Shown piece by piece: positions 1-62,413 of a stretch of DNA of 62,413 bases. How positions within the stretch are numbered: position 1 is the stretch's first letter; every line of letters starts with the position of its first letter. The translations under genes and the position numbers were made by a program. Origin of the DNA: an uncultured Oscillibacter sp. (GTDB lineage Bacteria > Bacillota > Clostridia > Oscillospirales > Oscillospiraceae); assembly GCA_947382875.1 (NCBI GenBank), contig CANDBG010000008.1, forward strand, positions 1-62,413. The letters are read 5' to 3'. The notes beneath the pieces are model-generated. The model made no database searches. It was given only the letters and a program-made list of their open reading frames with translations, and was not told the DNA's origin.

Positions 1-1
1 A

Positions 2-580
2 AAACTACAAAATTTCTTCGGCGTTTTCTTACAATTTCACTTTGGCGTTGACACCAGGAAGCGGAAAGAATACTACTTCCGTACGGACGCCGACGGCAAC
101 TACCAGATCTATGAGGGCATTCGCGCAGAGGCAAGGGTCATCTCCGTCATCCGGGCGGGGATTTTTGTTGATCTTTTCGGTGTGGAAACTTACATCCCCC
201 TCAAGGAGCTTTCCTATCAGCGTTGGGTAGACGCCGCCCACTATCAGCCGGGCCAGCGGGTGTTGGTGAAGGTACTGGAGGTGGATCGCAGTGATCGGAA
301 CCGCCCTCGGGTCGCCGCTTCGGTCAAGCAGGCCAGCGAGAACCCCTATGAAAAGGCACTTCAGAGGTACAGCGTGGGAAGCCGGTATGTAGGCACAGTC
401 AGCATGGTGGATATCAACGGCGTGTTCGTCTCCCTGGACGGCGGTATCGACTGCCTGTGTACCTACCCGCCTCGCGGACGCCCGCCCCGCGGTGCCCGTG
501 TGACAGTCCGCATCCTGGGCATCAACCACGACAGCAACCGTATCTGGGGCGCGATCACCCATATGTCCACCACCCGGTAA
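2..580 (+). CDS. S1 RNA-binding domain protein, 5' end outside window
   Basis: The open frame enters from the left edge and ends at the stop before position 581, so the true start is not visible. Two S1-like OB folds can be seen. The first runs from about residue 45 (EARVISVIRAGIFVDLFGVE...YIPLKEL) to LVKVLEVD. The second runs from YSVGSRYVGTVSMVDINGVFV to the end. S1 domains bind single-stranded RNA. Short two-S1 proteins like this are common next to DUF3268 and small sigma-factor genes in conjugative elements of gut Clostridia, and all of these lie downstream here. The role in the element is unknown. Twelve bases and a GGAGG site separate it from the next gene, so the two are probably cotranscribed. 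Confidence 0.75.
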   Translation, partial: KLQNFFGVFLQFHFGVDTRKRKEYYFRTDADGNYQIYEGIRAEARVISVIRAGIFVDLFGVETYIPLKELSYQRWVDAAHYQPGQRVLVKVLEVDRSDRNRPRVAASVKQASENPYEKALQRYSVGSRYVGTVSMVDINGVFVSLDGGIDCLCTYPPRGRPPRGARVTVRILGINHDSNRIWGAITHMSTTR

Positions 581-592
581 GGAGGCGGCGTT

Positions 593-1102
593 ATGAAGCA
601 GAGCAAACCGCGCCGTCTGAGCGCGTTGTTTCTTACGTTCCTTCTGATGTTGGTCATGGCCCCTGCCGCTCTGGCCGACACGGATGAGACGACACCCCGG
701 ATCACCCAGCAGCCCGATCAGCTGGTGCTTCAGCTGGGTGTGCGCTGGGCCGGAGTGGAGTTTGAGCTTCGCACCGACGCCGGACGCTTCCCGGTTCCGG
801 TGGTGGTAAACGAATCCGGCATCCTGACTATGGATCTGGGCGGCAGTACGACCTATACACTCACCTGCTTGGATTCTTCTGTTCCGGTTCCCACGCCGGA
901 GCCGGAGCAGCTGGGCGGGGAAGACGCACCTGCGACTCAGCTGGAAAATACAGAAGCTCCAGAAAGCTCTGTCAACCGCTTGCTGGTGGTTTTCGTTGTT
1001 CTGCTGCTGGTGGTGATTGTTGTTTTGGCCGTGCTGATCTTCATGAAACAGCGCCAACAGGATGTGTATGACGACTGGGAAGAAGAGGAAGAAGTGTTGT
1101 AG
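593..1102 (+). CDS. Secreted protein with C-terminal membrane anchor (ICE-type accessory protein)
   Basis: A 169-residue protein with an N-terminal signal peptide (basic KPRR, hydrophobic core LFLTFLLMLVMAPAALA, likely cleaved after ALA). A beta-rich extracellular portion of about 90 residues follows, then a Pro/Glu-rich linker, one strongly hydrophobic segment (about residues 125-150, LLVVFVVLLLVVIVVLAVLIF) and an acidic cytosolic tail. The topology is therefore type I, outside to inside. GGAGGCGGC precedes the ATG. No catalytic motif is seen and I do not recognise a family. Position between the S1 protein and the DUF3268/sigma genes suggests an accessory surface protein of a conjugative element. 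Its stop codon is TAG. Confidence 0.7.
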   Translation: MKQSKPRRLSALFLTFLLMLVMAPAALADTDETTPRITQQPDQLVLQLGVRWAGVEFELRTDAGRFPVPVVVNESGILTMDLGGSTTYTLTCLDSSVPVPTPEPEQLGGEDAPATQLENTEAPESSVNRLLVVFVVLLLVVIVVLAVLIFMKQRQQDVYDDWEEEEEVL

Positions 1103-1174
1103 AACTGACTTCGCTCTCCCAGATTGACTTTGAGCAAAAAAGTGTGAATATTTTGTTGATTTTCTAATGTTTCA

Positions 1175-1203
1175 TTGACTTTTTCGACCAAATATGGTAT
1201 ATT
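1175..1203 (+). promoter_or_regulatory. Sigma-A type promoter
   Basis: TTGACT at 1175-1180, 17-bp spacer, TATATT at 1198-1203. It points into the 300-base non-coding stretch before the DUF3268 gene, so its first product would be the structured leader or RNA at 1210-1450. Confidence 0.7.
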
Positions 1204-1209
1204 TAGTTT

Positions 1210-1450
1210 ATATCAAGGCAGCGCGCTCAGGCTCTCGATCCGCTGAATGCACAGCGGCAGACCTGCCGGAAAAACGGCGGGGAATCGTTACGGATCGCCT
1301 TTGACGCAGATCCACAATAGCGCACGCCTTGCATAAAACATGTAGCCGGAAGGCTGCTGAAATACAGTACAGAGTCAATTGCTGGATGAGACACCAATAT
1401 TCCAGTGCTTGATTCTGTGCTGTCTTTTTTCAGCGGCCTTCCGGCTTTTT
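1210..1450 (+). ncRNA. Candidate structured non-coding RNA or long leader ending in a terminator-like hairpin
   Basis: No plausible gene lies between 1103 and 1499. Downstream of the promoter at 1175-1203 there are short hairpins (for example CCGCTG...CAGCGG at about 1239-1256, and GGATC...GATCC around 1294-1314). One very long imperfect hairpin spans 1344-1446: AGCCGGAAGGC pairs with GCCTTCCGGCT, GCTGAAA with TTTCAGC, and the helix continues inward (ACAG/CTGT, ACAGA/TCTGT, TCAA/TTGA, GCTGG/CCAGT). Five T residues follow at 1446-1450. It is either a discrete RNA of about 240 nt or an attenuator for the DUF3268/sigma operon. I could not match it to a named RNA family. Confidence 0.5.
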
Positions 1451-1499
1451 CGCGTTTTTCACAGAATTTTCAACGAGTATAGAGTACGAGGAGGTACCA

Positions 1500-1952
1500 A
1501 TGATGAGAAAAAAGAAGCATACAAAGCAATCCCACAGGCAAAACGGCAGTCAGCTCCGGTGTCCCTGTGGCTGTCAGGCGGTGCTGCGGCCTCTTGATGA
1601 GGTGCGGCCTGGTGCCATGGCCTATGTGTGCATCCGATATCCACGCTGCAACTCCTATGTAATGGCAAAGCCGGACAATCTGGAACCTATGGGAACCCTG
1701 GCAGGCCCGGAACTGCGGCGGCTGCGGAGGGAGGCCCATATCCACTTCAACCGGATTTACGAGTCTGGCCTGATGACGAAGCGAGATGCTTACAAGTGGC
1801 TGGCCAATGCTGTTCAGGCCCCCATGTCTCATGCGCACATTGGCCATCTCGGCGAGTATTACTGCAAGGTGGTCATTCAGGAGAGTGAGAAGCTGCTGGC
1901 CAATCACAGAAACACAAAAAGAGGAGGTGGCGAATATGCGTCCGCTCACTGA
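1500..1952 (+). CDS. DUF3268 zinc-finger-containing protein
   Basis: A 150-residue basic protein. The N-terminal third carries a cysteine cluster of zinc-ribbon type (RCPCGCQAVLRP, then VCIRYPRCNSYV). The helical C-terminal part contains LRRLRREAHIHFNRIY and HIGHLGEYYCKVVI. This matches the DUF3268 zinc-finger-containing family found in conjugative elements of Firmicutes. The function is unknown; nucleic-acid binding is likely from the zinc ribbon. GAGGAGGT lies just upstream of the ATG pair, and the first ATG was chosen. The gene overlaps the 5' end of the following sigma-factor gene, so translation is probably coupled. Confidence 0.75.
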   Translation: MMRKKKHTKQSHRQNGSQLRCPCGCQAVLRPLDEVRPGAMAYVCIRYPRCNSYVMAKPDNLEPMGTLAGPELRRLRREAHIHFNRIYESGLMTKRDAYKWLANAVQAPMSHAHIGHLGEYYCKVVIQESEKLLANHRNTKRGGGEYASAH

Positions 1953-2460
1953 CGTGGAGAAAAAGCGCGTTGAGGAAAATATGGCCCTGGTCGGCCAGGT
2001 CATCAAAGACTGCGTGCATCGCTTTGGCAACGGCGTCTACGACTATGAAGACCTGAAGCAGATTGGCTATATTGGCCTCTGCAAGGCGGTTCAGTCGGAC
2101 AGGCCGGGCCGCGGCGCCTTTTCGACCTATGCCTACATCATTATCCGGAATGAGCTTTACAGCGCCTTGGAGTATTCCACCCGCCGCAGTGTGGAGCTGG
2201 CGACCGCCCCGGAGGAACTGCCTTACATAGAACCCGGCGACGCGCTGGAGCAGAGGGTGTCATGCGGGGAGCTGCTGGAGCATCTGGAGCAGGCAGAGGC
2301 GTCTGCCAGCGGCGTTACCGCAAAGGGCTTTCAGGCCATCCGCCTGCTGGCGCAGGGCTATACCAGCCGGGAGATCGGGGAGCAGTTCGGCGTGCAGGCC
2401 AATCATGTGACCGCTTGGGTAGCCAAAGCGCGGAAGCATATGGCGACGGTAACTGCATGA
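1936..2460 (+). CDS. Small sigma-70 family factor
   Basis: A 174-residue protein. Region 2 is recognisable (LVGQVIKDCVHRFGNGVYDYEDLKQIGYIGL, then AFSTYAYIIIRNEL, the -10-binding part), as is a C-terminal helix-turn-helix of region 4 (LLAQGYTSREIGEQFGVQANHVTAWVAKARK). The start is the ATG at 1936, which has GAGGAGGTGG seven bases upstream; an ATG further upstream in the same frame (1786) has no good site and lies deep in the DUF3268 gene. It overlaps DUF3268 by 17 bases. Small sigma factors of this type sit in conjugative elements and probably direct transcription of element genes. A strong terminator follows. Confidence 0.8.
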   Translation: MRPLTDVEKKRVEENMALVGQVIKDCVHRFGNGVYDYEDLKQIGYIGLCKAVQSDRPGRGAFSTYAYIIIRNELYSALEYSTRRSVELATAPEELPYIEPGDALEQRVSCGELLEHLEQAEASASGVTAKGFQAIRLLAQGYTSREIGEQFGVQANHVTAWVAKARKHMATVTA

Positions 2461-2466
2461 AAATAG

Positions 2467-2502
2467 CGGGAAGCATAGATAAAAGCTGATCTATGCTTCC
2501 CG
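2467..2502. terminator. Bidirectional intrinsic terminator
   Basis: A 14-bp perfect stem (2467-2480 with 2489-2502, GGGAAGCATAGAT core) followed by TTTTCTTA. It separates the plus-strand sigma operon from the convergent minus-strand TOPRIM-like gene. Confidence 0.85.
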
Positions 2503-2507
2503 TTTTC

Positions 2508-3248
2508 TTATTGTGAGGCCGCGGCAACAATTGTATGGATACTCTGTTCAAAGTCCTGAGCACTTTGACAAAGTTGTTTGACCTTCTCCCAGTTTTCACA
2601 CACAACCGGAGCAAATTCCTCAAAAATACGCGCCCGCTTTTTCTGACCGGGAATCCGGATGCCATGATAGCTCTTTCCTCTTGCAATCACGTTCTCCCAG
2701 GGAGCCTCTAACTGCTCAACATTTGCCGGGCTATCATATGCCGCGATGACCCACGCTTCTGTGCTGTCGCAGGGAATCACAATGCAGGTACGATCCGTTT
2801 CACGCAGGGCTGCGGCAATGAGTCCTTTCAGATGTGTCCGATAACCGTCCACAGGCGGGGCGTGGTCTTCACAGGGAAGCACCACAGGACAAGTCGTGGT
2901 GTCACAGTCTATCGGGTAGTTTAGAGGGTCGCGTTTGATTTTTTTCTCACACATCACGGATGCACAGAGACAGTGAGAGGGCTTGTCCTTGCGGGAAACG
3001 TCGCCATCCATCTGAATCACCAGGAAATCCAGCGCGGGAGCAACACCCTGCATGAACAGATTTTTGATGTCCGCATGATCGCGGCACCACTTCAGAACGC
3101 CCTTCCAACCGTTTCCGTACTGGCCCGCGCAGTTTTCTTCCGGCTGAAGGCGCAGATAGCAGTTGAGCTCCTTTGTGATGGTATCAATCACCCGGCTGAG
3201 AATCACAAAATCAGTGGGGCCTTCACAGACGATTCCAATATGTTTCAT
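2508..3248 (-). CDS. TOPRIM-like protein (RloB/DUF4276/AriB-like), partner of AAA ATPase
   Basis: About 246 residues, starting MKHIGIVCEGPTDF. The motifs resemble a TOPRIM fold: an early acidic loop after a beta strand (IGIVCEGPTD), then a strand with an acidic pair (FLVIQMDGDVS at about residue 92), then a later strand (CIVIPCDSTEAWV). This is the pattern seen in RloB, DUF4276 and DUF4435 (AriB) proteins, which act with AAA ATPases in anti-phage defence; nuclease activity is inferred, not seen. The chosen start overlaps the stop of the ATPase gene as ATGA, a sign of translational coupling. An upstream in-frame ATG lies inside the ATPase gene. The exact family is uncertain. Confidence 0.6.
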   Translation of the reverse strand: MKHIGIVCEGPTDFVILSRVIDTITKELNCYLRLQPEENCAGQYGNGWKGVLKWCRDHADIKNLFMQGVAPALDFLVIQMDGDVSRKDKPSHCLCASVMCEKKIKRDPLNYPIDCDTTTCPVVLPCEDHAPPVDGYRTHLKGLIAAALRETDRTCIVIPCDSTEAWVIAAYDSPANVEQLEAPWENVIARGKSYHGIRIPGQKKRARIFEEFAPVVCENWEKVKQLCQSAQDFEQSIHTIVAAASQ

Positions 3249-4429
3249 AGCAACGCCAGTACTCCTCCCAGTCTTCCGTTGATCCAAAGCCTGGATAACG
3301 GCTGGCCTTCGTCAATCAGTTCCTGCGAAACCAGAATCCGTTTGATCTGCGCGTAACCATTAGAATCCCGATCCATGGCAAACAGCCGGATGTCATCATT
3401 GCAGAGATCCAGCCCATCCAATACCAAAGGATTGTGAGTGGTCAGAAAGACGCACTTCTCATGTTGGATAACCTGTTCACAGAAAACCTGGATCATCTTT
3501 TTGGAAAGCCGGAGGTTCAGCGCATGGTCAAAGCTGTCTACTGCGAAAACCGAAGGGCCTTGCGGGTGCATGGCCAGTGCCAGCATAAACAGCACATAGA
3601 GAGCGCCTTCACTTGCGTCATAGCCAGTGAATTGCGCAGTCTTTTTCATATAGCGGTCAGTAAACTTGATTACCTGCCGCATGGTGGGAATATTGGCATT
3701 GATATAGCTGTTTTTGGGGATGTCCACAGAAATATCGTCCGCCCAGTCGATCATTTCAAGAATGTCTTCCATGTAGAGATCTCCGAAAAACAGATCCCCG
3801 TCTTTTTTCTGAATCAGCGAGTCAATCGCCTCCGCCAGACGGCCGCCGTTCAATCCAAGGGGCGCGGCCTGGCTGGTGTCAGGAACCGTTCCGCGCAGGA
3901 TCAGTGTGCTGGGCTGGAAAATACCGTAGGAGGAAAACTCCTGCGCGATTTTGCGGGCAGCGGCCAGCTTCGGATCGTTGTCCTGCAAATAAAAGCCAAC
4001 ATAGCTGCTCCCCTGCTGTTGGGAGGCATGGCTTCGCCCGCCGATTTTGGCATTACCCTGATAGAGCGCTTCCGCATGGTACTTCCAGAAGTCATCATCC
4101 GTGGGCGTAGTTAAATGTACGTCGTAGCGAAATGGGTCCGGACACGCCCCGTCTTCCCACTCCAAAGAGAGGCCTACCGTCAGCTTTTTTCGGTTGATGC
4201 TCTTGAAATGAGACTTATAAAGTGCGGAGACACTCAGCCTCACGCCCTTGCGCTGGAGGCTTGTGGAATCCACTCGGTCTGTCATGGCCGCGCTAAGCAG
4301 TCCGACAGCCTCTAAAACAGTAGACTTTCCGGAACCGTTGGCCCCGATGAATACATTGACTTTGCCAGGTTCAAAAGACACATCATATAGGCATTTGAAG
4401 TTTTCTATCGTAATTTTCCGCAGATTCAT
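3245..4429 (-). CDS. AAA family ATPase (RloA/AbiL/AriA-like), first gene of putative defence pair
   Basis: A 394-residue RecF/SMC-like AAA ATPase. Walker A is GANGSGKST near residue 34, after the typical start ITIENFKCLYDVSFEPGKVNVFIG. A signature-like segment DASEGALYVLFMLAL follows at about residue 285. The Walker B region is SVFAVDSFDHALN, where the usual catalytic Glu after the Asp is replaced by Ser. The H-loop is FLTTHNP, and the C-terminus has PLSRLWINGRLGG. Proteins like this, paired with a small TOPRIM-like partner, form two-gene anti-phage modules. AAAGGAGGCGG precedes the ATG and a good promoter lies upstream, so the pair is an independent unit. Confidence 0.75.
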   Translation of the reverse strand: MNLRKITIENFKCLYDVSFEPGKVNVFIGANGSGKSTVLEAVGLLSAAMTDRVDSTSLQRKGVRLSVSALYKSHFKSINRKKLTVGLSLEWEDGACPDPFRYDVHLTTPTDDDFWKYHAEALYQGNAKIGGRSHASQQQGSSYVGFYLQDNDPKLAAARKIAQEFSSYGIFQPSTLILRGTVPDTSQAAPLGLNGGRLAEAIDSLIQKKDGDLFFGDLYMEDILEMIDWADDISVDIPKNSYINANIPTMRQVIKFTDRYMKKTAQFTGYDASEGALYVLFMLALAMHPQGPSVFAVDSFDHALNLRLSKKMIQVFCEQVIQHEKCVFLTTHNPLVLDGLDLCNDDIRLFAMDRDSNGYAQIKRILVSQELIDEGQPLSRLWINGRLGGVLALL

Positions 4430-4451
4430 TCAACCGCCTCCTTTAGGTTGC

Positions 4452-4481
4452 AGTATAACACATCTCGAAAATTAAATACAA
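4452..4481 (-). promoter_or_regulatory. Promoter of the ATPase/TOPRIM operon
   Basis: Read on the minus strand: TTGTAT (4481-4476), 18-bp spacer, TATACT (4457-4452), about 20 bases upstream of the ATPase start and its AAAGGAGG site. The remaining bases up to 4675 are AT-rich with nothing else recognised. Confidence 0.6.
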
Positions 4482-4675
4482 CCTTTTTTGACGAAATGCA
4501 AATATTTAATCGAGGAAACAGCAGGGCAGGAATTGAGGCGTTATATCTTCCCTAATCTGTTTCCAAAATTAAAATTATCGCGATTATCCCTATGATCGCA
4601 ATTTTATTGAGATTTCATGGCGAATATGGGAAGGATAAAATAGAGCTGCCGCAATAATCATCATGTGAAGCAGGC

Positions 4676-4718
4676 AAAAAGCGGGAAGCGCCAGACAACG
4701 TTTGTCTCATGTTTCCCG
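4676..4718 (-). terminator. Intrinsic terminator of the XRE regulator gene
   Basis: On the minus strand GCGGGAA (4718-4712) pairs with TTCCCGC (4687-4681), with an inner AGACAA/TTGTCT helix, and is followed by TTTTT (4680-4676). The 5' arm overlaps the last codons of the regulator gene. Confidence 0.7.
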
Positions 4719-5039
4719 CCTGCTCACTGCGGCAATATAGGTGTCAATGATATCCTCCAGGTACCGGTACTGATCCGGCGTCAGCTTCTCCACTTTCTTG
4801 GCCAGGATGGAAATGTCCTCGCTGGCAATCACGCCTTGAAGAAGGTAGTCCGTGCTGATATCCAATGCGATACATATCTTCATGATGTTCTCGGGCCGCA
4901 ATCCTTTCTTGCCGAGTTCCGCTGTGGAGATTGTCTGCGGTGTCACGTCAGCCATTTCCGCCAGTTCTTCCTGCGTAAGGCGGAGCTGTTTCCTACGAGC
5001 CTGAATTCTGTCGCCCATTTGCATCAAAAACTCGTTCAC
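4707..5039 (-). CDS. XRE-family helix-turn-helix transcriptional regulator
   Basis: About 110 residues. The N-terminal HTH (IQARRKQLRLTQEELAEMADVTPQTISTAELG) is of the Cro/CI (XRE) type, followed by a short helical C-terminus (EDISILAKKVEKLTPDQYRYLEDIIDTY) that probably dimerises. The GTG at 5039 was chosen because GGGAGGTGGGG lies directly upstream; the ATG 21 bases further out would place this ribosome site inside the coding region. It is divergent from the SLOG-family gene across a 120-bp intergenic region, and probably controls that gene and itself. Confidence 0.8.
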   Translation of the reverse strand: MNEFLMQMGDRIQARRKQLRLTQEELAEMADVTPQTISTAELGKKGLRPENIMKICIALDISTDYLLQGVIASEDISILAKKVEKLTPDQYRYLEDIIDTYIAAVSRRET

Positions 5040-5105
5040 AGCCCCACCTCCCAATCTCATAGGAGTATATTATCTACCATAGCACTACAAATTAAGCGTT
5101 CATGG

Positions 5106-5134
5106 TTGATTTTACATAGCCATGGTACTATAAT
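5106..5134 (+). promoter_or_regulatory. Promoter of the DUF1273/SLOG gene
   Basis: TTGATT (5106-5111), exactly 17 bp, TATAAT (5129-5134), about 27 bases before the ATG. A loosely inverted pair, ACCATAGC (about 5077) and GCCATGGT (about 5119), flanks the -35 region and could bind the divergent XRE regulator; that pairing is a guess. Confidence 0.7.
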
Positions 5135-5160
5135 ATATATAAAGGATGGTGATAGGTCAT

Positions 5161-5715
5161 ATGAATCAATATAAAGCCTGCGCAATCACCAGCCACCGGC
5201 CAACGCGCTTCAAGTGGAAATACAAGGAACACTATGCCGGCTGCAAGCGCCTGAAGAAGAGAATCCGGGATCAGATCGCTTCCCTCTATGAGCAGGGTGT
5301 GCGTCAGTTCTGGGTTGGCGGCGCTTTGGGCGTAGATATGTGGGCGGGGGAAATCATTCTGCGACTGAAGGAACAGCCTGGTTTTGAGGATATTCAGCTT
5401 CACATCGCTCTTCCCTTTGAGGGGCACGATGCCGGGTGGGATGAACGGAGCCGTACCCGTATGGAGTTTCTGATCCGGCACAGTACGGAAACGGTCGTTG
5501 TTGGCATTGCAGGTGAACCGTCCACAAAAAATTACCGCCTCCGGAATCAATACATGGTGGATCATGCCGATTGCCTGCTGGCGGTGTATGACAATGACTG
5601 CTCCATTCGTAGCGGAACGGGGATGACAGTCAGCTACGCCAGGACAAAGGGCGAACCAGCCATTTTCATCCACCCGGATACCGCAAAGATTACCATAGAA
5701 GGTTTCTATAGATAG
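5161..5715 (+). CDS. SLOG family / DUF1273 (YpsA-like) protein
   Basis: A 184-residue Rossmann-like protein. Motifs typical of the DUF1273/YpsA branch of the SLOG superfamily are present: ITSHRPTRF at the start, FWVGGALGVDMWAGE (nucleotide-binding glycine turn and acidic residues) near residue 60, and a C-terminal ADCLLAVYDND...GTGMTVSYA. SLOG domains are proposed to sense or process nucleotide-derived ligands and occur in conflict and mobile-element systems. The ATG at 5161 was chosen over an ATG 15 bases upstream because the upstream one overlaps the Shine-Dalgarno-like GGATGGTG. A bidirectional terminator follows the TAG stop. Confidence 0.75.
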   Translation: MNQYKACAITSHRPTRFKWKYKEHYAGCKRLKKRIRDQIASLYEQGVRQFWVGGALGVDMWAGEIILRLKEQPGFEDIQLHIALPFEGHDAGWDERSRTRMEFLIRHSTETVVVGIAGEPSTKNYRLRNQYMVDHADCLLAVYDNDCSIRSGTGMTVSYARTKGEPAIFIHPDTAKITIEGFYR

Positions 5716-5764
5716 AAAAATATCAGCTGAAGAAAGACAGGCCGTCCCTTCAGCTGATATTTTT
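5716..5764. terminator. Bidirectional intrinsic terminator
   Basis: A 16-17 bp inverted repeat (5716-5732 with 5748-5764, ATATCAGCTGAAG core) flanked by A and T runs, between the SLOG gene (plus) and the Rrf2-like gene (minus). Confidence 0.85.
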
Positions 5765-5862
5765 ATTTATGGGCAGATACCCGGTTCATCCCCTGATACG
5801 CAAGCTGTATACGGAATTTGCCGCCAAGGCCATATGCTTTCATTCTCTCGACTTCGGAGGCA

Positions 5863-6291
5863 TCAGATTACATAGTCGTTGCCGTCCTGGACCGACTGCA
5901 TTAAATCCGCAATCGTATAGCTGTCCAGAAACTCGTTAATCACTCCATCCAGTTTCTCCCACATCGGCAGCGTCCGGCACCGAGAAGCCCGGGGACAGGG
6001 GGCCGAATCACTTGCAAGACAAGCTACCGGCGCCAGATTTCCCTCAGTCAGTCGGATAATGTCCCCAACCACATACTCCTCCGGGGGCCTACTCAACTTA
6101 TATCCCCCGCCTTTCCCCCGCAGCCCCACCAGCAGCCGGGCCGTTACCAGCACTTTGGTAATCGCCTCCAGGTATTTTTCTGAGATCTCCTGCCGCTCCG
6201 CAATTTCCTTCAGAGGGACATACTCTTCCCCTTGATGCTCTGCTAAATCAACCAATATCCGCAAGGCATAACGCCCTTTCGTAGAAACAAT
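5863..6291 (-). CDS. Rrf2-family regulator, start codon lost at a recombination junction
   Basis: The frame reads IVSTKGRYALRILVDLAEH at its N-terminus, the normal beginning of Rrf2 winged-helix regulators (usually M-x-x-STKGRYALR), but the expected ATG just before IVST is GCG, inside the 3' end of a serine-recombinase gene. The rest is intact: HTH (PLKEIAERQEISEKYLEAIT), wing (GLRGKGGGYKLSRP) and three cysteines (C-x7-C-x5-C) that could hold an Fe-S cluster as in IscR/NsrR-type members. Without a start codon, expression could come only from a weak internal TTG (6264) that removes the first residues, so this is probably a disabled gene. It ends before a bidirectional terminator. Confidence 0.7.
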   Translation of the reverse strand: MVSTKGRYALRILVDLAEHQGEEYVPLKEIAERQEISEKYLEAITKVLVTARLLVGLRGKGGGYKLSRPPEEYVVGDIIRLTEGNLAPVACLASDSAPCPRASRCRTLPMWEKLDGVINEFLDSYTIADLMQSVQDGNDYVI

Positions 6292-7379
6292 CGCACGAAG
6301 GCATCGTATATCCGTTCCTCCGGGATTGGCCCCGCCGGGCAGGAAGCCGCGCTTTTCAAGTGATTCCGGTACGCCCAGTTTGCGGTGCCCTTCCGGGTGA
6401 TTCTGCGGTATAGGGTTTCTCCGCAGACGGCGCAGACGCCCTTTTGGGACAGAGGGTAAATGCCGTCAGGATGCTCCTTTTTCCTCTTTTTCCTCTGCCG
6501 GAGAGCTTGGGCCTTCTCAAAGGTTTCCCGGCTGATGATGGCGGGATGGGAGCCTTCGACGTAAATTTGATCCATCTCGCCGCGGTTGATCTTCTGTGTA
6601 AAGGGGAAGGCGGTTCGATACGTCTTCTGACAGAGCGTATCGCCTATGTATTTTTCGTTGGATAACCAGTAGTAAATTTGGCGCGTAGTCCAGTGGACGT
6701 TCCCCTTTCGATCCTGAACGCCTCTGCGAATCAGGTCGTTCACAATCCAGCCGACACTGTGGCCGCTGAGGTAGGCGTCGAAGACCCAGCGCACCAGCTC
6801 CGCTTCTTCCGGAATGATCTCCATGCTTCCGCTGCCCTTGACGCGATAGCCATAGGGCGGCTTCGTGGTGATAAACTGCCCCATCTCCATTCTGCGACGG
6901 CAGCCCTGGCGGCTGGCTTCGGAGAGGGATACGGACTCCTGCTGGGCTATGGAACCGAAAACGCTCACCATGAATTCCGTGGTGAGCGTTTCCGTGTCGA
7001 TATTTTCTTTTTCAAACTGGACGTAAACGCCCATCCCCATCAGCTCTCGCAGGATGGCGAGACAGTCCTTGGTATTCCGGGCGAAGCGGGAGATTGACTT
7101 CACCAGAATCTTGTCGATTTTGCCCTTCCGGCAATCGTCAAGCATCCGGTGGAAGTCCTCCCGCTTATCCAGCTTTGTGCCGCTGACCGCCTCGTCGGCG
7201 TAGACGTCTACCAGCGTCCAGTCTTCATGGGCGTTGATAAGGTCTGTGTAATTGCGAATCTGAGAGGCGTAGGACAGGGCCTGCTCGGCGTGGTCTGTGC
7301 TGACCCGGCAGTAGGCTGCAACGCGCAGAACAGTGGATTCTTTCTCCCTGGGCGGGATGATTTTTACATTGCCGGCCAT
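6243..7379 (-). CDS. Large serine recombinase, C-terminally truncated
   Basis: 378 residues. Resolvase domain: AAYCRVSTD with the catalytic Ser near residue 29, KILVKSISRFARNT, and the QQESVSLSEASRQG helix. Recombinase domain: GYRVKGSGSMEIIPEEAELVRWVF to YIGDTLCQKT. Zinc ribbon: CAVCGETL...CPAGPIPEERIYDAFVRL. Members of this family usually continue another 100-170 residues in a coiled coil; here the frame runs into the 5' part of the Rrf2 gene and stops (after FLRKGVMPCGYWLI). The gene is therefore cut at a recombination boundary and may be inactive. Its ATG follows directly on the stop of the small upstream gene. Confidence 0.85.
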   Translation of the reverse strand: MAGNVKIIPPREKESTVLRVAAYCRVSTDHAEQALSYASQIRNYTDLINAHEDWTLVDVYADEAVSGTKLDKREDFHRMLDDCRKGKIDKILVKSISRFARNTKDCLAILRELMGMGVYVQFEKENIDTETLTTEFMVSVFGSIAQQESVSLSEASRQGCRRRMEMGQFITTKPPYGYRVKGSGSMEIIPEEAELVRWVFDAYLSGHSVGWIVNDLIRRGVQDRKGNVHWTTRQIYYWLSNEKYIGDTLCQKTYRTAFPFTQKINRGEMDQIYVEGSHPAIISRETFEKAQALRQRKKRKKEHPDGIYPLSQKGVCAVCGETLYRRITRKGTANWAYRNHLKSAASCPAGPIPEERIYDAFVRLFLRKGVMPCGYWLI

Positions 7380-7634
7380 TTACCGCTCGCCTCCTCTCTT
7401 TCGTCCTTCCTTCCGTGGCTTCTCGTATGCCTTATTGATTGCATCGATCTCATCCAGGAAATTTTGGATAGCCTTAAGACTGCTATAACCGTCCACATAC
7501 AATGTGTAATCCTCGCCGTGGGTGCGGTAATCGTCCTCATAGCCCAACGCTTCTGCCTCCTGCGCTGTCAGAATGCGGGTTTCCAACCGTCCAGCATCAT
7601 GAAATTTCTGTTCAAGATAGAATGGATATTCCAC
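7380..7634 (-). CDS. Small hypothetical protein preceding serine recombinase
   Basis: 84 residues, acidic in the middle and very basic at the end (KPRKEGRKRGGER). The start is a GTG with GGGAGG about ten bases upstream; an ATG nearby is out of frame. The TAA stop touches the recombinase ATG, so the two genes are one translational unit. I do not recognise the family. Being fused in transcription to a site-specific recombinase suggests a small accessory of the mobile element. Confidence 0.5.
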   Translation of the reverse strand: MEYPFYLEQKFHDAGRLETRILTAQEAEALGYEDDYRTHGEDYTLYVDGYSSLKAIQNFLDEIDAINKAYEKPRKEGRKRGGER

Positions 7635-7656
7635 ATCCCTGGCCTCCCTTCTGTTT

Positions 7657-7860
7657 TGGCAACGTCAACACTACAGCTGGCCGAACCCGGAGAACCTGCT
7701 GTTTCCCTCTAAGGCTGGAACCCACCTTGATCCCAAGAGCTTTGAAATCCGGCTCAACGCCGTTTCCAAGCGGTGCGAGATCAAGAAGGTGAACCCCCAC
7801 GCATTACGTCACCCAAATGTCAAGCACAGGACACAAAAATTTTTGCTTATTTTAGGATAA
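7657..7860 (+). pseudogene. Fragment of a tyrosine recombinase (phage-type integrase)
   Basis: A frame without a start reads from about 7657 into NPENLLFPSKAGTHLDP and KRCEIKKVNPHALRH, the segment of tyrosine integrases leading up to the catalytic H-x-x-R motif. Directly after HALRH the sequence switches to PNVKHRTQKFLLILG and stops at 7860, so the last catalytic His/Trp and Tyr are absent. A 42-bp stretch around this switch point recurs at 11310-11351. It is a relic of an earlier integration and marks the left border of an AT-rich island. Confidence 0.6.
7798..7839 (+). repeat. Island border repeat, left copy (encodes H-A-LRH-PNVKH-R-TQK)
   Basis: Forty-two bases aligned without gaps to 11310-11351. 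The last 27 bases (CACCC-AATGTCAAGCAC...) are nearly identical, while the first 15 differ mainly at synonymous or alternative codons of the integrase LRH motif. The two copies are in the same orientation and flank the AT-rich 7.8-11.3 kb segment. Confidence 0.55.
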
Positions 7861-8102
7861 GTTTCAGAAAATGTGATGTAATCTTCTGCAAAAGGTTTTC
7901 TTATCTCGCAGTATCTGTAGATTACAGCGAATCAAAGAACTATAAACTCTGAAAATGCACATTGCGGCGCTTAGATTTTTATGAATGATTTGGAATGTAA
8001 TACTATTTATCTAAGGAAATATAATGCCGCACCCCAAAACAGATCATCATCTGAACTATCAGTAGAACTAAGTGTTACTCCATCTGCAGGAGCATTTTTT
8101 AT

Positions 8103-8789
8103 TTACCTCAATTCCTCGAATATCTTTCTGCACGCTGTTTCAGTTCCAATTTGCCCCAAAGTATCTTGAATCGTTTTGCGAAAGTCTCTCTCAACAAGCA
8201 GTATTGGGGTTCCCGTCTGTAGGGCCAGAACGAAAGCCGCATAAATCATTGCCCATTTATGCAAAAGTCCAATATTTCCGGTTCGGTAGTAACATTCAAC
8301 TTCTTCTTCCGAAAATCCACCCCAAAGAAAACATTTTTTCTCCTGCTGAGTAATATCCGCAGTAAGCTACCCTCCTGGATTACACAAAACAATCAAATCT
8401 ACAGTAGGTTCTTTCTGCTTGCTCATAAACTGTTTGATTTTAATCATTTCATGGATCAGGTCTACTTCCTACAAGAGGGCATCTGTGTTCGCCGACTTCC
8501 CGTCATCTGCCATTGTCACTTCCAGAGAGTACCCATAATCTTTGAGCAGTCTCTTTGTGCATTCAATCGCCTCATGATTTGAGTCAATAGAAATTACATC
8601 GAAATTCTTCTGCAGAAAGTTCAAGGTAGAATACCCTGCACCACAGCCAATTTCGAGAATTCGGTGATATGGAAGATTTTTGATCAAATCACACACCTAA
8701 CTATAATCACCATCATCAAAATGTTGCTTAGCGTTCGCGCTCCATCGAGAGATGTAGTCTTTCTCAGCAATTTCTAAAGCATTTTCCAC
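8103..8789 (-). pseudogene. SAM-dependent methyltransferase with three in-frame TAG codons
   Basis: A 229-codon frame starts at GTG 8789, with an A/G-rich ribosome site upstream, and ends at TAA 8103. It has methyltransferase motif I (ILEIGCGAGYS at about residue 43) followed by VISIDSNHEAI (motif II, acidic). The frame is interrupted only by three TAG codons, at codons 31, 107 and 141, and there is no frameshift. Sequence on both sides of each TAG reads as sensible protein (for example DALL-x-EVDLI and CNPGG-x-LTADIT). Most likely a decaying gene, though all three stops being amber and lying at places where Gln or Trp would fit is notable. I see nothing convincing between 7861 and 8102. Confidence 0.6.
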
Positions 8790-8846
8790 AATGTCCCCCC
8801 CCCTTGCATATAAGCATATGGTAGAATTTGTGTGCCGCAATTATCT

Positions 8847-10796
8847 TTAAACCATTACTTCCTCCACAGAAAAACCTAATCCCTTAAACATCTCTTTTTG
8901 TTTTTGCAAATCGCCTTGCAACTTGGAGAAATCCAATAATATTGTCAAATTTCTTCTAGCCCGCGAACATCCAACATAAAACAGCTTATATGCACTGAGT
9001 ATTCCTAAGACATCGCTTGCTTTTAAACAACCTTTTGCCCTTGTCACTCCTGGCTTGCTCAGATATGCAGCATATTTATTTTGGCAAATATGCTGAAAGT
9101 ACGGATCAGTAGAAAACCGCGCTACTATAGCATTAGCCTTTTGCAAAATTTCGTTTTCACTTCGGGTATAGTCTGCACTTTTCAATTCACGGATTTTCAT
9201 TTTGAGCGTATTCTGCAAATCGGTCAATTCACCTGCATATGCATAATAAAATTGATTGAAAGATTGGAGCGAAATTGGTATTTGGCATAGCAGATCAAAG
9301 AAGCGATACATATAGACGATGGGTGTGCCGCTGCTATCATCCGCTACAAATACCACACTGTTGTGGCTTTCACCTTTTACACCATGCTGTGTGGAAATTT
9401 TTGGATTATCAATATAGTCTAATACTCGCATCAGCTCAATAGCAGGGACAGTGAGTGCTTCCGCATTTTCTTTGTCAGCCAATACGTTTCCCACATAGGC
9501 CCTATCTGCAAGAGAAGTTTCCTCTAAAGATAGCAATAAATCCGATATTGTTTTCGTTCCATCTTGAATGATAGAAAAAACCAGTGTTAAATCTTGAAAT
9601 AGCCTAATTTTATCTCTGTGACATTTGATGCTACAGGTTTCCTGGCAGAACATGGATTTATTTGATTTAATAGTTTGTATGATCGGTCCATACTGCCGCT
9701 TTTGGAAGTCCTTTGCCATCTTTACAACACAATACGATAATTTAAGCAACGGATCAGGGTTTTCCTCATAAGAAGCGGTCAAAACATCTACAGGCGAATA
9801 GCTTTTCCCATAAGAATACTTATTCATTTTTGAGAAAGCTTGAAACAAGTTAGAAGCATCAATAGCGGAAAACCGCTCTTTGTTAAGAAGGTAAAGGATT
9901 AGTGTGTCTGGATCATTATTCTGTATTCTAGCTAATAGGGAAGGAACATCATTGGTCACAATTACTTTAGGTGGAAAATCCGGTTTTAACCGCTTCATGT
10001 CGTCTGAATTATCTTGGTCAAACTCCGAATCATGATAAAGCCTGTTTAAAATATCAACGATTTCAGTCACTGAACGGTAGTTGGTAGACATTTTTACCTG
10101 ATCAAACAATGCAAACTGTTCCTCAAAACTTCCGTTATAGTTCATGTAAATCTGTTGCATCCGATCGCCAAAAAGGTAGAGCTTGCTACTCGTTTCAGCT
10201 ACGGCGGCGTAAAAAATATTGAGGACATCTGCCATTGTGTCCTGGTATTCGTCAATAAAAATATATTGATAGCGCAGCGAGATTCTCCTGCGAATAACCG
10301 GGAAACGGTCAAAAATGCATTTTGAGAAACTCACTAAATCGTCGTGACACAATCCACCATAGTACAAAGAATTGAAAGAGGACTCATTGTAGAAAACCTC
10401 ATGAATGTTTTTTTGAACTGTCTCATAATCTAACTGACCATATTTTTCCTTGTATTTTTCGTTGCTTTCTGCAATATGTGCATCACTCGCCGCATTTTCA
10501 ATGCGCTGTTTAATGGCTCCCTCATATCGTTCAAAATATAGGCGCAAAATGTCGGAGTGTGCAAAATAGCGTTGCATAAAACCATGCAGAAAGGAGTGAA
10601 TTGTCCCAACAAAAATATGGTCGGATTTTAAATCTCCTATCAATTCTTCAGCTGCCCGATTTGTGTATGTAATACACAGAATATTATCTTTCGGATTTTC
10701 CAACATGAGTTTGCGAACCATGGATTTGATTTGGGTTGTTTTCCCGCTGCCAGCTGGCGCGTTAACCAAGAAGCAATTCTTTACTGCATCAGCCAC
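8847..10796 (-). CDS. UvrD/Rep-family (GajB-like) superfamily 1 helicase
   Basis: 649 residues with all SF1A motifs in order: motif I APAGSGKTTQ (residues about 14-23), Ia ITYTNRAAEEL, VGTIHSF, motif II FIDEYQDT, motif III LFGDRMQQIY, motif IV STNYRS, motif V HGVKGESHNSVVF, motif VI FYVGCSRARRNL. It is an ATP-driven 3'-5' DNA translocase or helicase. The start is GTG and overlaps the 3' end of the upstream gene by 16 bases. Its base composition is much more AT-rich than that of flanking genes. Its upstream neighbour ends in what resembles the tail of an OLD-family nuclease, so this may be the helicase half of a Gabija-like or class-2 OLD module. Confidence 0.85.
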   Translation of the reverse strand: MADAVKNCFLVNAPAGSGKTTQIKSMVRKLMLENPKDNILCITYTNRAAEELIGDLKSDHIFVGTIHSFLHGFMQRYFAHSDILRLYFERYEGAIKQRIENAASDAHIAESNEKYKEKYGQLDYETVQKNIHEVFYNESSFNSLYYGGLCHDDLVSFSKCIFDRFPVIRRRISLRYQYIFIDEYQDTMADVLNIFYAAVAETSSKLYLFGDRMQQIYMNYNGSFEEQFALFDQVKMSTNYRSVTEIVDILNRLYHDSEFDQDNSDDMKRLKPDFPPKVIVTNDVPSLLARIQNNDPDTLILYLLNKERFSAIDASNLFQAFSKMNKYSYGKSYSPVDVLTASYEENPDPLLKLSYCVVKMAKDFQKRQYGPIIQTIKSNKSMFCQETCSIKCHRDKIRLFQDLTLVFSIIQDGTKTISDLLLSLEETSLADRAYVGNVLADKENAEALTVPAIELMRVLDYIDNPKISTQHGVKGESHNSVVFVADDSSGTPIVYMYRFFDLLCQIPISLQSFNQFYYAYAGELTDLQNTLKMKIRELKSADYTRSENEILQKANAIVARFSTDPYFQHICQNKYAAYLSKPGVTRAKGCLKASDVLGILSAYKLFYVGCSRARRNLTILLDFSKLQGDLQKQKEMFKGLGFSVEEVMV

Positions 10797-11200
10797 AATA
10801 GGGCCTCCTTAATATAATTTGGGAGCATAGTCTCCGACAGATTGCCTAAAATGACTGAATACATAAAGTCAGTCTTTGTTTCTGATGTATGAGAAACGAT
10901 AGAGCGAATATTGCATTCGGCACCTCGGGGAACAACGAACTCGAGTGCATCATCTTTTCGACGCTTCTTCCATACATTTTGTGTTTGCTTTTCTAAAACC
11001 GTTACCTGATAGCGTTTTGCCAACATGGCTTCTTCAAGTGTCTGATGCTGACATCCCCATTCTTCAATGATGAGTTTTTGATTTTCTATAGAACCAGTAG
11101 GATCAGTATTTCGTACAGACAAACAGATATAGCCTACAGTGTCGCGGCATGGTTTGGTAATAAAATCAATATGCGGGTGTTTTCTACTCTTTCGGGCCAT
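10781..11200 (-). pseudogene. Chimeric ORF: serine-recombinase N-terminus joined to OLD/GajA-like C-terminal tail
   Basis: 139 residues. Residues 1 to about 52 are the start of a serine recombinase (MARKSRKH..., GYICLSVRN, SIENQKLIIEEW). From about residue 60 the sequence changes to an unrelated charged segment ending KTDFMYS...MLPNYIKEALLWL, which resembles the extreme C-terminus of OLD-family ATP-dependent nucleases (a pattern of K-x-x-x-A followed by P-x-YI-x-x-A-x-x-W). The simplest reading is an internal deletion that removed the recombinase catalytic core and the nuclease N-terminus, leaving the helicase downstream in its original overlap. GAGGAGG precedes the ATG, so it may still be translated and couple translation to the helicase. 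Confidence 0.55.
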
Positions 11201-11224
11201 GATTGTACCTCCTCAATCAAAAAA

Positions 11225-11261
11225 GGCTATGGCGTAAACCATAGCCCTTGGAGGGATTATA
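11225..11261 (-). promoter_or_regulatory. -10 element followed at once by a terminator-like hairpin
   Basis: On the minus strand a TATAAT (11261-11256) is followed within ten bases by GGCTATGG...CCATAGCC (11246-11225) and a T run, then the GAGGAGG and ATG of the chimeric gene. This looks like a very short attenuated leader, or a terminator left at a deletion junction. No good -35 was seen. Confidence 0.45.
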
Positions 11262-11309
11262 CCATGTTCTGTTTTCCTCTTCCACGAGGATGGCCTCATT
11301 TTCCGCTTC

Positions 11310-11351
11310 CACGAGCTTAGACACCCGAATGTCAAGCACAAGACACAAAAA
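11310..11351 (+). repeat. Island border repeat, right copy (encodes H-E-LRH-PNVKH-K-TQK)
   Basis: Same orientation as 7798-7839. The frame FHELRH-PNVKHKTQK runs to a TAA a few codons on and contains an 8-bp hairpin (AAACTCTG...CAGAGTTT) just downstream. Upstream residues belong to another integrase remnant. 11352-11774 holds no gene I can support; it is AT-rich intergenic or decayed DNA. Confidence 0.5.
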
Positions 11352-11774
11352 ACTCTGAAATTCCAGAGTTTTGCTATGTAACCGGCTGGGGATATTGCTT
11401 CCAGCCAGCGACAACGTCTTACCTCCCCCATGTCTGGTAGGGATCTAGAGTGTTACCAAATTATTTTCTGTGCAAAGGGTCGAATTTCCTGACTGCACCA
11501 TCTAATATTTTTTAGAAGCCTTATCGCACAATTCAAAATATTCGTTGCACCATTCGGTTTGATTAAAGGGAGACTCTTTTGGTATTTCTGTTCTTCAGAA
11601 GAAATATTATCTATTAAATAAGGTGCTAAAATTTTGTGCTGTTGTCAATGGCTTCCTATATATACCAACTAATAGGGGTAGACCTCCGCATCGCCTATCT
11701 ATAATATTGTTTAATGTGTCAATACAGCAGTGAAAAACATTTCTTCTTGTCGAACAATTACCGCTTAATTGATA

Positions 11775-12137
11775 CTATTTTTCATAACTTTGTCTAAATT
11801 CCGGTCCCCAAGGCCTTAATATCTGTAACAAACCAGATTGCATCGGAATTGGTTTTTCGCATTGTTTCCAGCTGTTTTCTTGGCTCCATGTTAACAAATA
11901 GTGATGAAAGTCTGGATATCCATGGACTATCGTATCATGTGATATATGTAAAATCTGTATAGGGTTATTGCCGTAGACATCAGGATATTTTGAAAACGTA
12001 TAAAAGAGTTTTTCAAAAATAATCTTGTTTTTCTTTGCACATGAGGCTGTCTCATCAAATAAAAGCTCTAAATCGATCATTTCAAATATCTGAGATAATG
12101 CAATCGAGGGGAATAATACACCACCCGCATAACCCAA
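11775..12137 (-). CDS. Unrecognised ORF, probably a gene remnant
   Basis: A 120-codon frame beginning at a TTG with no clear ribosome site. The translated sequence (FEMIDLELLFDETASC, FEKLFYTFSKYPDVY, PDFHHYLLTWSQ) looks protein-like in composition but I do not recognise it. An upstream stop sits a few codons before the TTG. It lies in degenerate DNA between the AT-rich island and the Crp-like regulator. 12138-12676 also contains only weak, unsupported frames. Confidence 0.25.
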   Translation of the reverse strand: MGYAGGVLFPSIALSQIFEMIDLELLFDETASCAKKNKIIFEKLFYTFSKYPDVYGNNPIQILHISHDTIVHGYPDFHHYLLTWSQENSWKQCEKPIPMQSGLLQILRPWGPEFRQSYEK

Positions 12138-12676
12138 TATTATAGTGCTGGTAAAACAACATTATCATTTGGATATTTTTACATTTGAATATATGTGCTT
12201 TGTTGGTCTCCTGCTCTGTGGAAAAACTGTGTGCCGCTGGATTTGCGTATAAAAGAAGCACCTGGACAATCGAAAAAATCAGGCGCTGTATCCTACCGAA
12301 AAGGACTTTCAAAGCCTGTGCAGAATTGACGGACTTCAGCGAAACGGAACTGAAGCCGCTTTATGGATACGTAAAGATATCTGCACAGCGACGACTTGAT
12401 CAACACGCTATGGTCCGGCAGTGCCGTGACACAGCTGTCTTTGTGAGGGATGGATTGCGGTAAATAGTTAATTAGCCCGCCAGGATAGACAAGCCGCTCC
12501 CGCAGCTGACCAATTGTTGGCTGCGAGAGCGATTTTCTGTTTCTTCCACGCTTTCAGATGTTGGATAGCAAGTAATTTGGAGGCTAATATGCATGCAAGT
12601 CCCAAGAGCAGACGCGATAAGCGGCAAACGGAATCATCTTGACGCCCCAGTGCTTCTAATAGCAAGATGTTCTCAT

Positions 12677-13303
12677 CTATTTCATTATCAGTTTGTATGT
12701 CCCTTTTCCGATTTTTTCCACAGCGCCAGCGTTTTCACACTGATTCAAAATCCGCTGAAGCTGACGGGGACTGCAATGGAGATGAAAGGCCCCCTGTTCC
12801 AATCCCTTTAATACTCCATTATCACATCGGTACTGCATATAAGAAAGTACACGTTCTGTCAAAGAGGACGGCGCGGCATCCATTGTAGTAATGGCAGCAA
12901 GTTTAGCAGACAAGCTGTTGCCAATCATTTGCAGAAACTCACAATTGGCCAGCAATATTTCTCGATTTGGGGCAATAGGAAACGCCAGACAAAGCAATGT
13001 TTCTGCCGCTTCGGTGCAGGTATTGTCATTTTGAGGGCAGAAAATTTCCATATCTCCAAGCAAGGAGTCTGCGCCGCCAGCAGAAAGCGAGTAGCGTTCA
13101 CCATCATTCCGAACGAAATAGATATTCAAGGAGCCTTGAATAACGATCTGGAACAGCGATTCCTCTTGAAATGGTGCAGTCACCAATTCCCCCTTTTCGT
13201 ACTGTATCAAACATAAATCTATCTGCAAATCTTCCAGAACCGAGTGGTAGCGGCTTTTGGCAAGGCAAGCCTTTATGGTTTCGGCGTCAAAAATTTTTTT
13301 CAT
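12677..13303 (-). CDS. Crp/Fnr-family transcriptional regulator
   Basis: 208 residues: an N-terminal cyclic-nucleotide-binding-like beta barrel (residues about 20-120, with LIQYEKGELVTAPF, FQIVIQGSLNIYFV, LLGDMEIF) and a C-terminal winged helix (SSLTERVLSYMQYR, then HLHCSPRQLQRILNQCENAGAVEKIGKGTYKL). No Fnr-type cysteine cluster is seen at the N-terminus. The ATG at 13303 was chosen because GGGGGAC lies seven bases upstream. It is divergent from a MATE transporter, a common pairing in which the regulator senses the pump's substrate or stress; this is inferred. Confidence 0.8.
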   Translation of the reverse strand: MKKIFDAETIKACLAKSRYHSVLEDLQIDLCLIQYEKGELVTAPFQEESLFQIVIQGSLNIYFVRNDGERYSLSAGGADSLLGDMEIFCPQNDNTCTEAAETLLCLAFPIAPNREILLANCEFLQMIGNSLSAKLAAITTMDAAPSSLTERVLSYMQYRCDNGVLKGLEQGAFHLHCSPRQLQRILNQCENAGAVEKIGKGTYKLIMK

Positions 13304-13353
13304 TGCGTCCCCCAAACAAGACAAGTGTCCGGTTTTTAGGTTTTATTCTACCG

Positions 13354-13359
13354 TATAAT
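13354..13359 (+). promoter_or_regulatory. -10 element of the MATE gene with flanking inverted repeat
   Basis: TATAAT at 13354-13359. ACAAGTGTCC (13321-13330) and GGACTTGT (13360-13367) form an inverted pair around the promoter and could be a binding site for the divergent Crp-like regulator. The -35 is poor, as expected for an activator-dependent promoter. Confidence 0.45.
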
Positions 13360-13386
13360 GGACTTGTTTTCAAGGAGGTTTTTGAT

Positions 13387-14760
13387 ATGATATCCGTTTT
13401 TGAAGAAAAGAACATACCCAAAGCCATTTTTCGAGTGGGCCTGCCAGCGATGTTCGGCCAGCTGACGACCCTGATTTACAATCTGGCGGATACGCTGTTT
13501 GTTTCCATGACCGAAAATGCAGACATGATTGCCGCTGTCACGCTGTGTACGCCGATTCTGCTCCTTATCATGTCGATTGCCGCGGTTTTTGGTTCAGGCG
13601 GCAGCAGTGTCATAGCAAGGCTCATGGGCGAGGGAAAAGACAAACGCGCCGGAAGCACACTTAATTTCTGCGGCTATACCATGAGCGGAGTTGGCATCAT
13701 CACCCTGGTTGCAGGCTTGTTCCTTTTGACGCCAGCTGCCCGGCTCGCCGGTGCGGACGCAGCGAACTTCACCTACACTTGTGATTATCTGCGGTATATT
13801 TTTCTCGGCGCGCCATTCATCATGCTTTCCAATGGCTTTGTCAACCTGTTTCGCTCTGCCGGAAAAATCAAGGAAAGCACCATAGGGTTGATTTTGGGCA
13901 ACGCCGTCAACATCGTGTTGGATTATATCTTCATCATTCCTTTGCGGTGGGGAACCGCGGGGGCGGCCCTGGCTACCTCTGTGGGCTTTGCGTGTTCCAC
14001 GGCATATTTTCTGGTATGTATGTTTAGAGAGGAACGTAAGGGAAACGTCTTGTTTGTGTTGTCTCCCAAGCAATTTCACGCAGATTGGCCAATGGTGCGG
14101 GATGTCATCAGCATTGGAATTCCCGGCGCGCTGATTACCGTTCTTATGAGCGTATCCAATATTGTCCTGAATAATTATATTGCAATCTATGGCTCTGGCG
14201 CGGTTGCCTCCTATGGCATCGCCTATAAAATCGACATGGTGCCGATTATGCTGTCGGTAGGACTGTCTCAGGGCGTTGCGCCTCTGATTGGTTTCTGCTA
14301 CGGCGCGGAGGAAAAACGACGTATGTCCAGCGCCATGCGATACGCGACGCTGTATGGCGTTTTGCTGGGCGCTTTCTTTACCGCGTTGTTTCTGCTCTGC
14401 GGCGAGCCATTGGCCTCCGTATTTCTGCACGAGGAGGAATTGATTCAGCAAGCCGGATATTTTTTGAAAATACTGTGTCTGTCCGCTCCTATGCTGGGCG
14501 TTATCAATATGGTGACCAGTTACTTCCAGGCGTTGGGAAAAGCGGTTCAGTCTCTGCTGATTACCGTTCTTCGTAATGCGATTCTGTTTATTCCAGCAGT
14601 CATTCTGTTGAATCACTGGCGGCAGTTAGACGGTGTAATTATGGCACAGCCAGTTGTGGAGACCGTTTTGATGGTGATTTGTATCGTTCTTTATGCCATG
14701 CAAAATGTCAGCCGCAAGGAGGTTTCCTTCAAAACAAAGCGCAATCCAGCCTCCATATAA
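13387..14760 (+). CDS. MATE family efflux transporter
   Basis: 457 residues with about twelve hydrophobic segments in two homologous halves, as in the multidrug and toxin extrusion family. Characteristic pieces are IPKAIFRVGLPAMFGQLTTLIYNLADTLFV at the N-terminus (helix 1-2) and its repeat in the second half (DVISIGIPGALITVLMSVSNIVLNNYI). The ATG at 13387 follows CAAGGAGGT by eight bases; the frame is open further upstream but without a ribosome site. It is an inner-membrane cation-coupled drug or metabolite exporter, divergent from the Crp-like regulator. Confidence 0.9.
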   Translation: MISVFEEKNIPKAIFRVGLPAMFGQLTTLIYNLADTLFVSMTENADMIAAVTLCTPILLLIMSIAAVFGSGGSSVIARLMGEGKDKRAGSTLNFCGYTMSGVGIITLVAGLFLLTPAARLAGADAANFTYTCDYLRYIFLGAPFIMLSNGFVNLFRSAGKIKESTIGLILGNAVNIVLDYIFIIPLRWGTAGAALATSVGFACSTAYFLVCMFREERKGNVLFVLSPKQFHADWPMVRDVISIGIPGALITVLMSVSNIVLNNYIAIYGSGAVASYGIAYKIDMVPIMLSVGLSQGVAPLIGFCYGAEEKRRMSSAMRYATLYGVLLGAFFTALFLLCGEPLASVFLHEEELIQQAGYFLKILCLSAPMLGVINMVTSYFQALGKAVQSLLITVLRNAILFIPAVILLNHWRQLDGVIMAQPVVETVLMVICIVLYAMQNVSRKEVSFKTKRNPASI

Positions 14761-14770
14761 GAAACACCAG

Positions 14771-14815
14771 GAAAAAGAGCCGTGTGAGAACGGAAACTCC
14801 GTCCTCACACGGCTC
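14771..14815 (-). terminator. Intrinsic terminator of the dehydrogenase operon
   Basis: A 12-bp perfect stem, GAGCCGTGTGAG (14777-14788) with 14804-14815, followed on the minus strand by TTTTTC (14776-14771). It lies between the convergent MATE and E1 genes. Confidence 0.8.
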
Positions 14816-14903
14816 TCAAAAACCGGCCAGACATCTTCTGTTGCGAAAGTTTCAGCCGCTTTTGGAGTTCACTTGTTCTCCATCAAAAGCATACCGCGAA
14901 GAA

Positions 14904-17378
14904 TTACAGGCCAAGGCGTTCGATACGCAGTTGCTCTTCCTTCGTAAAATTATTCTTTGGGACGTAGCCCGGCAAAGGCATGATTTTTTCATGGATTGCA
15001 TCAATGAACCAATCTTCATTGGGGAAATACTGTTCCTCCATCTCCGGACAGGGCGTAATCCAGTTCTTGCAGCCCAAAACAATGGCGGGAGCGTCCAGAT
15101 CGTCAAACGCCAGCTCATTGATGTGCTGCGCCATATCGTTCAAATGGTTGCCGCGGGCGCAGGCGTCGGAAGCCAGGATGATTTTTCCGGTTTTTCTCAC
15201 GGATTCCAGCACCTTCTCATAATTGAAAGGCACAATGGACCGGGCGTCAATCACTTCCGCCTCAATACCGAACTTTTCCGAAAGAATCTCCGCCGCTTTC
15301 AGCGCCTTGTAAAGCGTGCCGCCAATGGTGAGGAACGTGATATCCTTGCCCTTGCGCTTGATGTCCGGTTCGCCGATAGGAATTTCGTAGGACTCCACAG
15401 GAACGCCTTCCAAATGGAACTCCTCCCCTTTGTCATACAACGGCTGGCTCTCAAAAAATACCACAGGGTCCGTGCCATTCAGAGCCGCGGTCATCAAGCC
15501 CTTGGCGTCGTAAGGCGTCACCGGAAATACAACCTTCAAGCCCGGAACGTGCGCGGGCAGAGCCGTCCAGTCCTGGGAATGCTGCGCGCCGTACTTGCGG
15601 CCAACCGAAACACGTAAAACCATCGGCAATTTCAGTTCTCCGGCGGACATCGCCTGCCATTTGGCCATTTGGTTGAAAATCTCATCGCCTGCACGCCCCA
15701 TGAAATCGCAATACATCAGTTCCGTGACGCTGCGGCCTCCGCACATGGCGTAGCCTACGGCGCTGGCAACAATACAGGATTCCGAAATCGGGGAATTGAA
15801 CAGCCGGTTGAAGGGAATCGAGTCGCTCATTCCCTGGTAAACGCCAAACGCGCCGCCCCATTCGCGGACATCCTCGCCGTACGAAACCATCGTCGGGTCT
15901 TCATAGAACTTATCGAAAATCGGCTCAAAAATGGCGTCGCGGACCGTGTACTGCTTCAGCTTGGAAACGCTTTTGCCATCCACCATGGAGGAGCGTTCTT
16001 TTTTGGCGATTTTCTGCACGCGAACGTTTTCTTCCCTGGGTGTCAGCACAAAAGGACTGCCCTTGGCCATGCTGGCTTGCCTGCCGTTGTTGAAGGTATA
16101 ACGGGCAATGGCGTCCGGGTCTTTGATAAAGTCGATGCGGGGCGAAAGTTCCAGGTCAATCGACAGCTTCATAATAGCCGTAATACGCTCTTTAATCGCT
16201 TCGTTTACTTGATCGATCTCTTCATCGCTGGCAATCCCGGCCTCAATCAGCTGCTTGCGAAACAGCTTGATGCAGTCCTGCGCTTCCCATGCCTCCAGCT
16301 CTTCCTTTGACCGGTATGCATTCTGGTCCGAGGTGGAATGCCCGCCCAGACGGTAAGTCAGCACATCCAGCAGCACCGGACCGCCGTGATTGGATAAAAC
16401 TTCCTTTTTCCGACGGTACGCGTCAATCACAGCCAGAGGATTCAGGCCGTCCACACGTTCCGCGTGCATCTGGCTGGGGGAGACGCCGGCGCCTACCCGG
16501 GCCAATTCTCCGTAGCCCATCGTTTCGCCGTTGGTGCGTCCGCCCATGCCGTAACCGTTATTCATGAAGTTGAAGATGACCGGAAGACCGCCTTTGAATT
16601 CATCCGGCCACAGCGTCTTCATTTGATCCATAGCGGCAAAGTTCAGTGCTTCCCACACGGGGCCGCAGCCCATGGAGCCGTCGCCGCCGTTTGCCACACA
16701 GATGCCGGGCGCTTTCATATTCTTCTTATACAATGCCGCTCCGGCGGCAATGCAGGGAGACCCGCCGACAATGGCGTTGTTGGGATAAATGCCGAAGGGA
16801 ATGAAAAACAGATGCATGGAATTGCCCAGACCTTTTGCAAAACCGTTTTCCCGTCCGAACAGCTCGCACATCAGGCCATACAGGAAGAAAACCATCGCCT
16901 GCTCCTTCACGCTCTTTTCCGGAAGCCGTTCCCTGACGACGGCATAAGGCTTGCCGTCAAGAGTCGTTTCCATCACTTCCAGCAGTTCTTCATCACTCAT
17001 TTTCTCAATGGCGGAAAGTCCCTTTGCCAGAACCTCGCCGTGACTGCGGTGTGTGCCGAAAATGAAGTCGTTTTTGTCCAACAAGTAGCTCTGGCCCACG
17101 GCGGCGGACTCCTCACCCAGATACAGGTGCGCGGGACCGGTGTAGGTATACTCCACGCCGTTGTACGCTTTGGTCAGGCGTACGGATTTCAGCATCGTTT
17201 CAAATTCGCGGATGTACTCCATGTCACGGTAAATCCGCAGCATATCCTCTTTTGTAAACAAACCGCTTTTCAGCTCGTCTTTGACGGTCTTCTGATACTG
17301 ACAGACATCGATATCCGAAAAGGAAATCTTTCCAGGCGCCCGAAGCTGATTCGGGTCGTAATATTGTGCTTTCGACAT
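14904..17378 (-). CDS. Fused alpha-beta E1 component of a 2-oxo acid / acetoin-type dehydrogenase
   Basis: 824 residues, about the sum of separate E1-alpha and E1-beta chains. The first half has the thiamine-diphosphate motif GDGS near residue 230 and NN about 45 residues later (FNFMNNGYGMGG), plus HRSHG and RLGGHST. The second half, from about residue 475 (YTVRDAIFEPIF), has VSYGEDV, PISESCIVASAVGYA and ILASDACARGNH typical of E1-beta. It decarboxylates a 2-oxo acid, or cleaves a diketone or acetoin, and passes the acyl group to lipoyl-E2. It is the last gene of the minus-strand operon OYE-MFS-E2-E3-E1. Substrate not determinable; an acetoin-type role is as likely as a pyruvate one. Confidence 0.85.
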   Translation of the reverse strand: MSKAQYYDPNQLRAPGKISFSDIDVCQYQKTVKDELKSGLFTKEDMLRIYRDMEYIREFETMLKSVRLTKAYNGVEYTYTGPAHLYLGEESAAVGQSYLLDKNDFIFGTHRSHGEVLAKGLSAIEKMSDEELLEVMETTLDGKPYAVVRERLPEKSVKEQAMVFFLYGLMCELFGRENGFAKGLGNSMHLFFIPFGIYPNNAIVGGSPCIAAGAALYKKNMKAPGICVANGGDGSMGCGPVWEALNFAAMDQMKTLWPDEFKGGLPVIFNFMNNGYGMGGRTNGETMGYGELARVGAGVSPSQMHAERVDGLNPLAVIDAYRRKKEVLSNHGGPVLLDVLTYRLGGHSTSDQNAYRSKEELEAWEAQDCIKLFRKQLIEAGIASDEEIDQVNEAIKERITAIMKLSIDLELSPRIDFIKDPDAIARYTFNNGRQASMAKGSPFVLTPREENVRVQKIAKKERSSMVDGKSVSKLKQYTVRDAIFEPIFDKFYEDPTMVSYGEDVREWGGAFGVYQGMSDSIPFNRLFNSPISESCIVASAVGYAMCGGRSVTELMYCDFMGRAGDEIFNQMAKWQAMSAGELKLPMVLRVSVGRKYGAQHSQDWTALPAHVPGLKVVFPVTPYDAKGLMTAALNGTDPVVFFESQPLYDKGEEFHLEGVPVESYEIPIGEPDIKRKGKDITFLTIGGTLYKALKAAEILSEKFGIEAEVIDARSIVPFNYEKVLESVRKTGKIILASDACARGNHLNDMAQHINELAFDDLDAPAIVLGCKNWITPCPEMEEQYFPNEDWFIDAIHEKIMPLPGYVPKNNFTKEEQLRIERLGL

Positions 17379-17405
17379 TTTGCAACTCTCCTATTAAAAC
17401 ACGTT

Positions 17406-18779
17406 TTACAGCGAAACCGCAAAAGCAGCCTCGCGGATAATCTCGCTGACCGATGGATGCGGATACACGATCTCACGGATTGCGTCGATGGTCATTTCCT
17501 GTTCAATCATAATCCCGCAGGCTACGATAAATTCAGAAGAATAGTTCGACATCACGTGCGCGCCCACCAGAGTGCGGTATTTCCGGTCAAACACAAACTT
17601 GGCAATGCCGACGCCGTTCTCGTTTTCCGCCACATACCGGCCCGCGTAAGCCATAGGCAGCTTTACCGATACGGCGTCCATTCCGGCCTCTTTGGCCTGT
17701 TCCTCCGTCATGCCAACACAGGCGACCTCGGGATTGGTATAAAGCACGCTGGGAATCGCCTTATAGCGCATTCGGTCCTTACGGCCCAGAATCGTGTTGA
17801 CCGCCACCTCACCCATGCGGTAAGCGGAGTGCGCCAGCATGGATTTACCGTTGCAGTCGCCCACGGCAAATACATTGACCGCATTCGTCCGGCAGCATTC
17901 GTCCACACAGATCGCGCCCCGTTCAACGGCGATATTCAGTTTCTCAACGCCGCAGGTGTCCGCAACGGGACGGCGGCCAATCGCCAGCAGTACCTTTTCA
18001 CAGACGATTTTTTCTTCCCGGCCATCCTTTTCATATACAACGCCGTCCGCGTCCACACGGACAACCTTGGCGTTCAGATGGAATTTCATGCCGTCTTTTT
18101 CATAGCCCTTTTGCAAAAGGGCGGAAATCTCGCCGTCAATCGGACCGGCAATTTTCGGCAGCATCTCCACAACCTCTACCGCACAGCCTACCACACCGTA
18201 GTAAGCGGCCAGTTCCAGGCCGATCACGCCGCCGCCGATTACCACCATGCGTTTTGGCAGAGCTTCCAGTTCCAGGGCTTCCAGGTTCGTCATGACGAAC
18301 CCGCTGGCAAGCCCCTCTTTGACGCCGGGAATCGGCGGTACGGAAGCCTTGGAGCCGGTTGCGATTATGAGATAAGTGCCCTCGTACGTTTTTCCGCCGG
18401 CCCCCACCTGAATGGCCGTTCCGCTGCGGCCCAGGATGGTCCCTTCGGCGTTCACAACCTCCACATGATTTGCCTTCATGGCCGCGCCTACACCGCTGAC
18501 CAGGGTGTGAATCACCTTGCGTTTCCGGGCAATGACCGCAGGCTGGTCCACGGACGGCGCTTGGGCATGGACGCCGTAGAGCGCGCCGTAAGGCGTTGCG
18601 TAGTGGTAGATTTTTGAGGAGTTCAGCAGGACTTTGCTGGGAATGCAGCCTTCGTTCAGGCAGGTTCCGCCTAACGCTCTCTTTTCAATCAGTACCGTTT
18701 TCAGTCCGGCGTGACCGGCGCGTTCCGCGGCAATATAGCCGCCCGGTCCTCCGCCCAGGACGATTACATCGTAAGACAT
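17406..18779 (-). CDS. lpdA: Dihydrolipoyl dehydrogenase (E3)
   Basis: 457 residues. FAD-binding GGGPGGYIAAERAG at the N-terminus is followed by the redox disulfide GGTCLNEGCIPSK (Cys-x4-Cys). The NAD motif is VIGGGVIGLELAAYYG. The C-terminal dimerisation domain carries HPSVSEIIREA with the catalytic His (here as YPHPSVSE). It reoxidises dihydrolipoamide on E2 with NAD. The ATG at 18779 was chosen because GGAGGAAC lies just upstream; an ATG five codons earlier is part of that ribosome site. It is cotranscribed with E2 and fused E1. Confidence 0.93.
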   Translation of the reverse strand: MSYDVIVLGGGPGGYIAAERAGHAGLKTVLIEKRALGGTCLNEGCIPSKVLLNSSKIYHYATPYGALYGVHAQAPSVDQPAVIARKRKVIHTLVSGVGAAMKANHVEVVNAEGTILGRSGTAIQVGAGGKTYEGTYLIIATGSKASVPPIPGVKEGLASGFVMTNLEALELEALPKRMVVIGGGVIGLELAAYYGVVGCAVEVVEMLPKIAGPIDGEISALLQKGYEKDGMKFHLNAKVVRVDADGVVYEKDGREEKIVCEKVLLAIGRRPVADTCGVEKLNIAVERGAICVDECCRTNAVNVFAVGDCNGKSMLAHSAYRMGEVAVNTILGRKDRMRYKAIPSVLYTNPEVACVGMTEEQAKEAGMDAVSVKLPMAYAGRYVAENENGVGIAKFVFDRKYRTLVGAHVMSNYSSEFIVACGIMIEQEMTIDAIREIVYPHPSVSEIIREAAFAVSL

Positions 18780-18817
18780 TCGCAGTTCCTCCATGTTTCT
18801 GTTGGAAATGAATTTGT

Positions 18818-20497
18818 TTATTTCGTCAGCAGCAAATCAAAATTTGCAATGTTATTTGCCAGCGCCTGCAAGAAGCGGGAGGCCGGAGCGCCGTCCATTG
18901 CACGGTGGTCATACGTCAGCGACAGATTGAGGGTCGGATAAAACTCCGGCTGTCCGTTTTTCATGCGTATCCGGGTCTCGATGCTGCACACGCCCAGGAT
19001 TCCAGTTTGCGGCGGGTTGATGATGGGCGTGAAGGTGGTCACGCCAAAGGCGCCCAGATTGGAAATGGTGAAGGAAGCCCCGGTCAGCTTGTCGGGCGAG
19101 ATGGAGCCGGAACGGCATTCCGCCGCCAGCTGCTTCATGGTCTGGCTGATTTCCGCCAGACTCATCTCGTCTGCGTGACGGATTGTAGGCACCAACAGTC
19201 CCCGGTCCGTGTCAACGGCAATACCCAGGTTTGCGTGACGGAACACCTTCATTTCCTCGTCGCTGTAATGCGCGTTCAGAGACGGAAAATCGAGAATCGT
19301 ACGGGAAACGGCATAGATTACCATATCGTTCAGGCTGATATTGGGCAGTCCCGCCTTTTCCCCTGCGGCCTTGATGCGGGCGCGCAGTTCCTGCATAGCC
19401 GTAGCATCCGCAAAAGAATTGTGCGTCAGCTGGGCCATTGTCGACAGGGAATTCTGCATATTTTTGGCAATCATTTTCCGCAGGCGGCTGTTTTTGACGG
19501 TTTCAAATTCCGCCTCTTCCGCAATCTCCGGAACCGTGTCCGGTGCGGCTGGCGCAGAATTCTTACGGTTCAAATCCGCCAATGTGATTGCGCCCGCCAG
19601 TCCGCTTCCGCTTTCCGCGCCGGAGGCATAGGGCCGTGCCGCTCCGGTGACGAAGGGGCCGGTTTGCGCCATGGCGGCAATATCCCGCTCAATAATACGG
19701 CCTTCCGGGCCAGTGCCTTTCGCGTAACGGAAGTCGATGCCTTTCGCCTCCGCCATCCGACGGGCGCGGGGGGAAATTTTAATCGTTTCCTCAGTGTTTG
19801 CCGCAGGCAAATTCACCGCCGGAACCGCAGCAGCCGGAACCGCCGCCGGTGCAGGCGCGGACGCCGTTTCACCGTCAGACGCCTCGCCGCCCAAAGAAAA
19901 CGGCTCGCCGGGATCTCCAATCACACAGACGATTTTCTTGACGGCAATTTCATCGCCGTCCTCGCCAATGCATTTCAAAACGGTTCCGTCCCGTTCGGAC
20001 TCCACATCGAAAGTCGCCTTTCCGGTTTCAATCGAAAAAAGATAGTCTCCGGTTTTGACGGTATCGCCTTCTTTTACGTACCAGCTGCTCAAAATGGCGC
20101 TTTCCTCGGACAGCCCCTTCTGCGGCATCCGGACAAAGAGAACATTGCCGGAAGCCTCGCCGGATGCGGGAGCTGGAACGGCGGAAACGGGCGCGGGTGC
20201 AGGTGCGGGCGGCGCGGCGGGTTCCGCAGAAGGAGCGTCCTCCAATTCATAGCTTTCTCCGGGCTGTCCCACAACGCAGACAATTTTCTTGACTTCAATT
20301 TCGTCGCCGTCCTCGCCAATGCACTTCAATACCGTTCCATCGATTTCCGTTTCCACGTCAAAGGTAGCCTTTCCGGTTTCAATCGCAAACAGATTATCAC
20401 CCGCCTTAACGGCGTCGCCCTCCTTTACATACCAGTTACTTAAAATTGCGCTGGTTTCTGACAGTCCTTTTTGGGGCATTCTGACCAGCAAAGCCAT
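18818..20497 (-). CDS. Dihydrolipoamide acyltransferase (E2) with two lipoyl domains
   Basis: 559 residues: lipoyl domain 1 (about 1-80, ETGKATFD with the lipoylated Lys), Ala/Pro linker, lipoyl domain 2 (about 115-200, same ETGKATFD motif), linker, peripheral E3-binding domain (KISPRARRMAEAKGIDF) and the catalytic acyltransferase core ending with LTYDHRAMDGAPASRF, where His and Asp are catalytic. The two lipoyl domains are nearly identical at DNA and protein level, a recent internal duplication. It forms the core of the complex with the E3 and fused E1 encoded downstream. Confidence 0.9.
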   Translation of the reverse strand: MALLVRMPQKGLSETSAILSNWYVKEGDAVKAGDNLFAIETGKATFDVETEIDGTVLKCIGEDGDEIEVKKIVCVVGQPGESYELEDAPSAEPAAPPAPAPAPVSAVPAPASGEASGNVLFVRMPQKGLSEESAILSSWYVKEGDTVKTGDYLFSIETGKATFDVESERDGTVLKCIGEDGDEIAVKKIVCVIGDPGEPFSLGGEASDGETASAPAPAAVPAAAVPAVNLPAANTEETIKISPRARRMAEAKGIDFRYAKGTGPEGRIIERDIAAMAQTGPFVTGAARPYASGAESGSGLAGAITLADLNRKNSAPAAPDTVPEIAEEAEFETVKNSRLRKMIAKNMQNSLSTMAQLTHNSFADATAMQELRARIKAAGEKAGLPNISLNDMVIYAVSRTILDFPSLNAHYSDEEMKVFRHANLGIAVDTDRGLLVPTIRHADEMSLAEISQTMKQLAAECRSGSISPDKLTGASFTISNLGAFGVTTFTPIINPPQTGILGVCSIETRIRMKNGQPEFYPTLNLSLTYDHRAMDGAPASRFLQALANNIANFDLLLTK

Positions 20498-20596
20498 ATT
20501 GATTCCTCCTGTTTCAACGTTTTATCTCCACGCCGCGGCACAGGCGGAACAAACGCCGCCTGTGCCATGACTCCTCTGCCGGGGTTGTGTAGCGTG

Positions 20597-21892
20597 TCAG
20601 TTTTCTTTTGCCATCAGCTCCGGGTGAACATCCTTGTTCCATTTGGTGGAATCCGTAAACCGTGCAATCACAGCCGCAATCAGAAGCAGACAGGCGTAAA
20701 TGGCGTAGGCCGCCGTCAGGCTTCCAGTAACGCGGTTTACCACCGCATTCACCACAAAGTTCAGAGCGATGATGCAATACATAATCGGATAAATCACCGT
20801 GTTCGCGGTGGGATAATCCAGCTGTCCGAAAATAGACGCGGGCCAGGAAATCTGGAAGTTGGTTGTGCCGCCCAGAGACATACCGACCATCACAATGGAG
20901 AGATACACAAACGCGATGTGGAATTGTCCGAGTATATTGACCAGTACCGCGGCCGCGAAGAAAATGCAATAGGAAATAGCGGCAGGCTTGGTGCCGAACT
21001 TCGTATCCAGCAAGCCGAACAGGTAACTTCCAAACATACCGCATACCGCCGCAACGGACATCGCGCCGACCGCTTGGGCCTGGGTGAGCCCCAGAGAGAC
21101 GTTACGGCCTACAAACTGTGAGACAATCCCTACCAAGCCAATTCCCATAAACGCGGGAACCAGCAGGGCAAGCCAGGTTTCCTTGGTTGTCAGCAGACGG
21201 GCAACGGTCCAGTCGCTTTTGTAGCCGGTGTCCTGCTGGCTGGTCAGATATTCCGCCTCAAAGACTTCCTTGCTTACATTGTCCGGATAATATCCGGCGT
21301 CCAGCGGGTTGTCCCGCAGAACCACGATGCCCAGAACCCCCAGTACCACCGAGGCAATTCCAATCACAGAAAGGCCCATCGGGAATCCCAGCGAGGAAAC
21401 CAGCACCGTCATCAACGGAACAAGAACCGCAGAACCGATATTCGCTCCGGTTGTGCTGATGCCCACGGCAACGCCCCGTTTCCGCGGGAACCACTGGGCT
21501 TGTAAAGCGCCGGTGCAGAGGTAAACGCAGCTTTGCGTACAGGACACCATAATGCACATGCCAATTCCGTAAAGCGTCGTAGTGGACGCGTTCAGGTAGA
21601 TCGTGGAGTAGACCGCGCCGGATATAATCAATAAAATACCGCTGGTGTACCGGTTGCCGATTTTTTCCCGAATCTTACCAATGACAAACATCATTACAAC
21701 GCCGGCAAAACCGGCCACTGTGCCAAGACTTAAACAAACATTCGGGTCCAATTGATTGGCTTCCGTAATCAGGGGGAGCGCGACGTTCAGACCGTCAATG
21801 GTCATCGCTACGTTACAGAACAGAGCCGCCAGGGAATAGATAATCAGGAACCAGCCCTTTGCGCCGAAATTGCTTGCACTTTGGTTTTTCAT
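20597..21892 (-). CDS. MFS transporter (oxalate/formate-antiporter-like)
   Basis: 431 residues with about twelve transmembrane helices and a central cytoplasmic loop. It begins FGAKGWFLIIYSLAALF. The loop between helices 2 and 3 has GKIREKIGNRY, and between helices 4-5 it reads QWFPRKRGVAVGIS, as in OFA-type carriers. It is a paralogue, equal in length and similar in layout, of the transporter at 28924-30219. It lies between the OYE reductase and E2 genes, so it probably imports the substrate or exports a product of this operon. The substrate is unknown. Confidence 0.85.
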   Translation of the reverse strand: MKNQSASNFGAKGWFLIIYSLAALFCNVAMTIDGLNVALPLITEANQLDPNVCLSLGTVAGFAGVVMMFVIGKIREKIGNRYTSGILLIISGAVYSTIYLNASTTTLYGIGMCIMVSCTQSCVYLCTGALQAQWFPRKRGVAVGISTTGANIGSAVLVPLMTVLVSSLGFPMGLSVIGIASVVLGVLGIVVLRDNPLDAGYYPDNVSKEVFEAEYLTSQQDTGYKSDWTVARLLTTKETWLALLVPAFMGIGLVGIVSQFVGRNVSLGLTQAQAVGAMSVAAVCGMFGSYLFGLLDTKFGTKPAAISYCIFFAAAVLVNILGQFHIAFVYLSIVMVGMSLGGTTNFQISWPASIFGQLDYPTANTVIYPIMYCIIALNFVVNAVVNRVTGSLTAAYAIYACLLLIAAVIARFTDSTKWNKDVHPELMAKEN

Positions 21893-21941
21893 TCCGAAAG
21901 CTCCTTTCTCATTGTCCGGGGTTCAAATTCCGGCGTGTCGC

Positions 21942-23900
21942 TCAAATATCCAGCGCCAAATAATAGGCGTCGCTCATTGCGTTGGTGACTTTGCCCGGCT
22001 TCCGGCAGTCTCCCAGCGCCTGCACAACCGGCGCAGCCTGGGCCAGCTCGATAAACAGGCCGCTGTTGGAACGGAAGCCCACGGCGTTTACAACGGTATC
22101 CGCCGGAAGGGTGATGGTTTTGCCGTCGGGGCCGCAGACGACAACGCCGCTGCCGGTGATGCTCTTTCCGGTGGTATTGGTCAGAATCTGAACGCCGTTC
22201 TTCTCCATGTCCACCTTGACCGCCGTCGCGCCGAAGCAGTCCGCGTCAATCGCGACATCTTCGCGCATTTCCACGATGCTGACTTTTTTACCCTTCCGCG
22301 CAAGGTGCGCAGCCGTTTCACATCCAACCAGTCCGCCGCCCAGTACGACAACGTTATCGCCAATTTTTTCCTCGCTGCCGTAAACGTCTCCGGCCAGGAC
22401 GACGTTTGCGCCGTCAATGCCGTCCATTCTGGGAATGATGGGGGACGCGCCCGCGGCAACAAACAGTACGTCCGGCTTTTCCGCTTCAACGGTTTCCTTT
22501 GTTGCGGCGGTGTTCAGATGAACCGTCACGGGACTCTTGGAGAGCTTGTACTCCAAAACCTGCGCCAGCTCGTACAGGCCGTATTTGAAGTCAACGTGTT
22601 TTGCGAAATTCAGCATACCGCCTAGCCGTTCCGACTTCTCGTACAACACAACGGTATGTCCCCGGCCGCTGGCCGTCAGGGCCGCTTCCATACCGGCGGG
22701 GCCGCCGCCAATGACCATCACCTTTTTCGGCGTGGTAGCCTGCACTTTTGCTAACCATTCGTTGCGTTCGTTGCCAATCACCGGGTTAACGACGCAGGAA
22801 GTCATGCCGGTTTTGACGGATTCGCCAAAGCAGCCGTTGCAGCGGAGGCACTTCGTAATTTCCCGCTCTCTGCCGGAACGCAGCTTGTTGGGGAGTTCCG
22901 GGTCGGCCAGAAGCGGACGGGCCAGCTCAATGACATCGGCCTTGCCGCTTTCGAGAATTTCCTCCATCAGCTCGGGGTCCGTGATGCCGCCGACGGTGGA
23001 AATCGGAATCCGGACGTGTTTGCGGATTTCTGCGGCAAGATGTACGTTTGCGCCCTTGGAAATGTACTGCGAGGGATGGGTACGGATAAACAGCTCCAGC
23101 TTTTCGTGGACGCCGGCGGACACGTTAATCATGTCGCACTTGTCCTGAATCAGCACGGCGAGCTTTGTGGCTTCCTCCAACGTGATGCCGCCTTCCAGGA
23201 AGTCCTCGCCGCTGATGCGGACTTCAATGGGGAAATCGGGCCCGCAGTGGCGGCGGATGGAATCCAGCGCCAGAAGCACCGGCCTGGCCCGGTTTTCAAA
23301 GCTGCCGCCGAATTCGTCCGTACGGGTATTCTCCCGGGGAGACAGGAATTGTCCGAAGAACCAGCCGTGGCCCGCGTGGAGCATACACATCTCAAACCCG
23401 GCCTGCTTTACCACGGCCGCGCCTTTGCCGAACGATTCGCAAACCTCCTCAATCAGTTCCTTTGGCATTTCATGCACTTCGCCCTGGGGGAGAATCTCAT
23501 GCACCGGGCCATAGGCAATTTTGCCTTCCTTCTGCGCGCCCGCGAGGCTTACCAGGCCGCCCCACTTTCCGCCGTGGGACAGCTCCACGCTGGGAACCGC
23601 GCCGTGCCGCTTGATGGCCCGCGCCAGCTGCGCCAGAGACAGCAGGCAGTTCGGGTCATCCAGACACAGCTGGCGGTCATGGGATTTTCCGGTAGCCGAG
23701 TGGGGCATACATTCGCCCAGGGTCACGACAGCGGCGCCGCCCTTGGCTTTCATCTCATAAAACGCGATGGTTTCCGGAGTCAGACTGCCGTCAACGGCAA
23801 GCCAGTTGAGGGATGTCGGGGCCGCAAAGATTCGGTTTTTCAGAACGAGCTTTCCCAATCTCATGGGGGTGAATAATTTGTTGTACTTGCTGTTTGCCAT
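21942..23900 (-). CDS. OYE-type NADH:flavin oxidoreductase / 2,4-dienoyl-CoA reductase-like Fe-S flavoenzyme
   Basis: 652 residues. The N-terminal old-yellow-enzyme TIM barrel binds FMN (LFTPMRLGKLVLKNRI, VELSHGGKWGG, GGSFENRARPVLLAL). A [4Fe-4S] cluster motif follows, CLRCNGCFG with a further Cys in TSCVVNP. The C-terminal part is a FAD/NAD(P) Rossmann pair (VMVIGGGPAGMEAAL, VVLGGGLVGCETAAHLA). This architecture reduces activated C=C bonds of enones, enoates or dienoyl-CoA. The start is the ATG with GGAGGTCGTTTCTT upstream. First gene of a minus-strand operon, preceded by a module-type promoter. Confidence 0.9.
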   Translation of the reverse strand: MANSKYNKLFTPMRLGKLVLKNRIFAAPTSLNWLAVDGSLTPETIAFYEMKAKGGAAVVTLGECMPHSATGKSHDRQLCLDDPNCLLSLAQLARAIKRHGAVPSVELSHGGKWGGLVSLAGAQKEGKIAYGPVHEILPQGEVHEMPKELIEEVCESFGKGAAVVKQAGFEMCMLHAGHGWFFGQFLSPRENTRTDEFGGSFENRARPVLLALDSIRRHCGPDFPIEVRISGEDFLEGGITLEEATKLAVLIQDKCDMINVSAGVHEKLELFIRTHPSQYISKGANVHLAAEIRKHVRIPISTVGGITDPELMEEILESGKADVIELARPLLADPELPNKLRSGREREITKCLRCNGCFGESVKTGMTSCVVNPVIGNERNEWLAKVQATTPKKVMVIGGGPAGMEAALTASGRGHTVVLYEKSERLGGMLNFAKHVDFKYGLYELAQVLEYKLSKSPVTVHLNTAATKETVEAEKPDVLFVAAGASPIIPRMDGIDGANVVLAGDVYGSEEKIGDNVVVLGGGLVGCETAAHLARKGKKVSIVEMREDVAIDADCFGATAVKVDMEKNGVQILTNTTGKSITGSGVVVCGPDGKTITLPADTVVNAVGFRSNSGLFIELAQAAPVVQALGDCRKPGKVTNAMSDAYYLALDI

Positions 23901-23978
23901 AAGAAACGACCTCCTAAGATCATAATACAATGGTAAATTTCGGAATCCTTCAGAGAAACGCGCAGTCTGCCTAATGCC

Positions 23979-24045
23979 AGTATAATTTTTTCTATATAAA
24001 AGACAATCCGCGAAAAAGTAATAAACGCATAACCACTGCGTTATG
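23979..24045 (-). promoter_or_regulatory. LysR-type operator module and promoter of the OYE-E1 operon
   Basis: On the minus strand: palindrome CATAAC-N6-GTTATG (24045-24028), 4 bp, half site TATTAC (24023-24018), -35 TTGTCT (24006-24001) starting exactly 17 bases after the half site, 16-bp spacer, -10 TATACT (23984-23979). It is back to back with the plus-strand module at 24077, about 32 bp away. Confidence 0.75.
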
Positions 24046-24076
24046 TCTTTGAACCGCGAAAAAAAGCTGTCAGCGC

Positions 24077-24144
24077 GATAACTCCAAGATTATCCTGTGA
24101 TAAACGAAAGGCCGATTGTGTTTCCATTTTGAGATTCTTATAAT
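24077..24144 (+). promoter_or_regulatory. LysR-type operator module and promoter of the MBL/VOC operon
   Basis: GATAAC-N6-ATTATC (24077-24094), 4 bp, half site GATAAA (24099-24104), -35 TTGTGT (24116-24121), 17-bp spacer, -10 TATAAT (24139-24144). The layout is identical to the other six modules. Confidence 0.75.
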
Positions 24145-24194
24145 GAAATTACAGTAAAATCAGCCGGTTCACCCGGCAGAAAGAAGGGAAATCT

Positions 24195-25037
24195 ATGGCA
24201 GAATATCAAATCCAGGTGTTGGAACTGGGATATGACCCGAGCTTCCCGGCGGGAATCGCGTTCGATTTCTGGCACATGGGCGATCAATCCATCAAATCCT
24301 CCTTTTCCATGACGCTGCTGCGCAGCAAAGACCACTGCATTCTGTATGACTGCGGAATGGACATGAATTCCCGTTTTTCCACGGAAAAAATCCAAATGGA
24401 AGGCGATCAGAACTGCCATGCGCCGGATGCCGTCCTGCGGAGCGCCGGCCTTGCGCCGGAGGATGTAGACAGCATTGTGTTGAGCCACTGCCACTGGGAC
24501 CACATGAGCGGTCTGCGTTACTTCCCAAATGCTCATTTTTACATTCAGCGGGCGGAGACGGAACAGTGGGAACGCTCCATGGAAAATCCGGATTTCCCGC
24601 TCACTCACAAGAGCGTGGTGAACCCGGAGAGCCTGACGCTTCTGCGGGAGTATGTGTCTGCGGGAAAGGTCACGTATTTGGACGGAGACACGGCAGAGCT
24701 GTTTCCCGGCATCCACGTCCGGACGGCTTCCGGACACAGCTATGCGCAGAATATGCTGTTTGTGGACAACGCCGGGCGGCATTTCGCAGTAATTGGTGAT
24801 GTAAGTATGCGCCCGGAAAGTTTTCAGGGAACGGAAGCGTTTCCCTGCTTTCTGCCGAATCTGAAATTTGCCGTAGGCCCCCTAGCGGACATTCTGACCT
24901 CTTACCGGCAAATCCTGGACTGGGTTGACGGCGATGTGACGCGCATTCTGATGACGCATAACAGCACGGTTCAGGAGGTCTGGCCCACAACAGAAAGCGC
25001 GTTAGGCTTGCAGATCACTACGGTTCATAAAACGTAA
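24195..25037 (+). CDS. MBL-fold metallohydrolase (lactonase-like)
   Basis: 280 residues with the metallo-beta-lactamase signature SHCHWDHMSG (H-x-H-x-D-H, dinuclear metal site) near residue 98. ASGHSYAQNMLFV supplies a later metal His, VIGDVSMRP an Asp ligand, and MTHNSTV a final His. The overall layout resembles quorum-quenching and other lactonases (AhlD/AttM type). It probably hydrolyses a lactone or ester intermediate. GAAGAAAGAAGGGAA precedes the ATG. It is the first gene of a two-gene operon with a VOC protein, 16 bp downstream, under a shared-module promoter. Confidence 0.8.
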   Translation: MAEYQIQVLELGYDPSFPAGIAFDFWHMGDQSIKSSFSMTLLRSKDHCILYDCGMDMNSRFSTEKIQMEGDQNCHAPDAVLRSAGLAPEDVDSIVLSHCHWDHMSGLRYFPNAHFYIQRAETEQWERSMENPDFPLTHKSVVNPESLTLLREYVSAGKVTYLDGDTAELFPGIHVRTASGHSYAQNMLFVDNAGRHFAVIGDVSMRPESFQGTEAFPCFLPNLKFAVGPLADILTSYRQILDWVDGDVTRILMTHNSTVQEVWPTTESALGLQITTVHKT

Positions 25038-25053
25038 AAAGGAGGGCTTTTTC

Positions 25054-26052
25054 ATGGAACAGAACCATATTCACCCCAAGCAGGCGCGGCAGGTTGACCA
25101 GATTGTGCTGGTAAGCGGCAATCTTTTTGAAACGCTGCATCATTTCCGCAGCGTATTCCATTATGAACACTGGGACCTCCATACAAGAACCAACCGAAAT
25201 ATGCCGAAGCAGGAGTTCGACGGCGGCGACGGCACGTTTTCGTATTACGAGGCGGTAACTCCCGCGGCAAACGGGATTACCCTGCGGGTAGTGGAGCCGG
25301 TCTCCGGGAGTACCGTCTATCAAATATTTTTAGACCGGTTCGGCCCGGGAATTATGGGTCTGCGGGAACGGATTCCCGACAGCCGCTGGGAATCCACGCT
25401 TGCACATTTTGCGAAAAAAAACGTCCCGATTGCACAGCAATCGGAAACGGAAGTCTGGATGGACCTGTCAAGCTCCATCGGAGGAATGCACGGACTGGTA
25501 AAAGCCTCCGCGTCGGCCAGCGAGGAGGTCCATGCAGAGAAACTGCGCGAAATTTTCCAGATTTGCATCGTGACGGACGACGTTCGGCGCACCGCCGCGC
25601 ATATGCTGGACTTACTGGGGCTGGGCCCCTGGGAAATCGGACACGCGAACAATCAGACAGTAACCAATATGGCGTCCAGCCAGTATCCCGCCGGCACATT
25701 CCCGCCCGCCGAGTTTCTTCCTGCAATTTGCCGTTTCGGCAACATTGAATTTGAGCTGGTCCAGCCGGTGCATGGCCCTGTGCCCTATTTCGATTACCTG
25801 AAACGCCGTCCGACGGGCTATCATCATATCAAGGAAACCCTGCAAATCACCGAATGGAACGCCGCCCTGGAGCATTATGCAAGCATGGGCGTTTCCGTAC
25901 TGCTCTCCGGGAAAATCGGCCCCTGCGGGTGGAGCAACCTGGATACGGAAGCCCTGATCGGCTGCGTCTATGAGCTGAGCGACGGCGTGCCGATGGACAA
26001 GCTGCCGGACGGCTATAACCCCTGTTTCTACCCGCCGGTGGAAACGGTTTAA
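25054..26052 (+). CDS. Two-domain VOC (glyoxalase/dioxygenase superfamily) protein
   Basis: 332 residues with two vicinal-oxygen-chelate modules. The first begins QVDQIVLVSGNLFETLHHF. The second begins IFQICIVTDDVRRTAAHMLDLLGLGPWEIG and ends with PTGYHHIKETLQ and TEALIGCVYEL. Metal-ligand candidates include the His of HHIKE and the Glu of FELVQP. The second module closely resembles those in the protein at 27892-28866 (GLGPWEIG compared with EMGPWSIG; FELVQPVHGP compared with IEVIQPVKGP). VOC enzymes catalyse epimerisation, isomerisation or C-C cleavage through an enediolate; the reaction here is unknown. Confidence 0.75.
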   Translation: MEQNHIHPKQARQVDQIVLVSGNLFETLHHFRSVFHYEHWDLHTRTNRNMPKQEFDGGDGTFSYYEAVTPAANGITLRVVEPVSGSTVYQIFLDRFGPGIMGLRERIPDSRWESTLAHFAKKNVPIAQQSETEVWMDLSSSIGGMHGLVKASASASEEVHAEKLREIFQICIVTDDVRRTAAHMLDLLGLGPWEIGHANNQTVTNMASSQYPAGTFPPAEFLPAICRFGNIEFELVQPVHGPVPYFDYLKRRPTGYHHIKETLQITEWNAALEHYASMGVSVLLSGKIGPCGWSNLDTEALIGCVYELSDGVPMDKLPDGYNPCFYPPVETV

Positions 26053-26077
26053 GCGTCCTCCGCGCCTTGCAGAACAA

Positions 26078-26113
26078 AAAAACCTGTGGACTTGCAATGG
26101 TCCACAGGTTTTT
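26078..26113. terminator. Bidirectional intrinsic terminator
   Basis: A 14-bp perfect stem, AAAAACCTGTGGAC (26078-26091) with 26100-26113, between the VOC gene and the convergent lysR gene. Confidence 0.85.
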
Positions 26114-26134
26114 GTCTTGCGCAAAACCAGCAAA

Positions 26135-27019
26135 TTATTCTACCGTCGATTCCAGTTCCAGCCGGGACATGATTTCGTCCACCAGCAGCTGAATGGAGGG
26201 ATTTTGATTTTCCTTATGCCAGGCCAGCTTGACCGAAAAACCGACATTCGTCGGAATTCTGGCCAGCTCAAACCGCTCCGGGATTTCGACCAAATCGTCC
26301 AGGATGGCGTAGCCAAAGCCCATCTTGGCCGACATACACACCGATTCCACATTGGGGAGAATTTCCGTGCTTCCCGGCGTGAAGCCGTGGCACTCGCAGA
26401 TATAAACGGCGTAATCCTTTGTAATCGCCGTGGCGCTGACCGCGGGAATCAACAGACGCTCATACTTCAAATCCTCAAAGTTGATCTGGGGCGCAAAATC
26501 TCTGGAAATAATAGCGGTATGCCGCCGCTTGGCAAGGGTTCGCTCTTCCAGATACGGCTGGTCATGCAGATTGTATTCGTAATTGATTACGATGTCAAAA
26601 TCCTCTTTTGTCCGCTGAAACGACAAGGCCGAAAGCGGCACGTGGGATATTTTCATGAGAATTTCGGGGTGACACTGCTGAAAATCCGCCAGGATGTAAT
26701 CCAGATTTCCGAAGTTGCTGCTCTCCGGAAGCCCCATCCGCAGTTTATAAAAAATCTGCTTGCTCCGCAGCCGGGCCTGATACAGGGCGTCTTCAAAATC
26801 CTTTCCTGATTTTTCCAGCATTTCCAGCATGATCTGTCCGGCAGTGGTCAGCGTGACCGAACGGTAACTGCGGTTGAAAAGCGTAACGCCCCATTCCTTC
26901 TCCAGCAGGGAAATCTGCTTGCTGACCGCGGGCTGTGAAATATAATGCTTTTCAGCCGTCCGGCGAAAGCTGCCCAGCTTGGCCAGCGTAAGAAAATATT
27001 CAAGCTGCAAAAAATTCAT
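26135..27019 (-). CDS. LysR-family transcriptional regulator, likely controller of the catabolic island
   Basis: 294 residues. The N-terminal winged helix is canonical (FLQLEYFLTLAKLGSFRRTAEKHYISQPAVSKQISLLEKEWG, then RSVTLTTAGQ), followed by a two-lobed effector domain of about 200 residues. The start has GGAGGTAGTT upstream. It is the only LysR gene in the island and sits in the middle of seven promoters that share a 6-6-6 palindrome and half-site module, which is the kind of site LysR proteins bind (T-N11-A cores). A half site overlaps its own promoter. That it controls all seven is inference. Confidence 0.88.
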   Translation of the reverse strand: MNFLQLEYFLTLAKLGSFRRTAEKHYISQPAVSKQISLLEKEWGVTLFNRSYRSVTLTTAGQIMLEMLEKSGKDFEDALYQARLRSKQIFYKLRMGLPESSNFGNLDYILADFQQCHPEILMKISHVPLSALSFQRTKEDFDIVINYEYNLHDQPYLEERTLAKRRHTAIISRDFAPQINFEDLKYERLLIPAVSATAITKDYAVYICECHGFTPGSTEILPNVESVCMSAKMGFGYAILDDLVEIPERFELARIPTNVGFSVKLAWHKENQNPSIQLLVDEIMSRLELESTVE

Positions 27020-27133
27020 AACTACCTCCGCACGTCAATATTGCATGAATTGTATTTTTACCGATAAGTGTCCTGTAAAATGGCGGGCGGCCGGAGAGAC
27101 GTTTTTTTCAGTATTTGTAAAAACCCTGTTTCT

Positions 27134-27161
27134 ATTATAGTGTATTTTATTGATAACGCAA
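27134..27161 (-). promoter_or_regulatory. lysR promoter overlapped by a half site
   Basis: On the minus strand TTGCGT (27161-27156), 16 bp, TATAAT (27139-27134). The sequence GCGTTATC overlapping the -35 matches one arm of the operator palindromes, which would suit negative autoregulation. Confidence 0.55.
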
Positions 27162-27207
27162 TATCTTTTTTACATTTGCCGCGTAAAAGCACACATTTTA
27201 CCTTGTG

Positions 27208-27275
27208 GATAACTTTACAGCTATCGAACCATAACAATTTGACGGATTGAATTGGAAGCCGGTGTCAATTATATT
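27208..27275 (+). promoter_or_regulatory. LysR-type operator module and promoter of the VOC-MFS-ADH-SDR-MFS operon
   Basis: GATAAC-N6-GCTATC (27208-27225), 4 bp, half site CATAAC (27230-27235), conserved TTGACGGA, -35 TTGAAT (27247-27252), 17 bp, -10 TATATT (27270-27275). Confidence 0.75.
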
Positions 27276-27404
27276 AAAATTATGTAATGGCGGGAGAGAG
27301 GGAAAGGATGTGTTTATCCATTTTATACAAAAACAGCAGTCATAAAATTATATCCGTGCCGCGGCAAAATCCATCGCCGCGCCGGAGGCGGAAAGGACAG
27401 GCTT

Positions 27405-27872
27405 ATGAGTGAATTGTTGCAGAAAATCAATCAGATCGGCATCGTGACCAAAGACGCCAAGGCGATGGCAAAACGCTACGCCGAGATTTACGGCATCACG
27501 GACTGGGTGATTCAAGACGGTGAAAACGGAGGCTTCGACCCGGCGGCCCGCGCGCAGAATCTGACCACCCGCGGCGTCCGGCGCGACTTTGAAATCACCC
27601 TGGCTTCCGGACATATCGGAGACATGGAAATCGAGCTGATTCAGCCCTTGGACGAATACAGCGACTATGCCCGGTTCCTCAAGGAACACGGCGAGGGCGT
27701 ACATCACATTTCCCTCTGCACAAATGTCCCGCAGTTCAAGCAGGTAATGGAGGAACGGGGAATTCCGGTTCTTTTGAGCGGAACCATTCCCGGTGTGGAA
27801 ACCTTTCTCTATTACGACACAACGCCCGAATTGGGGATGACGTTTGAAATCCACGACACGGAAAACAAATAG
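27405..27872 (+). CDS. Single-domain VOC family protein
   Basis: 155 residues, one vicinal-oxygen-chelate unit of methylmalonyl-CoA-epimerase-like size. It starts LLQKINQIGIVTKDAKAMAKRYAEIYGI, continues with MEIELIQPLDEYSDYARFLKEHGEGVHHISL (candidate metal His in HHIS and Glu in IELIQP) and ends LGMTFEIHDTEN. GGAGGCGGAAAGG precedes the ATG. First gene of the six-gene plus-strand operon. Likely an isomerase, epimerase or lyase of a pathway intermediate; specificity unknown. Confidence 0.75.
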   Translation: MSELLQKINQIGIVTKDAKAMAKRYAEIYGITDWVIQDGENGGFDPAARAQNLTTRGVRRDFEITLASGHIGDMEIELIQPLDEYSDYARFLKEHGEGVHHISLCTNVPQFKQVMEERGIPVLLSGTIPGVETFLYYDTTPELGMTFEIHDTENK

Positions 27873-27891
27873 AAAGGAAGGGATGATCTGG

Positions 27892-28866
27892 ATGAATCCT
27901 GTCATGAGCGCGGCCCGGCTTCAAGCCAATTCCGAAAACCGTTTCTTTGACCGAATTACGGTTGTAACAAACCGTTTGGAGGAGACGGCGGGAAATCTGG
28001 AAAAGCTGTACGGCCTGAAAAACTGGAAGCTGCGCGAAGAGAGCCGCGGCGGGTTCAGCGAACGCACCGCCGTCGCATATTTGGGCAATGTGGAGCTTTG
28101 CCTGACACAGCCTTTGAAGGGCGAATCCGTTTGCAGCCGTTACCTCACTGCGTATGGCGAGGGCTTGTTCTGCCTGCGGGAGAACGTGCCGCCGGAGAAA
28201 TGGGAGGCGGAACTCACCCGTTATAAAAGGCTCGGCGTTTCCGTGGCGCAGGAGGATATAGACGCGGAAGGCGTCACGGTCTGGCTGGATACCCAGGCGC
28301 AGCTTGGCGGTATGCTGGCGCTGCACCGGGACAGCGAAGAAGCCGCTGAAACCCGCCGGGTCCTGCGGAACGACCGGGTACTGACCCAAATCAATGTCGT
28401 CACCGGCGATGTGGACCGCACCATTCATCAGCTGACGGAACTGCTGGAAATGGGGCCGTGGTCCATCGGCACGCTGAACAACCAAAGCGTCGCCAACCCC
28501 GGCCTGCTGGTAAACGGAAAACTGGAAGCGCCGGAGTTCCATTTCCAGCTTGGCATCACCGTTTTTGCCAACATCGAAATCGAAGTCATTCAGCCGGTGA
28601 AAGGCCCTACGGTATACCAGGAGTATCTGGACCGCCACGGGGTTGGGTTCCATCATATCAAGGAAATTGTGCCAGTAGACAGCTGGCAGTCCACCCTGGA
28701 CGGCTACGCGGCCAAGGGAATTGCCTTGAGCATCAAAGGCGGCGTCGGCGACACCAGCTTCGCCTATTTGGATTGTGAAAAGCTCTTTGGTTTTGTGGTG
28801 GAGCTGGGCATTCCTGTGCCGCCGGGACGGATGCCGGACGGTTACAATGAATATCACTATCCCTGA
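27892..28866 (+). CDS. Two-domain VOC family protein
   Basis: 324 residues, two VOC modules: FFDRITVVTNRLEETAGNL... and RVLTQINVVTGDVDRTIHQLTELLEMGPWSIG...GVGFHHIKEIVPVD...LFGFVVELGIP. It is a paralogue of the protein at 25054-26052, sharing the GPW-I-G and HHIKE blocks. Of two in-frame ATGs (27883, 27892) the second was chosen because AAGGAAGGG lies at proper spacing from it. It follows the single-domain VOC gene by 19 bases, so it is cotranscribed. Function unknown. Confidence 0.75.
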   Translation: MNPVMSAARLQANSENRFFDRITVVTNRLEETAGNLEKLYGLKNWKLREESRGGFSERTAVAYLGNVELCLTQPLKGESVCSRYLTAYGEGLFCLRENVPPEKWEAELTRYKRLGVSVAQEDIDAEGVTVWLDTQAQLGGMLALHRDSEEAAETRRVLRNDRVLTQINVVTGDVDRTIHQLTELLEMGPWSIGTLNNQSVANPGLLVNGKLEAPEFHFQLGITVFANIEIEVIQPVKGPTVYQEYLDRHGVGFHHIKEIVPVDSWQSTLDGYAAKGIALSIKGGVGDTSFAYLDCEKLFGFVVELGIPVPPGRMPDGYNEYHYP

Positions 28867-28923
28867 CCCGCTTCGGGTTTGCGCGGCACTTTGCACGCAT
28901 GAAATTCAGGAAGGAGAAACATC

Positions 28924-30219
28924 ATGTCACAACAGCACGAACACGAAAAAGTAGTTGGTAAGGACTCCAAGGCAAATTTCGGTACAAGAGGCTGGCTTCT
29001 GGTTTTGTTCGGATTGATGTCCTTGTTTTATGTCGGTTCCATTCAAAATGAATCCATGAACGTCGTCATCCCGAAGCTGATGGAGCTTCACGGCTGGGGC
29101 GACGGTCAGATTTCCCGCATTACCGGTTATGCAACCTTTATCGGCGCAATGTGTGTGTTTTTCTGGAATCCGGTGGTCCGGAAGTTCGGCGCAAAATGGC
29201 CCGCCGTGATTGCGCTGGCGGTGGTGGGCATTGGTATGAGCCTGCAAGGTTACGTGACCAGTGTTGGCGCTTATGCGGTCATTCGTATTCTGACTGTGAT
29301 TGGCACAATGTCCGTCATGAACTACTTTTTAGGCGTTCTGGTTATCAACTGGTTCCCCACCAAAAAGGGCGTTGCGATGGGTTATATTACCGTCGGCAAC
29401 AATCTTGCGTCCATCGTGTGCATCTGGATGCTGACGGGACTTTGGTCCTCCTTTGGCTTTGGCGGCGGCTCCATTGCCTATGGTCTGCTGGGTCTGCTTC
29501 CGATTGCCGTTTTGGTCTTTGCCCTGGACGACTACCCGGAGAAATTCGGGCTGTTCCCGGACAACGACACGTCCATGACCCGGGAAGAAGCCGACAAAAT
29601 GCTGGAAGAAGGCCGCCGGTACGAGGAGACCAGCCCCTGGACGGTAAAACGGCTGCTGGTAACGCCCCAGGTCTGGAAAATTGCCGTTGCGCTGGGCCTG
29701 CTTTGTCTCACCATCTCCGGCATCCTGACGCATCTGGTTGCGATCTTCACTTCCAGAGGCTATGACCAGACCTCCGCCATGCTGGCAATGACCATTTGCA
29801 GTGTCCTCGCGATTCCTTTGAGCATTTTCCTAGGCGTGATTGACACGAAGTACGGCGCAAGAATTGCTACCATCGGGTTGGCGGTTGTCATGGCGGTTTG
29901 CTTCTTTGTTTCGGTGATTGACTCAAAATGGTCTGTCTTTTTCGCCGGGTTTGCCGCGGCCGCGGTCATGGGCTGTCTCAACAACGTGGCAACCTCGCTC
30001 CCCGCCAGTATCTTTGGACGTTATGACATGAAGCGGGCGCAGTCGGTTATCATTCCGATCATGCAGACGTTACAGGCAATTGGCGTCGGCTTGACCGGAA
30101 CGCTGGCGGAAAAAACCGGCGGCTTTACCGCAGTCATGGGGCTGATGGGCGTCTGCTCGATTGTCGGCGCGCTGATTCTGCTGACGCTGAAGGACGAGTG
30201 CATCGGACGCATTGAATAA
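28924..30219 (+). CDS. MFS transporter (oxalate/formate-antiporter-like)
   Basis: 431 residues, about twelve transmembrane helices. The N-terminus FGTRGWLLVLFGLMSLFYVG mirrors FGAKGWFLIIYSLAALF of the carrier at 20597-21892. The helix 4-5 loop is INWFPTKKGVAMGYI, and the large cytoplasmic loop holds PDNDTSMTREEADKMLEEG. AAGGAGAAAC precedes the ATG. It lies within the VOC/dehydrogenase operon, so it probably moves a substrate of the same pathway. Confidence 0.88.
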   Translation: MSQQHEHEKVVGKDSKANFGTRGWLLVLFGLMSLFYVGSIQNESMNVVIPKLMELHGWGDGQISRITGYATFIGAMCVFFWNPVVRKFGAKWPAVIALAVVGIGMSLQGYVTSVGAYAVIRILTVIGTMSVMNYFLGVLVINWFPTKKGVAMGYITVGNNLASIVCIWMLTGLWSSFGFGGGSIAYGLLGLLPIAVLVFALDDYPEKFGLFPDNDTSMTREEADKMLEEGRRYEETSPWTVKRLLVTPQVWKIAVALGLLCLTISGILTHLVAIFTSRGYDQTSAMLAMTICSVLAIPLSIFLGVIDTKYGARIATIGLAVVMAVCFFVSVIDSKWSVFFAGFAAAAVMGCLNNVATSLPASIFGRYDMKRAQSVIIPIMQTLQAIGVGLTGTLAEKTGGFTAVMGLMGVCSIVGALILLTLKDECIGRIE

Positions 30220-30237
30220 GAAGGGAGACGGTTGACT

Positions 30238-31311
30238 ATGGCAGACACCATGCGGGCCTTTGTGGCGGTGGAACGGGGCCGCTTTGAAGTGCAGGACGTC
30301 CCGATTCCGGAAGTCGGGGACGACGACATCCTGATTCAGCTGAAATCGGCGGCCATCTGCGGCAGCGACGTACATATTTACGACGGCGGCATGGACCCGC
30401 TGTGCGGCTATCCGGTGATTATGGGACACGAAAACGCCGGGGTCATTGTAAAACGCGGAAAGAACGTATCCCCAAAATGGCAGGTTGGAGACCGGGTGAC
30501 CTCCGAAAACACCGTGGAGGTATGCGGAAGCTGTTACGGCTGTATCACCGGCGAATATGTCACCTGCGAGCATCGCCGGGGGATGGGCATTGCCGCGGAC
30601 GGCATTCTTGCGGAATATGTCCGGATTCCGGGGGATATCCTCCGGCTGGTGCCGGACTGCATTTTCAAAATTCCCGACAACGTTTCCTTTGAGGAAGCGC
30701 CGCTTCTGGAGCCTGCCGCCAATGGATACAAGGCCGTGTTTCAGGAAGGCCGCATGATGGCGGGCGAATATGTAATTGTCTCCGGCGCGGGCGCACTGGG
30801 GCTTTACAGCGCGCATATGGCGGCCATCGGCGGCGCGGCGCGTGTCATTTTGCTGGTGCGGACCAGCACGGCAAAGGACAAACTGGAAACCGCCCGTAAG
30901 CTTGGCGTGACCGACATCATTTATTCCGACGAGCCGGAAAAAAGCCTGGAAGCCGTGCATCAGCTGACCGGCGGCTATGGAGCGGATCTGGCCATTGAGA
31001 CTACGGGCGTTCCGGCGGTATTGGACCTGGGACTGCATATGCTGCACGTCAGAGGCCGGATGGTCCGGATTGCCATTAACAACACGCCGTATCAATATGG
31101 CCTGGACAGCCTCACGCTGCGTTCGATTGAACTGATCGGGCATATGGGATACAACACGGTTTCCTGGCTCAATACCATCCATCTGGCGCAGCAGGGAAAA
31201 TTGGATTTGAAGTCCATCGTGACGCACCGCGTCAAACTGGAGGACGTGAAGCGTGGATTTGACTTGATGGTTTCCCGCGAAGCCGGCAAGGTGCTTGTGG
31301 AATTTGACTGA
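30238..31311 (+). CDS. Zinc-dependent medium-chain alcohol/polyol dehydrogenase
   Basis: 357 residues. Catalytic zinc site residues are in AAICGSDVHIYDGG (Cys) and IMGHENAGVIV (His-Glu). A structural-zinc-like cysteine set is partly kept in CGSCYGCITGEYVTCE. The Rossmann motif is VSGAGALGLYSAHMAAIGG. The family is that of threonine/sorbitol-type dehydrogenases, using NAD(P) to oxidise a secondary alcohol. The ATG at 30238 is favoured over a TTG six bases earlier because AAGGGAG is better spaced. It follows the MFS gene by 18 bases. Confidence 0.87.
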   Translation: MADTMRAFVAVERGRFEVQDVPIPEVGDDDILIQLKSAAICGSDVHIYDGGMDPLCGYPVIMGHENAGVIVKRGKNVSPKWQVGDRVTSENTVEVCGSCYGCITGEYVTCEHRRGMGIAADGILAEYVRIPGDILRLVPDCIFKIPDNVSFEEAPLLEPAANGYKAVFQEGRMMAGEYVIVSGAGALGLYSAHMAAIGGAARVILLVRTSTAKDKLETARKLGVTDIIYSDEPEKSLEAVHQLTGGYGADLAIETTGVPAVLDLGLHMLHVRGRMVRIAINNTPYQYGLDSLTLRSIELIGHMGYNTVSWLNTIHLAQQGKLDLKSIVTHRVKLEDVKRGFDLMVSREAGKVLVEFD

Positions 31312-31427
31312 CGATACGGGAAGTACCGTTTGATTTGTGTGACGCAGTGCTGTCTGTCCGTTCAAGCGGGCAGGCAGCGCCGCTGTTTGTACCGCTGGAT
31401 TCTTCGGCGGGAGAAAGGGGTTTTTTT

Positions 31428-32267
31428 ATGAAAACGTGGTTTATAACCGGCGGCTCTACCGGCCTGGGCCGCTGTATTGCAGAAGAGGCGTTAGCCCGGG
31501 GCGATCAAGTGGCCGTTGCGGCAATTGACCCGGAAAATATGCAGGATTATCTGCCGCGGTATGATAAAAACGTGTTGGTGCAATATCTGGACGTTACCAG
31601 CGAGGAGCTGGTGACGGAGGCGTTTGCAGAGGCGGTGCGGAAATTCGGCCGGATCGATATCTGCGTGAACAACGCCGGATTTATGCACCTGGGCGCGGTG
31701 GAAGAGCTGACGCAGGTCGAGGTCCGAAAGCTGATGGATACAAACTTTATGGGTAATTTTTTTGTGGCAAAGCAGGCGGCAAAGCATATGCGGGAGAACC
31801 GCAGCGGCGTGATCGTTCAAATGGCCAGTCTGGCGGCGGTGGACGTTCTGGCGGGAAACGGCTTGTACGGTGCGTCCAAATGGGCCGTGGAGGGCTTGAG
31901 CGAGGCGCTGTATCACGAGATGAAGCCCTTCGGCGTGAAGGTAATTCTTGTGGAGCCGGGAACCATCAAGACCGGCATCGAACGCCGCTCCCGCCACTCG
32001 AAGCCGCTTCCGGCCTATCAGGAGCTGCTGGCCGAGGTCCGCAGGCGTTGGGTGGACTGTGACGACTCCGGCGACACCGGGGACCCGGTCAAATGCGCAA
32101 AGGTACTGCTCAAGCTGGTGGAGCTGGATGACCCGCCGGTGCGAATTCCCCTGACGACGTTCGCTTATGAAGTTTCCCAGGAGGTCTGCCGGGACCGGCT
32201 TGTTCAGGCGGAACGCTGGCTTCCGTACAGCCGGATGGCGGATATTGCTTATGACGGGCCGATTTAA
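31428..32267 (+). CDS. Short-chain dehydrogenase/reductase
   Basis: 279 residues, classical SDR of slightly long type: FITGGSTGLGRCIAEEAL (T-G-x3-G-x-G cofactor loop), CVNNAGFMHLGAV, a Ser in IVQMASLAAV and active-site YGASKWAVEGLSEAL (Tyr-x3-Lys). GAGAAAGGGG precedes the chosen ATG; the frame is open 93 bases further up but without a ribosome site. A 116-bp gap with a weak hairpin separates it from the zinc dehydrogenase, but no promoter module is present, so it likely remains in the operon. Confidence 0.87.
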   Translation: MKTWFITGGSTGLGRCIAEEALARGDQVAVAAIDPENMQDYLPRYDKNVLVQYLDVTSEELVTEAFAEAVRKFGRIDICVNNAGFMHLGAVEELTQVEVRKLMDTNFMGNFFVAKQAAKHMRENRSGVIVQMASLAAVDVLAGNGLYGASKWAVEGLSEALYHEMKPFGVKVILVEPGTIKTGIERRSRHSKPLPAYQELLAEVRRRWVDCDDSGDTGDPVKCAKVLLKLVELDDPPVRIPLTTFAYEVSQEVCRDRLVQAERWLPYSRMADIAYDGPI

Positions 32268-32314
32268 CGCGGTCCTGAAAAACACACGGCGCTGTTTCCA
32301 GGAGGTTTTCAAGC

Positions 32315-33502
32315 ATGACAATCACGGAACCTTACATTCCTGCCCGGATCTTGAACCGTTTTTTTCTATGTGTCTGGGGGGTGGCGTTCTCCCTGCAAAT
32401 GGGGCAGAACATTTTTAACAACTCCATCACGGTTTATGCAAACTCTTTAGGCTATTCCAACACCTTTGCCGGAAGTCTGGCCATTCCATATCTGATGGGC
32501 GCATTGGTCGGACGGATTCTGGGCGGCGCGCTGTCCGACACCCGCAGCCGCCGTTTTGGGATGCTGCTGGGATGCGGTTCTTTTTTGACCGGTTCCATTT
32601 TGTACAGTATCCCTTCCCTGGCGGTTTCGCCGGTACTGATGCTGGCCCGCGGGATGCATGGCTTTGGGTATGCCTGCGGCAGCACCGCCTATTCCGTGGC
32701 CGCGGTGGACGTCACGCCGCCGGAGAAAATGGCGCTGGGCCTGGGCGTCAACTGGACGGCGCAAGGGTTTGCGCAGGCATTGGGCGGCGTAGTAACCGCC
32801 TGTCTGGTGATTAACGGCAGTTACACGCCTCTTTTTATTGGAGCCGTTTTGTTTTTGCTTCTGGCGGTTTTGTTCAGCCAGATATGCAGCTATGAACGGA
32901 GCCAATCCGGCAAAGCCGCGAAAAAGGTCCGCTTCCGTTTTGCGGACCTGGTGGAAAAATCCGCCGTTCCCCATGCAATTGTGGTTTTTGTGTATTACCT
33001 GGGCCTGGCCCTGCCCTGCTTTTACGCCGTATCGGTTTCTCTGAAAAAAGGATTTGCCAATGGAAGCCTGTTTTTCACGGCCTGCGCGGTGGGGATGGTA
33101 CTTACAAACCTGCTGTTGGTGCGTCTGGCGGAACGCATTGGCAATCTTGCCGCCATGATTCCGGTGTTTATGTTCGCAATCGCGTCGGTTTTGCTGATGG
33201 GCTTCGGTACGCGCTTTGCCTCCTTTCTGACCGCCGGGGCGCTGTTTGGCATCGGCATTGGCGGAATGCCGGTGCTGCAAAGCGAGACGGTGCGCCGTCT
33301 TCCGGTGTACCAGCGCGGCGGCGGCACCAGCACGCTGTTCCTGGCAATGGACCTTTCCATGGGAATCGGTCCGGTTCTTTGGGGCGCCGCCCTGGACCGG
33401 CTTTCCTACCGGCTGGTCTGTGTGCTGTCCGTCTGCGTGATGGCCGCCGCGGTATTGCTTCTGCTTCGCGTGTTCGGCAAGAGGGCGGGCGCAGAGGTAT
33501 AA
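32315..33502 (+). CDS. MFS transporter
   Basis: 395 residues, about twelve helices. It begins ILNRFFLCVWGVAFSLQMGQNIFNNSITVYANSLG, with the MFS loop GRILGGALSDTRSRRFGMLLG between helices 2 and 3. It belongs to a different subfamily from the two 431-residue carriers and resembles arabinose/drug-type exporters. CAGGAGGTTTTC precedes the ATG. It is the last gene of the 27405-33502 operon, and its stop overlaps the next operator module. Confidence 0.85.
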   Translation: MTITEPYIPARILNRFFLCVWGVAFSLQMGQNIFNNSITVYANSLGYSNTFAGSLAIPYLMGALVGRILGGALSDTRSRRFGMLLGCGSFLTGSILYSIPSLAVSPVLMLARGMHGFGYACGSTAYSVAAVDVTPPEKMALGLGVNWTAQGFAQALGGVVTACLVINGSYTPLFIGAVLFLLLAVLFSQICSYERSQSGKAAKKVRFRFADLVEKSAVPHAIVVFVYYLGLALPCFYAVSVSLKKGFANGSLFFTACAVGMVLTNLLLVRLAERIGNLAAMIPVFMFAIASVLLMGFGTRFASFLTAGALFGIGIGGMPVLQSETVRRLPVYQRGGGTSTLFLAMDLSMGIGPVLWGAALDRLSYRLVCVLSVCVMAAAVLLLLRVFGKRAGAEV

Positions 33503-33564
33503 ACGTCAGGTTATACCTCTATCACAAAACCAGTGATTGTGTTATCCCGCAGTTCCGATAAAAT
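33498..33564 (+). promoter_or_regulatory. LysR-type operator module and promoter of the AKR/ADH operon
   Basis: TATAAA-N6-GTTATA (33498-33515), 4 bp, half site TATCAC (33520-33525), -35 TTGTGT (33537-33542) at the conserved 17-base offset, 16 bp, -10 TAAAAT (33559-33564). The most divergent of the seven modules. Confidence 0.6.
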
Positions 33565-33619
33565 GAGGATAGTGGATAGTCCGTTATCCGCAAGTTTAGG
33601 AAAGGTGAATTGATGGCAT

Positions 33620-34498
33620 ATGAAAATTCCGACTGTGACTCTCTCCAATGGCGTAGAAATGCCGGAGATCGGCTTTGGCGTTGCGGCGCTGGGAAACGGA
33701 AAGGCATTCCATACGGCAATGGAAGCTGCATTAGAAAACGGATACCGAATGTTTGACACTGCGCCCTTTTACGAAAATGAGGCGGAGGTCGGGGAATTCC
33801 TCCGCGGCTGTGGAATTCCCCGTCAGGAGCTGTTTATCACCACAAAGCTGCCCAACGCCTGTCACGCTTACGAGGACACCCTCAAAGCCTTTGACACCGC
33901 GCTGGAACATATGGGGCTGGACTATTTGGATTTGTTCCTCATCCATTTTCCGGTCCCCAGCGTTGGCAAGTACCATGAGGCGTGGAAAGCCATGGAAAAG
34001 CTCTACCGGGAAAAAAGAGTGCGTGCGATTGGCGTGTCCAACTTCCAGGAGCCGCATCTGCAAAAGATTCTGGATACGGGCGAGATTGTTCCCCAGGTCA
34101 ACGAGCTGGAATGCAATCCTTATCTGACGGTACGCCCGCTGTGCAATTTCTGCGCGGAGCATGGAATTCGTGTTGTGAACTGGTTTCCCCTGGGCGGCCC
34201 GCGGGAACCCCTGGTCCCCTACCCGATGGACGATTTCAAGGTCCTCCTCGATGACCCCGTGATGCTTCGCATTGGCGCCAAATACGGAAAAAGCGCCGCA
34301 CAGGCCGCTCTGAAATGGGCGATTCAGAATCACATCACGCCGATTCCCAAATCCTCCAACCCGGAACGCATCCGTCAGAACTGCGATATTTACGATTTTA
34401 CGCTGACGCCGGAGGAACTGGCGGAGATTGACGCGTTGAATCATGACCGCCGTCTTGGCCCCGACCCAAACACCTTTGACGACATGGAAATGGGCTGA
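33620..34498 (+). CDS. Aldo-keto reductase
   Basis: 292 residues, (beta/alpha)8 NAD(P)H-dependent carbonyl reductase. The catalytic tetrad is visible: Asp and Tyr in MFDTAPFYENEAEVG, Lys in FITTKLPN, His in LFLIHFPVP. The cofactor-binding tail is PIPKSSNPERIRQN. First gene of a two-gene operon with a zinc dehydrogenase. The ATG used gives MKIPTVTLSNG, the normal AKR beginning; a neighbouring ATG is out of frame. Confidence 0.9.
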   Translation: MKIPTVTLSNGVEMPEIGFGVAALGNGKAFHTAMEAALENGYRMFDTAPFYENEAEVGEFLRGCGIPRQELFITTKLPNACHAYEDTLKAFDTALEHMGLDYLDLFLIHFPVPSVGKYHEAWKAMEKLYREKRVRAIGVSNFQEPHLQKILDTGEIVPQVNELECNPYLTVRPLCNFCAEHGIRVVNWFPLGGPREPLVPYPMDDFKVLLDDPVMLRIGAKYGKSAAQAALKWAIQNHITPIPKSSNPERIRQNCDIYDFTLTPEELAEIDALNHDRRLGPDPNTFDDMEMG

Positions 34499-34552
34499 AC
34501 AAAGCATTACAGAGAACCGGATTCTCATTCTAAAAACGAACGGAGGGATTTT

Positions 34553-35587
34553 ATGAAAGCCGTGGTTTTTACCGGCAAGGGAAAAATCGAAGTGCAGGAC
34601 ATTCCAAAACCGGTCACGCCGCCAGACGAAATTATGGTGAAAATCGAATATTGCGCGCTCTGCGCGACGGACGTGCATCTGGTAGACAACGGACTTTTCG
34701 GCGTAAACCAGCCGCTGATTTTAGGCCACGAAATGTCCGGAACCGTCGTTGAAATCGGTGAAACGGCTGCGAAGGAAAGTGATTTCCAGATTGGCGACCA
34801 TGTAACGGCAAACCCGGTGCCGTTCTGCGGAACCTGCGCGCATTGCCGGAAGGGGCAGTATGCGCACTGTGAAAACGCGGCGTTCGACCCGTCCAAGCGG
34901 CCGATGGACGCCATGGCGGAATATCGAAGTTACCACCCACGTCAACTTTATCGGGTGCCGGACGACGTGCCCTTCCAGCACGCTTGTCTGGTGGAACCGA
35001 TCACCACAGCCAGCCGCGGTATGGAACTGGCGGATATGCCTCTGGGCAGTACGGTCTGCCTTTCCGGCGCGGGGAGTATCGGATTGATTATGCTGAATCT
35101 GGTGAAGTACCGCGGCGGCACGCGGATTACCGTGATTGAACCGGTAGCGGAAAAACGGAAGCTGGCATTGGAAATGGGCGCGCAATATGTAATTGATCCC
35201 GCCGCGCAGGATGTTGTACAGGAGGGAATGCGCATTACCGACGGACTGGGTTATGACTTTGTATTTGAAATGTCCGGCGTCCCCCGCGCCGGGGAACTGT
35301 GCCCGTCCCTGGTGGCGCACTGCGGCTGCGTGGAGTATTTTGCTCTTTACCCCGAAGACTACCGATTACCGCTGAATCTGACCGAGATGTTCAACAAGGA
35401 AGCGCGAATCCAGTGTACGTTTACAAATCCGTTCCTCTACCCCAAGAGCATTGACCTTTTGCAGCGTCTGGATATGGACCGGCTGGCAGGGCCTGTGTAT
35501 GACATTACAGACGCGCCCCAAGCCTTTGCGGACTTCAAAACCGCAAAGTATCCCAAATTGCTGATTCATTGCGCACAGGATAACTGA
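34553..35587 (+). CDS. Zinc-dependent medium-chain dehydrogenase (threonine/sorbitol-type)
   Basis: 344 residues. Catalytic zinc ligands are in YCALCATDVHLVDNG and ILGHEMSGTVVEI. The structural zinc lobe is CGTCAHCRKGQYAHCENAA, with four cysteines intact. The Rossmann turn is LSGAGSIGLIMLNLVK. It is homologous to, but clearly different from, the dehydrogenase at 30238-31311. GGAGGGATTTT precedes the ATG. Cotranscribed with the aldo-keto reductase, the pair could interconvert a keto and hydroxy intermediate. Confidence 0.88.
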   Translation: MKAVVFTGKGKIEVQDIPKPVTPPDEIMVKIEYCALCATDVHLVDNGLFGVNQPLILGHEMSGTVVEIGETAAKESDFQIGDHVTANPVPFCGTCAHCRKGQYAHCENAAFDPSKRPMDAMAEYRSYHPRQLYRVPDDVPFQHACLVEPITTASRGMELADMPLGSTVCLSGAGSIGLIMLNLVKYRGGTRITVIEPVAEKRKLALEMGAQYVIDPAAQDVVQEGMRITDGLGYDFVFEMSGVPRAGELCPSLVAHCGCVEYFALYPEDYRLPLNLTEMFNKEARIQCTFTNPFLYPKSIDLLQRLDMDRLAGPVYDITDAPQAFADFKTAKYPKLLIHCAQDN

Positions 35588-35644
35588 CCGCTTATCTTAC
35601 CATAACAAAGTGACGGCTTGTGTTTTGTGAGGCAACTCTATAAA
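35579..35644 (+). promoter_or_regulatory. LysR-type operator module and promoter of the transaldolase-like gene
   Basis: GATAAC-N6-CTTATC (35579-35596, overlapping the stop codon of the preceding gene), 4 bp, half site CATAAC (35601-35606), -35 TTGTGT (35618-35623), 15 bp, -10 TATAAA (35639-35644). Confidence 0.7.
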
Positions 35645-35708
35645 ATAACATTATAGAGTCCTTTCCATGGTGAATTTACACAAAACTTTTATTAGGAGGA
35701 ATTTTGCA

Positions 35709-36407
35709 ATGCTGAACGAGAAATTTGAGATCTTCATGAACTGTGAAAATGTGGAAACCGTGAAGAAGTACATGGATCTGTACCCGGTTCTGGCCGGCAT
35801 TACCACCAATCCAATCATGATCTCCCGTCTGAAGCGTACGGACTACTTCACCATTCTGAAGGAACTGCGTGCGGCCATCGGAAATAAGAAGCTGTTCACT
35901 CAGGTTACCTCCAAGAATTCCGCCGACATTATGGAAGAAGCCTACCGTATCCGTGATGCCGCCGGAGAAAACACCATCGTGAAGATTCCTGCGATGGAAT
36001 TCGGCATCAAGGCCATTTATGAGCTGCATCAGCAGAACATCCCCACCTGCGCAACGCTCTGCTGCTCTACCATTCAAGGCGTGATGGCGCTGGAAGCAGG
36101 CGCATCCTATGCCGTTCCTTTCCATTTCCACATGAAGGACGCCGGTCTGGACCCTGTGTCCACCACCCGCGAACTGGTGGAATATACCCGCGTCTCCGGC
36201 AAGGGCAAGATTATGGGCGCGGCCCACAGAACCTTGGAGGAATTCGGCTACTGCATGGGCCAGGGCGTTCAGGCGTTCACCATCGACCCGAACTTCATCA
36301 CCAACGGCATGATGAACGACTGCGTTACCAAAAACCTCGACATCTTCCTGGGCGGCTGGGAGAGCGTCTTCGGCGAAGGCGTCCGCATTCTGGACCTCCC
36401 CCGCTGA
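35709..36407 (+). CDS. Transaldolase / fructose-6-phosphate aldolase-like protein
   Basis: 232 residues, the size of the small transaldolase (TalC/FSA) class. It starts with an FSA-like strand (KFEIFMNCENVETVKKY), the substrate loop AGITTNPIMISR, and the Schiff-base Lys in NTIVKIPAMEFGIKAI at about residue 87. TCATLCCSTIQGVMALEAGASYAVPF is the usual next block. It catalyses reversible aldol cleavage, probably of a non-phosphorylated or unusual substrate given its context. AGGAGGAAT precedes the ATG. It has its own module-type promoter and is followed by a terminator, so it is a monocistronic member of the regulon. Confidence 0.85.
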   Translation: MLNEKFEIFMNCENVETVKKYMDLYPVLAGITTNPIMISRLKRTDYFTILKELRAAIGNKKLFTQVTSKNSADIMEEAYRIRDAAGENTIVKIPAMEFGIKAIYELHQQNIPTCATLCCSTIQGVMALEAGASYAVPFHFHMKDAGLDPVSTTRELVEYTRVSGKGKIMGAAHRTLEEFGYCMGQGVQAFTIDPNFITNGMMNDCVTKNLDIFLGGWESVFGEGVRILDLPR

Positions 36408-36496
36408 TCTCTGACAATTGCATAGCCGGGCGGCGGCGCAGCGGAACGACTGCGCCGGAGCGCCGCTTCGCTGCAAGGCACTACGCGGACAGGCAG

Positions 36497-36544
36497 AGAA
36501 CCTCCCAACGCTGGAAAGCAGCAAGGGAGGTTCTTTCGCGTCTG
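36497..36544 (+). terminator. Intrinsic terminator after the transaldolase-like gene
   Basis: AGAACCTCCC (36497-36506) pairs with GGGAGGTTCT (36535-36544), followed by TTCGCG; the T run is short. Confidence 0.6.
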
Positions 36545-36568
36545 AACCGGAAAATTCACCGGCAAAAC

Positions 36569-36636
36569 CATAACCCGCGAGTTATGCAATCATAATAATT
36601 TGGCGGATTGAAACCCAAACGAATGCATTGTATCAT
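36569..36636 (+). promoter_or_regulatory. LysR-type operator module and promoter of the cupin-to-symporter operon
   Basis: Perfect palindrome CATAAC-N6-GTTATG (36569-36586), 4 bp, half site CATAAT (36591-36596), TTTGGCGGA, -35 TTGAAA (36608-36613), 17 bp, -10 TATCAT (36631-36636). Confidence 0.8.
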
Positions 36637-36687
36637 GAAAAACAAGGATATCAGCCACAAAACGGACATGAGGAGGACACGACTGCT

Positions 36688-37044
36688 ATGAGCTATCAGG
36701 TTGTTCAGAAAAACGAAGCGGTAAAGTATGAGGCCCCCGGTCATTTCGACTGCCTGACAACCCGTCTTCACAATCCAGACGGTGTGAATGACGGTACAAT
36801 TGTAATGGGCCTGTCGCATTTTCTGCCCGGCGGCGGAGCCAATATGGCGGCGGCCAATTTTGAGATGGTCTATTACATCGTGGAAGGGGAAATGACCGTC
36901 ACCCTGAAAGACGACGCCGGAACGGAGACGGCGTATGTTCTGCACGCGGGCGACAGCGTACATTTCGGCAAGGGAACCCAGCGTGCCAGCTTGAATACCG
37001 GTATTGTAACGGCGCAGATGCTCACGGTGATGATTAAAAAGTAA
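36688..37044 (+). CDS. Small cupin-domain protein
   Basis: 118 residues forming one cupin barrel: motif 1 around FLPGGGANMAAANFEMVYYIVEGEMTV and motif 2 LHAGDSVHFGKGTQRASLN. Most of the usual metal-binding histidines of motif 1 are replaced (NMA instead of H-x-H), so a binding or isomerase role is as likely as metal catalysis. GAGGAGGACACGACTGCT precedes the ATG. First gene of the nine-gene operon that ends at 44734. Its partner step is unknown. Confidence 0.75.
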   Translation: MSYQVVQKNEAVKYEAPGHFDCLTTRLHNPDGVNDGTIVMGLSHFLPGGGANMAAANFEMVYYIVEGEMTVTLKDDAGTETAYVLHAGDSVHFGKGTQRASLNTGIVTAQMLTVMIKK

Positions 37045-37085
37045 TGGAAGAAATTTCAGGAAAAGAAAGGGGATAACCGGCAGAT

Positions 37086-37886
37086 ATGTCTGATTTATTC
37101 AATTTGCAGGGACGCAATGCCGTCATTTTCGGAGGCGCGGGCGGCTTGGGAAAGCTGATTGCCAAGGCTTACGCCGAAGCGGGCGCCAATGTGGCCATTG
37201 CCTCCCGGAGTGAGGAAAAACTCCGCGCCGCGTGCGAGGAGCTGCACGCGCAGACTGGAAAAGCATTTCGGTATTACGTCTGCGACGCCACCGACGAGGC
37301 CGCCGTAGAGGCCGCCGCGAAAAAGGCAAACGAGGAAATGGGCGGCGTAACGATTCTGGTGAACTCCCAGGGCGTCAACAAAAAGGTGCCGGCGTTGGAG
37401 TTCCCCGTCGACGAATTCAATCGCGTCATGAATGCAAACGTTACCTCCGTGCTGATTACGTCGAAGCACTTCGGCGCGTACATGAAGGAACAGGGCTACG
37501 GCAAAATCGTGAACGTCACGTCGGTCCGGGGCAAAATCGCAACCCGCGGCCCGGGCAACGCGGCGTATTGCGCCAGCAAGGGCGCGGAAGATATGCTGAC
37601 GAAGGTTCTGGCCGCCGAGCTGGGACCCTATGGCATTACAGTCAACGGCTTTGGTCCCAACATCATGAAAACGCCTATGATGAACAAGGTTTTTGAAATG
37701 CGGGCCAAAGAGGCGGGCGTTACTGTGGAGGAATATTTGCAGCAGCAGGGCGCAAGTCTGCCGCTGCGCCGGATGTCCGGCCCGGAGGACTGTGTGGGCA
37801 CCGCGCTGTTCCTGGCGGCTCCCGCTTCGGACTTCCTGACCGGCAACATCCTTTATCCCGACGGCGGCCTGACGGCGGTCGGCTGA
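37086..37886 (+). CDS. Short-chain dehydrogenase/reductase (FabG-like; candidate ring reductase)
   Basis: 266 residues: cofactor loop GGAGGLGKLIAKAYAEAG, LVNSQGVNKKVPA (replacing the usual NNAG with NSQG), catalytic Ser in VNVTSVRGKIA and YCASKGAEDML (Tyr-x3-Lys), with PDGGLTAVG at the C-terminus. In the pathway proposed here for this operon it would reduce the ring (phloroglucinol-reductase-like role), but the sequence alone cannot fix this. It lies 41 bases after the cupin gene and 13 before the thiolase. Confidence 0.85.
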   Translation: MSDLFNLQGRNAVIFGGAGGLGKLIAKAYAEAGANVAIASRSEEKLRAACEELHAQTGKAFRYYVCDATDEAAVEAAAKKANEEMGGVTILVNSQGVNKKVPALEFPVDEFNRVMNANVTSVLITSKHFGAYMKEQGYGKIVNVTSVRGKIATRGPGNAAYCASKGAEDMLTKVLAAELGPYGITVNGFGPNIMKTPMMNKVFEMRAKEAGVTVEEYLQQQGASLPLRRMSGPEDCVGTALFLAAPASDFLTGNILYPDGGLTAVG

Positions 37887-37899
37887 GGAGGCGTGAACC

Positions 37900-39150
37900 G
37901 TGAGAGAGGTAGTCATTGCGGACGCCTGCCGGACGGCGGTAGGAAGCATGGGCGGAAGCCTGCGGCCCCTGTCCGCCTGCGACATGGCGGAGGCCGTGCT
38001 GCGGGGAATTGTGGAGCGCACCGGGATTCGGGCCGGTGAACTGGATGAAGTGATTCTGGGCCATTGCCGTCAGACCTCCGACGAACCCAATGTTGCACGG
38101 GTAGCGGCGCTGCGGGCCGGAATCCCGGAAAGCGTTCCCGCTTATACGGTTATGCGGCAGTGCGCCTCCGGCATGACGGCGGTGCAGAACGGCGCGATGA
38201 GCATTCAGTGCGGTCAGGCGGATATGATTTTAGCGGGCGGAACGGAATCCATGTCCAACGCCGTGTTTTATGTCCGAAACGCCCGCTGGGGCGTAGGCAC
38301 CGGCACCACCGAGTTTGTTGACGCGTTAACGGAGGTGCAGTACCGCAGCCAGCCGGAAGAAACCTATGGACATTACAACATGGGCGCAACGGCGGAAAAC
38401 GTCGCGGAAGTCAAGAGAATCAGCCGTGAGGAACAGGACGCGTTTGCGCTGGACTCCCAGAGAAAAGCCGCCGCCGCGATTCAAGCGGGACGCTTCCGGG
38501 ACGAAATCGTTCCCCTGATTGTTCCGCAGGGCCGGAAAAAACCGCCGCTGGTGTTTGATACGGACGAATTTCCCCGTCCCAATTCCACCATGGAGAGTCT
38601 GGGCAGACTGCGGCCATGTTTTCCGATTCGCCATGACAGCAGTGGGCGTCTGTTCAGCGCCCGGGAGGGCGGCGGCACCGTGACAGCCGCCAGTTCCTCC
38701 GGACGAAACGACGGCGCGTCCGCGATGCTGCTGGTTTCCCGGGAGAAGGCGGATGCCCTGGGGCTGAAGCCCCTGGCACGGATCACCGGCATGGGTTCCG
38801 CGGGCTGTGATCCCCGCACAATGGGACTTGGCCCGGTATATGCCGTTCCCAAAGCCCTGAAAAACGCGGGCCTGACCATGGACGACATTGGACTGGTGGA
38901 GCTGAACGAAGCCTTTGCTTCGCAATCCATCGCCTGCATTCGGGAGCTGGGCCTGGAGAACCGGAAGGAAATCGTCAATGTGAACGGCGGCGCGATTGCC
39001 CTGGGACATCCCGTCGGCTCCTCCGGGTGCCGGATTCTGGTCACGCTGGTACATGAAATGAAGCGGCGCGGCGTGCGGTACGGCCTGGCAACGCTGTGCA
39101 TTGCGGGCGGAATGGGGCAGGCAACCGTCGTGGAACTCTGCAACGGATAA
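37900..39150 (+). CDS. Thiolase (acetyl-CoA C-acyltransferase)
   Basis: 416 residues. The nucleophilic Cys is in YTVMRQCASGMTAVQ (about residue 86). The C-terminal catalytic His is in NVNGGAIALGHPVGSSG and the acid/base Cys in LATLCIAGGMGQA. It cleaves 3-oxoacyl-CoA with CoA; in this operon the likely substrate is acetoacetyl-CoA or a close analogue, giving acetyl-CoA. The start is GTG with GAGGAGGCG eight bases upstream. Adjacent to the BKACE gene, consistent with C-C cleavage reactions in series. Confidence 0.92.
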   Translation: MREVVIADACRTAVGSMGGSLRPLSACDMAEAVLRGIVERTGIRAGELDEVILGHCRQTSDEPNVARVAALRAGIPESVPAYTVMRQCASGMTAVQNGAMSIQCGQADMILAGGTESMSNAVFYVRNARWGVGTGTTEFVDALTEVQYRSQPEETYGHYNMGATAENVAEVKRISREEQDAFALDSQRKAAAAIQAGRFRDEIVPLIVPQGRKKPPLVFDTDEFPRPNSTMESLGRLRPCFPIRHDSSGRLFSAREGGGTVTAASSSGRNDGASAMLLVSREKADALGLKPLARITGMGSAGCDPRTMGLGPVYAVPKALKNAGLTMDDIGLVELNEAFASQSIACIRELGLENRKEIVNVNGGAIALGHPVGSSGCRILVTLVHEMKRRGVRYGLATLCIAGGMGQATVVELCNG

Positions 39151-39172
39151 AACGGAAAGGAATTTACGGATT

Positions 39173-40066
39173 ATGGCAAAGACCAACAAAGTGATTATTT
39201 CCGCGTGCCTGTGCGGCGCGGGAACCAAAAAGGATCAGGCGCCTACCGTCCCTTACACCCCGGAGGAAATCTCCGACCAGGCGGTTGCCTGTGCAAAGGC
39301 GGGCGCGGCAATTGCACATATTCATGTGCGCGAAGACAAAATGGTCGACGGCGTGATGCAGATTGGCTACAAGTCCATGAGCCTGGAAAAGTTCACCGAA
39401 GCGGTAGACCTGACCCGGAAGAAGTGCCGGGAACAGGGCGTGGACATTGTTTTGAATCTGACCACCTCCGGCGGCGAATATGAAGATCAAAAGCGTTTGC
39501 AGCACCTGGGAAAACTGCTGCCGGAAATGTGTTCCTTTGACCCGAATACGCTGAACTGGGCCAACAGCTATATTTTTGAAAACAGTCCGCGCTTTCTGAA
39601 CCTGCTGGCTCAGGAGGTTGTCAAGCACAACATCAAGCCGGAGTTCGAGGTGTTTGACACCGGCCACATTGATTCAGTGATGTACTACGTCAAAAAGTGG
39701 AACATCCCCCAGCCGCCTCACATCCAATTCATTATGGGCGTCGGCGGCTCCATGCCGGGTACGGCGGAGAATCTGGCGTTTCTGGTGAACAAGCTGCCCG
39801 AGGGCGCAACCTGGTCCGTCTCCGGCATCGGCAAGGCGCATATGCCGATGATGCTGGCCGGTCTGGCCCTGGGCTGCGACGGCCTGCGGGTGGGCCTGGA
39901 GGACAACATTCTTTACGGCAAAAACCCGGACGGCTCCAAGGTGATTGCGACAAACGTCATGCTGGTGGAGCGCGCCGTGGAGCTGACGAAGCTGGCCGGA
40001 CGCGAAATTGCAACCGCCGCAGATGCACGGACCATTCTGGGCCTGGAAAACCGGGCGTCGTTATAA
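39173..40066 (+). CDS. BKACE family (DUF849) beta-keto acid cleavage enzyme
   Basis: 297 residues, TIM barrel. The zinc-binding HIHVR motif (IAHIHVRED at about residue 45) and the later GLEDN block with the metal Glu are present, and ISACLCGAGTKKDQAPTVPYTPEEI is the usual N-terminus. BKACE enzymes condense a beta-keto acid with acetyl-CoA and split it into acetoacetate plus a new acyl-CoA. A family member is known as triacetate acetoacetate-lyase in anaerobic phloroglucinol catabolism. The neighbouring cyclase, dehydrogenase and CoA-transferase genes make that role plausible. Confidence 0.9.
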   Translation: MAKTNKVIISACLCGAGTKKDQAPTVPYTPEEISDQAVACAKAGAAIAHIHVREDKMVDGVMQIGYKSMSLEKFTEAVDLTRKKCREQGVDIVLNLTTSGGEYEDQKRLQHLGKLLPEMCSFDPNTLNWANSYIFENSPRFLNLLAQEVVKHNIKPEFEVFDTGHIDSVMYYVKKWNIPQPPHIQFIMGVGGSMPGTAENLAFLVNKLPEGATWSVSGIGKAHMPMMLAGLALGCDGLRVGLEDNILYGKNPDGSKVIATNVMLVERAVELTKLAGREIATAADARTILGLENRASL

Positions 40067-40085
40067 AAAACAGGAGGTTATTATT

Positions 40086-40988
40086 ATGGCTTACATGCCT
40101 TTGGATCAAAACAAGTTTTATCTGGATGATTCCAAGATGACGAAAATCTATGACCTTTCCATGCCTTGGGGCGTGGACACGCCGCTGTGGCCGTTTCCCG
40201 GTCCCCGGCAGGATCTGGTATTTCCCCGCGGCCAATACCTGGGACGCTTCCACAAGCGTACCATGACCTATACCGGCACGCTCCACGCCGGTACGCATAT
40301 GGATGCGCCGAACCACGTGCTTCACGAGGAAGAAGTAGACCGGGAAGCCAACGGCTATACCCTGGCGGAGATTCACCTGGAACGCTGCATCGGCACCGGC
40401 GTGATTGTGGATATGCGCTATCTGCGGGACGAATTCGAGGCCAGGTGGAATGCCGCCGGAGGCGACCCCGCCAGGATGGGCAATATCTGGCACGAGATTA
40501 CGCCGGAAGAGCTGGAAGCCGCCTGCAAGAAAGACGGTCTGGAAATCCGGAAAAACGATTGGGTCATCATCAACACGGGCTTCCACCACTATTGGCGCAA
40601 GAACAATGACAAGTATTATAACTATTACGCCGGAGAAGGCCCCGCCCTGGCGGAATATCTGACGCACGTCAAGCACATCAAGGGTATTTCCGGTACCTGG
40701 GGCGCGACGGACGCTCCTCTGTGGCACCATCCTCTGAAAGAGCAAATGCCCTGGCTGGACACCGCCTACCGCGCCGCTACCGGAAAGGACCCGGCGGTCG
40801 AGTATCCCGACTACGAACCCTGCCACCGCATTTATATGCAGCACGGCGTCTGCACCATCGAAAATGCCGGCGGCGACATCGACGAAGTGACAGGCCGCCG
40901 TATGATTATTGCGGCGTTCCCCTTCCGCTGCGAGATGGCGGACGGCGGCTTCGTCCGGCTGGTCGCATGGGAGGAAGGCAGCTTCTGA
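40086..40988 (+). CDS. Cyclase-family metal-dependent hydrolase (candidate ring cyclohydrolase)
   Basis: 300 residues of the cyclase/kynurenine-formamidase family. The signature LHAGTHMDAPNH (H-x-G-T-H-x-D-x-P-x-H) is intact at about residue 76. It begins IYDLSMPWGVDTPLWPFPG and has a late GISGTWGATDAPLW block. Members hydrolyse amide, lactone or cyclic 1,3-dione C-C bonds with Mn or Zn. Here it probably opens a reduced ring to a hydroxy-oxo acid. CAGGAGGTTATTATT precedes the ATG. Its stop overlaps the next start as TGATG. Confidence 0.87.
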   Translation: MAYMPLDQNKFYLDDSKMTKIYDLSMPWGVDTPLWPFPGPRQDLVFPRGQYLGRFHKRTMTYTGTLHAGTHMDAPNHVLHEEEVDREANGYTLAEIHLERCIGTGVIVDMRYLRDEFEARWNAAGGDPARMGNIWHEITPEELEAACKKDGLEIRKNDWVIINTGFHHYWRKNNDKYYNYYAGEGPALAEYLTHVKHIKGISGTWGATDAPLWHHPLKEQMPWLDTAYRAATGKDPAVEYPDYEPCHRIYMQHGVCTIENAGGDIDEVTGRRMIIAAFPFRCEMADGGFVRLVAWEEGSF

Positions 40989-41953
40989 TGAAAACATTGG
41001 CGGACATTCATAAAATTGCCGTTCTGGGCGCCGGGACCATGGGGCCCGGCATTGCCCAGGCATATGCTTCCGGCGGGTATTCGGTGACGATGTGGACCCG
41101 TTCGGCGGCCACGATGGAAAAGGCAAAAGCGGCCCTGGCAAAGCAGCTGGAAACCTTCGTACAGGAAGAAGAGCTTTCCGCAGAAGAGGCGGAGATCATT
41201 CTGCATCGGATTTCCTTCGCCGCAACGGTCGAGGAAGCCGTTGCCGGTGCGGATTTCATTCAGGAGACCATCGTAGAGAACCGGGACGCCAAGGCGGCGC
41301 TGTACGAACAGCTGGCGGCCTGCGCGCCGCCGGAGGCGATTCTTGCCTCCAACACTTCGGCGATGAATATCTTTGAAGTGGTTCCGGAAAAGCTGCTGCC
41401 GCAGCAGATTATTTGCCATTGGTACGCGCCGCCGCAGCTGATTCCGCTGGTGGAAGTGGTCAAAAGTGAGCAAGCGCCTCAGGCGTATGCGGAGATTGCA
41501 TTGGAGCTTCTGAAAAAGTGCGGCAAGACGGCTGTTCTGATGAAGAAGTTCATTCGCGGCTATATCGTAAACCGTTTGCAGCAGTGCCTGAACCGGGAGG
41601 TGTTTTATCTCCTGGATAACGGCTTCTGCGACGCGGAAGCGATTGATCTGGCGGCAAAGGCATCGTTTATTCCCCGCGCCTGTGTTCTGGGGCTTTGCAA
41701 GCGGGCGGACTTCGGCGGCCTGGACATGACGGCGAACAATTACAAGAACCGCTCCTACACCATGCCGGAGCATGGCGACGAGCTGCCCGAAACGCTTCAG
41801 GCGCTCGTCGAAGCGGGACACCTGGGCATCAAGAGCGGCAAGGGCTTTTATGATTACGAGGGGACGAACGTGGAATCCTTGAAGGCCAAGCGCGACAAGC
41901 AGCTCTTTGAGGTGTTCCGTCTGGAGAAGAAATTTTTGGAGGACCCGGTTTGA
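40988..41953 (+). CDS. 3-hydroxyacyl-CoA dehydrogenase-type NAD-dependent 3-hydroxy acid dehydrogenase
   Basis: 321 residues. The NAD fold is IAVLGAGTMGPGIAQAYASGG. Catalytic His is in ICHWYAPPQLIPLVEVV, close to the HFFNP motif of 3-hydroxybutyryl-CoA dehydrogenases but altered (CHWYAPP). The helical C-terminal domain ends HLGIKSGKGFYDYEG. The changed motif suggests a free hydroxy acid or an unusual acyl substrate rather than plain hydroxybutyryl-CoA, which would suit a 3-hydroxy-5-oxohexanoate-type dehydrogenase. Start overlaps the cyclase stop. Confidence 0.85.
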   Translation: MKTLADIHKIAVLGAGTMGPGIAQAYASGGYSVTMWTRSAATMEKAKAALAKQLETFVQEEELSAEEAEIILHRISFAATVEEAVAGADFIQETIVENRDAKAALYEQLAACAPPEAILASNTSAMNIFEVVPEKLLPQQIICHWYAPPQLIPLVEVVKSEQAPQAYAEIALELLKKCGKTAVLMKKFIRGYIVNRLQQCLNREVFYLLDNGFCDAEAIDLAAKASFIPRACVLGLCKRADFGGLDMTANNYKNRSYTMPEHGDELPETLQALVEAGHLGIKSGKGFYDYEGTNVESLKAKRDKQLFEVFRLEKKFLEDPV

Positions 41954-42019
41954 CGCCGGTTCTCCGCCCTCCGATTCCGGAACCGGCTGGATGGTTTCAT
42001 AAGAAAGAAGGCAGGACAA

Positions 42020-42685
42020 ATGGTAAAATCAAAAGTTGTTTCCATAGACGAGGCCATGACGCACCTTCGCAGCGGCATGACGGTCATGATTCCGGGCTTT
42101 GTCAACTGCGGCGTTCCTGAAACGCTGATTAAAGGCGTCATCGCGGCAGGCTATACGGATTTGAATATCATCTCAAACAATACCAGCGTACAAGGCCGCG
42201 GCATTGGCTTGCTGGTACATGAAAACCGGATTCATCACATCACCTGTTCTCACATCGGTTCCAACAAGGAAACGGTTGCCAAGGTGGTTGCCGGTGAGAT
42301 CGACGTCACCTTCGTGCCCCAGGGAACGCTCTGCGAACGGATGCGGGCCGGCGGCGCGGGGATCGGCGGAATTTTGACACCCACCGGCCTGGGCACGCCG
42401 ATGGAAGAGGGAAAACAGATTGTAGAAGTTGACGGCGTGAAGTACATTTTGGAAAAGCCGCTCCATGCGGACGTGGCGCTGATTCACGCATGGAAGATTG
42501 ACAGGATGGGCAACTGCATCTTCCGCCGCACCGCACGGAATTTCAACCCGATTATGGCCGCCGCCGCTGACCTGGTGATTGCGGAAGCGGAGGAAATTGT
42601 AGAGACCGGCGAACTGGACCCGGATTCCATCATGACGCCCGGCTGTCTGGTGGATTACATCGTCCAGGGCTGCCCGGGAACATAA
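42020..42685 (+). CDS. 3-oxoacid CoA-transferase subunit A
   Basis: 221 residues of the class I CoA-transferase alpha chain. The glycine-rich loop MTVMIPGFVNCGVPETLI near the N-terminus, FVPQGTLCERMRAGGAGIGGILTPTGLGT and KADV-like PLHADVALIHAWKID blocks are all present. It forms a heteromer with the subunit encoded 13 bases downstream and transfers CoA to acetoacetate or a related 3-oxo acid. GAAGGCAGGACAA precedes the ATG. Confidence 0.9.
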   Translation: MVKSKVVSIDEAMTHLRSGMTVMIPGFVNCGVPETLIKGVIAAGYTDLNIISNNTSVQGRGIGLLVHENRIHHITCSHIGSNKETVAKVVAGEIDVTFVPQGTLCERMRAGGAGIGGILTPTGLGTPMEEGKQIVEVDGVKYILEKPLHADVALIHAWKIDRMGNCIFRRTARNFNPIMAAAADLVIAEAEEIVETGELDPDSIMTPGCLVDYIVQGCPGT

Positions 42686-42698
42686 GGAGGCATCCGAT

Positions 42699-43349
42699 AT
42701 GAACGAGAAGGAATTTATTGCAAGAAGGGCCGCCCGGTTTTTCTCCGACGGCGATCTGGTGAATTTGGGAATCGGTATGCCGACGATGGTCGCCAATTAC
42801 ATCCCGGAGGGAATTGACGTCTGGATTGATTCGGAAAACGGCGTCATTGGCCTGAACGGATACAGCGCGGCGGGAACAGAGGACTGGAATCTGGTGGACG
42901 CCTCCGGGACGCCCGCAATGCTGCGGGAGGGCGGCTGCTGCTTTGATTCGTTTACCTCTTTCGGTTTGATTCGCGGCGGACACGTGGCGTTCACCATCTT
43001 GGGCGCTTACGAGGTCGATCAAGAGGGAAACTTAGCAAACTGGACGGTTCCCGGCAAAACCGTAGCGGGCATGGGCGGCGCAATGGATTTGGTATCCGGG
43101 GCCAGACAGGTGCTGATTACCATGACGCATACGGACAAAGAGGGGCGTCCCAAGATTTTGAAAAAATGCACCCTGCCCCTTACCGCCGCGCATGAAGTGG
43201 ATTACATCATTACCGAATTGTGTGTGCTGCACTACAACGGGGAAGGGCTGGTTTTGGAAGAACTTGCGCCGGGCGTTACGGTAGAGGAAGTTCTTTCCAA
43301 AACGGAGGCGGATTTGATTATCCCCGCGTCCATCGGGTGCATGGTCTGA
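42699..43349 (+). CDS. 3-oxoacid CoA-transferase subunit B
   Basis: 216 residues. The catalytic Glu sits in WIDSENGVIGLNG (S-E-N-G motif, about residue 46). NLGIGMPTMVANYIP and TFILGAYEVD-type strands (FTILGAYEVDQEGNLANW), and TLPLTAAHEVDYIITELCVL, are typical for the beta chain. Works with subunit A to form and use a glutamyl-CoA thioester. Its stop overlaps the symporter start (TGATG), so expression is coupled. Confidence 0.92.
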   Translation: MNEKEFIARRAARFFSDGDLVNLGIGMPTMVANYIPEGIDVWIDSENGVIGLNGYSAAGTEDWNLVDASGTPAMLREGGCCFDSFTSFGLIRGGHVAFTILGAYEVDQEGNLANWTVPGKTVAGMGGAMDLVSGARQVLITMTHTDKEGRPKILKKCTLPLTAAHEVDYIITELCVLHYNGEGLVLEELAPGVTVEEVLSKTEADLIIPASIGCMV

Positions 43350-44734
43350 TGGACCCGCTGTTGCTTGCCGGACTTGCCGGGACGCTGTTTTTGATTGTTG
43401 GCCTGTCCATCTGGTCCGGCACGAAAAAGCAGGGCGGGGAAAAGAAAAACGGACTGCCGGTTGTGGCTGGCGTCATTATGGGAACGCTGGTAGGCGGTTC
43501 CTCCACCGTCGGCACGGCGCAGCTGGCGTATACCTATGGGATGTCGGCCTGCTGGTTTACGCTGGGCGGGGGAATCGCCTGCCTGATTCTGGCCCTGATT
43601 TACGCCGATCCGCTGCGCCGCGCCGCCTGTCCCACGCTCATGGGCATTATCCGGCAGGAATTCGGCGGAACGGCGGGTGTCCTTGCGTCGGTGCTTTCGG
43701 CGGTCGGGACCTTTATCAATATTATTTCCCAGCTGATTTCCGCCACTGCCGTAATTGCGGTTGTCCTGCCTGCTTTCGGGACGGTTCCCGCCCTGGCGGT
43801 GTCCGCTTTGTTTATGGTACTCTACGTCGTTTTTGGCGGCACAAAGGGCGCTGGCATGGCAGGCGTTGTCAAGACGGCGCTGCTGTACATCGCTATGATG
43901 GGCTGCGGTTTTCTGGTTCTGCAAATGACCGGCGGCTTTTCCGCATTTGTCGAGATGGTACATGAGATTGACAATCCGGAAGGGATTCGGTTTTTCTCTC
44001 CGTTTGCCCGCGGGATTGGAACAGACGCCGGGGCAGGACTTTCCTTGATTTTGGGCGTCCTCACGACGCAGACCTACGCGCAGGGAATTTTGTCGGCCAG
44101 GACGGACCGGGCCGGCAAGGGCGGAGCCATTGTATCTGCGTTTCTGATTCCGCCGATTGGCTTTGGAGGAATTCTGGTGGGACTGTATATGCGGGCGCAC
44201 GCGTCACTCTATCCCGGACTGACTGCAAAAACGGCGCTGACCACCTTTGTTACCACACATATCCCGCCGTTGGCCGCCGGGGTGGTTCTGGGTACGCTGT
44301 TCATTGCCGTAGTAGGCACGGGCGCGGGGTTGGCTCTGGGCATTTCCACCATCATCAATAACGATCTTGTGAACCGCATGACACAGCGGTTTGACAGTCC
44401 TCAAAAAATGTCGATGCTCTCCAAGCTCTGGATTGTTCTGGTATTGGCGGGGGCCTGCGCCCTGTCCGCCGGGGGGCTGGGGGACACCATCCTGCGCTTT
44501 GCGTTTATGTCCATGGGCCTGCGGGGGGCGGTGGTATTTATGCCGCTGGCCTGTGCGCTGTGGCTGCCTGGAAGGGTTGACCGAAGATTGGTCGTGGCAT
44601 CCATTGTAGTCAGTCCGCTTTTGGTGCTGGCATTCGGCATCCTGGACATCCTGCCGTTTGACTCCCTGTTCGCCGGTATTTTTGCCAGCGCGCTTTTATG
44701 CGCCGCCGGTTTACTGGTCAGGAAACAACCATAA
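43349..44734 (+). CDS. Sodium:solute symporter (SSS family)
   Basis: 461 residues, about thirteen hydrophobic segments with the LeuT-like SSS pattern: IMGTLVGGSSTVGTAQLAYTYGMSACWFTLGGGI near the N-terminus, and later GAGAGLALGISTIINNDLVNRM. It takes up an organic solute with sodium. As last gene of the ring-cleavage operon it probably imports the growth substrate or a carboxylic-acid intermediate. The next 240 bases contain a terminator and then another operator module. Confidence 0.87.
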   Translation: MDPLLLAGLAGTLFLIVGLSIWSGTKKQGGEKKNGLPVVAGVIMGTLVGGSSTVGTAQLAYTYGMSACWFTLGGGIACLILALIYADPLRRAACPTLMGIIRQEFGGTAGVLASVLSAVGTFINIISQLISATAVIAVVLPAFGTVPALAVSALFMVLYVVFGGTKGAGMAGVVKTALLYIAMMGCGFLVLQMTGGFSAFVEMVHEIDNPEGIRFFSPFARGIGTDAGAGLSLILGVLTTQTYAQGILSARTDRAGKGGAIVSAFLIPPIGFGGILVGLYMRAHASLYPGLTAKTALTTFVTTHIPPLAAGVVLGTLFIAVVGTGAGLALGISTIINNDLVNRMTQRFDSPQKMSMLSKLWIVLVLAGACALSAGGLGDTILRFAFMSMGLRGAVVFMPLACALWLPGRVDRRLVVASIVVSPLLVLAFGILDILPFDSLFAGIFASALLCAAGLLVRKQP

Positions 44735-44750
44735 GACGTTTTTCAAAAGC

Positions 44751-44785
44751 AACGTACAGGCTGTGCAAAAACGGTCTGTACGTTT
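44751..44785 (+). terminator. Intrinsic terminator after the symporter gene
   Basis: AACGTACAG (44751-44759) pairs with CTGTACGTT (44775-44783), followed by TTG; the T run is short. Confidence 0.6.
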
Positions 44786-44799
44786 TGCCATTCTGGCAG

Positions 44800-44866
44800 A
44801 ATAGCTCGACAGTTATGAGGCAATAACTTTTTTTCGGATTGAACAACCCGGCAAAAATTGTATAAT
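44800..44866 (+). promoter_or_regulatory. LysR-type operator module and promoter of the SDR pair
   Basis: AATAGC-N6-GTTATG (44800-44817), 4 bp, half site AATAAC (44822-44827), -35 TTGAAC (44839-44844), 16 bp, -10 TATAAT (44861-44866). Confidence 0.7.
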
Positions 44867-44972
44867 AAAGACAAATCCGTTTTATAGTTTCTCATTTCAT
44901 TTGTGCAAAAAATTCACCCGAAAAACACGTCTGTACAGCGCGAAAATTTTACTTGCGAAAGGAAGAAATCAC

Positions 44973-45809
44973 ATGAAGTATCAGGAAAACGTATTGGACC
45001 GCTTCCGCCTGGACGGAAAGACCGCCGTCGTTACCGGCGCGGCGGGCAACATTGGTTCTCACACGGCGGAGGCGTTTGCCCAGGCGGGCGCGAACGTTGC
45101 GGTTGTTGACCTGCCGAGGTGTCTGGAAGGGGCGGAAAAAGTGGCCCGGGAGCTGAGCGAGAAATATCACGTGAAAGCAAAAGGCTACGGCTGTGATCTT
45201 GTGGATGACAAGGCGGTTGCCGCGATGTTCGATGCGATTGAAAAGGATTTCGGCAGTGTGGATGTCGTTCATAACAACGCCGGAATTGGCGGCGCGCTGG
45301 CGCCCGATATCGAACCCTGGGACGCGGAACACGATATGCCGCACCTGGATCACTGGAAGCATGTGCTGAATGTGAATTTAATCAGTATTTACATTGTTGC
45401 CGTTGCGGCGGCGCGTGTGATGAAGCGGGAAGGCCATGGCGGCAGTATCATCAACACCGGTTCCATGGCGGGTCATATAGTCAATCAGGCCCCGCTCTAC
45501 CAGACCATGGACGATTCCTCTTACGGCGTGGCAAAGGCGGGCGTACTCTTCTTTACGAAGCATTTTGCCTCGCAGGTGATTCAATATGGCATCCGTGTGA
45601 ATTCCCTTTCTCCCGGCTACTGTTACAGCCCGGTTCTCCATAGCGGATTACCGCAGGAAATTTTCGACTGCTATACAAAGTCCCAGCCCGCTATGCGCAT
45701 GGCGGATGTGGAGGAATTGCAGGGCGCGGTATTGTTTCTTGCTTCGGATGCATCCAGCTATTGCGTGGGCACCGATTTGCTGATTGACGGCGGTCACATG
45801 ATTTGGTAA
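44973..45809 (+). CDS. Short-chain dehydrogenase/reductase, first of a tandem pair
   Basis: 278 residues: cofactor loop VVTGAAGNIGSHTAEAFAQAG, Asp in VDLPRC (NAD preference likely), VVHNNAGIGGAL, Ser in INTGSMAGHIV and SYGVAKAGVLFF (Tyr-x3-Lys), ending IDGGHMIW. The ATG has GCGAAAGGAAGAAATC upstream. Paralogous along its whole length to the next gene (FRLDGK start, -GG(H)...W end). Both are under one module-type promoter. Substrate unknown; a polyol or ring-alcohol oxidoreductase is likely. Confidence 0.88.
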   Translation: MKYQENVLDRFRLDGKTAVVTGAAGNIGSHTAEAFAQAGANVAVVDLPRCLEGAEKVARELSEKYHVKAKGYGCDLVDDKAVAAMFDAIEKDFGSVDVVHNNAGIGGALAPDIEPWDAEHDMPHLDHWKHVLNVNLISIYIVAVAAARVMKREGHGGSIINTGSMAGHIVNQAPLYQTMDDSSYGVAKAGVLFFTKHFASQVIQYGIRVNSLSPGYCYSPVLHSGLPQEIFDCYTKSQPAMRMADVEELQGAVLFLASDASSYCVGTDLLIDGGHMIW

Positions 45810-45848
45810 ATCCTTTTGTAGAACGCAAGAAAGGAGTTTTTAGAACCT

Positions 45849-46667
45849 ATGCAGAACTTTACGATGGAACGCTTTCGTCTGGACGGAAAAAAGGCGCTTG
45901 TGACCGGAGGCGCGGGAATGCTTGGGTATCACGCGGCGAACGCGTTCGCAGAAGCGGGGGCGGACGTTGCGGTCGTTGATCTGCCGCAGTGTTTGGAACG
46001 TGCGCAGAAGATTGCGGATGAACTGGCGGAGAAATATGGGGTAAAGGCCACGGCTTACGGAGTCGATCTTTGTGACGAAGCGGGCGTGGACCAGATGTGC
46101 AGGGATGTGGCCGCGAAACTGGGTACGATTGACATTGTACACAGCAACGCGGGCGTCGGCGGTTCCCGTACGCCGGATTATGAAACGCCGCTGTCGGATT
46201 ACATGCGGGTCATGCAGGGGAATTTTGTCACCATGTTTTTAGTGGATACGGCGGCAGTTCGCATTATGATTCGGGATGGACATGGCGGAAGCATCATCAA
46301 TACCTGCTCCATGGGCGGGAGCTGTGTAATGCAGGGGCCGCCCTATGAAACCTTCGACAACTCGTCCTATGGTGCATCCAAAGCGGCGGCGCTGTACTTT
46401 ACAAAAAGTCTGGCCGCACAGGTGATTCGGTATGGTATTCGGGTGAATTCGATTTCGCCGGGACACATTACGCCAGCCAGCGGCGGACAGCTCCATGATG
46501 ACTCCATTGACGAGGCTACAATCGAAACGTTCTCCATCAGTCAACCTGCAAAGCGCACTTGTGATGTAGATGAGCTGATGGGCGGTCTGGTGTACCTGGC
46601 CAGTGACGCGTCCAGTTACTGCGTCGGCATGGATTTGCTGATGGATGGCGGACATACTTTGTGGTAA
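45849..46667 (+). CDS. Short-chain dehydrogenase/reductase, second of a tandem pair
   Basis: 272 residues, clearly a duplicate of the preceding SDR: VTGGAGMLGYHAANAFAEAG loop, VVDLPQCLERAQKIADELAEKYGVKA, VHSNAGVGGS (with Ser instead of the first Asn of NNAG), Ser in INTCSMGGSCV and SYGASKAAALYF. Ends MDGGHTLW. AAAGGAGTTTTTAGAACCT precedes the ATG. A strong terminator follows at 46703. Divergence of the NNAG and substrate loops suggests the pair has split specificity. Confidence 0.88.
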   Translation: MQNFTMERFRLDGKKALVTGGAGMLGYHAANAFAEAGADVAVVDLPQCLERAQKIADELAEKYGVKATAYGVDLCDEAGVDQMCRDVAAKLGTIDIVHSNAGVGGSRTPDYETPLSDYMRVMQGNFVTMFLVDTAAVRIMIRDGHGGSIINTCSMGGSCVMQGPPYETFDNSSYGASKAAALYFTKSLAAQVIRYGIRVNSISPGHITPASGGQLHDDSIDEATIETFSISQPAKRTCDVDELMGGLVYLASDASSYCVGMDLLMDGGHTLW

Positions 46668-46702
46668 AGCAGCTACATAGCCAAGCAAATAACGGATAAA
46701 TT

Positions 46703-46745
46703 AAACAACCAGTTTTGTATTTTTGCACAAAACTGGTTGTTTTCT
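46703..46745. terminator. Strong intrinsic terminator closing the catabolic island
   Basis: A 16-bp perfect stem, AAACAACCAGTTTTGT (46703-46718) with 46727-46742, then TTTC. The stretch 46746-47021 holds no supported gene, only an AGGCTTTTT/AAAAAGCCT inverted repeat near 46909-46952 and what may be the decayed 5' part of the next frame. Confidence 0.85.
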
Positions 46746-47021
46746 TTCGAGTTGCTTTTAGATCGTAGACGCTGTTAGGGCAAAGAATTTCGGTGGAGAT
46801 GTGCTTATACATCAGTTCAAATTTCAAAGGCAGCGTGTAGAACTGGAACGTGTTCAGTGCATCAGAACCTTCTCATCCATAGTAATTCGCCATCAACTCT
46901 GAGACACAGGCTTTTTTCCAAGCTCAATATTCAGCACATTTTGAAAAAGCCTCTGAATTTGTTTTGAAAACAGGATTGGAAACTTTTCCGGACGAAAATC
47001 GCTGACTGGCAGGAAACCTAC

Positions 47022-47297
47022 ATGGACAAGCTGTGCCAGGAATACATAGAATTGCTGAGCGGGGAAACCAATCCGTCAGAAAGATTCTGGCAGCTGGATA
47101 AACGGATTAAGGAAGATAAGAGAAGTCCAGGCGTCCAGCTACAGATGGCCCGGACAAATTTCATCTATCAAATTATCTCGCTGATAAACGATGGCATGAT
47201 CACGGTTGGAGACCTCGAAGATTTCAGCGATGAGCTGAAAGACACAGTAAATGCCTTTCTTGAACGGCAGAACTGGAGCTATTCGGAAGAAGAGTAG
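47022..47297 (+). CDS. Conserved hypothetical small helical protein, possibly 5'-truncated
   Basis: 91 residues, charged and helical (EYIELLSGETNPSERFWQLDKRIKEDKRSPGVQLQM, then LINDGMITVGDLEDFSDELKDTV). The frame stays open and protein-like for a dozen codons upstream of the ATG (KIADWQETY), and no good ribosome site is present, so the original start may have lain further up. Similar short proteins are common in gut Clostridia; function unknown. A hairpin terminator follows the TAG. Confidence 0.55.
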   Translation: MDKLCQEYIELLSGETNPSERFWQLDKRIKEDKRSPGVQLQMARTNFIYQIISLINDGMITVGDLEDFSDELKDTVNAFLERQNWSYSEEE

Positions 47298-47332
47298 TTT
47301 TCGGCAGACAGGATTATAAAGCGATGGGTGAG

Positions 47333-47361
47333 GGACAGCAGGTAAAAATCACCTGCTGTCC
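47333..47361 (+). terminator. Intrinsic terminator-like hairpin
   Basis: An 11-bp perfect stem, GGACAGCAGGT (47333-47343) with ACCTGCTGTCC (47351-47361), downstream of the small hypothetical gene. Confidence 0.6.
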
Positions 47362-47408
47362 GTCTGATTTTCTGAACCCCATCTGTGGTATTTCTGTGGT
47401 CAAACGAA

Positions 47409-47438
47409 AAATCACCGCAGTTTTCACTGCGGTGATTT
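47409..47438 (-). terminator. Intrinsic terminator of the tRNA-Ala gene
   Basis: A 13-bp stem (47438-47426 with 47421-47409, CACCGCAGT core), followed on the minus strand by TTTTCGTTT; six bases beyond the CCA end of the tRNA. Confidence 0.8.
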
Positions 47439-47444
47439 CCTTGG

Positions 47445-47520
47445 TGGTGGACCTGAAGAGATTCGAACTCTCGACCTCTCGGATGCGAACCGAACGCTCT
47501 CCCAACTGAGCTACAGGCCC
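47445..47520 (-). tRNA. tRNA-Ala (anticodon CGC)
   Basis: 76 nt on the minus strand with encoded CCA (47447-47445). The acceptor stem GGGCCTG/CAGGTCC contains a G3-U70 pair, the alanine identity element. The D arm has GCTC...GAGC, the anticodon loop is TTCGCAT giving anticodon CGC (reads GCG), and the T arm GAGAG-TTCGAAT-CTCTT. All four arms fold. Confidence 0.95.
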
Positions 47521-47642
47521 CCATTTTTCTTGTAGCGCACTGCACCAGCGACAGTAGTCATTATACCATATTTTCCGCATTTGTAAAGATCATTTTCAAA
47601 AAAATTTTATGCCCCTCATAAGCTTTTTTTGTGCAAAAACCC

Positions 47643-47706
47643 TTGACAAATGACTTTAAAACAGTTATAATAAACACCAGTTTAACAAACTAAATATTTG
47701 TTTAAA
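47643..47706 (+). promoter_or_regulatory. psuK promoter with palindromic operator
   Basis: Consensus promoter TTGACA (47643-47648), 17 bp, TATAAT (47666-47671). The near-perfect inverted repeat TTTAACAAA...TTTGTTTAAA at 47681-47706 covers the transcription start, just before the ribosome site; a repressor bound there would block the operon. Confidence 0.75.
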
Positions 47707-47717
47707 TGGAGGCCGGT

Positions 47718-48800
47718 ATGACGAAACGTGAACGGCAGCTGTTGAACTGGATTGAGGAAAATCCGCTCATCTCTCAGCGCGAGCTGGCCGAAAAGGCTGG
47801 TGTTACCCGCTCCTCGGTGGCGGTCCACATTTCCAACCTCATGAAAAAAGGCTATATCACCGGGAAAGGCTACATCCTCCAAACAACCCCTTACGTCACC
47901 GTAGTGGGCGGAGTAAACGTCGACATTGGCGGGCGCCCGGCCGGCGCATTGATTCCGCGGGATTCCAACCCGGGCTCCGTACACACCTCCCTGGGAGGCG
48001 TGGGACGAAACATCGCGCATAACATGAGCCTGCTTGGTCTGGATGTGCGGCTGGTCACTGCTTTTGGCGACGACCTCAGCGCCCAGAAGCTGGCCGCTTC
48101 CTGCGGCGAATTGGGAATTGACATCTCGGAATCGCCCATCATTCCCGGCGGCCGAACTTCAACCTATCTCTTTATCAACGACGCGGACGGCGACATGGCT
48201 TTAGCGGTAAGCGACATGGACATTTACCAGCACCTGACGCCTCACGTGTTGTCCCAGCGGCTGAAGCTGTTCAACAGCAGTCAGGTCCTGGTAATGGATA
48301 CAAACCTTCCGGAGGAAAGCCTTGTCTGGCTTGCAGAGAACGTAAGCGCGCCGATTTTTGCCGACCCGGTTTCCACGGTAAAGGCGGAAAAGCTGCGTCC
48401 CGTTCTGGGCCGGCTCCACACGCTGAAGCCGAACCGTCTGGAAGCGGAACTCCTTTCCGGTGTTTCCATCACAGATGAGGACAGCCTCCGCCGCGCCGCA
48501 GACGCGCTTTTGAAAACAGGTCTGCGGCGGGTGTTCATCTCCCTGGGGAGCGACGGCGTGTACGCCGCCGGACAGGAATGCGTATGTCATTTACCGGTCC
48601 TGCCTGCCAGGGCGGTCAACGCCACGGGCTGCGGCGACGCCTTCATGGCGGCGATTGCCTGGGCCTACCTGCAAGGCACCGACCTGGAAGACACTGCAAA
48701 AGCTGGTTTGGCGGCGTCCGCCATTGCTATGGAGGGTGCGGAAACCATCAACTCGGCGCTCAATGAAGAAGCGCTGCGCAAACGACTCGAACAAATTTGA
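47718..48800 (+). CDS. psuK: Pseudouridine kinase with N-terminal winged helix (PfkB family)
   Basis: 360 residues. Residues 1-55 form a MarR-like winged helix (LLNWIEENPLISQRELAEKAGVTRSSVAVHISNLMKKGYITGKGY). The rest is a PfkB sugar kinase: VTVVGGVNVDIGG, SLGGVGRNIAHNMSLLG, and the ATP/anion-hole motif NATGCGDAFMAAIAWA with the catalytic Asp. It phosphorylates pseudouridine to its 5'-phosphate. The second ATG (47718) was chosen because GGAGGCCGGT overlaps the first. Its neighbour encodes the matching glycosidase. The DNA-binding domain makes autoregulation through the palindrome upstream likely. Confidence 0.9.
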   Translation: MTKRERQLLNWIEENPLISQRELAEKAGVTRSSVAVHISNLMKKGYITGKGYILQTTPYVTVVGGVNVDIGGRPAGALIPRDSNPGSVHTSLGGVGRNIAHNMSLLGLDVRLVTAFGDDLSAQKLAASCGELGIDISESPIIPGGRTSTYLFINDADGDMALAVSDMDIYQHLTPHVLSQRLKLFNSSQVLVMDTNLPEESLVWLAENVSAPIFADPVSTVKAEKLRPVLGRLHTLKPNRLEAELLSGVSITDEDSLRRAADALLKTGLRRVFISLGSDGVYAAGQECVCHLPVLPARAVNATGCGDAFMAAIAWAYLQGTDLEDTAKAGLAASAIAMEGAETINSALNEEALRKRLEQI

Positions 48801-48817
48801 TTTTGGAGGTTTTATTC

Positions 48818-49741
48818 ATGAACAAGTATCTTGACATTGCGCCGGAAGTACAGGAAGCGCTGGCGGCAGGCAAGCCTGTGGTTGCCTTGGAGTCCACGAT
48901 TATCTCCCATGGCATGCCCTACCCGCAGAACGTGGAAACGGCGTTGCAGGTAGAGGGGATTATCCGGGAAAACGGAGCCGTCCCCGCGACGATTGCCGTG
49001 CTGGGCGGACGTCTGAAAGCAGGACTTTCGAAGGAAGAAATTGACTATCTGGGCAAAGCGGGGACCTCGGTTGCGAAGGCGAGCCGTCGGGACCTGCCGG
49101 TTTTGGTGGCCGAGGGCCGGGACGGTGCGACCACGGTTGCAACAACGATGATTATTGCGCATCTGGCTGGGATTTCGGTGTTTGCCACGGGCGGCGTAGG
49201 CGGCGTACACCGGGGCGCGGAGACTACCATGGACATTTCCGCGGACCTGGAAGAGCTGGCCCGGACGCCTGTGATGGTGGTATGTGCGGGAGCGAAGTCC
49301 ATTTTGGATCTGGGCCTGACGCTGGAGTATCTGGAAACGCATGGTGTGCCTGTGATTGGCTGCGGCACGGAGGAGCTGCCGGCATTCTACACCCGCAAGA
49401 GTGGGTTTAAGGTGGATTACCGGATTGACACGCCGGAGATGCTTGCCAAGACGTTCCATATCAAGCAGGACATGGGGTTAGGCGGCGGAATGCTGGTAAC
49501 AAATCCGATTCCTGAGGAATATTCCATGGATGCGGATGTAATCAATAAGGCCATTGACGAAGCGGTTGCGGAGGCGAAGGCTTCTGGCATTCACGGAAAA
49601 GACACGACGCCGTTTCTTCTGGCGAAGATCAAGGACCTCACTGGCGGCGACTCTCTGGCCAGTAACATTCAGTTGGTGTTTAACAACGCGCGTCTCGCGG
49701 CGAAGACGGCCGCAGAGCTTGCGAAGCTTGCCAAAAACTAA
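48818..49741 (+). CDS. psuG: Pseudouridine-5'-phosphate glycosidase
   Basis: 307 residues, the usual PsuG length. Typical blocks: VVALESTIISHGMPYPQN (Glu of the active site), AVLGGRLKAGLSKEEI, FATGGVGGVHRGAETTMDISADL (metal/phosphate binding), and CAGAKSILD with the catalytic Lys. It splits pseudouridine 5'-phosphate into uracil and ribose 5-phosphate. TTGGAGGTTTTATTC precedes the ATG, 17 bases after the kinase stop. Terminator downstream. Confidence 0.95.
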   Translation: MNKYLDIAPEVQEALAAGKPVVALESTIISHGMPYPQNVETALQVEGIIRENGAVPATIAVLGGRLKAGLSKEEIDYLGKAGTSVAKASRRDLPVLVAEGRDGATTVATTMIIAHLAGISVFATGGVGGVHRGAETTMDISADLEELARTPVMVVCAGAKSILDLGLTLEYLETHGVPVIGCGTEELPAFYTRKSGFKVDYRIDTPEMLAKTFHIKQDMGLGGGMLVTNPIPEEYSMDADVINKAIDEAVAEAKASGIHGKDTTPFLLAKIKDLTGGDSLASNIQLVFNNARLAAKTAAELAKLAKN

Positions 49742-49758
49742 AGAATATGATAAAATGG

Positions 49759-49790
49759 ACCGGCTGAAAGGAATCAGCCGGTTTATTTTT
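49759..49790 (+). terminator. Intrinsic terminator of the psuKG operon
   Basis: ACCGGCTGA (49759-49767) pairs with TCAGCCGGT (49774-49782), then TTATTTTTG. Confidence 0.85.
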
Positions 49791-49818
49791 GTAATTGGTC
49801 AGAGGGGGAACGAGGAGA

Positions 49819-50100
49819 ATGGAACTAAAGTCCATGATGAACATAGGGGAGGAGCTTGCGCGGAAGCTGACAGCCGTTGGAATCGACTCTGCGGAAAAGC
49901 TGAAGAAAGCAGGTTCCAGGGAAGCGTTTTTTCAATTGAAGCTGCTTTTCCCTCAAGTATGTCTGGTACATTTATACGCCTTGGAGGGCGCCATTCAAAA
50001 CCAAAAATACAACCGTCTTTCCGAAGAAACCAAACAAGACCTGAAAGATTTTACCAATGGTTTGAAGGGTCAGCCATTTGAAACGGCTGGTCCAAAATAG
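49819..50100 (+). CDS. TfoX/Sxy C-terminal domain protein
   Basis: 93 residues consisting only of the TfoX C-terminal helix-hairpin-helix-like domain: MMNIGEELARKLTAVGIDSAEKLKKAGSREAF, LKLLFPQVCLVHLYALEGAI, and the LSEETKQDLKDF tail. Stand-alone versions are widespread in Firmicutes; function unknown, possibly DNA- or protein-binding. CGAGGAGA lies just before the chosen ATG at 49819. Confidence 0.85.
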   Translation: MELKSMMNIGEELARKLTAVGIDSAEKLKKAGSREAFFQLKLLFPQVCLVHLYALEGAIQNQKYNRLSEETKQDLKDFTNGLKGQPFETAGPK

Positions 50101-50108
50101 AACCCCCC

Positions 50109-50138
50109 ATTTTCTTTTCTCTGGCGAGAGAAAAGAAA
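50109..50138. terminator. Perfect hairpin at the edge of the repeat array
   Basis: TTTTCTTTTCTCT and AGAGAAAAGAAAA form a 13-bp perfect stem with a GGCG loop, just after the TfoX-domain gene. It may serve as a terminator in either direction or belong to the repeated element that follows. Confidence 0.65.
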
Positions 50139-50202
50139 ACGGGCCGTTCACGGTCCAAAAGAAAAGAGCGTTTAGTGAAGACTGGTGGAAAACTTTGGAC
50201 TG

Positions 50203-50580
50203 GAGGAAGTCAAACGAGAAGTCCAAATCGACTTGCCTCTGCGTCTAACTCCGCTGCCGCTGCTGCAGTGCGCGAAATGGTGCGATGCGGTTGGCGGTTG
50301 AAATCGCTCGGAGGAAGCCAAACAAGAAAACCAAATCGACTTGCCTCCGCGTCTAACTCCGCTGCCGCTGCTGCAGTGCGCGAAATGGTGCGATACGGTC
50401 GGCGGTTGAAATCGCTCGGAGGAAACCAAACAAGAAAACCAAATCGACTTGCCTCCGCGTCTAACTCCGCTGCCGCTGCTGCGTGCGCGAAATGGTGCGA
50501 TGCGGTTGGCGGTTGAAATCGCTTGGGGGAAGCCAAACAAGAAAACCAAATCGACTTGCCCCTGCGTCTGACTCCGCTGC
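50203..50580 (+). repeat. 108-bp tandem repeat array (about 3.5 units)
   Basis: The landmark AAATCGACTTGCC recurs at 50225, 50333, 50441 and 50548, giving periods of 108, 108 and 107 bp. Units differ by a few substitutions and one single-base deletion in the third. A frame is open through the repeats in several registers only because the period is divisible by three; no ribosome site supports translation. 50139-50682 contains no other feature. A diverged relative of this sequence occurs at 62050-62140, so it is a dispersed element of this genome. Confidence 0.8.
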
Positions 50581-50682
50581 TGCGGCGCTCGGTGTGGATC
50601 GGCGTTATTGGGTGTACGAAAGGGCAGTGTGCTGTTGGGCAGTGGAAATAGCGGATTGATAAAAACAGGGGAGGTGCATTCT

Positions 50683-51048
50683 GTGCGAAAACCGTTCTAT
50701 ACACCAACCGATAAAACGGATTTTCTGTTTATGGTAATCGGTTCTCCCTGGGTGTTGTTGGCGTGTTGGCTGGTTCTCATAAATCTGATAACCTTCTTTG
50801 TTTTTGGCTTTGATAAGCTGCAAGCCAAACGGAAAATGAAAAAGGATACCATACGGCGTGTACCGGAAAAAACCCTGTTCATACTCTCGCTTCTGGGCGG
50901 CAGCGTCGGCGCATGGATCGGTATGAAGGTATGGCATCACAAAACACTGCACAAAACCTTCCGTTTTGGCATACCGTTCATACTTGCTATACAAATTCTG
51001 ATTCCCTTTGGTCTGTGGCTGTATTGGAATGTCATTCGTAACACCTGA
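50683..51048 (+). CDS. DUF1294 family membrane protein
   Basis: 121 residues with three hydrophobic segments (about 16-42, 65-82, 97-118) around the DUF1294 signature FGFDKLQAKRKMKKDTIRRVPEKTLFILSLLGGSVGAWIGM and WHHKTLHKTFRFGIP. Inner-membrane protein of unknown function. Start: GTG with GGGGAGGTGC seven bases before; an internal ATG (MVIGSP) would cut into the first helix. Confidence 0.85.
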   Translation: MRKPFYTPTDKTDFLFMVIGSPWVLLACWLVLINLITFFVFGFDKLQAKRKMKKDTIRRVPEKTLFILSLLGGSVGAWIGMKVWHHKTLHKTFRFGIPFILAIQILIPFGLWLYWNVIRNT

Positions 51049-51077
51049 ATAGGCTGAAAGAAAAAGGAGGGTTCGTC

Positions 51078-51797
51078 ATGCTTACGCAGCTGGACTGGCT
51101 GCGCCAATTCAACCTGGCATCCGTCGCACTGCGTTTGTCCCTGGCAGCGCTGTGCGGCGGGGTGTTGGGGCTGGAACGCGCACGGAAGCGCCGGCCAGCG
51201 GGCTTTCGAACCTACATGCTGGTATGTATGGGCGCGGCCCTGACGATGATTCTGGGCCAATACGAAGCCGTCATGGTATCCGGCCCCTGGGCCGACACGG
51301 CCTCTGCAATTGGAATGCGCACAGATGTGAGCCGTTTTGCCGCACAGGTCATCAACGGTGTAGGCTTCCTGGGCGCGGGCACAATCATTCTTACCGGACG
51401 CCAGCAAGTAAAAGGGTTAACCACCGCCGCGGGTCTCTGGACATCCGCCTGTATGGGCTTGGCCGTCGGGGCCGGCTTTTACGAAGTGGTATTTCTGGCC
51501 TTTATCTTCATGAATTTTGTAGTCCACTTACTGCCGCGCATTGAGCGTCGGATGCTGGAAAACTCCCGGGACATGAATTTATTTGTAGAATTCCATTCAT
51601 TGGATCAAGTAGGGGAGATCATCCGTCAAATCAAGGCGCAGGGCGCATCCATATACGACGTTGAACTGGACCACGGAAATCCGACGCAGCATCCCAGCGC
51701 CATTTTTTCGGTTCGTCTGGACCGGCGGGGACAACACGCAAAGGTACTGGCGGCTGTATCCGAGATGGAAAGTGTATATGTCATTCACAACGCATAA
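51078..51797 (+). CDS. MgtC/SapB family membrane protein, first copy
   Basis: 239 residues. The N-terminal domain has four to five transmembrane helices with the MgtC signature (GGVLGLERARKRRPAGFRTYMLVCMGAALTMI, then GVGFLGAGTIILTGRQQVKGLTTAAGLWTSACMGLAVGAGFYE). The soluble C-terminal ACT-like domain has FVEFHSLDQVGEIIRQIKAQGASIYDVEL. Proposed roles in the family: magnesium stress or transport-ATPase regulation. AAAGGAGGGTTCGTC precedes the ATG. Tandem with a paralogue 20 bp on. Confidence 0.9.
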   Translation: MLTQLDWLRQFNLASVALRLSLAALCGGVLGLERARKRRPAGFRTYMLVCMGAALTMILGQYEAVMVSGPWADTASAIGMRTDVSRFAAQVINGVGFLGAGTIILTGRQQVKGLTTAAGLWTSACMGLAVGAGFYEVVFLAFIFMNFVVHLLPRIERRMLENSRDMNLFVEFHSLDQVGEIIRQIKAQGASIYDVELDHGNPTQHPSAIFSVRLDRRGQHAKVLAAVSEMESVYVIHNA

Positions 51798-51817
51798 TTT
51801 CGAAGGGGGGAATTCGG

Positions 51818-52504
51818 ATGCTGTCCGTGCTTGACGGCTTACGTGGAGTCACACTGCTTTCCGCCACATTGCGGCTTCTGCTGGCGATGCTCTGCGGCGG
51901 GCTCATTGGCCTGGAACGGGCCTTCAAACGCCGTCCGGCGGGTTTCCGGACGCACATTCTGATCTGTATGGGCGCAGCCATGACCACCCTCACCAGTCAA
52001 TACTTATATCTCTACATGGGCTTTTACACAGATATGGCCCGTTTAGGTGCGCAGGTAGTGGCAGGCATTGGCTTCATCGGCGCGGGTACGATCATGGTAA
52101 CAAGCCGCCAGCGGGTCAAGGGCCTCACGACGGCGGCTGGACTTTGGGCCTCTGCGATTGTAGGACTGGCCTTGGGCGGCGGTTTTTACGAGGGCGGGTT
52201 ATTGACAACCGCTCTGATTCTGATGGCAGAACTCTTATTTTCCCGTCTGGAATACCGGATGTTGCAGGCGTCGCCGGAAATCAGCTTATTTGTGGAGTAC
52301 CACGGCAGCGAATGCTTGGAGGCGGTTCTGCATCTCTATCGGGAAATGGATCTGAAAATTCTGAACATGGGAATTGTAAATTCCGAGCCGGGCGGCGCCC
52401 GAAGCGCAATGTTCGCCTTACGTCTGGACAAGGGATTTTCCGAAGAGCATCTCATGGAACGTCTGAAAAAAATTCCTGGCGTACAATCCATCCAAACACT
52501 GTAA
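51818..52504 (+). CDS. MgtC/SapB family membrane protein, second copy
   Basis: 228 residues, paralogue of the preceding gene with the same signature (GGLIGLERAFKRRPAGFRTHILICMGAAMTTL, GIGFIGAGTIMVTSRQRVKGLTTAAGLWASAIVGLALGGGFYEGG) and an ACT-like tail (FVEYHGSECLEAVLHLYREMDLKILNMGI). CGAAGGGGGG precedes the ATG. The pair may form a heteromer or respond to different signals. Confidence 0.9.
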   Translation: MLSVLDGLRGVTLLSATLRLLLAMLCGGLIGLERAFKRRPAGFRTHILICMGAAMTTLTSQYLYLYMGFYTDMARLGAQVVAGIGFIGAGTIMVTSRQRVKGLTTAAGLWASAIVGLALGGGFYEGGLLTTALILMAELLFSRLEYRMLQASPEISLFVEYHGSECLEAVLHLYREMDLKILNMGIVNSEPGGARSAMFALRLDKGFSEEHLMERLKKIPGVQSIQTL

Positions 52505-52507
52505 AGA

Positions 52508-52540
52508 AGCGGCTGAAATCAATCAGCCGTTTCTTTCTTT
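52508..52540 (+). terminator. Intrinsic terminator of the mgtC pair
   Basis: AGCGGCTGA (52508-52516) pairs with TCAGCCGTT (52523-52531), followed by TCTTTCTTTT. It overlaps the last codons of the convergent DUF3298 gene. Confidence 0.8.
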
Positions 52541-53196
52541 TGCAGCGTTTCATCGTAAGGGACGAAAAAGGTGGGAATTCCCTCCGAAGCTGGTCCGAGG
52601 GCATACATCGGAAAGAAAAAGGCCAGCCCTTCCGACGTAAGATAATAATTCTGGGAATTAAAACGCCGCCGCAGCTCCCGACGCCAATTTTCATGAAAAC
52701 GTCCTGCCCCAGCCCGTTCACGCCGCTGAATTTCCTCTGATGCAAGCGTCAGGAGCTTCTTGCGCCACGCCGTGCCCTTCGAGAAAAAGCCCGACAGCGG
52801 CACCGGATACCCCGCAGCCAGATCCCAGGTATCGCCCCGTTGTGTAATCAGCGGCAATCCGGGACCGGTAAATTCCCGGGACTGGGTATAAAGGCTCCAA
52901 AGACCGCCCTCATTATATGTAACATGATAATCGAGTTCTGCGCGAAAGCTGGGCAGCGGCGCGCTGGATTCCAACGCCTGCCGGTATTCCGCTTCCGCCT
53001 GCGGCAGAAGCCAGCGTTCACAATAACGCAGAAACGAGCGGCATTGCAGCTGATAATAACGTCTGATGCGGCGGGGAGCGTTTTTTTCCGGTCCCGGGTC
53101 CGGCACCAGCACCGAGGCTGTCAGAACCGGGATTCCCTCGATTTGCCATTCCCGCTCCGCCGCAAAGGGTTCCGTATGCAATCCGGTTTCTTCCAT
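52519..53196 (-). CDS. DUF3298-domain protein (RsiV-like sensor fragment, no anchor)
   Basis: 225 residues, cytosolic by sequence (no signal peptide or helix). It has the layout of DUF3298/PdaC-type domains: IEGIPVLTASVLVPD, INNYYQ-like RRYYQLQCRSFLRYCE, FRAELDYHVTYNEGGLWSLYTQSREFTG, DTWDLAAGYPVPLSGFF and NYYLTSEGLAFFFPMYALGP. Related domains bind lysozyme or peptidoglycan-like ligands in RsiV; a cytosolic form is unusual but frequent in this bacterial group. Function unknown. Confidence 0.7.
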   Translation of the reverse strand: MEETGLHTEPFAAEREWQIEGIPVLTASVLVPDPGPEKNAPRRIRRYYQLQCRSFLRYCERWLLPQAEAEYRQALESSAPLPSFRAELDYHVTYNEGGLWSLYTQSREFTGPGLPLITQRGDTWDLAAGYPVPLSGFFSKGTAWRKKLLTLASEEIQRRERAGAGRFHENWRRELRRRFNSQNYYLTSEGLAFFFPMYALGPASEGIPTFFVPYDETLQKKETAD

Positions 53197-53309
53197 AATG
53201 CGCCGCTCCTCTCCTGATTTTACTGTAACGCAGTCTATGCGGCGGCGCAGGAATTGGTGCGGCAGGACCTGCGCGTTCGCTCTTTCCCTTTACGGCAGGG
53301 TACAAAAGG

Positions 53310-53338
53310 TTGAAATTTCAGATTCACTGCGTTATAAT
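53310..53338 (+). promoter_or_regulatory. Promoter of the Hsp70-like operon
   Basis: TTGAAA (53310-53315), 17 bp, TATAAT (53333-53338). No CIRCE-type inverted repeat is visible, so heat-shock control by HrcA is unlikely. Confidence 0.75.
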
Positions 53339-53394
53339 GAAGGGAAAAAATCAAGGGCCGCCGGACCGGCGGCGGAAAAAGCGAGGGACGATGG

Positions 53395-55119
53395 ATGGCG
53401 ATTATTGGAATTGATCTTGGAACAACGAACAGCCTTGCCGCCGTATGGCGAAACGGAAAAAGCGAACTCATTCCGAACGCAGCGGGGGAATATCTCACGC
53501 CAAGCGCCGTCAGCGTCGACGAAGACGGAACCATTCTGGTTGGCCGCGCCGCCCGGGACCGTCTCATTTCCGCGCCCGACTGTTCCGCCGCCCGTTTCAA
53601 GCGTTTCATGGGCACGCAGAAAACGTACCGTCTTGCCGGACGCGCCTTCCAGCCGGAGGAGCTTTCCGCGTTGATTCTGCGCCGTCTGCGGGAGGATGCG
53701 GAAGCCTATTTGGGCGAACCGGTTACAGAAGCCGTTGTCAGCGTGCCGGCTTACTTTGCTGAGGCCCAGCGCGCCGCAACCAAACGCGCCGCAGCGCTGG
53801 CAGGTCTCAAGGTGGAACGTTTGGTAAACGAGCCGTCCGCCGCCGCGGTGGCCGGGCACATCAGCGAGGGCGAACGGGATAAAGTGTGTCTGGTGTTCGA
53901 CCTGGGCGGCGGCACCCTGGACGTTTCGCTGGTGGAACGTTTTGGAAACGTGGTCAGCGTGACCGCCGTCAGCGGCGACAACCGTCTGGGCGGCCAGGAC
54001 TTTGACCATGCCATCGCCAAAGGCTTCTGTGAGGACTGCGGCCTGAATTTCGACGCCCTTACGGTTCGTCAGCAGGAAATGATTACCCGTCAGGCCGAGA
54101 CCTGCAAAATGGCGCTCACACACCAGGAAATTGTCGGAATGTCCGTCGACGACGGCGCCATCTCCGCTTCGCTCACCCTGAGCAATGAATGGCTGATTCG
54201 GAAAAGCAGCAAATTATTTCAGCGTATGACCGCGCCCATTCAGCGCGTGTTTCTGGACGCCGGCATTTCTCCCCAGGAACTGGACGATCTGGTTATGGTG
54301 GGAGGGTCCAGCCATATGCCGGTTGTACGGCGGTACATCTCCCGTTTTCTGAACATTGACCCCACCCGGGACAGTCATCCCGACACGGCGATCGCATTAG
54401 GGGCCGGAATCTGCGCCGGCATCAAGGCCCGGTCCGGCGACCTGAAAGCCCTCGTTCTGACCGACGTCTGTCCCTTTACCCTGGGTGTGGCCAACTACAA
54501 CGCCAGCGAACCGACGCGGCATCTTATGTCGCCGGTCATTGAGCGAAACAGCGTTTTACCCACCAGCAAAATGCGGGTTTATTACACCATCCACGACGGA
54601 CAGGATAAAGTGGATATACAGGTATATCAGGGGGAAAACCGGTACTGCGCGGACAACACGCAGCTTGGACAGCTCACCTTGCGGGTACCGCCCGCGCCCA
54701 GCGGACAACAGTCGGTGAAAGTCCGTTTTACATATGACATCAACGGCCTGCTGGAAGTGGAGGCCATTAATGAGACCGGACAAACGGAACGTCTGGTGCT
54801 GCAAAACAAAGACATGACCCCCGCGGAAGCCGAACGCCGTTTGCAGGAGCTTTCCAGGCTCAAGCTCCACCCCCGGGAACAGGAGGAATACCGCGCCATG
54901 CTGGCCCGCGGTGAACGGCTCTATGCCGCCACCGTCGGCGACCTGCGGGAACAGGTGGGACAGATTATCGACTGGTATCAGCAGCAGCTTTCCAGTCAGG
55001 AGGCGCTGCGGATTGCCAAGGCAACCAAAAAGGCCGACGCGTTTTTCAACAAAGTGGAAGCCTATATGGGCGATGCGGCCCTTCAGCCGCCGGAACCCCC
55101 GGAGGAGGATGAGCTGTGA
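53395..55119 (+). CDS. Hsp70 family chaperone (HscC-like)
   Basis: 574 residues. ATPase domain: IIGIDLGTTNSLAAVW (phosphate 1), VSVPAYFAEAQRAATKRAA, LVNEPSAAAVAGH, LVFDLGGGTLDVSLVE (phosphate 2), MVGGSSHMPVVRRYI (adenosine). The substrate-binding part is shorter than in DnaK (VLTDVCPFTLGVANYN..., RNSVLPTSKMRVYYT), and the C-terminal lid is reduced. This matches HscC-type Hsp70s that pair with a dedicated J-like protein, which is encoded immediately downstream with a GTGA overlap. Folding of membrane or envelope clients is possible; unproven. Confidence 0.9.
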   Translation: MAIIGIDLGTTNSLAAVWRNGKSELIPNAAGEYLTPSAVSVDEDGTILVGRAARDRLISAPDCSAARFKRFMGTQKTYRLAGRAFQPEELSALILRRLREDAEAYLGEPVTEAVVSVPAYFAEAQRAATKRAAALAGLKVERLVNEPSAAAVAGHISEGERDKVCLVFDLGGGTLDVSLVERFGNVVSVTAVSGDNRLGGQDFDHAIAKGFCEDCGLNFDALTVRQQEMITRQAETCKMALTHQEIVGMSVDDGAISASLTLSNEWLIRKSSKLFQRMTAPIQRVFLDAGISPQELDDLVMVGGSSHMPVVRRYISRFLNIDPTRDSHPDTAIALGAGICAGIKARSGDLKALVLTDVCPFTLGVANYNASEPTRHLMSPVIERNSVLPTSKMRVYYTIHDGQDKVDIQVYQGENRYCADNTQLGQLTLRVPPAPSGQQSVKVRFTYDINGLLEVEAINETGQTERLVLQNKDMTPAEAERRLQELSRLKLHPREQEEYRAMLARGERLYAATVGDLREQVGQIIDWYQQQLSSQEALRIAKATKKADAFFNKVEAYMGDAALQPPEPPEEDEL

Positions 55120-56951
55120 GCTGGCCGTGGAGCGAATTGGGGCTGTCCGGGCCGTCCGGCCTGACGGAGATCCGCCGGGCCTACGCAAAACGTCTGGAAA
55201 GCTGCCACCCGGAGGAAGACCCGGAGGGCTTCCAACGTCTGCACAGCGCCTATCAGGCCGCGTGCCGTCAGGCGCGGCAGGGAGGTCGGCAGACACCGCC
55301 GCCTCAGACGCCGGAAATGGAGCCTTCCCCGCCGGAACCGCCTCAAGCGCCGGTTTTTCAAGAGAATCCCCAGGAACCGGATTGGGATTATGAACGGTTA
55401 CTTGCAGAGGGGTTCTCCGAGGAGGCGTCGGACAGCCTGAAAAAACCGGAAACGGATTGGGATTATGAGCGTCTGTTTGCCGAGGGTGCGGCGGAGGCGC
55501 AGGAAGCCCGCCGGCGGAAGCTGGAGGAGCTGCGCCGGAAAAACCGTGACCGCTACGCCGCCCAGGAGGCCGAACAGCGGCGGCGTTCCAGCGACGAGGA
55601 GGAAGCCTGGGCAGCGGTCATGGCTGCCACTCACGCCTTGGAACTGCTGTATACCTCCGGCGCGGAACTGCCGGTTTGGAGACGGTTTTTGAACAGTCCG
55701 GTTTTCTGGAACGCCCGGAGCAACCTGGATTTCGTTTTTGCCCTGGAGGACTTCATCGAGCAAAATCCTGATTTGCCCCGTGAGGTCCGCAAGGCGTTCT
55801 TTGAGGCTTACGGGTTTGAAAAGGGCGTCGGGCGGCCGGAGTACCGGCGGTTGTATCAGCTCTTGGGCGTGGGACGGAAAGAGCGTCAGAAGCTGCGCCG
55901 GAAAAGGCGTCCGTCCCAGAGCAAAACGCAAAAAACCATCCGTTTTGCCGCGACATTGTGGCTGCTGGTTCTGATTGTCATCGGCGTCGGGAGTGTGCTG
56001 GTTGGTTCGATTCGGGAAATTGCCGGCAGGTTTGCCAGCACACCTTGGGAAGAACAGTGCTTAGCATGGCTGTCCGAAGACCTTGGCCGTGAATTTATTC
56101 GGCCATTTCCGGAAAAATCCTTCCGGTACTCGGAGAAAAAGGACCCGCAGAATTCCAACGATTACGTAAAAGCATGCGTCTACGCCCCGGCGGACAGCCC
56201 CGACGAATATTTCTTCGCCTTCCAGGACGGCGAACGCAGCCCGGAACAGGGTGCATTGGGCTATCAGTCCAATTACGCGGACCGTCTGGTTATGACGTCG
56301 CTGACAGACCTGGCGGAGGAATGGGACCTTGGTCTGGACTACGACAGCGCCCCGGACGGCTTCCAGGGCAACCTTGGTGAGACGCCCGGCGCATACCTGT
56401 TCCAGCTTCCGCTCACAGGCGCGGGGGAGTTCATACCGGCCCTTGGCGCGCGTCTGGACGCGCTGAAGCATGAGGACTGGTATCAAAAAAATCCGCCGGA
56501 ATTTGAAGTCTTTCTCTGCTACGGCGACCTGAATTTTTACAGCAACGTATCCACCGTCCGGGACTTCGACGCAGATTACGCCCGCAGCGTCTACGAGAAC
56601 AAATTCGGACCGAATGTCTGCCGGTACATCGCGGAAGAAAGCGGCGTGGCGGCGGAGGACTTGGGTGAGGACGCCTACGTTTTAATTGAGCGGGGTACGG
56701 TGCAGATTAACGGCGAAACGTTTTTCTGGGTAAGCGCCTTGGAAAAACCGCCGTCTCAAACCGCATTAGCGCACTATTTTCTCGAAGAAAGCGGAACCTC
56801 ACTATTCTGCATCACGCCGGAAATGCTCGACAGCGGCTTGAGCCAGGAGGAATTACACCGCGAAATGTACAAAGGCGGGACGGAACTCCGTACGGTGGAA
56901 AGCCTGGGCGTGCACCGCAGGATTTTGGTCTGGGACCGCATCAAAAACTGA
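55116..56951 (+). CDS. J-like domain membrane protein, partner of Hsp70
   Basis: 611 residues, GTG start overlapping the Hsp70 stop. The N-terminal ~50 residues follow the J-domain pattern (WSELGLSGPSGLTEIRRAYAKRLESCHPEEDPEGF...LHSAYQAA) but the HPD tripeptide, needed to stimulate Hsp70, reads HPE. A Pro/Gln- and Glu-rich middle contains a duplicated WDYERL-AEG motif. One transmembrane helix lies near residues 270-300 (LWLLVLIVIGVGSVLVG), followed by a large extracellular or periplasm-side domain. It probably recruits the Hsp70 to the membrane. Confidence 0.75.
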   Translation: MSWPWSELGLSGPSGLTEIRRAYAKRLESCHPEEDPEGFQRLHSAYQAACRQARQGGRQTPPPQTPEMEPSPPEPPQAPVFQENPQEPDWDYERLLAEGFSEEASDSLKKPETDWDYERLFAEGAAEAQEARRRKLEELRRKNRDRYAAQEAEQRRRSSDEEEAWAAVMAATHALELLYTSGAELPVWRRFLNSPVFWNARSNLDFVFALEDFIEQNPDLPREVRKAFFEAYGFEKGVGRPEYRRLYQLLGVGRKERQKLRRKRRPSQSKTQKTIRFAATLWLLVLIVIGVGSVLVGSIREIAGRFASTPWEEQCLAWLSEDLGREFIRPFPEKSFRYSEKKDPQNSNDYVKACVYAPADSPDEYFFAFQDGERSPEQGALGYQSNYADRLVMTSLTDLAEEWDLGLDYDSAPDGFQGNLGETPGAYLFQLPLTGAGEFIPALGARLDALKHEDWYQKNPPEFEVFLCYGDLNFYSNVSTVRDFDADYARSVYENKFGPNVCRYIAEESGVAAEDLGEDAYVLIERGTVQINGETFFWVSALEKPPSQTALAHYFLEESGTSLFCITPEMLDSGLSQEELHREMYKGGTELRTVESLGVHRRILVWDRIKN

Positions 56952-56962
56952 ACCGCAGCAAA

Positions 56963-56995
56963 CAAAGACCGGTGGATTTTCCACCGGTCCTTTGT
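56963..56995. terminator. Bidirectional intrinsic terminator
   Basis: AAAG-ACCGGTGG (about 56964-56975) pairs with CCACCGGT-CCTTT (56981-56993), between the J-like gene and convergent prmA. Confidence 0.8.
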
Positions 56996-57010
56996 GTTTT
57001 CGGACAGTTT

Positions 57011-57964
57011 TCACTTGCAGAGAAACGCGTTCCAGCCGTTGTCGCTGTGGCGTTCCAGAACCTCCACGCCATTTGCGGTCAGAGCGGCGGCGGTTTCGTC
57101 GGCGCGGCCGTCGATGATGCCTGAACAGAGAAAACGACCGTTTTCCGCCAGCAGCTCCCGCACCCGCGGCGCAAGAGCGATAATCACGTCGGCTACAATG
57201 TTCGCAAACACCACGTCATAACCTCCTCCGATTTCCGTCGACAGGGCTTCGTCGGTAAGGATGTTGCCCGTGAGAACGCGGCACGCGTCCGGCGCAAGAC
57301 CGTTCAGGGCGGCGTTGTCCCGGGCGGCGTCGCGGCATTTATCGTCGATGTCCACCGCCAGCGCCGACGCCGCTCCCAGACGCAAAGCCGCAATCGATAA
57401 AATTCCGCTGCCGCAGCCCAGGTCCAGAACCCGCTCGCCGCCATGAATAAAGCGCTCCATCGTTTCCAGACACAAACGCGTGGAGGCGTGCGCGCCTGTG
57501 CCGAAGGTGAGGCCGGGGTCCAGATAGAGCGGAATCCGGTCTCCCAGCTCCGCCTGTTCCCATTGGGGGATAATCAGCAGACGCTCTCCAACCTCCATCG
57601 GCTTGTAATACTGCTTCCAATTGTTTTCCCAGTCGGCGTCCTGCACGTCTTCCAGGGACATGATCAGCGGTCCGCAGTCGGAACGCTGCTTTTTCAGCGC
57701 ATCCAAAGCAATCCGAACCTGTCCCATTTTCGTGTACCCAATCGCATTGGCTTCCAGGTAAAAGGTCACGCGGGAACGTCCTTCCATGCTCCGGGAGAGA
57801 CCTTCGTCCACGTAATCCCAGTAATCCCGATTGTTCTCGAGAAAATCATGGAAGTCCGTTTCGTCCTCAATCTGAATGCCGTCGATGTCCTGGGCGGACA
57901 GCAGCGCCTGGACTTCTTCCAGTCCGGCGGCGTTGGTATCAATGTGTATTTCCAGCCAATGCAT
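57011..57964 (-). CDS. prmA: Ribosomal protein L11 methyltransferase
   Basis: 317 residues, usual PrmA length: N-terminal L11-recognition domain (HWLEIHIDTNAAGLEEVQALLSAQDIDGIQIED), then the class I methyltransferase core with FGTGAHASTRLCLETME, VLDLGCGSGILSIAALRLGA (motif I), VDIDDKC and VVFANIVADVIIAL (NIxA motif). Trimethylates L11 in the cytosol. The start is the ATG giving MHWLEIH, with GGAAAGGATATGG upstream; an upstream in-frame extension would add a non-homologous basic segment. Confidence 0.93.
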   Translation of the reverse strand: MHWLEIHIDTNAAGLEEVQALLSAQDIDGIQIEDETDFHDFLENNRDYWDYVDEGLSRSMEGRSRVTFYLEANAIGYTKMGQVRIALDALKKQRSDCGPLIMSLEDVQDADWENNWKQYYKPMEVGERLLIIPQWEQAELGDRIPLYLDPGLTFGTGAHASTRLCLETMERFIHGGERVLDLGCGSGILSIAALRLGAASALAVDIDDKCRDAARDNAALNGLAPDACRVLTGNILTDEALSTEIGGGYDVVFANIVADVIIALAPRVRELLAENGRFLCSGIIDGRADETAAALTANGVEVLERHSDNGWNAFLCK

Positions 57965-58203
57965 ATTCCATATCCTTTCCGGTTTTGCATATTTTTTGGA
58001 GAAAGCCGCCTTTTCTCTTTTGAAAAAAGGCAGCTTTACAAAAAGGTACAAGTTTTCTGCAAACCATTTTTGAAGTCATTTCCACAGGAAATTATATCAT
58101 AAAAACCGGCAAATTTCAACGGTTTTCGATATGATTTGAAGATGGACGAATTCTTTTGAAAAAGTTGACTTTCAGAAAATGCCCATCTGATCCGGAAGGT
58201 GGA

Positions 58204-59076
58204 TTACCTTTTTGAGCCAACGAAGAACAGGGCTACCACACCCGCGCCGGTATGACTGCCAATAACCGGGCCAATGTATCCGATAGTAATGTTCTGTGTA
58301 CCGAAGCGGCGGCGGATTTCAGCGGCGACAAATTTCGCGTCGTCGAGGCAGTCGCCGTGACTGATGAACACGGTTTGATAGCCCGGCGTATCGGCGGTTT
58401 CCTCCATCTGATCCACCAGGGCCAGCAGGGACGCCTTGCGGCCCCGCGCCTTGTCCATGGCGATGAGCCGTCCTTCGTCGTCCACGTGCAGCACCGGCTT
58501 GATCGAAAGCATGGTGCCGAATAAGGCCGTTGTTGCGCTGATGCGTCCGCCGCGTTTCAGGTGGTGCAGGTCGTCGACGGTGAACCAGTGGCAGACGGAG
58601 CCCTTCTGCTGTTCGGCGAAGTCCCGGACTTCCTGAATGGATTTTCCATTTCGTTTCTCCTGGGCGCAGAGCCACACCAGAAGTCCCTGCCCCATGGAGG
58701 CGCAGAGGGAATCCACCACATAAATTTCCCGGTCCGGGTACGTCTCCCGCAGACCGTCGGCGGCAATGACGGCGGATTGATACGTCGTGGAGAGCGCGGA
58801 GGAAAAGCAAATGCAGAGCAAATCCTCGCCCCGGTCCAGAACGGATTTCATAACGGCTTCAAAATCGCCCACGCTCACAGCGGAGGTGACGGCGTTTTCA
58901 CCGCCCCGGACGCGGCTGTAAAACTCCTGAAAGCCGATTTCCCGGCCATCCAGATAGTTCCGGTACGTAGAGCCGGACATCTCCAGGCTCAGGGGAAGGA
59001 CTTCCAGTTCCAGCTCCGCGGCCAGTTCCGCAGGGAGGTCGCAGCAGCTGTCGGTCAGGATGGTGTAAGCGGCCAT
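58204..59076 (-). CDS. DegV family fatty-acid-binding protein
   Basis: 290 residues. It begins YTILTDSCCDLPAELAAELELEVLPLSLEMSG. Typical blocks follow: TSAVSVGDFEAVMKSVLDRGEDLLCICFSSALSTTYQSA (Ser binding the lipid carboxylate), YVVDSLCASMGQGLLV, HHLKRGGRISATTALFGTMLSIKPVLHVDDEGRL. DegV (FakB-like) proteins deliver fatty acids to FakA kinase. It follows the DUF1836 gene by two bases on the minus strand, so the two are cotranscribed. The gap to prmA (57965-58203 side) holds only AT-rich DNA and the prmA promoter. Confidence 0.92.
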   Translation of the reverse strand: MAAYTILTDSCCDLPAELAAELELEVLPLSLEMSGSTYRNYLDGREIGFQEFYSRVRGGENAVTSAVSVGDFEAVMKSVLDRGEDLLCICFSSALSTTYQSAVIAADGLRETYPDREIYVVDSLCASMGQGLLVWLCAQEKRNGKSIQEVRDFAEQQKGSVCHWFTVDDLHHLKRGGRISATTALFGTMLSIKPVLHVDDEGRLIAMDKARGRKASLLALVDQMEETADTPGYQTVFISHGDCLDDAKFVAAEIRRRFGTQNITIGYIGPVIGSHTGAGVVALFFVGSKR

Positions 59077-59078
59077 GG

Positions 59079-59669
59079 TCAGTCACGCTCCTTTTCTTTT
59101 TTACCGGCTTCCTTTTTTGCGGTATCCTTTTTGGAAGGTTCTTTTTTGTCCACGCTGCGCCGCAAAAGCGCCACACAGCGGCTGCTGGCGACGCCGGCGG
59201 CGTAGCTCAAGAGGGCGAAATGAATGGCGGCGTCTGCGGTCCCGGCGTCGGAGAGCTGACCGTTTTCCGCCCGTCGTTCCAGTTCTCCGGCGGTGATGTT
59301 GAGGGCTTTGTCAAGGCTGTCGCAAAAGGCGGCGTAGCCGTCGGCGACGCCCCGTTCTCCCTGCAGTTCCTGACGGATGAGCAGGTCCATATCCCGGGTG
59401 GACATGACGCGTTTGAGAATGCAGATCGCCGTGAAATAGGCCAGATGCTCCCGATTGTATTTTTTTCCCTCGGCTCGGGGGGCGAGTCCGCTTTTGGTGT
59501 AATTGTTTACCATGGCGGCGGTGAGGCCGTCGTCGCCGTCGAAGCGCAGGACCTGCCGATCCATGTAGGAGAGGACCTGATCCATATAGAGGGCGAAGTC
59601 CGGAAGCTGGTCCCACTCCACGGGCCGCTGTTCCCGGAGACGCTTTTGCAGTGCGTTGAGGTCGTTCAT
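59079..59669 (-). CDS. DUF1836 domain protein
   Basis: 196 residues. The DUF1836 core is recognisable: LPDFALYMDQVLSYMDRQVLRF, TAAMVNNYTKSGLAPRAEGKKYNREHLAYFTAICILKRVMS. This region is related to MerR-like winged helices and probably binds DNA. A Lys-rich tail (KKEPSKKDTAKKEAGKKEKE) ends the protein, which is odd for the family and may add nucleic-acid affinity. AAAGGATATGGC precedes the ATG. First gene of the unit with degV. Confidence 0.8.
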   Translation of the reverse strand: MNDLNALQKRLREQRPVEWDQLPDFALYMDQVLSYMDRQVLRFDGDDGLTAAMVNNYTKSGLAPRAEGKKYNREHLAYFTAICILKRVMSTRDMDLLIRQELQGERGVADGYAAFCDSLDKALNITAGELERRAENGQLSDAGTADAAIHFALLSYAAGVASSRCVALLRRSVDKKEPSKKDTAKKEAGKKEKERD

Positions 59670-59853
59670 GCCATATCCTTTCTGTGCAACGGTTTCCAGT
59701 GTGCCGCCCGGCGGGGCCGGGACGGTCTATACAGCGGTTATTGTAACACCGGGACGCGGTTTTGTAAACCATATTTTGCAGCAATGAATACGAAACAGCT
59801 TGTTTTTCTCCTGCACGTTAGGAGATTCCGGGAATTTCGTTGCGGAACGACTC

Positions 59854-59884
59854 AAATCTGCATGGAATGTCGAAAATCTGCATG
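59854..59884 (+). promoter_or_regulatory. Direct repeats upstream of the LytTR regulator (candidate autoregulatory site)
   Basis: Two identical 11-mers, AAATCTGCATG at 59854-59864 and 59874-59884, offset by 20 bp. Tandem direct repeats about two helical turns apart are the normal binding site of LytTR response regulators. A -10-like TATGATAAAAT follows near 59910. The 290-bp gap 59670-59960 holds nothing else recognisable. Confidence 0.6.
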
Positions 59885-59960
59885 AGATGTATTTTCAAGA
59901 TTTTTCAATCTATGATAAAATTAATCAAATGTTATGTTTTCGATGAAGGAGGTGAGGATT

Positions 59961-60698
59961 ATGCGTGCGGCGATTGTGGAGGATGCTGTGATGGATCGGA
60001 AGGAGTTAGCCGGTTATCTGGGCCGCTGGGGGGAGGAAACCGGCACATCGGTAAAAGTGGAGTGCTTTGAGAACGGAGAAGCGTTTCTGAGCACCTTTGC
60101 CGCCGGGGATTGGGACGTAATTTTTCTGGATGTGTTTCTCTCCGGTATGAACGGCATGGAGACCGCCCGGCGCATCCGGGCCCTCGACGAAAGCTGCCGT
60201 CTGATTTTCAGCACTGCCGCCGCGGAGTTTGCCGTGGAGAGCTACGAAGTGGCGTCGTCCTGGTATCTGGTAAAGCCTTATGGCTACGACAAGCTCAAGC
60301 GTGCCCTGGAACGCTGCGGGCCGGCGCTGCGGGAACGTTATATAACGGTTCCGGGCCGGTACGGGCCGGAAAAGCTCATGTTGTCTCAGGTGGCCTGGAC
60401 GGAGTATGAAAACCGCCGGATTCACATTCACTATCTGGATGGCGGAGAGACCTGGGCGCTGATGAATCAGGGAGATTTTGCGTCACAGCTTCTGGGCTGC
60501 CGGGATTTTTGCGACTGTATGAAGGGATTGATTGTACATTTTGTAGCCGTTGAGAAGTTACTGCCTGATTCCTTTCTGCTCCGGGACGGCCAGCGCATTC
60601 CCATCAGCCGTCTGAAATACCGGGCTGTACGGGAACAATTTCTGGATTATTCTTACGGTCAGGCGAGGGGAGGTCCTGGGTATGCCGGGAATCGTTAA
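59961..60698 (+). CDS. LytTR family response regulator (AgrA-like)
   Basis: 245 residues: receiver domain with acidic pocket (AAIVEDAVMDR), phospho-acceptor Asp in VIFLDVFLSGMNG at about residue 55, Ser/Thr in LIFSTAAAEFAVE and Lys in WYLVKPYGYDK, then a LytTR DNA-binding domain (QVAWTEYENRRIHIHYLDGG..., CRDFCDCMKGLIVHFVAVEKLLPDSFLLRDGQRIPISRLKY). GAAGGAGGTGAGGATT precedes the chosen ATG. It overlaps the kinase gene by 17 bases. Confidence 0.92.
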   Translation: MRAAIVEDAVMDRKELAGYLGRWGEETGTSVKVECFENGEAFLSTFAAGDWDVIFLDVFLSGMNGMETARRIRALDESCRLIFSTAAAEFAVESYEVASSWYLVKPYGYDKLKRALERCGPALRERYITVPGRYGPEKLMLSQVAWTEYENRRIHIHYLDGGETWALMNQGDFASQLLGCRDFCDCMKGLIVHFVAVEKLLPDSFLLRDGQRIPISRLKYRAVREQFLDYSYGQARGGPGYAGNR

Positions 60699-61977
60699 GC
60701 TGACTGTTTATACGGTGGTGAACATTCTTCCGCTGCTGATTCTGGCGCTGCTTCCGTTTCGGGACAACCTGCGGCTTTCGCCGAAATGGACGGCGGCGCT
60801 TACGCTTGCGCTCTTGCTGATCAGCGATTGTCTGTCCTATATTGCGATGCTTTATGACGCGGCGGCGGCGGCCTCTTGTTTTTCCATCCTGCTGTATCTG
60901 GTGTTTTATCTTATTGCGGTCCGGGCCAGCCTGACAAAGCTGCTGACCGTGCTGCTTATTTTGATGAATTTTGCAACGCTGGCTACAGAAACGGCGGCGT
61001 TTCTGCGTTTTCTGTTTCTCGCCGCCGGGGACGTGCCGCTTTATACCTGGACGCACACGGTTTTTTATGCGGTTGGTTTGCTGTTGGCGTTTCCCTTCTT
61101 CAGTCAGATGCTGAACAACCAGATTCGGCCTCAGGTGACGGCGGGAAATGCCGAGGCGTTCTGGCGGCATTTATGGGTACTTCCGGCCACATTCTGCATG
61201 GTGAATTATTATGCGGTTTTCCATGCGGGCGGAGCGGTTCCCTTTGCGCATTCCTGGTGGAACATTGCGTTTATGTGGTTAGTGAATCTGGGATTTCTCT
61301 TTACGGTGCATCTGGCGGCGAGTCTGCTGGAAGGAGGGCGGGAGAATTTACGGCTCCATCGGGCGAACAGTCAATTAGAGCTTCGGGTATCGCAATATGA
61401 GGCGCTGAAGCAGAACATTGAGCAGACCCGCCGTGCCCGGCACGATTTGAAAAAGCATTTGCAGGCGATTCAGGGATATATTGACAGCGGCGACATGGAG
61501 AAGCTGGAAAGTTATGTAAAAGAGTATGGAGTAAGCCTGCCTATGGCGGCAGGGACGTTTTCAAGAAATCCGGCAGTGGATTCGGTATTGCGGTATTATG
61601 CGGAGAAAGCGCAGGAGGAGGATGTCGATTTTGACGTTTCGTTTCAGATGGAGGCGCAGGCAGTCATACCAGAACCGGAGTTATGTGTATTGCTGGGGAA
61701 TTTGTTGGAAAACGCGCTGGACGCGGCTTCGGAGATTGAGGAAGGTTTTATACGGGTAAACGCGCGGCAGGTAGGGGAGAGCATGCTGTATATTACGGTA
61801 GATAACAGCAGCCGTCGCGGTCCATTGATTGAGAATGGCCGTTTTCGTTCCCGCAAGCGGGATGGCTATGGAATCGGGATTGATTCGGTTCGCGCCATAG
61901 CGGATCGTTTTCACGGCGACGCCCGTTTCTTCTGGCAAGACAACATTTTTTATGCCTCCATAATGCTGAATCCCTAA
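60682..61977 (+). CDS. GHKL sensor histidine kinase (AgrC-like)
   Basis: 431 residues. Six to seven N-terminal transmembrane helices (to about residue 215) form the sensor. A coiled linker follows, then the H-box-like RRARHDLKKHLQAIQGYIDSGD (phospho-acceptor His) and a GHKL ATPase with ELCVLLGNLLENALDAASE (N box), VDNSSRRGPL (G1-like) and KRDGYGIGIDSVRAIADRFHGDA (G2). It pairs with the upstream LytTR regulator in a peptide- or small-molecule-sensing system. No AgrB or AgrD gene is seen in the window. Confidence 0.9.
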   Translation: MPGIVKLTVYTVVNILPLLILALLPFRDNLRLSPKWTAALTLALLLISDCLSYIAMLYDAAAAASCFSILLYLVFYLIAVRASLTKLLTVLLILMNFATLATETAAFLRFLFLAAGDVPLYTWTHTVFYAVGLLLAFPFFSQMLNNQIRPQVTAGNAEAFWRHLWVLPATFCMVNYYAVFHAGGAVPFAHSWWNIAFMWLVNLGFLFTVHLAASLLEGGRENLRLHRANSQLELRVSQYEALKQNIEQTRRARHDLKKHLQAIQGYIDSGDMEKLESYVKEYGVSLPMAAGTFSRNPAVDSVLRYYAEKAQEEDVDFDVSFQMEAQAVIPEPELCVLLGNLLENALDAASEIEEGFIRVNARQVGESMLYITVDNSSRRGPLIENGRFRSRKRDGYGIGIDSVRAIADRFHGDARFFWQDNIFYASIMLNP

Positions 61978-62049
61978 TTATGACGTCAAACATCAGGTGA
62001 CGCGTCTGGAGGTGCGGGCGCAGAGCCGCCATTTGAAATGGCTGATCCC

Positions 62050-62140
62050 AAAAAAGAGCGTTTGTTAGGTGCGGCGCAAAACTACGGCTTTCTGCCCTGG
62101 ATAACGAGAAGTCAAAATCAACTTGTTGCAGGTGCCGCTG
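62050..62140 (+). repeat. Diverged copy of the 50-kb repeat element
   Basis: AAAAAGAGCGTTTG..., AAAACTACGG..., TGGATAACGAGAAGTCAAAATCAACTTG aligns with AAAAGAGCGTTTAG..., AAAACTTTGG..., ACTGGA...ACGAGAAGTCCAAATCGACTTGC at 50160-50235. The rest of 61978-62413 is AT-rich with no supported gene; frames across it start in this repeat and lack ribosome sites. Confidence 0.5.
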
Positions 62141-62354
62141 TTGGGGTCAAAGGTGATGGAAACATAGGTGGGAACCAGAATGCCATTTATTTCATCATAA
62201 TTATTTGCTTGATATACTGCGCAATGGATAGAAGCGGTATGATAGGTTTTCATTTACGCATAAGAAATTACAAGCTGAATATTGTGATAAATTATACAAA
62301 ATACTGTGCTGGCAACTATGACATTTGCTGTAAAAACTAGTTTTTGGTATGAAT

Positions 62355-62413
62355 ATGACAGGTAGTGTCAAGATAATTTCGCAAAATAGTTTACAGGCTC
62401 TGGCAAGAAGGAA
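62355..62413 (+). mobile_element. Possible insertion-sequence end at the window edge
   Basis: The sequence GGTAGTGTCAAGATAATTTC followed by GCAAAATAGTTTACAGGCTC resembles terminal regions of IS256-group elements in Firmicutes. Only one end is inside the window and no transposase is seen, so this is a weak call. Confidence 0.25.

Follow-up and report, generated by a model that had tools for sequence, protein, structure and literature searches.

A rigid operator-promoter module at seven promoters points to a probable LysR-type regulon in a putative Oscillibacter aromatic-breakdown island

Why do seven promoters of one catabolic island carry the same arrangement of sites, and could a single regulator read them all? 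The question is raised by a 62,413-nucleotide stretch of DNA from an uncultured Oscillibacter species, which was analysed as a whole and is referred to here as the window. Anaerobic breakdown of plant polyphenols is currently being resolved enzyme by enzyme, and a literature search over titles and the openings of abstracts returned no account of its transcriptional control. With a probability of roughly 85%, we read the seven modules as candidate operator-promoters that would together make up one LysR-type regulon, with about 27 genes in it. The sequence-only reading, in which such a regulon was proposed, had placed about 21 genes in the seven transcripts. This number was too low, as 27 genes were counted, spanning 14904-46667 (Table 1).

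Table 1. Positions of the seven modules, their putative transcripts and associated features in the window
Feature	Coordinates	Strand	Proposed role or gene content	Mismatches to 41-bp pattern
Module 1	23979..24045	-	candidate promoter of transcript 1	1
Putative transcript 1	14904..23900	-	5 genes, running 23900 down to 14904: ene-reductase (OYE/dienoyl-CoA reductase type), MFS transporter, E2, E3 and fused E1 of 2-oxoacid-type dehydrogenase	
Module 2	24077..24144	+	candidate promoter of transcript 2	3
Putative transcript 2	24195..26052	+	MBL-fold hydrolase, VOC protein	
Hairpin + T run	26113..26078	-	between transcript 2 and lysR	
LysR-type regulator	26135..27019	-	proposed (predicted) binder of all seven modules	
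Module 3	27208..27275	+	candidate promoter of transcript 3	1
Putative transcript 3	27405..33502	+	two VOC proteins, MFS, Zn-alcohol dehydrogenase, SDR, MFS	
Module 4	33498..33564	+	candidate promoter of transcript 4; weakest module	4
Putative transcript 4	33620..35587	+	aldo-keto reductase, Zn-alcohol dehydrogenase	
Module 5	35579..35644	+	candidate promoter of transcript 5	2
Putative transcript 5	35667..36407	+	transaldolase/fructose-6-phosphate aldolase family	
Module 6	36569..36636	+	candidate promoter of transcript 6; ATG at 36688	1
Putative transcript 6	36688..44734	+	cupin, SDR, thiolase, BKACE, PF04199 cyclase, 3-hydroxyacyl-CoA-type dehydrogenase, CoA-transferase A and B, sodium/solute symporter	
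Module 7	44800..44866	+	candidate promoter of transcript 7; ATG at 44973	1
Putative transcript 7	44973..46667	+	two SDRs	

The common layout that had been claimed at seven positions is present at every one of them, and the modules align without gaps over 42 bp. Each consists of nATAAC-N6-GTTATn, 4 bp, a third ATAAC-like half-site and a CGGATTG-like stretch, the TTG of which is the start of the -35 element in the seven aligned modules. Columns A2 T3 A4, T15 A16 T17, A24 T25, A27, G38, and T40 T41 G42 are invariant in all seven. The TTG falls at module position 40, 17 bases past the first base of the third half-site, exactly as the sequence-only reading had it. The palindrome is centred at position 9.5 and, under one scoring rule, the best -10 element is found at position 62 or 63 in each module. 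Relative to the predicted transcription start, an anchor site near -65 is thus followed by a second site toward the -35, which is the LysR-type arrangement; the -35 elements are weak and of the TTGnnn type. The usual LysR motif is T-N11-A, whereas T3 and A16 lie 12 bases apart in all seven modules (T-N12-A, one base longer), and the T-N11-A symmetry of a LysR-type operator was found in none of them. As a side observation, six modules have complementary bases at positions 1 and 18, though the base itself varies. A hairpin or covariation reading of these positions was given no weight, as they pair, judged by eye, in two of seven exact sites elsewhere.

In held-out matrix runs, the modules scored 11.7 to 39.1 bits and each was among the top seven places of the window, while the best non-module place per run reached 8.4 to 12.9 bits. 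The weakest modules, at 33498 (11.7 bits) and 24077 (16.4 bits), compare with best rival places of 8.8 and 8.4 bits in their own runs. The whole-genome motif search that had been suggested was carried out on the organism's own genome (2.77 Mb, 113 contigs, 87.5% complete). With up to three mismatches, the 41-bp pattern returned six places, all in the island, and the reversed control returned none; module 4 is missing from these matches because of its four mismatches. A 26-bp core gave six places at zero or one mismatch, all in the island, and six further places at two mismatches; two of these fall in the island (at 33498 and, on the opposite strand, at 44800) and four lie outside. At three mismatches, the core and the reversed control give equal counts. 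In 3-kb stretches round the four outside places, matrix scores peaked at -2.8 to 8.2 bits. In its own genome, the module is confined to the island. At up to three mismatches it had no match in 79 of the 80 other genomes searched from the genus; the remaining genome has one three-mismatch match of 15.6 bits, which resembles the held-out scores of the two weakest window modules. A gapless 42-bp likeness inside one island could also stem from sevenfold copying of one promoter segment at island assembly, and would then reflect ancestry rather than selection. However, the free module columns are on average 31% identical and the upstream and downstream flanks 26%, both near chance, so the modules are not recent copies. 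Promoter copying was therefore rejected, and we give it next to no weight.

The island holds a single lysR gene, in agreement with the earlier claim, and this gene encodes one of five LysR_substrate proteins in the genome. Its product carries the PF03466 LysR substrate-binding domain (58.5 bits, cut-off 28), and residues 1-67 or longer match several LysR structures by phmmer (best E 4.9e-15), with an N-terminal winged helix-turn-helix like that of solved LysR proteins. On the PcaQ model TIGR02424 it scores 48.1 bits, below the cut-off of 303.8. A search of 59 relatives at E<=1e-40 did not recover the protein, and a peptide scan returned two weak Pseudomonas loci in genome contigs and none in viral contigs. 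The homologue set comprises 70 matches besides the window's own, 58 of which were given loci; L079, which lacked a tblastn match, was left out of the upstream tests and the tree, so that 57 of 58 loci were used. Wide stretches (3.8-20 kb, unequal through contig ends) cover 48 of the 58 loci. The other ten are L089, L093, L095, L096, L097, L098, L116, L122, L124, and L126, half of which are near-copies of fetched loci in the tree. No row of the tree was dropped for length, and the tree proteins of L077, L109, and L110, whose matches contain internal stop codons, end at the first stop. In this tree of LysR homologues, the window LysR belongs to a seven-member clade (support 95/97), on a long branch (1.61) and with its placement flagged as unsure.

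Comparison of the fetched surroundings of lysR, from six other clade loci and 42 non-clade loci, revealed an exact ATAAC-N6-GTTAT in four of the six (five sites) and in two of the 42 (Fisher P = 0.001). In the other two clade loci (G411 and G178), the exact palindrome was absent within 20 kb. Within 400 bp upstream of lysR, it occurs at 4 of 57 homologue loci and at none for fourteen other spacings, and simulation of this count gave a mean of 0.045, with 0 of 3000 runs attaining four. The distance from palindrome to lysR start at homologue loci is 68-150 bp. Allowing one mismatch makes the upstream test a weak one (spacing six then has 7 of 57 loci, other spacings up to 6). At all five clade sites, the best promoter has its -35 at 39-40 and its -10 at 62-64, which is the register of the window and was reached by 1 of 4000 shuffles; the reading direction of these sites was set toward the non-lysR structural gene after both strands had been viewed. 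The third half-site and CGGATTG were not seen in the five sites, and the third half-site was rejected as a feature of the clade. One site, in G282 (L129:5832), adjoins another LysR gene, at 4564-5457, to which it may belong. Taken together, the palindrome and the predicted promoter register co-occur with the island-LysR clade in other genomes. That clade LysRs elsewhere lie near the same exact palindrome in the same register lends support to the proposal of a LysR regulon.

These loci also bear on whether a different regulator binds the modules, be it one of the genome's four other LysR-type proteins or a member of another family, with the island lysR acting as a bystander or controlling its neighbours only. 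Besides the existence of the four further LysR_substrate genes, this idea is favoured by a LysR gene on contig C1 that has ATAATTTTTATGTTAT, one mismatch away from the palindrome, shortly before its ATG, and by the start of the island lysR, which lies about 190 bp from the nearest palindrome (module 3) and hence beyond the range at homologue loci. However, on the module matrix the C1 stretch reaches about -0.9 bits at most; it has a second copy about 2 kb off with similar surroundings, which is repeat-like, and the exact palindrome and register elsewhere track the clade to which the island LysR belongs rather than LysR genes in general. We consider a different binder unlikely.

For the island LysR, we propose that a tetramer would anchor one dimer on ATAAC-N6-GTTAT, whose centre lies some 65 bp ahead of the predicted start. 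Its second dimer would sit one helical turn farther downstream, over the third ATAAC half-site and the CGG adjoining the -35. Because the half-sites start every 11 bp, the protein would run along one face of the helix. The front dimer would adjoin RNA polymerase at the weak -35, and a pathway compound in the effector domain would shift it to a polymerase-recruiting position, after which all seven transcripts (about 27 genes) would start together. The LysR could instead bind the modules as a repressor that is relieved by the inducer, since a dimer on the second site could hinder polymerase; LysR proteins are capable of both modes, and NodD is described as repressing in some cases without inducer (PMC7643969). 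A palindrome centred near -65 with a weak TTGnnn -35 is, however, the usual activator layout, as in the -64/-43 outlined for lysA (PMC5002191), and repression seems improbable to us. With the island LysR as activator, one switch probably turns on the roughly 27 genes for breakdown of plant-type aromatics, given the shared module at seven promoters and the LysR relatives near the same signal beside flavonoid-degrading genes. We infer binding, activation, tetramer geometry, transcript limits, and inducer, and likewise that all seven transcripts would answer to "a single signal."

Several known systems resemble this arrangement in part. The nod box differs from the window module in operator sequence, and the FdeR pathway is aerobic. 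Unlike NodD regulons, the window genes are catabolic and not for Nod factor, and a flavonoid cue is proposed for them; NodD is cited as an analogy. The likeness, as outlined in PMC7643969, is that of one LysR regulator acting through rigid modules before many operons of one island; NodD/nod box regulons occupy rhizobial symbiosis islands and have a flavonoid cue, and the nod box is 47 bp long as compared to 42 bp for the window module. PcaQ of Burkholderiales, the LysR regulator of protocatechuate genes, is described with ATAAC-N5-GTTAT upstream of pcaH (PMC3572157), that is, with the half-sites of the window at a spacing of N5 rather than N6. Enterobacterial LysR-type layouts (lysA and others) are summarised as two sites about 21-22 bp apart with centres near -64 and -43 (PMC5002191); the two-site layout is common to these systems and the window, while the consensus is CTATA-n9-TATAG in the former and ATAAC-N6-GTTAT in the latter. 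FdeR, a naringenin-dependent LysR-type activator, is likened by its description as flavonoid-responsive (PMC10799723).

Which compound might act as the cue? Relatives of chalcone isomerase and of flavone reductase are encoded at clade loci, and the families of transcript 6 are those of the phloroglucinol route. The window has the family set outlined for the Clostridium scatologenes phloroglucinol cluster, namely an SDR, a PF04199 cyclase, a 3-hydroxyacyl-CoA-type dehydrogenase, a BKACE, a thiolase, and a CoA-transferase (PMC10470551); this likeness is at the family level, and the window operon has a cupin and a symporter in addition and is part of a larger island. Moreover, 37% identity over 660 residues links the window ene-reductase to the ene-reductase of a G745 operon, in which a relative of flavone reductase is encoded as well. 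We see an even chance that the inducer is an aromatic of the flavonoid or phloroglucinol type, or a ring product derived from it. The cue could also be a different ring compound, for instance a cyclitol or other cyclic diketone, in which case the flavonoid genes of the clade would be no guide to the window. Consistent with this, the family searches that were run matched no window gene to chalcone isomerase or flavone reductase, the two Zn-alcohol dehydrogenases have the scyllo-inosose dehydrogenase model IolM among their top matches (below cut-off), and the transcript 6 BKACE reaches 152 bits on the 3,5-dioxohexanoate model NF053538, below the cut-off of 430. When a phloroglucinol reductase was sought among the SDRs, PDB searches with two of them returned general SDR names. 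The fit of transcript 6 to the phloroglucinol cluster and the ene-reductase relationship argue against a different ring compound, which we regard as a serious contender that falls somewhat short of even odds.

For the clade as a whole, our tentative suggestion, held at just under an even chance, is that it comprises uncharacterised polyphenol-sensing LysRs in this phylum that would share the code ATAAC-N6-GTTAT, -35 at 39-40, and -10 at 62-64. The window would use this code at seven promoters in nod-box fashion, with one cue for a complete, roughly 27-gene island for aromatic (flavonoid- or phloroglucinol-type) breakdown. Should this code prove correct, the palindrome and register could be used for listing such regulons in other genomes, missing pathway genes would be nominated, with all 27 window genes as candidates for one route, and aromatic-responsive promoters could be built. 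It would also be a clear case of an operator-promoter register kept among LysR proteins of no more than 29-36% similarity.

With regard to the extent of the island, no 14-base stretch of the tRNA-Ala at 47445-47520 recurs exactly at another place in the window. The other end of the island was not found; a boundary is likely on the 47626-47679 side, where similarity to the window ends in four aligned relatives and the island side is absent from the fetched 19-40 kb. A search for the cyclase across 391 genomes of the class gave no match at E<=1e-30 in the 390 others. On plasmids, it has 31 matching records, the best of which is 35% identical, and two VOC proteins have 7 and 4 matching records that cover about half of their length.

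All seven promoter segments align without gaps over 42 bp, which bears out the proposal of the sequence-only reading that they follow one rigid layout. This module opens with nATAAC-N6-GTTATn; after four free bases comes a third half-site, nATAAC, and a further seven free bases on comes CGGATTG, the TTG of which forms the first half of the -35 element; individual modules deviate at one to four of the 22 specified bases. In every module the best -10 element begins at position 62 or 63, and the palindrome center lies ∼65 bp upstream of the predicted transcription start. Half-sites start at positions 2, 13, and 24, and this 11-bp period puts them on the same face of the helix. The palindrome has a symmetric T-N12-A spacing, which departs from the T-N11-A usual for LysR operators. 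Its outer bases (module positions 1 and 18) are complementary in 6/7 modules while their identity varies, unlike the sites of other genomes, where complementarity is seen in only two of seven.

When the window was scanned with leave-one-out matrices, the held-out modules scored 11.7 to 39.1 bits, each among the top seven places, and the best non-module place per run reached 8.4 to 12.9 bits. The genome-wide motif search that the earlier reading had suggested came out in its favor: a 41-bp pattern with up to three mismatches was found at six places in the organism's own genome (2.77 Mb searched, 87.5% complete), all within the island, and the reversed control gave none. The 26-bp core with zero or one mismatch occurs at six places, 6/6 inside the island. 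At two mismatches there are six places, of which two lie in the island and four outside it (best matrix scores around the latter, -2.8 to 8.2 bits), and at three mismatches the count equals the control level. Elsewhere in the genus (80 other genomes), the 41-bp pattern had one match, at three mismatches, in one genome (G859). This match is without the TTG; its 15.6 bits are similar to what the two weakest modules scored when held out, and it is therefore not dismissed by score alone. Identity among the seven modules is near chance both in their free columns and in their flanks, which argues that their likeness is maintained and speaks against fresh copying of one promoter segment as its cause.

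Table. Features of the window and of the compared loci (transcript limits inferred from strand and spacing)
Feature	Location	Content
Seven modules	window 23979-44866	
Island lysR	window 26135-27019 (-)	
Apparent lysR promoter	window ∼27130-27170 (-)	TTGCGT, TATAAT (by eye)
VOC/Glyoxalase_4 proteins	window 25054-26052, 27405-27872, 27844-28866	two double-length
tRNA-Ala gene	window 47445-47520	probable right island end
Serine recombinase gene	window 6243-7379	Resolvase and Recombinase domains
Transcript 1		5 genes: ene-reductase (OYE/dienoyl-CoA reductase type), MFS, E2, E3, fused E1 of 2-oxoacid-type dehydrogenase
Transcript 2		2 genes: MBL-fold hydrolase, VOC
Transcript 3		6 genes
Transcript 4		2 genes
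Transcript 5		1 gene
Transcript 6		9 genes: cupin, SDR, thiolase, BKACE, PF04199 cyclase, 3-hydroxyacyl-CoA-type dehydrogenase, CoA-transferase A and B, symporter
Transcript 7		2 SDRs
Stretch before second LysR gene of own genome, and its near copy	L036, contig C1 73810 and 75836	
G859 match	L041, contig C32 1923-1963	
G282 site	L129:5832	
G282 second LysR gene	L129:4564-5457	
206-residue family (G510, G220, G282)	L067:17486-18106, L128:7747-8367, L129:12302-12979	

The genome has five LysR_substrate genes. One of them, noted from the sequence as the only lysR gene in the island, is the candidate regulator. No homologue of this LysR was found at E ≤ 1e-40 in 59 relatives, and a phylum sample of 398 genomes gave one further LysR at E ≤ 1e-35, that of G510 (36% identical). 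An exact ATAACCAACAGGTTAT is present ∼3 kb from the G510 gene, followed by a ferredoxin-like reading frame (by eye), a fumarate-reductase-type flavoprotein, and a protein of 206 residues whose weak likeness to DAPG hydrolase is under the Pfam cut-off. The proximity of palindrome and LysR gene in G510 was the reason for a wider comparison. The apparent promoter of the island lysR itself carries one GTTATC half-site in its spacer, which might allow autorepression. A second LysR gene of the organism's own genome has ATAATTTTTATGTTAT immediately ahead of its ATG; this stretch recurs as a near copy ∼2 kb off.

A profile built from the window and G510 proteins recovered 58 LysR loci out of 70 matches. 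For 57 of the loci, the 400 bp ahead of the lysR start were scanned: exact ATAAC-Nk-GTTAT occurs four times at k = 6 and at none of fourteen other spacings (k of 0 to 14); simulations gave a mean of 0.045, with four or more in 0/3000. With one mismatch allowed, the signal in the same 400 bp is weak (seven loci at k = 6 versus up to six at other spacings). In the tree, the window LysR falls within a clade of seven proteins (support 95/97), albeit on a long branch. When surroundings of up to 20 kb were taken, the exact palindrome was present at four of the six other clade loci (five sites) versus two of 42 other LysR loci (Fisher P = 0.001), and it was absent from the surroundings taken for the clade members G411 and G178. 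Other spacings gave one match at k = 3 and none at the remainder for the clade, and 0 to 4 for the 42 non-clade loci, for which the simulated mean was 0.65.

At 5/5 clade sites, the best sigma-70-like promoter keeps the window register, with the -35 at 39-40 and the -10 at 62-64. Sites were read toward the structural gene other than lysR, a direction set after both strands had been inspected; shuffles gave a mean of 0.49 of five, and 5/5 in 1 of 4000. One site, in G282, adjoins a second LysR gene and may belong to it. None of the five sites shows the third half-site or CGGATTG, which are thus features of the window's version.

The module is best read as the target of a LysR tetramer that would place one dimer on the palindrome and the other on the third half-site plus the CGG adjoining the -35, and would recruit RNA polymerase once inducer is bound. 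The weak -35 elements (TTGnnn) are in keeping with activation. Close published layouts include lysA, with LysR-type sites at -64 and -43 (PMC5002191); the PcaQ operator ATAAC-N5-GTTAT (PMC3572157), near the window's ATAAC-N6-GTTAT; and the 47-bp nod boxes of NodD (PMC7643969), near the 42-bp modules. LysR regulons in which an operator is repeated are a kind already known; the operator code found here, together with its register and its tie to this LysR clade, did not turn up among open-licence PMC papers, judged by titles and the beginnings of abstracts.

The seven putative transcripts comprise 27 genes. The families in transcript 6 match those of the Clostridium scatologenes phloroglucinol cluster, which has an SDR reductase, the 'cyclase' DPGC, the 3-hydroxyacyl-CoA-type TfD, the BKACE-type TAL, a thiolase, and a CoA-transferase (PMC10470551); the likeness is one of family content. 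The transcript 6 BKACE scores 152 bits on the NCBIfam model of the 3,5-dioxohexanoate enzyme, under its cut-off of 430, and PDB matches of two island SDRs bear general names. A plasmid search with two of the three VOC proteins gave half-length matches only.

Clade neighborhoods share a chalcone isomerase relative, present in G220, G282, G178, and G411, as well as a 310-residue flavoprotein, present in G220, G282, and G178 and also in the non-clade G745. The G220 members match chalcone isomerase structures (E 3e-96) and PDB 7d38 (E 1e-134), the latter being among the codes for the flavone reductase FLR (PMC7862272). The family of ∼206-residue proteins, whose members near clade LysR genes are 49-78% identical across three genomes, is possibly a flavonoid-pathway hydrolase; a PDB search with one member gave no match. 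In G817, the gene that the site faces shares 85% identity with one of the G178 locus. An exact palindrome also stands ahead of a G745 operon that encodes an FLR-type protein and a Zn-alcohol dehydrogenase, along with an ene-reductase that is 37% identical to the window's 21942 gene over 660 residues; this palindrome is only ∼40 bp ahead of the start codon, and the window/clade register is absent there. It is a fair inference that the clade cue is flavonoid-related, and about an even bet that the window cue is of flavonoid or phloroglucinol type.

Comparison with four relatives gave no alignment on the island side of the tRNA-Ala gene. The far side of this gene holds a kinase/PsuG-type pair that is conserved elsewhere in the genus, the PsuG-type gene being present at E ≤ 1e-80 in 23 of the 41 searched. 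The serine recombinase gene lies to the left of the island.
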